Assembly (NCBI GenBank): GCA_020631655.1 | Contig: JAHDGV010000008.1 | Location: 1 to 32,842, forward strand | DNA from: Chloroflexota bacterium | GTDB lineage: Bacteria > Chloroflexota > Anaerolineae > Promineifilales > Promineifilaceae | DNA length: 32,842 bases | Direction: 5' to 3' | Part shown: positions 1 through 32,842 of the stretch, piece by piece | How positions within the stretch are numbered: position 1 is the first letter of the stretch | Layout of the letters: each line of letters opens with the position of its first letter | Notes under the pieces: generated by a model | Databases searched by the model: none | The model's input: only the letters and a program-made list of their open reading frames with translations | What the model was told of the DNA's origin: nothing | Translations under genes and position numbers: made by a program

Positions 1-2039
1 GTCACCAGTGGGTAGCCATCAAAGTTACGCGGCCGTACAACACCGTTGCTCACCGTCATCTCTTCGATGAGTGTCGAGCTGATTCCCCAGACAATGTTTC
101 CTTCTGCCTGCGCACGCGCACCGTCGGGGTTGATTACGATGCCCGGGTCAATCGCCTGCACGCATTTGTGGATCGTAATTACTCCGTCATCGGCCACCGA
201 TACAGCAACAACCATCGCTACCATCGTGTCAACGTCAGGAGAACAAGCAACGCCCCATCCCTGACCTTCTGGCAGGTCTGAGCCATAACCGGCTTTGTCG
301 GCCGCTTCGATCAGCACCGCTTTCATTCGCGTACCAAAATCGTCATCGGCCAAATGATCGAGCCTAAACTGGAGCGGGTCAGCCCCTGCTTCGTGAGCCA
401 GCTCATCCATGAAGCTTTCGTTGGCAAACACGTTGGCTAATAATCCCAACGAACGCCACCAGCCGGTCCGCAGGGGGAACGGGGCGAGATGAGTATTTAA
501 CTGCCGGTTCGGAATGTTGTCGTAGATGTTGAACGCACCACGCCAAGAGCCAAAGTCGGTCCCAAACACAAATTTCAGTGGAGCTGGGAAGAATGGAAAG
601 GCGACTTCACCACTCGAGTGATTATGGTTCAGGGCCACGATTTTGCCGTTTTCAACCCGGCCGCTCATCTTGCTCTTCGTGGCAGGGCGGAAATACCCAT
701 CCCGCATATCCTGCGGCCGGGTCCAACCGACGTGTACCGGCTTGCCCACCGCCTGCGACAAAAACGCTGCTTCAGTTGCCGCCTCGGTTGCCAATTTACG
801 GCCGAAGCCGCCGCCAAGATAAGTTGGAATAACCGTGATCCCATCTTCTTCAAGGCCGGTCACCTCGGCCACATCACCCCGAACTGAGTTGGGGAATTGG
901 GTAGATGCATACACTTCGGCTGTCCCATCGTCTTTGATGTTGACCAACGCAGCTTGTGGCTCTAAGTGAGCGTGAACGGCGAACGGAGTTGCGTATTCAG
1001 CCGTGACACTTGGTGTCCCAATCGCATCAAAACCGTCCCCATCTTTTTGGATGACGGTCCCAGCCCCGTCGCTGGTATCCATGAGCGCTTCAAGTTCTTC
1101 TTGGCTCCATAACTTGCCCTGATCCCATTCGATATTGATTGAGCCTATAGCGGCTTCCGCCTGCTGGCGGGTTTTTGCAACAACCCCGACCAACCCTTTT
1201 TCAATATCGATGGCTACCTTTTCGACGCCCGGTTTGTTGGGCGCGTCACCGGGATCGGCCGAAATCAACTTGCCTTCAATCGTGGGGGGATGCGCGACGA
1301 TACCGTACAACGTCCCTTCAACCCGTGCGTCGTAGCCGTATACGGCGTTGCCTCGGATTTTGTCTTCAAGATCAACCCGCGGCATCGATTTCCCGATAAA
1401 TTTAAATTCTGAGTTTGGTTTAAGGGTGATTTCTTCTTCCGGCTCGGTCCATTCAGATACGTTTGAAACAATCTCGCCGTAGCTGATGGCTTGGTCTGGA
1501 TTGGCGCTAACGCGGACAAATCCATCGGCCGTTTCAACGTCACTGGCCGCCACACTCAGCAAGCTGGCACCTTCTGCCACAAGCATCGTGCGCATGGTAG
1601 CGGCGGCCATCCGGCCCGGTTCCCACGATGTCGAAACAGAGTTCGATGCACCAGTTCCGAAACTGTCGGCCGGTCCCAGACCCGTATGTCCTTGCACAAC
1701 TTTGACTTGCTCCCAAGCCACGTCCAGCTCTTCGGCCGCAATTTGCCCAATGGCCGTGTGGATTCCTTGCCCCATTTCAACTTTGGGAACATAAATTGTA
1801 ATTTGGTTGTCTGGTGCAATCTCAAACCATGAGAGCGGCGTATCTTCAATCCCGCCGGGGGCACCCGCACCGCTGGAAAGTGTTCCGGCCATAAACCGGT
1901 AAAAGCGATTGCGCCCAAGGGCCACACCAACGGCTAAACTTCCGGCCGTGGCCCCTAGTCCAATTAAAAAGCCGCGCCGAGTGACGCGAAAACGACGTTT
2001 TTTGCCAGAGGAATCTGGAGCGGTAACTTGATCGCTCAT
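1..2039 (-). CDS. Molybdopterin-binding aldehyde oxidase/xanthine dehydrogenase-family large subunit (isoquinoline 1-oxidoreductase beta-subunit type), C-terminus runs off the left edge
   Basis: Minus-strand reading frame open from ATG at 2039 to the window edge (absent from ORF track because it is truncated). N-terminus MSDQVTAPDSSGKKRRFRVTRRGFLIGLGATAGS has a Tat-like RR motif; internal VIPTYLGGGFGRKLATEAATEAAFLSQAVGKPVHVGWTRPQDMRDGYFRPA is typical of the Mo-hydroxylase large subunit. Confidence 0.9.
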   Translation of the reverse strand, partial: MSDQVTAPDSSGKKRRFRVTRRGFLIGLGATAGSLAVGVALGRNRFYRFMAGTLSSGAGAPGGIEDTPLSWFEIAPDNQITIYVPKVEMGQGIHTAIGQIAAEELDVAWEQVKVVQGHTGLGPADSFGTGASNSVSTSWEPGRMAAATMRTMLVAEGASLLSVAASDVETADGFVRVSANPDQAISYGEIVSNVSEWTEPEEEITLKPNSEFKFIGKSMPRVDLEDKIRGNAVYGYDARVEGTLYGIVAHPPTIEGKLISADPGDAPNKPGVEKVAIDIEKGLVGVVAKTRQQAEAAIGSINIEWDQGKLWSQEELEALMDTSDGAGTVIQKDGDGFDAIGTPSVTAEYATPFAVHAHLEPQAALVNIKDDGTAEVYASTQFPNSVRGDVAEVTGLEEDGITVIPTYLGGGFGRKLATEAATEAAFLSQAVGKPVHVGWTRPQDMRDGYFRPATKSKMSGRVENGKIVALNHNHSSGEVAFPFFPAPLKFVFGTDFGSWRGAFNIYDNIPNRQLNTHLAPFPLRTGWWRSLGLLANVFANESFMDELAHEAGADPLQFRLDHLADDDFGTRMKAVLIEAADKAGYGSDLPEGQGWGVACSPDVDTMVAMVVAVSVADDGVITIHKCVQAIDPGIVINPDGARAQAEGNIVWGISSTLIEEMTVSNGVVRPRNFDGYPLV

Positions 2040-2512
2040 TAGGCTGTCCCTCCTTGGATCGTTTCGGCCGCTACAGCAACCGCACTTTTAATTCGATGAT
2101 AACAACCGCAACGGCAGTAATTATTTTTCATCGCGTCAACAATTTCTTCCTTAGTAGGATTGTTGTTTTGTTCCAAGAAGGCGGCCGCCTGCATCATTTG
2201 GCCGCTCATGCACCAGGCACATTGGGGAACTTGCCCGTCTAAAAATGCCTGTTGCACCGGATGCAAGGTCCCATCTTCGGCCGCCAATCCTTCTAGCGTT
2301 GTAATTTCAGCATCGGCAACGGCCGCGACCGGTGTCACACATGACCGGGTAGCAACCCCATCTACGTGAACCGTACACGATCCGCAAATGCCTGCGCCAC
2401 AGCCGAATCGGGTGCCGGTCATTCCCAATCCATCACGGATGGCCCATACCAATAAACCATCCGCATACGCATCATCGAGCTCCATCTCCGCACCATTAAT
2501 CGTTAATTTCAT
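2039..2512 (-). CDS. [2Fe-2S] small subunit of molybdenum hydroxylase (IorA/CoxS-like)
   Basis: CGAGICGSCTVHVDG and CAWCMSGQMMQAAAFL...NNYCRCGCYHRI cysteine motifs of two [2Fe-2S] clusters; stop/start overlap (TAATG) with the large subunit; purine-rich SD (AGGAAGG) upstream. Confidence 0.93.
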   Translation of the reverse strand: MKLTINGAEMELDDAYADGLLVWAIRDGLGMTGTRFGCGAGICGSCTVHVDGVATRSCVTPVAAVADAEITTLEGLAAEDGTLHPVQQAFLDGQVPQCAWCMSGQMMQAAAFLEQNNNPTKEEIVDAMKNNYCRCGCYHRIKSAVAVAAETIQGGTA

Positions 2513-2633
2513 CTTTACCTTCCTATCAGTTAGGCCGTCGTTTATTTCCGCAAGACTGGTGTTTTCAATTGGTACAGATCTAGGTTGTGAAGATCGAATT
2601 GAAACACTTGGAACGATTTAAAGTATAAAAACG

Positions 2634-2645
2634 TAGATTAATCTA
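2634..2645. promoter_or_regulatory. 12-bp perfect palindrome TAGATTAATCTA in the divergent iorA / UPF0182 intergenic region
   Basis: Sequence equals its own reverse complement; lies between divergent genes. Function is inference. Confidence 0.3.
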
Positions 2646-2830
2646 AACATAGATCAACTGCATTTCTAATGGAAGTTCAACAAGATATTTAGGGTGGCTG
2701 GGTTTGTATGGCAGTTTGTTACAGCGAACTTTATAAACAACCCAAAAACGAAAAGCTATATTTTTTTAGATCGAGAACTAAATCTGATAGAATCTTCTAT
2801 CTTTTATCCTTAATTTTTAAGCACCAAATT

Positions 2831-5755
2831 ATGCGTAGACCCGATTACTCAGATATTCCAGATGCATTTAGGCGCGCTTTCGAGGGGGATGACGGTGGCG
2901 GTGGTCCCCGAAATCCAAACGACGGCGGCAGTGGGGGAAATGGTGGCGAAGAAGGCGGTGGAAATTACCAGCCAGAAAATGCCCCTCCACCTCTTTGGCG
3001 TTCACGACGCTTCTGGGTCATTCTAATTCTTCTATCCCTATTTATAGGGCTTAATCAAATCACCTCGTATTACACAGACTTTTTGTGGTTTAGCGAACGG
3101 GGGTATCGTAGCGTTTGGACGACCCAAATTGTTGCGACTTTAGGGACCTTTTTCAGCTTCTTTGCCATTGCGGCCGTCTTCCTGCTCGTCTCGTGGCGGT
3201 TAGCACGTCGTAATTCTTTGAACATTGCGGTTCCGTATTTTGGGGGTGCGCTATCTAGCGCATCCGGCAATTACTTGATCAACGGCGTTGCCCTGGTTCT
3301 GGCGTTTATGATGGCTTCGGCCGCCGCCACCATGTGGGAAGAGTTTTTGCTCTTCTTCAACCAAGCGCCGTTTGGCAAAGTTGATCCAATATTTGGGAAT
3401 GACATCAGTTTCTATGTCTTTTCTTTGCCCATTTACACTTTTATTCAGGGATGGCTGATGCCACTGGTGATCTTTTCATTGATCGGCACAGTGGTTATTT
3501 ACGTGACACGTTTGTTGCCCAGCCTTCCTCGGCAGGGGCAAACGATCCAGTTTTCGGTAGCGGATATTCCGGTATCGATGCGGCGTCAGCTGGCAATTCT
3601 CGGCTCACTCTTCTTTATCTTATTGGCAATCGGGAACAACTTAGCCCGTTTTGAATTGCTGTTTTCTGATAGAGGAGTTGTGTTTGGGGCCGGGTACACC
3701 GATGTCAACGCATCGCTCTATGCACTGTATATTCAGGCAGCCGCGGCCGCAGTTGTAGCTGTTTCATTGCTATATAACTTCTTCCGTCTTGAATTTAGGC
3801 CGGTTATTTTTGCGGGCGTTTTGTGGCTTATCGCCATCATCGGGGTGGGGGGGATTTATCCCAACATTTTGCAACGCTTTGTGGTGGTCCCAAACGAGTT
3901 AGCTCGCGAAATGCCCTTTATCGAGAACAACATCGAGTTTACTCGCGAGGCGTTTGGGCTAGATAAAGTAGTTGCCAAACCGTTTGGTCAGGTTGATGAT
4001 CTGACGGAACAAGACTTGGCGGAAAACGATGCGGCCCTTCAAAACGTTCGTTTGTGGGATTATCGGCCGCTTGAAGACACCTATAAAGAGCTTCAAGAGC
4101 TACGGCCTTATTATCAGATCGAAGAAGTTGATATCGACCGATATGAGATTGACGGGCAGACCCGCCAAGTGATGTTGGCCGCTCGTGAGTTAGATAAAGA
4201 CGGTTTGGACACCGATGCTTGGGTAAACCAAAAACTGGAATTTACACACGGGTATGGACTTGTCATGAACCCGGTTGATCGCTTTACCAGACAGGGTCGG
4301 CCGGAATTCTTTGTGAGTGACCTCCCGCCATCCAGCACGGTTAACATCGAAGTGACTCAACCAGAGATTTACTTTGGTGAGTTCACCAATGACGTTGTCT
4401 TTGTTGGATCAGGCTTGCCCGAGTTTAACTATCCCGGTGAAGTTGAAAATGTGTACACAACGTACTCAGGAACAGGCGGTGTACCGCTAAGCAACAATCT
4501 GCGTAAATTTGCGTTTGCCTTCCAGTTTGGCGAATCTAATCTGTTTTTCAGCCAGTATATCAATCCGCAAACCCGCATTCTTTACAACCGGCAAATTCAA
4601 GAGCGGGTGAAAGAGATCACTCCATTTTTGACTTTGGACCGCGATCCTTACTTAGTTGTGGCCGATGGCAGACTTTATTGGATTCAAGATACCTACACCA
4701 CCAGCAATCGCTATCCATATTCAGCCCCAATTCGATATGATGGTGATGGGGCATTGATCAACTACATCCGTAACAGCGTTAAGGTTGTGATCGATGCATA
4801 CAACGGAGAGGTAAGTTACTACTTGGTCCTCGGAAACGAAGATCCAATTATCGATGCGTATCAGCGAATTTTCCCCGGTTTGTTCCAACCGGCATCTGCG
4901 ATGCCAGCCAGCCTCCAGAATCACCTGCGTGTTCCCGAGAGCATGTTCAAGATTCAAACGCGCCAATACCAAACCTATCACGTGACCGATCCTCAGGTGT
5001 TCTTCAACAAAGAAGACTTATGGGATATTCCACAAGAGTTGTTTAACGAAACTTCTCAAGAAATGGAACCGTACTATGTTCTCTTTACCCTTCCGGGAGA
5101 GGAAAACCCAGAATATCTGCTAATCCAGCCGTATACCCCAGCAACCAAGAAAAACATGATTGCTTGGATTGCGGCCCGCAATGATCCAGAATTTTACGGC
5201 CAGATGGTCGCCTATGAATTCCCGAAACAGTCACTTGTGCTTGGACCCATTCAGGTTGAAAGTGCGATTGACCAAGAGCCAGATATTTCTCAGCAACTCT
5301 CGCTGTGGGACCAGCGTGGCTCTAGTGTAATCCGAGGGAATTTGATCGTGATTCCGCTGAATGACAGCTTCTTGTATGTTGAGCCGATCTACCTAGAGTC
5401 GGATAACAACCAGCTCCCAGAGCTCAAGCGAGTGATTGTGGCCAGCGGTGAACGAGTTGTGATGCGTGAAACGCTGAATGAAGCGTTGGTTGCTCTGCTT
5501 GAAGGGGATGGTGGAAACATTGTCCTTGAAGAGGTAGATTTTGGTGCAAGCGACGATGTTGACTCGAGTGCTGACCCGGTTGTTCCTGTTCCTGCGATTG
5601 TTGACGGCACAACGGCCGAATTAATCGATCAGGCGAATAGCCAGTTCGAAGCGGCACAAGAGGCACAGCAGGTCGGTGACTGGGCCGAATACGGCCGGCA
5701 AATTGAGGCTTTAGAACAGACGCTTCAACAGCTATCAGCCCAAAACGCTGAATAG
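2831..5755 (+). CDS. UPF0182 family large membrane protein
   Basis: Multi-pass N-terminal half followed by a large soluble region (LRPYYQIEEVDIDRYEIDGQTRQVMLAARELD..., DRDPYLVVADGRLYWIQDTYTTSNRYPYS) characteristic of UPF0182. ORF opens at 2708, but MRRPDYSDIPDAFRRAFEG at 2831 looks like the real start. Confidence 0.9.
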   Translation: MRRPDYSDIPDAFRRAFEGDDGGGGPRNPNDGGSGGNGGEEGGGNYQPENAPPPLWRSRRFWVILILLSLFIGLNQITSYYTDFLWFSERGYRSVWTTQIVATLGTFFSFFAIAAVFLLVSWRLARRNSLNIAVPYFGGALSSASGNYLINGVALVLAFMMASAAATMWEEFLLFFNQAPFGKVDPIFGNDISFYVFSLPIYTFIQGWLMPLVIFSLIGTVVIYVTRLLPSLPRQGQTIQFSVADIPVSMRRQLAILGSLFFILLAIGNNLARFELLFSDRGVVFGAGYTDVNASLYALYIQAAAAAVVAVSLLYNFFRLEFRPVIFAGVLWLIAIIGVGGIYPNILQRFVVVPNELAREMPFIENNIEFTREAFGLDKVVAKPFGQVDDLTEQDLAENDAALQNVRLWDYRPLEDTYKELQELRPYYQIEEVDIDRYEIDGQTRQVMLAARELDKDGLDTDAWVNQKLEFTHGYGLVMNPVDRFTRQGRPEFFVSDLPPSSTVNIEVTQPEIYFGEFTNDVVFVGSGLPEFNYPGEVENVYTTYSGTGGVPLSNNLRKFAFAFQFGESNLFFSQYINPQTRILYNRQIQERVKEITPFLTLDRDPYLVVADGRLYWIQDTYTTSNRYPYSAPIRYDGDGALINYIRNSVKVVIDAYNGEVSYYLVLGNEDPIIDAYQRIFPGLFQPASAMPASLQNHLRVPESMFKIQTRQYQTYHVTDPQVFFNKEDLWDIPQELFNETSQEMEPYYVLFTLPGEENPEYLLIQPYTPATKKNMIAWIAARNDPEFYGQMVAYEFPKQSLVLGPIQVESAIDQEPDISQQLSLWDQRGSSVIRGNLIVIPLNDSFLYVEPIYLESDNNQLPELKRVIVASGERVVMRETLNEALVALLEGDGGNIVLEEVDFGASDDVDSSADPVVPVPAIVDGTTAELIDQANSQFEAAQEAQQVGDWAEYGRQIEALEQTLQQLSAQNAE

Positions 5756-5789
5756 GAATTAGACCTAGAAACTCTCGTTATGTGCTAAC

Positions 5790-5854
5790 AGACTCTGGAA
5801 GTTTAAATTTATTTGGTAAAAGCCATTTAAATTGGTTAAAAACTTCCGAAGTCT
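5790..5854. repeat. Inverted repeat, copy R1 of a two-copy family (AGACTCTGGAAGTTT ... AAACTTCCGAAGTCT)
   Basis: 15-bp arms (13/15 complementary) at 5790-5804 and 5840-5854 with 35-nt loop; flanked by GCTAAC on the left and GCGCGTAA on the right, as in the copy at 12287-12349. Confidence 0.7.
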
Positions 5855-5911
5855 CTATCAAGCAGGCGCGTAACTACACCGTTTCAAAAGTTTTGGCACT
5901 TTCTTCGGAAT

Positions 5912-5981
5912 CGTCATACCCACGAAGGTGGGTATCCAGCGCCAGACTTAGCGCTGGATTCCTGCCTGCGCAGGAATGACG
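5912..5981. repeat. REP/MITE-like nested palindrome (CGTCATACCCACGAAGGTGGGTATCCAGCGC...GCGCTGGATTCCTGCCTGCGCAGGAATGACG)
   Basis: Outer CGTCAT/ATGACG, inner TCCAGCGC/GCGCTGGA, plus two local hairpins TACCCACgaaGGTGGGTA and ATTCCTGCctGCGCAGGAAT. Confidence 0.8.
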
Positions 5982-6040
5982 GCTCGACCAACAGAATACT
6001 TGATTACTTTTGAGACGATGCAGTAGCATTATTCAGAAAT

Positions 6041-6084
6041 AAAAAAGCGGTTGTGAACTTAATTGCTCACAACCGCTTTTTTTT
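6041..6084. terminator. Bidirectional intrinsic terminator
   Basis: AAAAAAGCGGTTGTGA-acttaattgc-TCACAACCGCTTTTTTTT, between UPF0182 and the convergent REC-kinase gene. Confidence 0.85.
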
Positions 6085-6104
6085 GTGCAAAATTTATCTG
6101 ATTT

Positions 6105-7586
6105 TTAGACCTGTGGCTGGCTAGAAGCTTGCTGTGCGATTGGGATCAACAAATGAGCCTCAAGCCCTGTAGATCCATCCACTCTGTTATCAATCGTAAA
6201 TTGGCCGCCAACGCTCCACAAAACCGAAGCAACGGTGGCCAAGCCCAGCCCAATCCCTTCAACTTCGCCGGTAAAGTTACTTTCAGATTGGTAATACGGT
6301 TGGCAGATAAACTTCAACTCTTCGGGTGCTAGATTGGCTCCATTGTCTGTGACCGTTAATTTGACCTGTCTACCTTGGTCCGCAATCGATGCATTGATAT
6401 CGATTGTCGGTTTGTGCATCGGATGGAACTTGCGAGAGTTATCAATTAACTCGCCCAAGATTACCTCGAGGGACTTTTTAGAGAGAGAGAGTTGGGTGGG
6501 GCCCGCGCCGTTGATCCGGCCGACGTTGATGTCTTCAACTTCTAGAGATGAGCCAACTGATGCTGCTAAATCAGGTAGAGCATCTAGTGAGAATGTTTCC
6601 CCTTGCTCTGACAAATTAGGCGAATCAACATATTGCAAAACGTCTTCAATCGCTTCTTTTAGACGATCTGCGTGGCGCATGGCCGTATCAAGCAGATCTT
6701 TGACTTCATCTGGTGGCAAATCATTGTAGCTGGCTAAAAATTGGATGCCGCTGTACATCCCGATAAGTGGGGTGCGCATTTTATGATGGACGGCCCGTTG
6801 GAACTTCCACATATCTTGGCGAGCAACAATTTGGCTGGTGACATCTTTGATGCTGATCATCCAAACCATTTCCTCATTGGAAACCAAACGGTCTAATGAT
6901 TCGATTTGTAGCCACAGGGGTGGCATTTTCGGCGTTTCCGGCCGTAGAAGATAGCGTGGTTCACCATCAGGTGCCCAGTCTGGCCAATTGCCCCAAGCTG
7001 TTTCTGGTTCTAATCGATATCTTTTTTGGACCACATCTAAGAACGGATCTTTGATATCTTCGTCCATGTCAACAGGAAGCCCCATATACAAACGGGCCTG
7101 ATGATTGGCAAAGGTGCATTTGCCTTTGTCATTAATCAGCAAATATCCATTTTCAGATAGATCTGCTACCAGTTGGAATTTCGCTTTTTCTTCTAAAAGT
7201 CGACGATATCGATTAAGGCGGGTGATGGTGCGGACTCGCGCTTGTAGCTCCAGAGTGTCGTATGGCTTGGGGATAAAGTCGTCGGCCCCAGCTTCGATCC
7301 CGCGCAGTCTGGCTGAGCGGTCATCAAATGCGGTAACCATAATGATGGGAATATCGGCCGTTGATGGGTTGGCTCTTACTTTTCGACAGACGTCAAAGCC
7401 ATTTAGGCCGGGCATACGCACGTCTAAAAGCACAAGGTCAGGTTTTAGTTTAAAAATTTTATCGAGGGCTTCAACACCGTTTTCAGCAAAATGCAGATCA
7501 TAACCCTCCTCTTTTAAGAGGCGGTTCATGTGATTGCGCATTAACGCTTGGTCATCAACGATGAGAACCTGACTTGTATAGTCCAT
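6105..7586 (-). CDS. Response-regulator receiver / sensor histidine kinase (REC-PAS-like-HisKA-HATPase)
   Basis: N-term QVLIVDDQALMRNHMNRLL...DLVLLDVRMPGLNGFDVC...PKPYD receiver; H-box region AVHHKMRTPLIGMYSG; HATPase motifs ELIDNSRKF and GIGLGLATVASVL. Confidence 0.87.
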   Translation of the reverse strand: MDYTSQVLIVDDQALMRNHMNRLLKEEGYDLHFAENGVEALDKIFKLKPDLVLLDVRMPGLNGFDVCRKVRANPSTADIPIIMVTAFDDRSARLRGIEAGADDFIPKPYDTLELQARVRTITRLNRYRRLLEEKAKFQLVADLSENGYLLINDKGKCTFANHQARLYMGLPVDMDEDIKDPFLDVVQKRYRLEPETAWGNWPDWAPDGEPRYLLRPETPKMPPLWLQIESLDRLVSNEEMVWMISIKDVTSQIVARQDMWKFQRAVHHKMRTPLIGMYSGIQFLASYNDLPPDEVKDLLDTAMRHADRLKEAIEDVLQYVDSPNLSEQGETFSLDALPDLAASVGSSLEVEDINVGRINGAGPTQLSLSKKSLEVILGELIDNSRKFHPMHKPTIDINASIADQGRQVKLTVTDNGANLAPEELKFICQPYYQSESNFTGEVEGIGLGLATVASVLWSVGGQFTIDNRVDGSTGLEAHLLIPIAQQASSQPQV

Positions 7587-7755
7587 AAAAGTTTTGCACA
7601 GAACAACCGATTCACGACATTTAATCTAAATGTCGTTCGAGATTTAAAAACGTTACATTAAGTCCCGATCGATTGTAAAATAGTTTACACTAATTTTCAG
7701 AAAGCGTGCATGAAGACACCACTTTGTCGGATAGTTTAATTAAATCCTTTATTTC

Positions 7756-8661
7756 TTAATGTTGTCCTTGCTTCATTTTCGCAATTTTCACGGTCTGATA
7801 ATAAATCTTTACCGTGTCATTTATGTCACGGCCGTACCCACCGGCTAGCGTAACAACCGTGGGCCAATTGTTTCGCCTGCATAAGTCCAGCACATATTCA
7901 TCCCGTGCCTTTAAGCCTGCGTAAGATAAATTTAGCCTGCCCAGTCTGTCACCTGAGAAAGGATCGGCCCCGGCCAAATAAAAGACCATTTCCGGTTTAA
8001 AACGATCCAAAGCTTCGTTTAAACCGGTTTTTAGCGCCAGTAAATAATCAGCATCGCCAGTTTCGATGGGGAGGCCGATGTCTAAATCGCTTTGGGCTTT
8101 GCGGGCAGGGAAATTCTTTTGACAATGGATCGAGAAAGTAAAAATTGATGGATCGTTTTGAGCGATCAATGCGGTGCCATTCCCTTGATGAACGTCACAA
8201 TCGATCACAAGAACGTCAGAAATCAATCTTTCTTGTTGTAGCACCCGGCTGGCAATAATGATGTCGTTAAATAGGCAATAGCCCTGCGGCCGATCCCATT
8301 GCGCATGATGTGTGCCTCCGCCACCGGTGCAGGCGATGCCGTCGTCTAAAGCGGATCTGGCGGCCATAATCGTGGCTCCAACCGTGTGACGCACCCGTTT
8401 GGCTAGCTCTGGTGACCAAGGCAATCCCATTTCCCGCTCTAGTTTTGGTGGAAGAGTTCCATCCCGAATTTGCTGAATATAATCGGCCGAATGGGCCAAT
8501 CTGAGCTGTTCGTCTGTTGCTTCTGGGGCTGGGATAAGGTCTTCTTTAGGAAAATCCGGGGAAGCGGTAATTCGCTTTTGGAGCAGGGTATACTTTTCCT
8601 GTGGAAAGCGATGCGTCTCCGGCAAAGGGAAAGAATGATGCGCATAGTAAAAAAACTTCAC
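7756..8661 (-). CDS. Histone deacetylase-family hydrolase (AcuC/HDAC-like)
   Basis: AGADPFSGDRLGRLNLS, VIDCDVHQGNGTA, ACTGGGGTHHAQWDRPQGYCLFND catalytic/metal-binding motifs. Likely start GTG at 8661 (VKFFYYAHHSFPLPETHRFP) rather than the upstream GTG at 8679. Confidence 0.87.
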   Translation of the reverse strand: MKFFYYAHHSFPLPETHRFPQEKYTLLQKRITASPDFPKEDLIPAPEATDEQLRLAHSADYIQQIRDGTLPPKLEREMGLPWSPELAKRVRHTVGATIMAARSALDDGIACTGGGGTHHAQWDRPQGYCLFNDIIIASRVLQQERLISDVLVIDCDVHQGNGTALIAQNDPSIFTFSIHCQKNFPARKAQSDLDIGLPIETGDADYLLALKTGLNEALDRFKPEMVFYLAGADPFSGDRLGRLNLSYAGLKARDEYVLDLCRRNNWPTVVTLAGGYGRDINDTVKIYYQTVKIAKMKQGQH

Positions 8662-8696
8662 GACGATGATTATAACCACGAGAGGCGAAAAGTAAC

Positions 8697-10028
8697 ATGG
8701 GAAAAAGCATTTTCAGATTAATCATATTGGGAATTTGCTTGGCCATTTTTGGGGCAATTGGTCTTTTTGCCTTTGGTGTGTACCGGTACGGATCAGTTCC
8801 CGCCTTGATCAATCGGGTGCAGGTTGAGATTGCTAGCCTGCAACCCCAAGAACCAGTGGTTGTGCCCACATTTGTGCCTGAGCAGGAGGTAAGCGGGGAT
8901 GAATTTACGGCCGCACTGGCCCTAGAGCCGACTCAGCCATTGCCAACCCCGGTTGTAGTTGTTGAAGTTGAAACCGAGGAACCCGCTGTCGTCGCAGAGG
9001 CAACCGCCACAGCAACGGCCGAGGCCACCCCAACACCGACGTTAACCCCCACTGCAACGCCGATTCCCATCTACGCCCCAAAACTAGATTTTGTAAATTT
9101 AGGCGGATATCAGCACAACTGGCAGACCTGGAATAACTGCGGCCCGGCCACTATTGCCACCTACTTAAGTTTTCATGGGAAAGGGATTACACAAGCAGAA
9201 ACTGCATCAGTATTAAAACCAAACGAGCGGGATAAAAATGTTCGGGTTGATGAAATTGTTTCCTTTGTTGAAACCCGTTTTCCTGATTTGATTGTGACCC
9301 CGCTGATGAACGGCGATGCAGAAACGTTAAAACTGCTGTTGAGCAATAACTTGCCCGTGATGCTCCAGACGTGGCTTGAAGAAGATCCTGATGATGGGAT
9401 GGGGCACTATCGTTTTTTGGTTGGATACGATCAAGCTGCGGCCGAGTGGATCGTTTCAGACTCCTATGTCTCAACAGGAGTTGAATCACCTTATGCTGGC
9501 ATTCGGGTAGAGAACCAAAAATTCCTTGATCACTGGCTCGTTTTTGACAACATCTTCATCCTAATTTATGAGCCGGAAGAGACGGAGCTTGTTCAATCGA
9601 TTATCGGGGCAGATTTAAATCCGGAAGAGAACTTGCAACAGGCCCTAGCTGATTATTCAGCCAAGTTGCAGGCTGACGATCAAAATCCATTTTTGTGGCA
9701 CACAATGGGGGATTTGCTCTTGCAAGACGGCCGCCCCGAACAGGCGGCTCAGGCCTATGATCAGGCCCGGGCAATTGGCTTACCTTGGCGCATGTTTTGG
9801 TACAGTTTTGGCGTATTTGAAGCCTATGCAAGCGTCGGCCGCTATCAAGATGTGATTGATTTGGCTGATGCCACAATTGAATCTGGTGGGCCGGGGGAAG
9901 AGATTTTCCTCTGGAAGGGGTTAGCTCATCAGGCGCTAGGGGATGATGCGGCCGCTCAAGATGCCTTTAACAAGGGGCTGTGGTGGAACCCAACTTATCA
10001 ACCACTCCTTGAAGCTAGCAGGGGTTAG
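8697..10028 (+). CDS. Membrane-anchored/secreted C39-like (papain-fold) peptidase with Thr/Pro-rich linker and C-terminal TPR repeats
   Basis: N-terminal hydrophobic helix, TATATAEATPTPTLTPTATPIP linker, QTWNNCGPATIATYLSFHG (Cys), GMGHYRFLVGYD (His), DSYV (Asp), then TPR-like ADDQNPFLWHTMGDLLLQDGRPEQAAQAYDQARAIG. Confidence 0.82.
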   Translation: MGKSIFRLIILGICLAIFGAIGLFAFGVYRYGSVPALINRVQVEIASLQPQEPVVVPTFVPEQEVSGDEFTAALALEPTQPLPTPVVVVEVETEEPAVVAEATATATAEATPTPTLTPTATPIPIYAPKLDFVNLGGYQHNWQTWNNCGPATIATYLSFHGKGITQAETASVLKPNERDKNVRVDEIVSFVETRFPDLIVTPLMNGDAETLKLLLSNNLPVMLQTWLEEDPDDGMGHYRFLVGYDQAAAEWIVSDSYVSTGVESPYAGIRVENQKFLDHWLVFDNIFILIYEPEETELVQSIIGADLNPEENLQQALADYSAKLQADDQNPFLWHTMGDLLLQDGRPEQAAQAYDQARAIGLPWRMFWYSFGVFEAYASVGRYQDVIDLADATIESGGPGEEIFLWKGLAHQALGDDAAAQDAFNKGLWWNPTYQPLLEASRG

Positions 10029-10627
10029 CGATCTAGAAGATCATCGCATCCTTTGGAAATCAGCTGATGGCACATGCCTGCCATCTCTTCTGAAGAGTAG
10101 GGCAAGTCATTTCTAATCCACCAGACAATGAGCGAGAACATAGCGCCTGCCACAAACCTCGACGAAATTTCGTGTGGAATCTCCCCATCTTTTTGTGGCC
10201 CATAGTAGGCGAGCGTATTGCGCAAAGCGACGGCCGCAATGTAATCAATAATCTGGTGGATGATGCCTCCAAATCCGTTAGAGCCCAAGATCACTTTGTA
10301 CAGGTCTACGTGTTCAGCCACATGCTCAAAAACAAGCTGGTCGTAGCAGTCATCACTCCAAACCGGCTTATCTGGATTGCTTGAAATATCCTCTTCAATC
10401 CGCTGGACCAGCTGGTCAAATCGCCCTTCAAGTGTGCTGTAAAGTAACTCCTCTTTGGTTCCATAGTGAAGATAAAACGTTGCCCGATTCATATCAGCCC
10501 GTTCTGTAATATCTTTGATCGTAATTTCATCAAAGCTGACCTCTTGCATGAGCTCGAGAAGGGCAGCTGAGAGCTGTCTGCGCGTTCTAAGAACGCGACG
10601 GTCTACTTTTTTCTCTTGTTTTTGCAT
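10025..10627 (-). CDS. TetR/AcrR family transcriptional regulator
   Basis: RRVLRTRRQLSAALLELMQEVSFDEITIKDITERADMNRATFYLHYGTKEELLYSTLE DNA-binding domain. Confidence 0.9.
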   Translation of the reverse strand: MQKQEKKVDRRVLRTRRQLSAALLELMQEVSFDEITIKDITERADMNRATFYLHYGTKEELLYSTLEGRFDQLVQRIEEDISSNPDKPVWSDDCYDQLVFEHVAEHVDLYKVILGSNGFGGIIHQIIDYIAAVALRNTLAYYGPQKDGEIPHEISSRFVAGAMFSLIVWWIRNDLPYSSEEMAGMCHQLISKGCDDLLDR

Positions 10628-10716
10628 TAATCAACACCTGTCGCTTATCGTACGCGCCATCAATATTCGTTGTTGACACCGCACGTTTTTAGTTTTAATT
10701 TATTGACTCAACGTAT

Positions 10717-10741
10717 TTTAGACAACATTGTGTTGTTTAAA
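10717..10741. promoter_or_regulatory. Candidate TetR operator between divergent tetR-like and P450 genes
   Basis: TTTAGACAACA-TTG-TGTTGTTTAAA: 11-bp arms, 10/11 complementary, odd-length centre. Confidence 0.5.
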
Positions 10742-10787
10742 GCATTGAATGTCAAGTAAATAATGATCATATAGCTATGGAGTGAAT

Positions 10788-12206
10788 ATGACTAAGCTAA
10801 AAACAATCCCAAAAATGGCCAAAAATTTTCAACAAAAGGCCGGAGTAAACTTTGGAGATAATTCGCCTGAGTTTTTATTAGCAGTAGCAAATGAATATGG
10901 GGAAATCGCCCAGTTCAATTTTGGCCCTTTTAAATTTGTGTTGATATCAAATCCAGAGATGGTGCGTGAGGTGCTAATCACCCAAGCCAAAAACTTTCCA
11001 AAAGGGAATCGTGATGTCCGCTTGCTTTCGCGCGTGTTGGGGAAAGGATTGGTTACAACAAATGGAGACGAACACAAAAGACAACGTCGTCTCTCTCAGC
11101 CAGCTTTTCATCATCGTCGCATCGCATCTTATGCTGACACGATTAGCGATTATGCCGATGTCGTTGGGTCTGATTTAGTCCCCGGCCAAACGATCAACAT
11201 GGCTGAAGAGATGGAAGCCTTAACCATGTACATCGTTTCAAAAACGCTGTTTGATGTAGATATGGAAGAGATGGTTGAGCGCTCGGCCGAAATTGGCCAC
11301 TCGATTGATGTGTTGCAGACGCTGGCTGACAAAAACTTCGACAAGCTCTTTAACTTGCCGATGTGGATCCCAACCCCCGACAACATCAAAAATCGCAGAG
11401 CTAGAAAAGTTTTAGACTCTACAATCTCAGCCATCATGCAAGAACGTCGCGAGGCTGGAGAAAATGGGGTAGCGAAAGATACCGGTGACTTACTATCGAT
11501 GCTGATGCTGGCAACTGATGAAGACGGTAGCTTTATGTCCGATGTGGAAATTCGCGATCAATTGTTGACCCTTTTCATTGCAGGTCATGAAACAACCTCA
11601 AACGCGCTTTTGTGGACGTGGTATCTGCTATCACAACATCCTGAGGTTGAAGAAAAGCTTCATGCTGAGCTTGACCAAGTTTTGAACGGCCGACTACCAA
11701 CGATGGAAGATCTTAAATCTCTCCCATACACCGAAATGGTGTTGAAAGAGTCGATGCGAGTTTTGCCCCCTGTTTGGAGTTTGAATGCTCGTGTTGCACT
11801 TGAAGATACCACTGTGATGGGGTATCCCATCCCTAAAGGGGTTCAAGTGTTTGTATCACCTTATGTGTTGCACCATACGCCGCAAAATTTCCCAGACCCA
11901 GAACGGTTTGACCCAGAACGATTCAGCCCCGAAAACATAGACCAAATCCATAAATATGCTTGGATTCCTTTTGGTGCCGGCGGCCGAGTTTGTATCGGCA
12001 ATAGCTTCGCCATGATGGAGGCTCAGCTAATTTTAGCCACTTTGGCACAGCGCTATAGATTTGAGCTTGATCCAAGCGAATCTGTCCGGTTGCAAGCCAG
12101 AATCACGATGACCAACAAAGGTGGCTTAAAAATGAAGGTTGTTGAGCGTGAGCAACCGATCCAGACAATTCGTTTGGACAACTCAACTCTCGAGATGGTT
12201 AGTTAG
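10788..12206 (+). CDS. Cytochrome P450
   Basis: I-helix LFIAGHETTSNALLWTWYLL, K-helix ESMRVLPP, heme loop FGAGGRVCIGNSFAMMEA. Alternative GTG start at 10782. Confidence 0.96.
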   Translation: MTKLKTIPKMAKNFQQKAGVNFGDNSPEFLLAVANEYGEIAQFNFGPFKFVLISNPEMVREVLITQAKNFPKGNRDVRLLSRVLGKGLVTTNGDEHKRQRRLSQPAFHHRRIASYADTISDYADVVGSDLVPGQTINMAEEMEALTMYIVSKTLFDVDMEEMVERSAEIGHSIDVLQTLADKNFDKLFNLPMWIPTPDNIKNRRARKVLDSTISAIMQERREAGENGVAKDTGDLLSMLMLATDEDGSFMSDVEIRDQLLTLFIAGHETTSNALLWTWYLLSQHPEVEEKLHAELDQVLNGRLPTMEDLKSLPYTEMVLKESMRVLPPVWSLNARVALEDTTVMGYPIPKGVQVFVSPYVLHHTPQNFPDPERFDPERFSPENIDQIHKYAWIPFGAGGRVCIGNSFAMMEAQLILATLAQRYRFELDPSESVRLQARITMTNKGGLKMKVVEREQPIQTIRLDNSTLEMVS

Positions 12207-12251
12207 CAATAACTTCTCGTTTAAAGTTGGCTGAAACGATTTAGATGCTAG

Positions 12252-12399
12252 ACTGATGATTAAATAAGCTCACTTTACCCGCTAGCAGACCTCGGAGGTT
12301 TTCTTTCTGATGGTCACTATTCTCTCGAGTGGCGAAACCTCCGAGGTCTTCGTCGACAGCGCGTAATATGACTAAAATAGCTCACATTTAATCATCAGT
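12252..12399. repeat. MITE-like element, includes copy R2 of the inverted-repeat family
   Basis: 14-bp perfect terminal inverted repeats ACTGATGATTAAAT (12252-12265) and ATTTAATCATCAGT (12386-12399); internal perfect 15-bp inverted arms AGACCTCGGAGGTTT (12287-12301) / AAACCTCCGAGGTCT (12335-12349). Confidence 0.65.
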
Positions 12400-12400
12400 T

Positions 12401-13339
12401 ATGCAAAGAATTTTACTAGACACCGATCCCGGAGTAGACGATGCACAAGCGATCTTAATGGCAACTGCCCATGCCGGAAGCCAAGTAGAGGCTATTTTCA
12501 CCGTTGGTGGAAATGTCGGAATCGAACACACCACCCGAAATGCGCTCACAATTGTTGAAGCGATTGGGCAAGATATTCCGGTTTTTGCAGGCTGTGAAAG
12601 TGCGCTGGTTTTTGAGGGAGAAGATGCGGCCTGGGTGCATGGAAATGATGGATTGGGTGATGCTAATTTGGTCCCACAATCTCGACAAGTTGAAACGGAA
12701 TTTGCTCCCACTGCCTTATTAAGGATGGTGACGGCCGAACCTGATGCCTTTACTCTTGTTGCGATAGGTCCTTTAACCAACATTGCGCTGGCACTCCGCA
12801 TGGATCCTACGTTACCGAGCAAAATCAAGCGATTTGTTGTGATGGGTGGGGCGGTTACGGCCCGGGGCAATACATCCAACGTCGCGGCCGAGTTTAATAT
12901 ATTTGCTGATCCTGAAGCGGCTCACGTTGTGTTTGAGGCGTGGGGGAAGGCTGGAAAGCTGATTGAGCTTGTGGATTGGGAAGCAACGGTGCGGTATGGA
13001 ATCCCATTTGAAAAAGTTGCAGAATGGCGCGCTCTAGGCACCAAACGCTCAACATTCTTTGATACCGTTTCAAATCGGTCATTTGATCGGCCGTCGTTAA
13101 CCGAAGGGCGCACCAAGATGTTTGCGGCCGACCCGCTGGCTCTTGCCGTTGTAATTGAACCAGATTGTGTGACCCATGCAGAAGATCGATTTGTGATGGT
13201 CGAAACTGGTGGCACCTACTCCCGTGGTCAAACAGTTGTTGATTGGGATTCAAGACTCAAACAGGAACCAAACGCCCGTATCATATTAAAGGTAAAGGCC
13301 GAACGCTTTTTTCAGCTGTTTGAAGATGGGTTGAAGTAG
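12401..13339 (+). CDS. Nucleoside hydrolase (inosine-uridine preferring family)
   Basis: N-terminal ILLDTDPGVDDAQAILMA Ca-binding signature; TLVAIGPLTNIALAL; FVVMGGAVTARGNTSNVAAEFNIFADPEAAHVVF. Confidence 0.94.
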   Translation: MQRILLDTDPGVDDAQAILMATAHAGSQVEAIFTVGGNVGIEHTTRNALTIVEAIGQDIPVFAGCESALVFEGEDAAWVHGNDGLGDANLVPQSRQVETEFAPTALLRMVTAEPDAFTLVAIGPLTNIALALRMDPTLPSKIKRFVVMGGAVTARGNTSNVAAEFNIFADPEAAHVVFEAWGKAGKLIELVDWEATVRYGIPFEKVAEWRALGTKRSTFFDTVSNRSFDRPSLTEGRTKMFAADPLALAVVIEPDCVTHAEDRFVMVETGGTYSRGQTVVDWDSRLKQEPNARIILKVKAERFFQLFEDGLK

Positions 13340-13352
13340 ACCCCACTGATCA

Positions 13353-14051
13353 TCATCCCCGAATCAAATATCGGCCGCAATTTGGACAGTTCACCCATTT
13401 GTTGCTATTCACTTGCCTTACAGTTCCCCCGTCCATACTGATTTTACAGCCTTCACACTGACTCCCACTCAATTTTGAAATTCCTACTCCGCTTTTTGAT
13501 TTTAGCAATTTGACATAGTTTGCCAGAATCGAAGCATCGATTTTATCAGCTTGAGGCTTACGCTTCTCGATAATTTGCTTCATTTCAAGCGCAACACGTT
13601 GTTGCTCTGTGCGTAATTCTGAGGACTTTCCGTCCCAATCTTCCTCTAGTTCTTGGAGCATAATTTGGTTCGTTTCAAGATCAGATTTTAGGTTCTCTTG
13701 CGTTTCGATATGCTCCATTAGCTCTAACTCAACCGTTTCTACCCGGCCGGTCAGTGATTTAACTTCACTTTCTAAATCTTCCAGCTCTTTTGGATTTTTG
13801 ATCTTGCCAGAATACAAATGCTCAGTAGAACGATTCAGTTTATCCTGAAGGGTCCCAACTTGTAGTTCACTGTCCTTAACCTTTGCACCGGTTGTTGCCA
13901 ATGCCTCAGTCAATTTTTGAATTACCGCTTTAGTTGAAACTAGATCGTCTGGCTCTTGCAAGTCTCGCTGGATCTCATGTAATTTCGCTCTTAAAGTGAA
14001 AAGAGCTGTGTCAGTTTTCTGGAGTGCAAATAGGTCATTTGGAGTTGCCAT
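13353..14051 (-). CDS. Coiled-coil protein with C-terminal C4 zinc ribbon (DUF164/CT398-type)
   Basis: Long heptad-rich region, then GSQCEGCKISMDGGTVRQVNSNKWVNCPNCGRYLIRG. Start MATPNDLFALQK at 14051 with SD-like AGGTGG. Confidence 0.87.
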   Translation of the reverse strand: MATPNDLFALQKTDTALFTLRAKLHEIQRDLQEPDDLVSTKAVIQKLTEALATTGAKVKDSELQVGTLQDKLNRSTEHLYSGKIKNPKELEDLESEVKSLTGRVETVELELMEHIETQENLKSDLETNQIMLQELEEDWDGKSSELRTEQQRVALEMKQIIEKRKPQADKIDASILANYVKLLKSKSGVGISKLSGSQCEGCKISMDGGTVRQVNSNKWVNCPNCGRYLIRG

Positions 14052-14365
14052 GAAGTCCACCTGTGGGGTAAAAGAGATTTTTAATAGGATATATTGGCTA
14101 TATTACGAATCGACAGGACTATAATACCAAATTTTCAGTGAACGGATGGTACTATGACCGTCCTATCTTTGGTATACTGCCTTACGGTACTATGATGACT
14201 ATATTCTCATGAACCGATTGTCATGGGTAATAGGAAGATTGTCACCCAAAGAGATTTTAAGAGACCCACCAATTATTCGGCCAAGTGATGTTTGATGTCT
14301 ACTGACTTTCACCCTCAAGTTGCTTGAATGTACGACCGAAACGAATAATTTGGAAAGGAGATATT

Positions 14366-15055
14366 TTGCCAAAAATTAGAGTTTTAATTGTTGATGACCA
14401 CCCAGTATTTCGCCAAGGGATTTGTGATGTTGTTGAAACAGATCCAGATATTAATGTAGTGGGCCAAGCGGCCGATGGTGAAGTGGCAATCGAACTGGCC
14501 TATGAGTTAATGCCTGATGTAATTTTAATGGATATTAACCTGCCCACAATCAACGGATTGCAGGTCACGCGTAAAATCAAATCTGTCATGCCAGAGACTA
14601 AAGTGGTTGTTATTACCGGGTATGACGATGCAGAGCAGGTTTTCCATGCTCTCCGGGCTGGTGCCTCTGCATATTGTCCAAAAGACGTGACACCAGAGTC
14701 GCTTGTAAAAACGATTCATTCGGTGCGCGACGGCTATTATGCCGTTGGTGAAAAGACGATGACTCACGAAGATGTCATGCGTTGGATCGAAGAAAAAGTC
14801 GGCCGTCTTGGAAGCCCATCTGATGATTCAGATGATCTATTCATCCCACTTTCACCGCGTGAAATGGAAATTCTTGAGCATGTAACCCGAGGTTTGAGTA
14901 ACAAAGAAATCGCGTATAAGCTGGGCATTTCACACCAGACGGTCAAAAACCATATGACCGCCATTCTGCGTAAACTACGTGTAGATGACCGCACACAAGC
15001 GGCCGTGTATGCTCTACGCAGAGGTTGGGTTCGTCTGGACCACGTGGCGGCCTAA
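14366..15055 (+). CDS. NarL/FixJ (LuxR-type) response regulator
   Basis: IRVLIVDDHPVFRQGI...DVILMDINLPTINGLQ receiver; C-term LSPREMEILEHVTRGLSNKEIAYKLGISHQTVKNHMTAILRKL. SD AAAGGAG precedes TTG start at 14366. Confidence 0.93.
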   Translation: MPKIRVLIVDDHPVFRQGICDVVETDPDINVVGQAADGEVAIELAYELMPDVILMDINLPTINGLQVTRKIKSVMPETKVVVITGYDDAEQVFHALRAGASAYCPKDVTPESLVKTIHSVRDGYYAVGEKTMTHEDVMRWIEEKVGRLGSPSDDSDDLFIPLSPREMEILEHVTRGLSNKEIAYKLGISHQTVKNHMTAILRKLRVDDRTQAAVYALRRGWVRLDHVAA

Positions 15056-15086
15056 CCGGCAAGAGTCAAACAACACTTTCAAAATC

Positions 15087-15115
15087 AGGAGATGGAAAAC
15101 CCATCTCCTTTTTTA
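15087..15115 (+). terminator. Intrinsic terminator after the NarL-type regulator
   Basis: AGGAGATGG-aaaac-CCATCTCCT followed by TTTTTT. Confidence 0.8.
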
Positions 15116-15301
15116 TTTCTGATCGGCATTTGAAATAAAATCGGTTAGTTTATAGAATGAATCAGAAAATAAATGGTTGATGATAACATTCATGAAACGT
15201 ATTCCGTTTAATCCACAAATTATTGCAAGCATGCAAAATGGGTTATCATTCAGCCACCTACAGCACTCAACTACAAGCCAATTAGATTAGAAGAAAAGTT
15301 T

Positions 15302-16327
15302 ATGAATTTTGAAGAATTTATTTCTCAAACCAAAGAAGACTACGATCAAATTCAAGAAAATCTGCAAGAAATAGACGTACTCGTAAAACAAAGCTCTGCA
15401 GAAGTTGAACGGTTATCCAATCGAAATAGTGAACTCACAACTTGGATTCGACAGCTGGATATTGAAACCGCACCCCGTGACGATATTAAAGGTGGATACG
15501 ATCAATTGCTCGATACTCAGCAACGATTGTTTACGATGCGGGGCCAGCTCGAAAAGTTGCAGGCTGACCAGCGAAACATGGAAAAGCTTTCAGAAAATCT
15601 GGTTAATGTGCTCAAATTTTCTTCAGATGGGAACTTTTCAGAGTCGGCCACGATCGCTAACTCTGGGTCTGAATATAAAGAAGTCATTCAAGTAATTGAA
15701 ACCGAAGAGTTTGCACGGCAAACCTTGGTGCGAAAGATGCACGACGGGCCAGCTTCCTCGTTAAGTAACTTCATCTTGCAAGCCGAAATTTGTGAAAAAC
15801 TGTTTGATTCAGACCCGGATCGTGCCCGTGTCGAGCTCAATTCACTTAAAACGGATGCGGCCCAGACCTTTGGCAAAGTCAAAGACTTTATCTTTGATCT
15901 TCGGCCGATGATGTTGGACGACCTTGGGGTAATTCCAACCCTTCGCTCTTGGACAAGCTCGCTTGAAGGTAAAAGTGGGGTCGATTTATCGCTTACAACA
16001 ACCGGAACAGAGCAGCGTCTTGAAAGCCATATCGAAGTAACAATTTTTAGATCGGTTCAAGAATTAGTGAATAACGCAATGGCTCACGGGCAGGCAACCC
16101 AGATCAAAATTTTTCTAGACATCACCCCATCCCTTGTAAAATGCGCAGTTGAAGACAACGGACACGGATTTGACGTTGAAGATGCGTTAAAAACCAGCAG
16201 TGGTTTTGGTGGCCTTAAAACAATGAAAGAGCGAATTGCTATGTTAGATGGCACTTTAGAGATCAATAGTGGTGCGGGCCAAGGAACCAAAACAGACTTT
16301 TCTATCCCCGTAATCAATGTTATTTAG
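15302..16327 (+). CDS. Soluble DegS-like sensor histidine kinase (HisKA_3 / HATPase_c)
   Basis: Coiled-coil N-terminus with no TM segment; RKMHDGPASSLSNFILQAEICEKL H-box; FDLRPMMLDDLGVIPTLRSW; HATPase VQELVNNAMAHGQA, VEDNGHGFD, SGFGGLKTMKERIAMLDG. Confidence 0.9.
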   Translation: MNFEEFISQTKEDYDQIQENLQEIDVLVKQSSAEVERLSNRNSELTTWIRQLDIETAPRDDIKGGYDQLLDTQQRLFTMRGQLEKLQADQRNMEKLSENLVNVLKFSSDGNFSESATIANSGSEYKEVIQVIETEEFARQTLVRKMHDGPASSLSNFILQAEICEKLFDSDPDRARVELNSLKTDAAQTFGKVKDFIFDLRPMMLDDLGVIPTLRSWTSSLEGKSGVDLSLTTTGTEQRLESHIEVTIFRSVQELVNNAMAHGQATQIKIFLDITPSLVKCAVEDNGHGFDVEDALKTSSGFGGLKTMKERIAMLDGTLEINSGAGQGTKTDFSIPVINVI

Positions 16328-16536
16328 GGTTTTTCGCCTAAAACGGCGGTAATTTACTAGCAAAATGTATCTTAAGACATAGATTTCTCTTTCAATTCGT
16401 CTTAAAAAAGATAAAGATAAGGTTATATTTTAGTTACCAGAGTCCTATTTCAATTTTTTATTGATCTATGCTATATTGTCCTTGTTGTTATTAATTAAGG
16501 CGAAAGCCAATCTATTTATTCTATTAGGAGTTAATT

Positions 16537-16695
16537 ATGTTATATTTACCACGTGAAGATGGTCAGGGTCTTGTTGAGTACGCATTGATCCTCGTATTGG
16601 TTTCAATTGTTGTTATCGTATTGCTTACTTTGCTAGGTTCTCAAGTTAGCCAAGTATTCAACGATATCTCAGGAAGCTTGAGCACACGACCATAA
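16537..16695 (+). CDS. flp: Flp/Fap-type prepilin, 52 aa (MLYLPREDGQGLVEYALILVLVSIVVIVLLTLLGSQVSQVFNDISGSLSTRP)
   Basis: Below the ORF-track length cut-off. Class IVb prepilin signature DG^QGLVEYALIL with Glu at +5 and Tyr at +6; SD TAGGAG at 16525-16530; followed by a strong terminator; tad genes downstream. Confidence 0.88.
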   Translation: MLYLPREDGQGLVEYALILVLVSIVVIVLLTLLGSQVSQVFNDISGSLSTRP

Positions 16696-16727
16696 TAGCT
16701 AGAATTTAAAGTTTTAAGCTAAAACAC

Positions 16728-16762
16728 AAGCCCCAATCAGAAATGGTTGGGGCTTTTTTTTG
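16728..16762 (+). terminator. Intrinsic terminator after flp pilin
   Basis: AAGCCCCAATC-agaaat-GGTTGGGGCTTTTTTTTT. Confidence 0.87.
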
Positions 16763-16852
16763 CCTATTTTTTCTGGCTAAGCGCCTTCAGGGCTTCTAAA
16801 CTAGACAGACAGTTATAAACATATTCGCCATTAATTTCCTCAAAAGTTGAAC

Positions 16853-18412
16853 ATGCAAACAAACAAGTGGCCCTTAATTATTGGGGGATTCGTTCTTTTT
16901 GCAGTTATTGCCGCAGAGATTTATCTGATCCTCGAGTTAAACTCAGGGACGTTTACCTACACGTTGGATGACCCGTATATCCATCTTGCATTGGCTGACC
17001 AAATTGCAATCGGCCACTATGGGCTTAATGGATCGGAATTTTCAGCCCCGTCTTCCAGCATTTTGTGGCCCTTTATGCTGGCGATAATCTCTTGGCTTCC
17101 GTTGCGGCACCTGCATCCACTGTTCTTAAACCTCATTTTTGCGGCCGGGACCCTCTTCGTAATTTGGCGAATCATTTCAATATCCATCCAACTCAAGAAT
17201 CAGACAGATAGGTTGTTTTTTACAACTCTGCTACTGCTTGTTATTTCACTAGGGAGTAACTTGCCCGGCATTGTCTTGACCGGAATGGAGCATACAAGTC
17301 AGCTATTTTTTGTTGTTTTGATTGTTTGGGGATTGATACTCTATCTGCGTGACGGTGACCTGCGTTGGTGGTTACTGGTTGCTGTCGTTGTGTCCCCGCT
17401 CATTCGATACGAAAATCTGCCGCTTTCTGGTGGGGTGATTTTGTTTTTGCTTTTGGAAAATCGAATAAAGCCTGCACTTCTCAGCGGGGGGCTTATTGCC
17501 ATCTGTTTGGCCGGATTTTCACTCTTCCTGCTTCGTTTGGATCTTTGGATTTTGCCCACATCTGTGGTTGCGAAGACGACTTCTGGTGAGTCAGTTTCGA
17601 TATTCCAGACGATCTTGGAGCAGTTTCAAGAGATATTTGCAGAAGGTCGAGCTATTCTTCTCTTGGTTATGTTACTCATCATCTTGGCAAGATTGTTGAT
17701 TTCATCAGATGGTTTGAGAGAGCAAAAGTTTGTAGGGGTAATTGGCCTATCGATTGTGGCTCATCTACTGTTTGGCAAATACGGCTGGTATCATCGCTAC
17801 GAAATTTATATTTGGGCAACTGCAATTGTCTCGGCCGTTTATCTGTATCGTGATGGCATAAATCGATTTTTGGATCAGCCTCAAAATACGAAATGGGGAC
17901 TCCTCATCACTTTAGTTCTGTTTTTAACTTGCTCTGCTCCGTACCTTTATGGGCTAACTACGATCCCAACGGCCGCGAATAATATCTATCAACAACATTT
18001 TCAAATGCATCGGTTTGTGACAGATTTTTATCAAGCACCTGTTGCGGTTAACGATGTTGGTTATGTGGCGTTTGAAAATGACAATTATGTGCTCGATTTA
18101 TGGGGATTGGCTTCTACAGAGGCCTTAACCGCGCGACAAACGTCGGAGTCAGCCGAGTGGATGGTCGATCTAACATCTGAATACGAGGTGGATGCCGTCA
18201 TGATTTATGAGGAAGCATTTCGAAGCGGCATTCCTGATGAATGGATAAAAGTTGGCGAGCTAACCACAAGCCGTTCAACAATTATTGTTCATGACCAAAC
18301 AGTAGATTTTTTTGCTACCAATCAAACTGTTGTCCCAAGTCTCAAAGATACTCTCGGCAAATTTGCGGAAACACTCCCGGCCGATGTTCAGTTTGAACTT
18401 GTTGACAACTAG
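16853..18412 (+). CDS. Multi-pass membrane protein, possible GT-C/dolichyl-P-mannose mannosyltransferase-like glycosyltransferase
   Basis: About 10 hydrophobic segments; early luminal-type motif TLDDPYIHLALADQIAIGHYGLN similar to GT-C mannosyltransferase-like proteins; C-terminal soluble domain. Confidence 0.65.
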   Translation: MQTNKWPLIIGGFVLFAVIAAEIYLILELNSGTFTYTLDDPYIHLALADQIAIGHYGLNGSEFSAPSSSILWPFMLAIISWLPLRHLHPLFLNLIFAAGTLFVIWRIISISIQLKNQTDRLFFTTLLLLVISLGSNLPGIVLTGMEHTSQLFFVVLIVWGLILYLRDGDLRWWLLVAVVVSPLIRYENLPLSGGVILFLLLENRIKPALLSGGLIAICLAGFSLFLLRLDLWILPTSVVAKTTSGESVSIFQTILEQFQEIFAEGRAILLLVMLLIILARLLISSDGLREQKFVGVIGLSIVAHLLFGKYGWYHRYEIYIWATAIVSAVYLYRDGINRFLDQPQNTKWGLLITLVLFLTCSAPYLYGLTTIPTAANNIYQQHFQMHRFVTDFYQAPVAVNDVGYVAFENDNYVLDLWGLASTEALTARQTSESAEWMVDLTSEYEVDAVMIYEEAFRSGIPDEWIKVGELTTSRSTIIVHDQTVDFFATNQTVVPSLKDTLGKFAETLPADVQFELVDN

Positions 18413-18439
18413 CCATTAAACAGCTGATTTTCTTTCTTT

Positions 18440-19687
18440 ATGATTGCTTTGCTCCAAAAACAATGGCGATTCATCGTCTCGCTATTCATCCTGATTTTCT
18501 ACATTGGTACCGTTCAGTTCGCCGCAACAAGAGACGGGGACATCGTGCATATGTGGATTGGCGGCCGGACAATCGCTATGGGTGAGCCGGAAAATCTATA
18601 TGACCCTCTGACCCACTACCAAATTCTTGAGGAATCACACGTTAATGCAGAAGATTTTTGGGGCGGCCGGTACGATATTTTGGGGGCGTTCTTTTATCCG
18701 CCACCAACCGGCCTTTTGTATGCTTCAGTCAGCTGGCTTGATCTGTATCAGGCTCAGATCGCAATTGGGGTTTTGAACATCTTGGTGGGCTTGTGGGCCG
18801 TTTTTATGTTGCAAAAACTGCTAGGAGATCGCTTTTCGTATGGGCTTATTTTAATTTTGCTATTTACCTTCCCATCCTTTTTTTACACTTATGCTTTGGG
18901 GCAAAATGGGGTATTGACGTTGGCCATCGTGCTTTCTGCTTGGGTGCTGATTCAGCAAAATCAAAATGGGTGGGCCGGATGGATGCTGGCAACCCTTATC
19001 TACAAACCCAACTGGCTGGCCGCAGTTGGCTGGGCTCCCTTGTTTGAACGGCGTTGGCGTGTCATTTATGGCGGAATTTTAGGTGGGGTGATGATGCTCG
19101 GGGCATCTGTTTTGGTTCTCGGTGTCGAACCGTTTTTCGCTTATGCGGACAACATCTTAAAACTGTTTAATCTGCATGATTTGCCCGATTATCCGATCGA
19201 AACACAATACAGTTTCTTGGCCTTTTTTAGGCGAATATTTGGCAACGGGTCAACGGCCGACCTTTTGGGGTGGGGACTGACGGCTTTGGTGGTGGGGGCA
19301 ACTATTTGGCTGATGGGGTTTAAAAATAGACAGGTAGATACCCGATCTGATTTGTTTATTCTCACGGCCGGACTAACTTGGGTGACAGCCACGTTGTTTA
19401 ATCCCCACCTGCATCATTATGATCTGATGCTCGTGGTAGCCGCTTCCATCGTGTCACTAGTTGAGTGGCCAAATCTAGAAACAAACCAGAAAGTCCTGCT
19501 CCTTTTTGTCTTTATTTTTAATCATGTCGCTTTTTTGATCGAGGCGATCGTTTTTACCGTATCAGCAGAAGAAATTGAGCTTGTTTTCTTGCCAACTTTG
19601 GCCACACTGATGGTTTGGGGGTGGCTATTCGGCCGGGTATTTTTGCTGGGACGCAATCGGGCAGAGTCAGTTGATCCGCAAATGTGA
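18440..19687 (+). CDS. Multi-pass membrane protein, GT87/DUF2029-like mannosyltransferase
   Basis: Hydrophobic throughout; ATRDGDIVHMWIGGRTIAMGEPENLYDPLTHYQ...FFYPPPTGLLYASVSWL is typical of GT87/DUF2029; HLHHYDLMLVVAA near the C-terminus. Confidence 0.75.
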   Translation: MIALLQKQWRFIVSLFILIFYIGTVQFAATRDGDIVHMWIGGRTIAMGEPENLYDPLTHYQILEESHVNAEDFWGGRYDILGAFFYPPPTGLLYASVSWLDLYQAQIAIGVLNILVGLWAVFMLQKLLGDRFSYGLILILLFTFPSFFYTYALGQNGVLTLAIVLSAWVLIQQNQNGWAGWMLATLIYKPNWLAAVGWAPLFERRWRVIYGGILGGVMMLGASVLVLGVEPFFAYADNILKLFNLHDLPDYPIETQYSFLAFFRRIFGNGSTADLLGWGLTALVVGATIWLMGFKNRQVDTRSDLFILTAGLTWVTATLFNPHLHHYDLMLVVAASIVSLVEWPNLETNQKVLLLFVFIFNHVAFLIEAIVFTVSAEEIELVFLPTLATLMVWGWLFGRVFLLGRNRAESVDPQM

Positions 19688-19807
19688 CCTATTTCCCTCT
19701 TTCCTCTCTGGTTTTTTGCCCCCTACAATGGCACCCAGATGGCAATTCTTTTAAGAATGGCTTAAAATTATGTAAACTCTTTATCGTTTAATAGCCGTGA
19801 ATTTTTG

Positions 19808-19813
19808 TATAAT
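19808..19813 (+). promoter_or_regulatory. -10 element TATAAT upstream of tadZ
   Basis: TTTTTGTATAATGC about 95 nt upstream of ATG 19909; no convincing -35. Confidence 0.35.
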
Positions 19814-19908
19814 GCTCAAATTATTCAGCTATCCAATTATCTTCCTAAAAACTGATTGTTTAAAATCTCTGACAAAACAGTAGACACCCCAAACAATTCT
19901 TCTAAACC

Positions 19909-21174
19909 ATGACAGACAAAATTAGAGTACTTATTGTTGATGACCTCCCAGAAACCCGGGAAAACGTAAGGAAACTGCTTCAGTTCGAATTAGACGTTGA
20001 AGTGGTTGGTCAAGCGGGGAATGGTTCGCAAGCTATCGAGGCTGCCAGGCAGCACAAACCGGACATTATCCTGATGGATATTAATATGCCCGGCGTTGAT
20101 GGAATTAGCGCGAGCGAGACTGTTTTAAAAATTGTTCCGACGGCTCAAATCATTATCATGTCGGTGCAGTCAGAGGCGGACTACATTCGCCGAGCGATGC
20201 TAGCAGGCGCCAGAGACTTCTTGATGAAGCCTTTTTCTGGGGACGAACTTACAACCGCAATCCGGAGAGTTTACGAAAACCGGCCGCAAATCGTTCCTGC
20301 TGCGGCTGAGGGATCACAAAATAATCAATCTGGTGATAGTGGTGACAACCGAAATAGCGACGTTTTTGGAAAAATAGTTTCATTTTACAGCCCGAAAGGT
20401 GGAGCTGGGTGTACAACTCTAGCTATTAACTTCGCCATCGGTTTAGCTCTAAAAGGGCATAAGGTCGTTTTGGTTGACTCTAGCTTCCAGTTTGGAGACA
20501 CGGCCGTCATGCTGTCACAGCGGCCGGCGACAACCATTGTTGACTTGGTTGATCGAGCCAGCGATCTAGATGAGGAAATGATCAAGAGTGTCTTAACTCG
20601 CCATGATTCAGGCTTAGAGGTGCTTCAGGCACCACCGCGGCCGGAAATGGCTGAAATGATCACGCTAGATTATTTCGAGCAGATACTTAAAAACCTATCG
20701 GAAATGTTCGATTTTGTCGTCGTGGACACGTCAAGCGCATTAAGCGATCCATGCATTATGGCGCTAGAAATGTCTCATCGGATTGTATTGGTCGCTCAGC
20801 AGAATCTTGCGACTTTGGCAAATATCCGTCGGTTCTTTGAGCTGATGCGTCAAATCGGATTTGATTTCCAAAAAATCTTGCTTATCGTCAACAAAGCCAA
20901 TGATCGATATGGGATCTCGATTCAAGACATTGGCGATGCGATGAAACGGCCAGTTTTATCAACCGTTGTGCTTGATGAATTTGGCGTTACGCAAGCGGCC
21001 GATCAGGGTGTGCCCATTATTCTGAGCGGCAAGCGTGGATCAAAGGTGGTCCAATCGCTACACAAATTAACAGATGAGCTTGAAAGAGTCTTGCTGAAGA
21101 AGGAAACGGCCGATGGTGCTGACGCGGAAGCCGCAGCAGAGAAAAAAGGCTTTTTTGGCAGGATGTTTGGTTAA
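19909..21174 (+). CDS. tadZ: TadZ/CpaE-like pilus assembly ATPase with N-terminal receiver domain
   Basis: N-term IRVLIVDDLPETRENV...DIILMDINMPGVDG...IIMSVQ...FLMKPFSGDEL receiver; ParA/MinD-like SFYSPKGGAGCTTLAINFAIGLALKGHKVVLVDSSFQFGDTAVML; directly upstream of tadABC. Confidence 0.9.
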   Translation: MTDKIRVLIVDDLPETRENVRKLLQFELDVEVVGQAGNGSQAIEAARQHKPDIILMDINMPGVDGISASETVLKIVPTAQIIIMSVQSEADYIRRAMLAGARDFLMKPFSGDELTTAIRRVYENRPQIVPAAAEGSQNNQSGDSGDNRNSDVFGKIVSFYSPKGGAGCTTLAINFAIGLALKGHKVVLVDSSFQFGDTAVMLSQRPATTIVDLVDRASDLDEEMIKSVLTRHDSGLEVLQAPPRPEMAEMITLDYFEQILKNLSEMFDFVVVDTSSALSDPCIMALEMSHRIVLVAQQNLATLANIRRFFELMRQIGFDFQKILLIVNKANDRYGISIQDIGDAMKRPVLSTVVLDEFGVTQAADQGVPIILSGKRGSKVVQSLHKLTDELERVLLKKETADGADAEAAAEKKGFFGRMFG

Positions 21175-21231
21175 ACCGGCTAAATTAGCGGCCGATTTGC
21201 GAACACCAACCCAATAGCTTCTAAGCAACGA

Positions 21232-21259
21232 TTGGATTAAAGGCAGTTTGACATATAAT
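21232..21259 (+). promoter_or_regulatory. Candidate promoter for tadA (TTGGAT-16 bp-TATAAT)
   Basis: TTGGAT at 21232-21237, TATAAT at 21254-21259; TadZ-TadA intergenic region. Confidence 0.5.
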
Positions 21260-21331
21260 CCAAAATCATCATAACCAATATGTTTTGTAGGTTCGGGTGG
21301 CTACAGCCCGGACTAAGGATAGTTTTTGTTT

Positions 21332-22780
21332 ATGTCTTTACTTGACAGAATTAATAGAAAGCAAGAAAAATCTTCGGGGGATGGTGAAAAAGCCTCCAAG
21401 CCATCAAAAGCCAAACGACCTGCACCTGCAAAAGCTGAGGGTGAAGGGGCGAAGTCTAGATTGCAAGATTTACGCGTTAAACGCTCATCGCCTACCTCTT
21501 CGAGCCGTGACTCCTATATCGATCTAAAAACAAATATTCAGCAACGATTGATTGCTGAGCTTGACCCGAGCATTGATGTTTCACAAACGGCCGAAGTCCG
21601 TGGAACGATTCAAGAACTTTATGAAACAATGCTGGTTGATGAGGGGATTGTTCTAACTAGAACTGAAAAGAAACGTCTGTTTGATCAGATTGTTGCTGAG
21701 ATTTTAGGATATGGTCCGATCGAGCAATTCTTGCGTGGTGAAGACGTTGGCGAAATCATGGTCAACGGCCCAAATCATATTTTTGTTGAGCAAGGCGGTA
21801 AATTAGCTCGTCGTACCGATGTTAATTTTGAGGACAACGATCATGTTTTACGCATCATCGACAGAATCGTGGCTCCGCTCGGCCGTCGTATTGATGAAAG
21901 CTCTCCGATGGTAGACGCTCGCTTACAAGACGGCTCTCGTGTAAATGCAGTTATTCCTCCCATTGCGCTAAATGGCCCTACACTGACAATTCGTGTGTTC
22001 TCTAAAAAACCAATCACAATGGATAATTTGATTGATTGGGGGACGGTTACACCGGAAGCGGCCGAGTTTTTGAAAGCGATTGTTCAAGCGAAAGTTAACG
22101 CTGTTGTTGCGGGTGGTACCGGTTCTGGAAAAACCACGTTATTAAATATTTTGTCAGGATTTATTCCTGATGGTGAACGTATTATCACCATTGAAAATGC
22201 GGCCGAGCTTCAGCTCAATCAGGAACATGTGATCACCTTGGAATCACGCCCACCCAATGTTGAAGGGCGAGGCGAGATTTCTATTCGTGACCTAGTGATC
22301 AACTCTCTGCGTATGCGCCCAGACCGGATTGTGGTTGGGGAGTGTCGTGGTGGAGAAACGCTAGACATGTTGCAGGCGATGAATACGGGTCATGAAGGGA
22401 GCATGACGACGGCTCACGCCAATACCCCACGCGATACCTTATCTCGCCTTGAAACGATGTGTTTGATGGCAGGTATGGATCTGCCGGTACGAGCGATTCG
22501 GGAACAAATTTCATCTGCTGTGGACTTTGTGATTCAGCAGGCCCGCATGCGCGACGGAACGAGAAAAATTGTAGCGATCAGTGAAATTCAAGGTATGGAA
22601 GGTGATGTGATCACCATGTCCGAGATCTTCCGCTTTGAGCAAACTGGTCTTGAGAACGGCCGTGTAATTGGACGCTTGCGTCCTACAGGGTTACGTCCAA
22701 AATGTATGAACCAGATCGCAGAAGCAGGTATCATGCTTCCGCCATCAATCTTCGGGATCGGTTCAAAAGGAAAAAGATAG
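21332..22780 (+). CDS. tadA: TadA/CpaF secretion ATPase
   Basis: Walker [81 protein letters not shown] at 21332. Confidence 0.96.
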
Positions 22781-22789
22781 GAGCATCCC

Positions 22790-23800
22790 TTGTCTGGAAC
22801 AATATTACTCATCGGCGGAGGCTTGCTGTTCTTCATACTTCTCGGAGTTGGCGTTGCCTTTGTGGTTGGCGACAGATCCGTTAATGTTGATCAGCGTTTA
22901 GAGCAATTTGGTGGAGCAGAGTGGGAACCAGAATTCCTTGATGCTGAAGCGGAAGCTGAAAGCCAAAAGGCAAACGAGCTGGCTGATCGCCTAGACTCTG
23001 CTTTTGAAGCGAGGGGGTTTGGCTTCTTTGAATCGATCCGAACCCAGATCGCCCGTGGTGACTTAAAGCTACGCGTTAGCGAATACCTGCTTCTGATCGT
23101 GGTTATGGCGATCCTAATTGGTGGTTTGGCTTGGTTTTTCTTCGGCCAAAGCCTGCTTTTCGGAACGATAGGATTGTTTTTGGGAGCCCTAATCCCTGGA
23201 TTTTATACCCGTTATGCAGCGGGCCGACGCATTCGAGCATTTAACGATCAGCTGAGTGACACGCTAAACCTTTGGGTAAATGCGCTCCGCTCCGGTTACA
23301 GTGTTTTGCAGTCAATGGAAGCTATTGCAACTGAGATGCCCCCCCCGATCTCAAACGAATTTGAGCGTGTAATTCAAGAGGTGCGTTTAGGCATTGATAC
23401 TGAGGTTGCCTTAGACAATATTTTGCGCCGAGTTCCAAGCGAGGACTTTGACCTAGTTGTAACGGCCGTAAAAGTTCAGCGAGAAGTTGGTGGTAACTTG
23501 TCCGAGATTTTGGACACAATCAGCTTCACAATTCGGGAGCGTGTTCGTATTAAGGGTGAGATTCGTACGTTAACTGCGCAAGGCCGAGCATCGGGCTGGA
23601 TTATTACCTTTTTGCCGATTGCACTTGGTCTATTTTTAAACTTTTCAAACCCAGAATACATTGGGGAGCTATTCGTCCGAGATCCTGACACGATGATCTT
23701 AGACGTACTACCCTGCGGCTGGCTCATGGTCGGTACCGCGCTAGTTATGATTGTCGTTGGTGGCGTTGCGATTCAACGGATTGTAGATATCGAGGTCTAA
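22790..23800 (+). CDS. tadB: TadB inner-membrane platform protein
   Basis: T2SF-type domain: LSDTLNLWVNALRSGYSVLQSMEAIATEMPPPISNEFERVIQEVRLGIDTEVALDNILRRVPSEDFDLVVTAVKVQREVGGNLSEILDTI; TTG start with AGGAG SD. Confidence 0.92.
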   Translation: MSGTILLIGGGLLFFILLGVGVAFVVGDRSVNVDQRLEQFGGAEWEPEFLDAEAEAESQKANELADRLDSAFEARGFGFFESIRTQIARGDLKLRVSEYLLLIVVMAILIGGLAWFFFGQSLLFGTIGLFLGALIPGFYTRYAAGRRIRAFNDQLSDTLNLWVNALRSGYSVLQSMEAIATEMPPPISNEFERVIQEVRLGIDTEVALDNILRRVPSEDFDLVVTAVKVQREVGGNLSEILDTISFTIRERVRIKGEIRTLTAQGRASGWIITFLPIALGLFLNFSNPEYIGELFVRDPDTMILDVLPCGWLMVGTALVMIVVGGVAIQRIVDIEV

Positions 23801-23804
23801 AAGA

Positions 23805-24713
23805 ATGAATACAACAGGTTTAATTTTTATCGGTCTAGTTCTTGTTTTACTCGTTATTGTCTACATCGCCGTGGTCTTTTTAAGATCAGGCGGCGAAGAT
23901 GCGTTGACGAACCGTATCAATGAATATGCGGCACGCGAAGAAGTGGCGACAATCGAAGATATTGAGCTTTCGATGGGGCTTGGGGAACGGGTAGTTGTTC
24001 CCTTTCTGAGACGGATTGGATCAACAATTTCTCGGTTTGCACCACAAGAAATGCTGGACCGGACAACCCGTCAGCTGGAGCAAGCCGCATGGACAATTGG
24101 ACCGGCCGAGTTTATGGGGATAACCATTTTTTCTATGGCCGCTTTGGGCGGGCTTTCCTTTTGGATTGCTCAGGATGGACGTGAACTTTTGTTTGCCTTA
24201 GGTGGTTTAGCTGTTGGACTGGTTTTGCCGAGAATGATGTTAGGCTCGGCCGTGGCTCGTCGTAAAGAGTCGATCATTAAAAAATTGCCTGACGCACTGG
24301 ACTTGATGACGATCTGTGTTGAAGCTGGGCTGACTTTTGACGGTGCAATGACCAAAGTAGACGAAAAGTGGGAAGATCCGCTATCAAACGAATTTGGCCG
24401 CGTAGTAAATGAGTTGCAGTTGGGTAAAACCCGTCGTCAAGCGTTAAAAGACATGACGGATAGATTGGAAGTTCCTGACGTTCAAACGTTTGTCGCTTCG
24501 ATTCTTCAAGCCGATCAGCTAGGTGTTAGCGTGGGTAAAGTTCTACGCATCCAATCTGACCAAATGCGCGTGCGTCGCCGTCAGCGTGCGGAAGAGAAAG
24601 CGCAACAGGCACCGGTTAAAATGCTGTTCCCGATGGTATTTTTGATTTTCCCGGCGCTGTTTGTGGTGCTTTTAGGCCCGGCCATTGTGCGGGTATGGCG
24701 CATCATGCTATAA
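23805..24713 (+). CDS. tadC: TadC inner-membrane platform protein
   Basis: LPDALDLMTICVEAGLTFDGAMTKVDEKWEDPLSNEFGRVVNELQLGKTRRQALKDMTDRLEVPDVQTFVASILQADQLGVSVGKVLR; follows tadB by 4 bp. Confidence 0.92.
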   Translation: MNTTGLIFIGLVLVLLVIVYIAVVFLRSGGEDALTNRINEYAAREEVATIEDIELSMGLGERVVVPFLRRIGSTISRFAPQEMLDRTTRQLEQAAWTIGPAEFMGITIFSMAALGGLSFWIAQDGRELLFALGGLAVGLVLPRMMLGSAVARRKESIIKKLPDALDLMTICVEAGLTFDGAMTKVDEKWEDPLSNEFGRVVNELQLGKTRRQALKDMTDRLEVPDVQTFVASILQADQLGVSVGKVLRIQSDQMRVRRRQRAEEKAQQAPVKMLFPMVFLIFPALFVVLLGPAIVRVWRIML

Positions 24714-24715
24714 AC

Positions 24716-25429
24716 TTAATTTGTTAGATCACGGCTCCTAAGGTGCACCATGATGTTTTCTTGTTGTGGTGCCCAACGGGCCGTGGGTATGCCTGCATCT
24801 TTTAAGAGCCTGTTTGTCCACATATTACACGTTTCAAAAATATGATAATACCGAGGCGACTCGTAGAACTGATCGTTTAAGTGTGGGTAAAAGCAACAGT
24901 TAAGCGATTGGGGTTGTCCGTCTGAATCGAGCAAAAAGGAATCTTTAAAGCCATCAATTAAAATTTGATATTGCTTGGCCGAAATTTCGATTGGAATGCT
25001 GTTGTCGGTCTCTTTCAGCTGATTTTCAAAATATGAGACGTGAACGGCCGAATCTGTGGGGATCAGCATCGAGCGAAAAGCGATAGAGGCGGTTAAATCA
25101 CTCCACTGTGGTACATCTTCATATAAACCACGATCACCCCAGCCAAACGCGATATATGGGGGGCTTTCGGTCTGGGGAGTAGGCTGGAAGGTTGCGGGAT
25201 CTAAAAACTCGGTCCAATCAATTTGATCTGTTACGGTAGGGACAACGATGTCTGTGTGAACCCCGTTGGAGATGACAAAAATCTTGATCCCATTGGGAGT
25301 CGGTTCAAAATCAGAATTAACCGTCTGATTTCCTAACCATTCACCGATGATCAAATATGCTGAGACAAACGCGCAGAGTGCTCCGAGCAAGCGTAGGCTG
25401 TATTTCCAAGTAAATTTAAGGCCTTTCAT
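24716..25429 (-). CDS. DUF2459 (TIGR02117-like) membrane-anchored protein
   Basis: FVISNGVHTDIVVPTVTDQIDWTEFLDP...YIAFGWGDRGLYEDVPQWSDLT...CNMWTNRLLKDAGI. Confidence 0.82.
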   Translation of the reverse strand: MKGLKFTWKYSLRLLGALCAFVSAYLIIGEWLGNQTVNSDFEPTPNGIKIFVISNGVHTDIVVPTVTDQIDWTEFLDPATFQPTPQTESPPYIAFGWGDRGLYEDVPQWSDLTASIAFRSMLIPTDSAVHVSYFENQLKETDNSIPIEISAKQYQILIDGFKDSFLLDSDGQPQSLNCCFYPHLNDQFYESPRYYHIFETCNMWTNRLLKDAGIPTARWAPQQENIMVHLRSRDLTN

Positions 25430-26430
25430 TATTCTGTAACGAGATGCATGACCGTTAGGTTCCGTTTTAGGCTAAATCCAGCCTCACGTAGTAGTCCCTC
25501 TATCGAACTCTGATTGACATCTTGTTGGATAACAATTGTTTTTGAGCGCATGTAGCGCAGGCGGCGGCTTAACTTGGCAACCATAGGGCGTTCAACGAGG
25601 TGGGCCCAATCTGGGTGCATACGGAACTTTAAAGCATAGGGGCGACCAAAATCATTTTCGATGATGCCGAGACCAACAACTTGCTTAGATTGGTTTTCGG
25701 CTACCCAAATTTCATGGTTTGACCCAGAAAAGAACCACTGAATCGACCTTTTAAGCCCCCGCTTGTAGTAGTTGGGCTGAGGCGGATCGGGCCAGTTTAA
25801 GGCTTTGGGGAAAATCGATTTATCAAGTAGGAAAGCCTGTTTTGCATCTTCGGGGCGGAGCGGCCGTAGTTGAAACTCGCCGTAATCATCCGGCCGCGAA
25901 CGGCTGATCGGCGGCCGAGAAGCCACTGTTTTTAGAGCGTACCAGTTCATGCGCCAATCACGTACCTCACCAACCTTTTCGAAGCCAAGTTCTTGGTAAA
26001 GTTTGTAGGCGCTTTCGTTTTCAGTCTCGACTTGCAGTGCAATTTGATGCCCACCCCGATTTTTGATGTAGCGAACTACCTCAACCATCATTTTGCGCGC
26101 GATGCCCCGCCTGCGGAAATCTGGATGAACGGCCACGTTGGCCACCAAATACCTGCCGGGCACACGCGATTCGAGCAAAGAGACATTGCCAACAATTCGT
26201 TTATCAATGCTGTAGACAAAGCCGGGAACAATTTGCTCGCGGCCGTTAATAAAATCTTTTAGTGAAAATCCGGGCGAAATCGTATGGTGACCGGCACCAC
26301 GAAGATGCTGGTTAAATACCAGTTCTAGTAGGGCAATAACTTGTCGCGCATCTTGTCTTACGTGCATAGGGCGAACGTGTGATTGTTCGCGGACAGATGC
26401 TTGTTCTGATGGGAGATTCAGTGTGGCCAT
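25429..26430 (-). CDS. Tandem GNAT N-acetyltransferase
   Basis: LVANVAVHPDFRRRGIARKMMVEVVRYIKNRGGHQIALQVETENESAYKLYQELGFEKVGEVRDW; second GNAT-like half downstream; TAATG overlap with DUF2459 gene. Confidence 0.87.
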   Translation of the reverse strand: MATLNLPSEQASVREQSHVRPMHVRQDARQVIALLELVFNQHLRGAGHHTISPGFSLKDFINGREQIVPGFVYSIDKRIVGNVSLLESRVPGRYLVANVAVHPDFRRRGIARKMMVEVVRYIKNRGGHQIALQVETENESAYKLYQELGFEKVGEVRDWRMNWYALKTVASRPPISRSRPDDYGEFQLRPLRPEDAKQAFLLDKSIFPKALNWPDPPQPNYYKRGLKRSIQWFFSGSNHEIWVAENQSKQVVGLGIIENDFGRPYALKFRMHPDWAHLVERPMVAKLSRRLRYMRSKTIVIQQDVNQSSIEGLLREAGFSLKRNLTVMHLVTE

Positions 26431-26631
26431 ACGATTACTTAGTATTCTACTACTCCTGTCAATTACTTTCCATTTCTAAAAGGTTATAGTCGGTAAATTG
26501 GTATAAAATGTTTGTGTTTTTTTGCGGTTTTAATCTTTAAACAGTTAGATTATTTAGAAAAAATTTAAATAAGTGGGAATTTTGGTCCTGCAGTTATGAC
26601 TGTTAAAATAAACGCATCTAAAGAGGAAAAA

Positions 26632-27282
26632 ATGCAATCAAGTTTATTTGATGACGATACCAACCAGCCGCGCTTCTCGAGCCTAGATGAGATTAAAGCA
26701 CATATGATGGCCATGACAGATGATCCGCTGTATCCGGCCGGAACCAACATGGTTATTTGCCGCGGTAATCCAGATGCTAAACTGATGATTGTGGGGGAGG
26801 CTCCGGGAACCAATGAAAATATACAGGGGAAACCGTTTGTTGGTAAATCTGGTCAGCTGTTGGATCAGATCATCAAGGCGGTTAATTTAGACCCTGAGCA
26901 GGATGTGTTTGTAACAAACGCGGTATTCAGACTGCCGCCGGGTGAAAATGGGAAGCCACTGCGTAAACCCACACCGGCCGAAATTGACTGGTACAAACCA
27001 TATTTGCAAGAAATTATTCGGGTGATTGATCCGAAGATTATGCTGTTAACGGGCGGGGTTTCGATGCGGTCGGTTTTGAATGAAACTAAGCTGGGCATCA
27101 CTAAAATGCGTGGAAATTGGCAACAGATTGACGGCCGTTGGATCATGCCGATCTTTCACCCCGCATATTTGTTGCGCAACCCATCTCGCCAAGCGGGACA
27201 GCCAAAATCACTTACTTGGCAAGACATTCAAGAAGTACGCAAAAAATACGACGAACTTGGTTTAGGGGGATCGGCCGGATAG
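26632..27282 (+). CDS. Uracil-DNA glycosylase, family 4-like
   Basis: LMIVGEAPGTNENIQGKPFVGKSGQLLDQII, VFVTNAVFRLPPGENGKPLRKPTPAEI, PIFHPAYLLRNPS. SD-like AGAGGA before ATG 26632; ORF-track start 26596 likely too early. Confidence 0.9.
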   Translation: MQSSLFDDDTNQPRFSSLDEIKAHMMAMTDDPLYPAGTNMVICRGNPDAKLMIVGEAPGTNENIQGKPFVGKSGQLLDQIIKAVNLDPEQDVFVTNAVFRLPPGENGKPLRKPTPAEIDWYKPYLQEIIRVIDPKIMLLTGGVSMRSVLNETKLGITKMRGNWQQIDGRWIMPIFHPAYLLRNPSRQAGQPKSLTWQDIQEVRKKYDELGLGGSAG

Positions 27283-27312
27283 CTTGGTAGATCAAGCGGC
27301 CGAAATTAATCT

Positions 27313-28041
27313 TTGACTCAAACACACTCATCAAAAGCGGCGGAGCGGGGCGAACCCGGCTATGTTTGGCGGTCTGGACAAGATCGCCGTTTACAAATGG
27401 TTTTAGAATGGAGCGACTTGCAGGGACGCGTACTCGATAACGGGTGCGGACTTGGCACATGGATTCGCGCATTTGAAGAATTTAATGGGGATGTGTTTGG
27501 GCTAGAAGTGGAGTTTGAACGGCTCACCGAATCTGTTACCCAAGGCAAAGGAGTGTTGCAGGGAGTGGGTGAAACATTGCCGTATGCGACCAACAGTTTT
27601 GACACGATCTTTAGCAACGAGGTGATTGAGCACGTTGCAGATGATGCTGTTTGCATGGCTGAAATGGTTCGAGTTCTTAAACCGGGCGGCCGAATCATTA
27701 TCTTTTGCCCCAATCGCTGGTATCCCGTTGAGCAACACGGCATTTATTGGCGAGGAGAATACAAGTTTGGCAACATCCCGCTCGTTAATTATTTGCCCGA
27801 TGTGTGGCGGGATAAGTTGGCTCCACACGTGCGGACCTACTCCAAACGAAAACTTCGCAAGTTGTACCGCGACCTGCCGGTCACGGAGATTCATCACAGC
27901 CGGATTTATGGGGGGTACGACAATATCGTTAATCGTCGGCCGCAATTGGGGAAACTGATCAGGCGCGTGCTGTACGGGGCAGAGAAAGGGCCATTGGCCG
28001 TGTTAGGCATCTCTCATTTTTTGGTTTTAGAAAAAAATTAA
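27313..28041 (+). CDS. SAM-dependent methyltransferase (class I, Methyltransf_11-like)
   Basis: RVLDNGCGLGTWIRAFEEFNGDVFGLEVE motif I; FDTIFSNEVIEHVADDAVCMAEMVRVLKPGGRIIIFCPNRW. TTG start. Confidence 0.9.
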   Translation: MTQTHSSKAAERGEPGYVWRSGQDRRLQMVLEWSDLQGRVLDNGCGLGTWIRAFEEFNGDVFGLEVEFERLTESVTQGKGVLQGVGETLPYATNSFDTIFSNEVIEHVADDAVCMAEMVRVLKPGGRIIIFCPNRWYPVEQHGIYWRGEYKFGNIPLVNYLPDVWRDKLAPHVRTYSKRKLRKLYRDLPVTEIHHSRIYGGYDNIVNRRPQLGKLIRRVLYGAEKGPLAVLGISHFLVLEKN

Positions 28042-28883
28042 GCGGTGTATTCAACCTGCTCGAAGCTGGTGGTGTCAAATTCGCTGATCTTGTCGCGCCC
28101 TAATGCCCGTACTCGGTCATGGACCTGTTCAGCATCATTGCGCAATTTAGCCACATTAATGCCCCGACACACGCCTGGCAGGGGATCGAGCCATTGTTTA
28201 ACCCGCATCAGCATTTTGATCGCCCCGTTGTAATTCCCTCTTTCGATTTGGAGATAAGCAACTCCCACCTGTAAAACCCCACGATACAAATCACGGCCGG
28301 GGCCGGTGTCTTCATTCCAAGCGTGCTCTAGCTCTTCATGGGCATCGAAATAGCTACCTGCATTAAACAGCTCCAATCCTTTAATGGCCAACGGAGAGAG
28401 TGGCTCAGCGCAAGCAGATGCGATCCCATCCACGTCAGTTTTGCGAGCCTTTTTGGCAATGATTTTTGAGACGTCTCTCAAGAAGATTTCTTGCGAGATC
28501 GCAATCTCGGCCCCACGCGCTTTGGCGACAGCTTTTGTTTCAGGGGCCAGCTCGGCCGACCATGCCACAATGGGGGAACGTCGTGTGGCGGGGGATGATT
28601 TGAGGATCGGCATCCACTTTTTCCAGTTAATGGCCAAATTATCCATGTCGACCATGATCAATTTAGGGACAAGATCAACTATTGCGGCAAATGCACTCGC
28701 ATCTTCACCCTTGGTAGGTTCCCCCGGCCGGTTTTTTTGCACCGGATCACCACTGGCCGAAGCAAGCAGGTCGGCCGGACTTTGGAACGCTTTTAGCTCG
28801 TAGCCGAGCGGTTCAGCCGCTTGGCGTACCGCATCAACTAAATCAGGCTGGTGTGTAAATAAAACGAGGTTAGAGGGTGTCAT
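28038..28883 (-). CDS. Receiver-like N-terminal domain fused to DUF309 domain
   Basis: C-term GLELFNAGSYFDAHEELEHAWNEDTGPGRDLYRGVLQVGVAYLQIERGNYNGAIKMLMRVKQWLDPLP is DUF309; N-term NLVLFTHQPDLVDAVRQAAEPLGYEL...PKLIMVDMDNLAINWKKWMPIL...IVAWSAE receiver-like fold. Confidence 0.8.
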   Translation of the reverse strand: MTPSNLVLFTHQPDLVDAVRQAAEPLGYELKAFQSPADLLASASGDPVQKNRPGEPTKGEDASAFAAIVDLVPKLIMVDMDNLAINWKKWMPILKSSPATRRSPIVAWSAELAPETKAVAKARGAEIAISQEIFLRDVSKIIAKKARKTDVDGIASACAEPLSPLAIKGLELFNAGSYFDAHEELEHAWNEDTGPGRDLYRGVLQVGVAYLQIERGNYNGAIKMLMRVKQWLDPLPGVCRGINVAKLRNDAEQVHDRVRALGRDKISEFDTTSFEQVEYTA

Positions 28884-31066
28884 TCTGCAAAATAAACGTC
28901 TGTGGCCGTGATAATGATAAATCTGGTTGGATTTTGGGTCACCACAAAATCAACCGCTTGCGGGATGAGTTCACGCCCATCAGCGCCTGTGGCGCGATAT
29001 TGATTTAGCAACACACCTGAGCGGCTGAGTTGCAAAATCCGATTGCTTCCGGGGTCCAGAATAAAGATCGATGCGGTATTACCGTCGCCGGTGTATTTGA
29101 TCGCTTGTGGCGCCAAAATCGGACTTTGTAATCCGTTACGAGCCAGCGTGTCATCTGTCCATGTTGTCCGGCCGTTGTAATATTTCAGCAGTGTCCCATC
29201 TTCGTACAAAAACAGCACCGAGCCGTCAGATTCATCAATCACAAAATCGACAGATTCTTCTAGATTTGGGGAGTCATAAAACGTGATCGCTTGCCGTTCT
29301 TCCTGAATCACGTAGTTACCGTTAGATGGGTAATAGCGCCACACATATCCTGCATCGTCATCGAGGACGTACAAATTGCCGCCGTATTCGTTCATTTGCA
29401 ACGGATGGCGCCACGCGCTCGACATGCCCAGCTGGATGACTCGGAGTTCAGATGCCTCTGGGAAGTAGCTGACGATCGCTCCTCGGTTGTCCAAAATGGC
29501 CAAGGCCTCACGTGGGTTCTGGGAATCAAGCGGCCGCCACATCATGTCAACAAACTGGCCGATTGCGTACGCACCAATCGCACGATCGGCCGTGGCAATG
29601 GTTGTTGGTTCACCCGTTTCGATAGCAGGGAGCAAATCTGGTCCTGTTTGGTGGAAATAGACCGCCTGAGCCCCTTCATCTAACACATAAAAACCATCCC
29701 CAACGGTGGATGATTGAGCTACAACAGATTTTAATGCGGTTGTTTCACCCTCATAGCTGTGAAGTCGTTGCGCGTTTAATCTGAAAATGCCGTCCATTTC
29801 ATCTAGCTTGCGTCTGGCTGATTCTTGGATGCTGAGCACCTCTGGCTCTGTCACACCGCTGGCTAAGGCGCGCTCGCCCAGTTCTAGCACTTGTAAGAAG
29901 CGTGCTCTTTGCAATGCGGGATCAGTTTCTTGCTCAGCCAAAATTTGGGTCGCCGCCATTTGCTCTAGCAAATAGCTTCGTTGTTCGTTGGCTTCGTTGC
30001 GCAAGTAAATGCCGAAAAACAGCAGGGCCATCAGGATGGGAATCAATGTTGAAATGGCCGCTAGTCTCGGCCATTCAGCCCGCTGTTTGGGCATTTCAGG
30101 TGTGTTTTGATCGATAGCTTCTGTGATAGGGGCATCAAACTGCTCTAGAACTTCGGCCGCTTTCCCGGCCGCGCGTGACACACCAGACGCCGCGCCTGCC
30201 ACAGCCCGTTTGGGCATCCCCATACCGCTAACCAACGTTTCGTCGGGATCAACAGTTTCATCGTCGTTGCCTCGTCCTCGGCCGGATAAGCCACCCACGT
30301 TGAACCGTGGAATTCCCATCCCCATAGTTGGGCGAGCCGATTGTTTGCTCAGTAATTCGATATGGAATTTGCTATCTTTGTACAGCTGGGGCGGATCGCT
30401 TGTGAAGCGAATCATGATCACTTTTAGAGGCTGATCGGCCGCAATATCAGCCAAGTCGGCCAGTGAACTTTCAACATCGTTGTAGGCCAGTGCGCTTTCA
30501 AGCGTCGTGCCCGGAATCACCGCTAGCCAAGGGTCTACCAACAAAAACTGCACCCCTTCTTGGATGCGGTAATGCTCGAAGCGAAAATCTAAGTTGACCC
30601 CTTGACCTAATGGAGTGATGCGATCTGGCTCGTTAGACGGAATTTTTTCGACGCCAAAGTTGTGCCCCATCATGGCTAAAGATGGGCCGGTCTGAACGAT
30701 GTAGACTTCATCATTTTTGTAGACCACACTGGTCAAAGCCGCTTCACGATTCACCGAATCATTCGACATGTTCCACTTGAGCAGGAGCCCGTTGATGTGG
30801 CGTGATGCTTGGCGGAGTGCAGAGTTCACCGTCCCACTTGTGCGAAAGTAGAAAGTAGAAAAAGCTTCGGCCAGATCTTCGGCCAAAATATCATACTGGT
30901 CTGCTACTGCTGGGAATAGGGTGATGTGTATAAATAGGATGTCACCTTGGCGGGTACGGTCGGCCGAACGCGGGGCGCGTTGCCCGATGAGGCCGGAGAT
31001 TTTTGCACCCTCTTGTACCTCTCCATTTTTTTTGTCTAGGAAGCCTGTGACCGCCAAAAGTTCCAT
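28880..31066 (-). CDS. PP2C-like (apparently degenerate) domain - transmembrane helix - beta-propeller-like sensor protein
   Basis: N-term ALTSVVYKNDEVYIVQTGPSLAMM...VQFLLVDPWLAVIP resembles PP2C strands; single TM LAAISTLIPILMALLFFGIYL; C-term repeats such as GGNLYVLDDDAGYVWRYYPSNGNYV, SVLFLYEDGTLLKYYNGR, ASIFILDPGSNRILQLSRSG. Confidence 0.68.
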   Translation of the reverse strand: MELLAVTGFLDKKNGEVQEGAKISGLIGQRAPRSADRTRQGDILFIHITLFPAVADQYDILAEDLAEAFSTFYFRTSGTVNSALRQASRHINGLLLKWNMSNDSVNREAALTSVVYKNDEVYIVQTGPSLAMMGHNFGVEKIPSNEPDRITPLGQGVNLDFRFEHYRIQEGVQFLLVDPWLAVIPGTTLESALAYNDVESSLADLADIAADQPLKVIMIRFTSDPPQLYKDSKFHIELLSKQSARPTMGMGIPRFNVGGLSGRGRGNDDETVDPDETLVSGMGMPKRAVAGAASGVSRAAGKAAEVLEQFDAPITEAIDQNTPEMPKQRAEWPRLAAISTLIPILMALLFFGIYLRNEANEQRSYLLEQMAATQILAEQETDPALQRARFLQVLELGERALASGVTEPEVLSIQESARRKLDEMDGIFRLNAQRLHSYEGETTALKSVVAQSSTVGDGFYVLDEGAQAVYFHQTGPDLLPAIETGEPTTIATADRAIGAYAIGQFVDMMWRPLDSQNPREALAILDNRGAIVSYFPEASELRVIQLGMSSAWRHPLQMNEYGGNLYVLDDDAGYVWRYYPSNGNYVIQEERQAITFYDSPNLEESVDFVIDESDGSVLFLYEDGTLLKYYNGRTTWTDDTLARNGLQSPILAPQAIKYTGDGNTASIFILDPGSNRILQLSRSGVLLNQYRATGADGRELIPQAVDFVVTQNPTRFIIITATDVYFAE

Positions 31067-31255
31067 AATGGGATTATAGCCGTTTGATCGATCTACTCAA
31101 CATAAAATGAGGGTTTTCTATAGGAACAGATACCTGTATGGGTCTCATTTTAAGAATACCTTTTTTGTGGCCCGTTTTGCCGCTTAAATTTAGAATGGTA
31201 CACAAGATCAAGTTGCTTAGATTACTGAACCTGCGACAACATTTTGGAGAATCTC

Positions 31256-32449
31256 ATGACCGTACAGCCAGATATTTATTCTGAACTCTCGAACCACATT
31301 AAACCTTCACCCATTCGCGCACTTATCCCATTTATTCGCCAGCCGGGGGTGATTAGTTTTGCCGGTGGGTTACCCGCCCCAGAAACATTTCCTGTGGAAC
31401 AGATCCAAGAAATAACCCAAAATATTTTGGAAGAGGAGCCTGGCTCCGCTTTGCAGTATGGACCAACAACGGGAGACCCACGTTTGCGCCAAGCTGTGGC
31501 TGATCGCTTAACCAAAAAGATGGGTGTTGACGTTGAAGCGGATCAGGTGATTATCACAACTGGTTCTCAGCAGGCCCTATTTTTGGCCGCTATGATCCAT
31601 GTTGATCGTGGTGATGCTGTTGGGGTTGAATCACCTACGTTTACAGGCGGCATTTCTGCGTTTGATCCGTTCCATGCAAAGTTTATTCCGTTTGAGATGG
31701 ATGAGGATGGGATAAAAACAGATCAGTTGGAAGCATGGTTGGCGGCCGGAAACCGGCTGAAAATGCTGTACACAATTCCCGATTTCCAAAACCCTACCGG
31801 GGTTACTCTGTCGCTTGAGCGGCGCAAACACATGGTTGAGCTGGCAAAAACCTACAACTTCATCATTATGGAAGATGCGCCGTACACCGATTTGCGCTAC
31901 TCGGGCGAACCTGTGCAATCTGTCTATTCGCTCGATGATTCTGGTCACACATACTACTGTGGTTCATTTTCAAAGATTTTTTCACCCATTCGGCTGGGAT
32001 GGCTGGTTGCGCCCAAAGAGGTCATAGACCGGCTCAACGTTGCTAAGCAACCGGTTGATACTTGTTCACCGATGCTAACCCAAGCAATTGCTTATTATTT
32101 CTTGTCTCAAAATTATTTGGGACCTCAAATCGAAAAAATCACCGCGTTTTATAAAGCTCGGCGGGATGTGATGTTGAGTGCGTTAGATGAACTGATGCCA
32201 GAAGGGGTGACGTGGACTCGGCCGGAAGGGGGGATGTTTGTTTGGATCACGGTGCCGGAACATGTTGATGTCCAGCAACTGTTCCACAAAGCCATCGACA
32301 ACAAGGTAGCTTTCGTAACAGGAAGCGCCTTCTTTATTGATGAGGCGGTGCAACCCAACACCTTGCGGGTAAATTTTGTTAGCGAGAATGGGGAACAGAT
32401 CACAGAAGGGATCAAGCGTTTGGCTGAATCCCTGAAGGATATGCTTTAA
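31256..32449 (+). CDS. PLP-dependent class I/II aminotransferase (2-aminoadipate aminotransferase/MocR-C-terminal-like)
   Basis: VISFAGGLPAPETFPVEQ, LQYGPTTGDPRLRQAVADRL, TIPDFQNPTGVTLSLERR, YCGSFSKIFSPIRLGWLVAP. SD GGAGA before ATG 31256. Confidence 0.94.
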   Translation: MTVQPDIYSELSNHIKPSPIRALIPFIRQPGVISFAGGLPAPETFPVEQIQEITQNILEEEPGSALQYGPTTGDPRLRQAVADRLTKKMGVDVEADQVIITTGSQQALFLAAMIHVDRGDAVGVESPTFTGGISAFDPFHAKFIPFEMDEDGIKTDQLEAWLAAGNRLKMLYTIPDFQNPTGVTLSLERRKHMVELAKTYNFIIMEDAPYTDLRYSGEPVQSVYSLDDSGHTYYCGSFSKIFSPIRLGWLVAPKEVIDRLNVAKQPVDTCSPMLTQAIAYYFLSQNYLGPQIEKITAFYKARRDVMLSALDELMPEGVTWTRPEGGMFVWITVPEHVDVQQLFHKAIDNKVAFVTGSAFFIDEAVQPNTLRVNFVSENGEQITEGIKRLAESLKDML

Positions 32450-32461
32450 ACCGGCTGTGCT

Positions 32462-32842
32462 TTAGGCAAAATTGTTTAGTGAAATGTCTGGGAGTTCTGA
32501 TAAGTTCGATTCGGCCGATCCGATGGCGGTAAACAGCCAGGGTAGTAGATAAGAAAACGTAATGGCGATGAAGGCGCACTGAACCGCCATGATCAAATAA
32601 TCTAACAGCCGGCCGGTTTCGTACACGTTGCTCACAGGTGCCCAAGTTGCCATGCCGTACACAATGCCACTCATGATCGCCACACCAATGATGGTGTTTA
32701 GGGCACCACCGGCCCAAGTGCCTGCGGGGCGGAATCCTATCCGGCCGGTTTCAAGCGCAATACCCATTCCGATGCCTGTTAGCAAAGCCAACGCACTAAT
32801 TGAATTGATAAAGCCCAATTGCCATGCCCGCCAATACAGGGC
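32462..32842 (-). CDS. Hypothetical membrane protein, 5' end truncated by right window edge
   Basis: Frame open to the window edge (ALYWRAWQLGFINSISALALLTGIGMGIALETGR...); the ORF-track TTG start at 32818 is probably not the true start; several hydrophobic segments. Confidence 0.6.
   Translation of the reverse strand, partial: ALYWRAWQLGFINSISALALLTGIGMGIALETGRIGFRPAGTWAGGALNTIIGVAIMSGIVYGMATWAPVSNVYETGRLLDYLIMAVQCAFIAITFSYLLPWLFTAIGSAESNLSELPDISLNNFA

Follow-up and report, generated by a model that had tools for sequence, protein, structure and literature searches.

The palindromic hexamer CGGCCG is strongly enriched throughout the genome of a Chloroflexota bacterium, and either this hexamer or an octamer version of the signal is enriched in most genera of the same family, in dialects that differ between genera and at positions that are conserved between species. 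We read this as a HIP1-like genomic signal that is selectively maintained and that has a putative reader. The stretch of DNA from which the signal was originally predicted, referred to here as the window, is 32,842 bp long and 47.2% GC. The original prediction claimed roughly 100 copies of CGGCCG in the window where base composition alone would give approximately 6, together with a scarcity of other GC-only palindromes. A hexamer count returns exactly 100 copies, making CGGCCG the top-ranking hexamer, and the composition-based expectation is likewise about 6. GGCGCC occurs 3 times, and GCCGGC, CCGCGG, and GCGCGC occur 4 times each. The coordinates quoted in the prediction lie within 0-2 bp of the sites listed below; eight are shifted (3743 to 3744, 5690 to 5692, 11980 to 11981, 25892 to 25891, 25911 to 25912, 28773 to 28772, and 30153/30168 to 30154/30166) and the rest are exact. 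The sites, as obtained from the hexamer count and with strand recorded as '.' throughout, are as follows.

30..35, 299..304, 658..663, 714..719, 799..804, 1256..1261, 1526..1531, 1667..1672, 1733..1738, 1943..1948: strand '.', CGGCCG sites
2065..2070, 2182..2187, 2278..2283, 2320..2325, 3171..3176, 3318..3323, 3744..3749, 4064..4069, 4298..4303, 5613..5618: strand '.', CGGCCG sites
5692..5697, 6517..6522, 6939..6944, 7355..7360, 7829..7834, 8287..8292, 8484..8489, 8908..8913, 9016..9021, 9439..9444: strand '.', CGGCCG sites
9728..9733, 9836..9841, 9949..9954, 10231..10236, 11284..11289, 11687..11692, 11981..11986, 12732..12737, 12885..12890, 13088..13093: strand '.', CGGCCG sites
13125..13130, 13372..13377, 13744..13749, 14469..14474, 14800..14805, 15000..15005, 15902..15907, 17142..17147, 17832..17837, 17970..17975: strand '.', CGGCCG sites
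18378..18383, 18562..18567, 18664..18669, 19254..19259, 19365..19370, 19630..19635, 20281..20286, 20501..20506, 20521..20526, 20638..20643: strand '.', CGGCCG sites
20996..21001, 21107..21112, 21588..21593, 21880..21885, 22059..22064, 22200..22205, 22657..22662, 23463..23468, 24103..24108: strand '.', CGGCCG sites
21189..21194: strand '.', CGGCCG site in an intergenic spacer
24247..24252, 25045..25050, 25861..25866, 25891..25896, 25912..25917, 26240..26245, 26735..26740, 26975..26980, 27132..27137, 27272..27277: strand '.', CGGCCG sites
27297..27302: strand '.', CGGCCG site in an intergenic spacer
27687..27692, 27937..27942, 28294..28299, 28553..28558, 28725..28730, 28772..28777, 29169..29174, 29531..29536, 29587..29592: strand '.', CGGCCG sites
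30154..30159, 30166..30171, 30279..30284, 30436..30441, 30961..30966, 31743..31748, 32219..32224, 32512..32517, 32610..32615, 32742..32747: strand '.', CGGCCG sites

The enrichment is not confined to the window. The whole genome contains 20,841 copies of CGGCCG, or one per 331 bp, compared to 1,202 copies of the reversed palindrome GCCGGC, which served as a control, and no other GC-only palindrome of equal length exceeds its expected count in this genome. A genome-wide count close to expectation would have spoken against the signal, as would a codon-preserving null model that reproduced the count. When synonymous codons were shuffled within the window's ORFs of at least 100 amino acids, 12.4 ± 3.0 copies were obtained (maximum of 22 in 200 shuffles), compared to 90 observed, such that codon-preserving nulls reach only about one-seventh of the observed count. 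A maximal-order Markov model does predict 82 copies in the window, but this expectation is misleading because it is conditioned on CGGCC and GGCCG, the two pentamers that make up the motif.

We also considered whether codon usage, a single protein motif, or a repeat family could produce the count. About half of the sites do lie in a single reading, xCG-GCC-Gxx, which is the most frequent frame. However, all three codon frames are represented in the window (18, 49, and 23 sites), many residue contexts contribute, no shared flanks were found around the sites, and spacer DNA is enriched as well. With the motif codons held fixed, approximately 23 copies of CGGCCG are expected by chance in the window's genus compared to 594 observed, and the octamer forms found elsewhere in the family behave in the same way: 8.6 versus 1,012 for ACGGCCGT, 1.3 versus 170 for TCGGCCGA, 0.1 versus 52 for GCGGCCGC, and 0.6 versus 61 for TGCCGGCA. 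Together, the two kinds of null rule out codon usage or composition as the cause, and an origin in codon usage, a protein motif, or a repeat family is so improbable that we give it almost no weight. Genus g4, which has a high GC content, exceeds the codon null by only about 1.6- to 2-fold. Sequences one base removed from the motif at first appeared to be depleted, but this was an artefact, since the shuffle had spread the motif codons; with those codons fixed, one-off sequences are near expectation (0.85-1.73 overall), and where they are in excess, the differing base is at a position that is synonymous in the main frame or is the octamer's outer base.

The original prediction placed the copies almost entirely inside coding sequences, on genes of both strands, and in more than one codon frame. 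Nearly every gene in the window, on either strand, does contain CGGCCG, and several sites before base 1530 that seem to lie outside any ORF probably belong to a gene that is truncated by the window's edge. The frames extend to all three, as described above. The concentration of sites in genes mostly reflects a genome that is largely coding: observed-to-expected ratios in spacers are about 16 in the window's genus and range from 6 to 83 across genomes. The motif is therefore found in coding and spacer DNA alike and in genes unrelated in function, as expected of a highly iterated palindrome (HIP) in the broad sense. Site spacing is near random, and we found no regular spacing, just fewer very short gaps (for ACGGCCGT gaps of less than 60 bp, 0.048 versus 0.094 ± 0.009).

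Enrichment of coding and spacer DNA alike, together with near-random spacing, is what would be expected of an unselected, context-dependent mutation bias, in which polymerase errors or repair favor CGGCCG-like contexts and no reader is involved. The specificity of the signal argues against this, as known context effects span a few bases, whereas the signal here can be 8 bp long and palindromic, its edge base differs by genus, and its excess reaches about 100-fold; equally long GC-only palindromes of other sequence do not share in it. We consider a mutation bias of this kind to be quite improbable.

The original prediction described the signal as CGGCCG and proposed a comparison with related genomes. 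That description is accurate for the window's genus, while most of the family uses an octameric unit, in general ACGGCCGT. The closest named relatives of the window's organism are Chloroflexi MAGs, with UPF0182 protein identities of 88% and 74%, and not cyanobacteria. Enrichment was observed in the window's congeners and in most genera of the family, the genomes of which are incomplete draft bins, at a density of about one motif per 200-600 bp in enriched genomes. In a sample of 221 genomes, no other Chloroflexota family had CGGCCG well above GCCGGC. Plain CGGCCG is the form in the window's genus, in G020, and in genus g4; genomes with this form include G002, G003, G004, G007, G020, G059, and G064. 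The congener G003, estimated to be 94% complete, carries 25,568 sites. G046 belongs to the genus of G020 but has another dialect, and G012 and G049 show no clear signal. The form in most genera is ACGGCCGT, with the highest count per genome in G043 (15,176 copies versus 183 of the reversed form). Two sampled genomes carry TCGGCCGA and one carries GCGGCCGC. In G014 the core itself is changed, with 3,665 copies of TGCCGGCA, which contains GCCGGC, compared to 14 of ACGGCCGT.

Individual sites are also retained at orthologous positions to a greater extent than other words, as judged from small samples from a few loci (between 47 and 220 comparisons of sites, some of them entered once in each direction). 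Of the CGGCCG sites in the window that could be compared to MAG-182, which shares 78% nucleotide identity, 35 of 47 are identical, while the figure for other GC-only hexamers is 57 of 228, or 25% (Fisher p ~3e-10). Between genera, ACGGCCGT is retained in 30 of 58 comparisons, compared to 7% for GC-matched octamers. Where the amino acids are conserved, xCG-GCC codons are retained in 54 of 83 cases when the next base is G and in 6 of 21 when it is not (p = 0.003, or 0.04 with the counts halved). Codon retention thus depends on whether the next base completes the palindrome. Selection, biased repair, and uptake drive all predict identical conservation of this type.

Uptake drive would apply if the motif served in DNA uptake and had dialects like those of the Neisseriaceae: a competence receptor would prefer DNA that carries the motif, and repeated transformation would spread it by molecular drive. 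Uptake sequences are usually non-palindromic and sparser than the motif described here, and a rough comparison showed motif density to be no higher in more widely conserved genes. The window does contain a T2SE/T2SF gene cluster, which is more Tad/Flp-like and is no proof of competence. The Chloroflexota dialects, which differ between genera at the edge bases, resemble those of the Neisseriaceae uptake sequences (PMC3630211). Uptake sequences too occur in thousands of copies. They have a direction and depend on the ComP receptor, while the Chloroflexota motif is a palindrome. We judge an uptake signal to be improbable.

A methylated site was one of three explanations offered in the original prediction, alongside an uptake/recombination signal and a repair/replication-linked motif, and the prediction suggested looking for a methyltransferase that recognizes CGGCCG. 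In the model that Elhai proposed for cyanobacterial HIPs, the palindrome is the target of a methyltransferase, and mismatch repair directed by methylation favors the creation of sites, which accumulate as a by-product with no function of their own. Of 51 genomes in the family, 50 encode MutS. In Elhai's survey, a predicted methyltransferase of matching specificity accompanies each alternate HIP, and these alternate HIPs are GC-rich palindromes such as GGCGCC, rCCGGy/GCCGGC, GCsGC, and GGGATCCC, among which GCCGGC is the core of the G014 dialect; CGGCCG is absent from the main text of that report (Elhai 2015, PMC4390886).

The genes found in the family do not support this idea. Among the C5, N4/N6, and D12 methyltransferase families that were searched, none is common to the enriched draft bins, and G003, despite its many sites, has no match to any of the three. 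G022, estimated to be 100% complete, has just a Dam-like enzyme and weak N4/N6 matches, the best of which is a ParB-like fusion. A C5 enzyme was an attractive candidate at first, as all four of its carriers (G002, G004, G020, and G059) have plain CGGCCG. This enzyme is Dcm-like and CCWGG is depleted in those carriers that lack Vsr, so it can be explained without reference to CGGCCG; moreover, it is absent from G003, G007, and G064, which have plain CGGCCG as well. The D12 enzymes contain a YNGLxR..FNVPFG region, which we take to be that of the GATC-specific Dam, and they occur across dialects and in genomes that lack the signal. Likewise, the signal does not appear to be a product of Vsr, which is found in 8 of 51 family genomes and in none of the 5 from the window's genus. 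The family thus has Dcm-like and Dam-like genes with inferred sites CCWGG and GATC, but carriage of these genes does not track the CGGCCG signal. The three metaepigenome papers that were searched contain no CGGCCG data for the window's family. An origin as a by-product of methylation appears unlikely, although it deserves more weight than the uptake and mutation-bias explanations.

The original prediction named cyanobacterial HIP1, GCGATCGC, as the closest analogue, and this reading is strengthened by a signal that extends over the whole genome, does not depend on codon usage, occurs in spacers as well, is kept at orthologous positions, and varies as octamers across a family. By these features the motif is a HIP in the broad sense. 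HIP1 is likewise a short palindrome with thousands of copies in genes and spacers, with an octamer unit in most of its clade, preferred edge bases, and alternative palindromes in some lineages. In the strict sense the motif is not HIP1, as the window contains no copies of GCGATCGC and its host is not a cyanobacterium. The cores differ as well (GATC in HIP1, GGCC here), the Chloroflexota motif is denser, its variants track the genera of one family, and a cognate methyltransferase was not found within the three enzyme families searched. The alternate HIPs described by Elhai are similar in that a GC-rich palindrome takes HIP1's place, but they are sporadic, while the Chloroflexota trait covers a whole family of more than 20 genera. 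Our literature search found nothing relevant on a CGGCCG motif or on HIPs in Chloroflexi.

The explanation that we favor, and to which we give about even chances, is a HIP system in one Chloroflexota family in which the sites are read by a protein, are either advantageous or driven by that reader, and have acquired dialects as the reader changed. A symmetric, probably homodimeric DNA-binding protein would read a GGCC-centred palindrome that recurs at intervals of about 200-600 bp along the entire chromosome. Either a large number of sites would be advantageous or the reader would drive their spread, such that mutations by which a site arises or is preserved would be fixed more often than others; sites would therefore accumulate by point substitution where protein coding permits and persist between species. 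Changes in how the reader contacts the outer base pair of the palindrome could then have given rise to plain CGGCCG, ACGGCCGT, TCGGCCGA, and GCGGCCGC, and to TGCCGGCA with its changed core. The benefit would presumably lie in upkeep of the whole chromosome, such as strand choice in mismatch repair, replication, or nucleoid organisation, rather than in gene regulation. We consider a more specific version possible but less likely than not: a methylation-independent HIP whose dedicated reader, not a methyltransferase, would recognize 5,000-20,000 palindromes of 6-8 bp on each chromosome, and whose specificity would have drifted by genus while the genomes were rewritten at thousands of positions to follow.

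Cyanobacterial HIP1 has puzzled researchers for decades, partly for want of a second, independent example. The Chloroflexota belong to another phylum and have a palindrome of their own with clear genus dialects, apparently without a methyltransferase to match, and so offer a comparative test for HIPs. If methylation proves to be uninvolved, then the methylation-based HIP model would not be general. Within this family, a gene that changes with the dialect (ACGGCCGT, TCGGCCGA, GCGGCCGC, TGCCGGCA, or plain CGGCCG) and is lost along with the signal should be the reader.

According to the original prediction, the window holds roughly 100 copies of CGGCCG where about 6 would be expected by chance. 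The exact count is 100, which makes CGGCCG the top-ranking hexamer there, and composition at 47.2% GC does lead to an expectation of about 6 copies. Other GC-only palindromes are as rare as was claimed, with GGCGCC, GCCGGC, CCGCGG, and GCGCGC present in only 3-4 copies each. Codon usage had been dismissed as an explanation unless a codon-preserving null reproduced the count, so we shuffled synonymous codons within genes, which alters neither the encoded proteins nor the codon usage of any gene. Mechanically called open reading frames of at least 100 amino acids contain 90 copies, compared with 12.4 ± 3.0 under shuffling (maximum of 22 in 200 runs), and all three codon frames are represented among the sites. 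A stricter null, in which the bases at codon junctions are also held fixed, leads to a similar result for this genome: 21.9 copies are expected in the window and one further contig, and 137 are found.

The excess extends genome-wide: the 6.9-Mb draft source genome contains 20,841 CGGCCG (1 per 331 bp) versus 1,202 copies of the reversed palindrome, GCCGGC. CGGCCG is enriched in 5 of 5 genomes of the window's genus and in most genera of the family. Among the 221 Chloroflexota genomes sampled, which are draft bins, some of them contaminated, no genome from another family shows CGGCCG in clear excess over GCCGGC. In three other families (f28, genus g76; f31, genus g88; f36, genus g87), GCCGGC outnumbers CGGCCG by far (for example, 8,052 versus 43, 12,516 versus 749, and 5,982 versus 47), which may point to another palindrome system or to CGGCCG being avoided.

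In a survey of about 45 genomes, with 7-330 kb sampled from each, we compared every palindrome of 6 or 8 bases with the codon null and found that the palindrome unit varies among lineages. The unit is ACGGCCGT in most genera of the family, TCGGCCGA in genomes G010 and G046, GCGGCCGC in G017, and plain CGGCCG in the window's genus, G020, and genus g4. G014 has lost CGGCCG (3 versus 53 expected) and uses TGCCGGCA instead (61 versus 5). These assignments match whole-genome counts, which are as high as 15,176 ACGGCCGT in G043, with 183 reversed copies, and 3,665 TGCCGGCA versus 14 ACGGCCGT in G014. Since G020 and G046 are placed in one genus and differ in dialect, the dialect can switch inside a genus. 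Relative to its congeners, G001 shows an in-between preference for ACGGCCGT (2,982 of 19,906 CGGCCG). The same survey of 6- and 8-mers gave no clear signal in G012 or G049. Two contigs of G055 (C1 and C2) lack the motif, yet that whole genome holds 11,907 ACGGCCGT; this suggests contaminant or recently acquired DNA, and presence of the family motif could be used to check binning.

In spacers, the observed-to-expected ratio for CGGCCG is 16 in the genus, 5.6 in the congener G003, and 30 in G020, and that for ACGGCCGT is 83. Other features of the window are as follows.
5912-5981: intergenic inverted-repeat element with a 31-nt stem, similar to common REP-like spacer repeats
12252-12399: intergenic inverted-repeat element
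16847-18412: large ORF of 521 aa, without any Pfam hit (E-value limit 0.01)
19909-24713: clustered genes for a response regulator/ParA-like ATPase, a T2SE ATPase, and a pair of T2SF proteins, together resembling a Tad/Flp pilus module
28883-31066: large ORF of 728 aa, likewise without a Pfam hit (E-value limit 0.01)
Both repeat elements have many copies in the genome and its congeners, mostly at 77-94% identity.

We found no dependence of motif density on breadth of gene conservation, and gaps between sites are near random, with short gaps under-represented. With motif codons held fixed, words one base away from the motif occur at 0.85-1.73 of expectation overall, indicating that decay products are few relative to intact sites; an apparent depletion of these words in a first shuffle was withdrawn on this basis. 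Pure mutation bias as the source of the motif ranks fourth among the explanations, and we regard it as improbable.

We aligned 15.7 kb of the window with a relative, MAG-182, at 78% identity. CGGCCG is identical in MAG-182 at 35 of 47 sites, compared with 57 of 228 for other GC-only hexamers (p about 3e-10). Likewise, ACGGCCGT is retained in 30 of 58 between-genus comparisons (approximately 65-73% identity) versus 7% for GC-matched octamers. To control for codon and amino-acid effects, we followed the codon pair xCG-GCC where the amino acids are conserved; it was kept in 54 of 83 cases when a G completes the palindrome and in 6 of 21 when another base follows (p = 0.003, or 0.04 after halving the counts because comparisons ran in both directions). 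These conservation data come from few loci. Taken as a mean across all sites that occur in at least one of the two genomes, motif identity approximates that of the flanks, so sites are either intact or diverged, as expected if gain and loss both occur. This conservation fits selection or drive and does not separate them; uptake drive, which we rank third, seems to us distinctly improbable.

The proposal of a methylated site with a matching enzyme fared poorly, since none of the C5 (PF00145), N4/N6 (PF01555), or D12 (PF02086) methyltransferase families is common to all enriched genomes among the 40 draft bins searched, and G003 (94% complete, 25,568 sites) has zero matches to any of them. One C5 protein is common to G002, G004, G020, and G059; its match to NCBI PRK10458 (E. 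coli-type DNA cytosine methylase) falls under the cut-off, that to the broader dcm superfamily falls over it, and its closest solved relatives are 3lx6 and 3me5. CCWGG occurs at 0.06-0.42 of codon expectation in G000, G001, G002, G004 (genus g1), G020, and G046, and at 1.09 in G003. In G059, a Vsr gene adjoins the Dcm-like C5 gene and CCWGG is hardly depleted (0.77). The pattern fits deamination of m5C at CCWGG, and the strong depletion in the first six genomes fits Dcm-like C5 methylation without Vsr. In G000, G001, and G046, no close orthologue was confirmed alongside the depletion, so for these three the link to this enzyme is inferred. Because the CCWGG pattern assigns the shared enzyme a different job, we rejected it as a CGGCCG methylase. 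The D12 enzymes contain a YNGLxR..FNVPFG region, which we take to be that of GATC-specific Dam proteins. Six C5 methyltransferase matches fall in a single genome, G001. Methylation-linked repair ranks second among the explanations, although we think it unlikely.

The proposed analogy with cyanobacterial HIP1 holds in that the CGGCCG signal appears to work like a highly iterated palindrome; it is not HIP1 itself, from which it differs in both sequence and host. The closest named genomes are Chloroflexi MAGs, so the host is not a cyanobacterium. Elhai-type alternate HIPs have a matching methyltransferase, whereas none was found here among the C5, N4/N6, and D12 families, and for this reason we do not yet assign the signal to that class. 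We found no earlier report of it in the open-access papers searched, which are only part of all literature. Relative to known HIPs, the phylum, the core, the family-wide dialects, and the apparent absence of a cognate methyltransferase are apparently new. The explanation that we favor, at about even odds, is that the palindrome is a maintained recognition signal, for which the candidate reader would be a symmetric protein.
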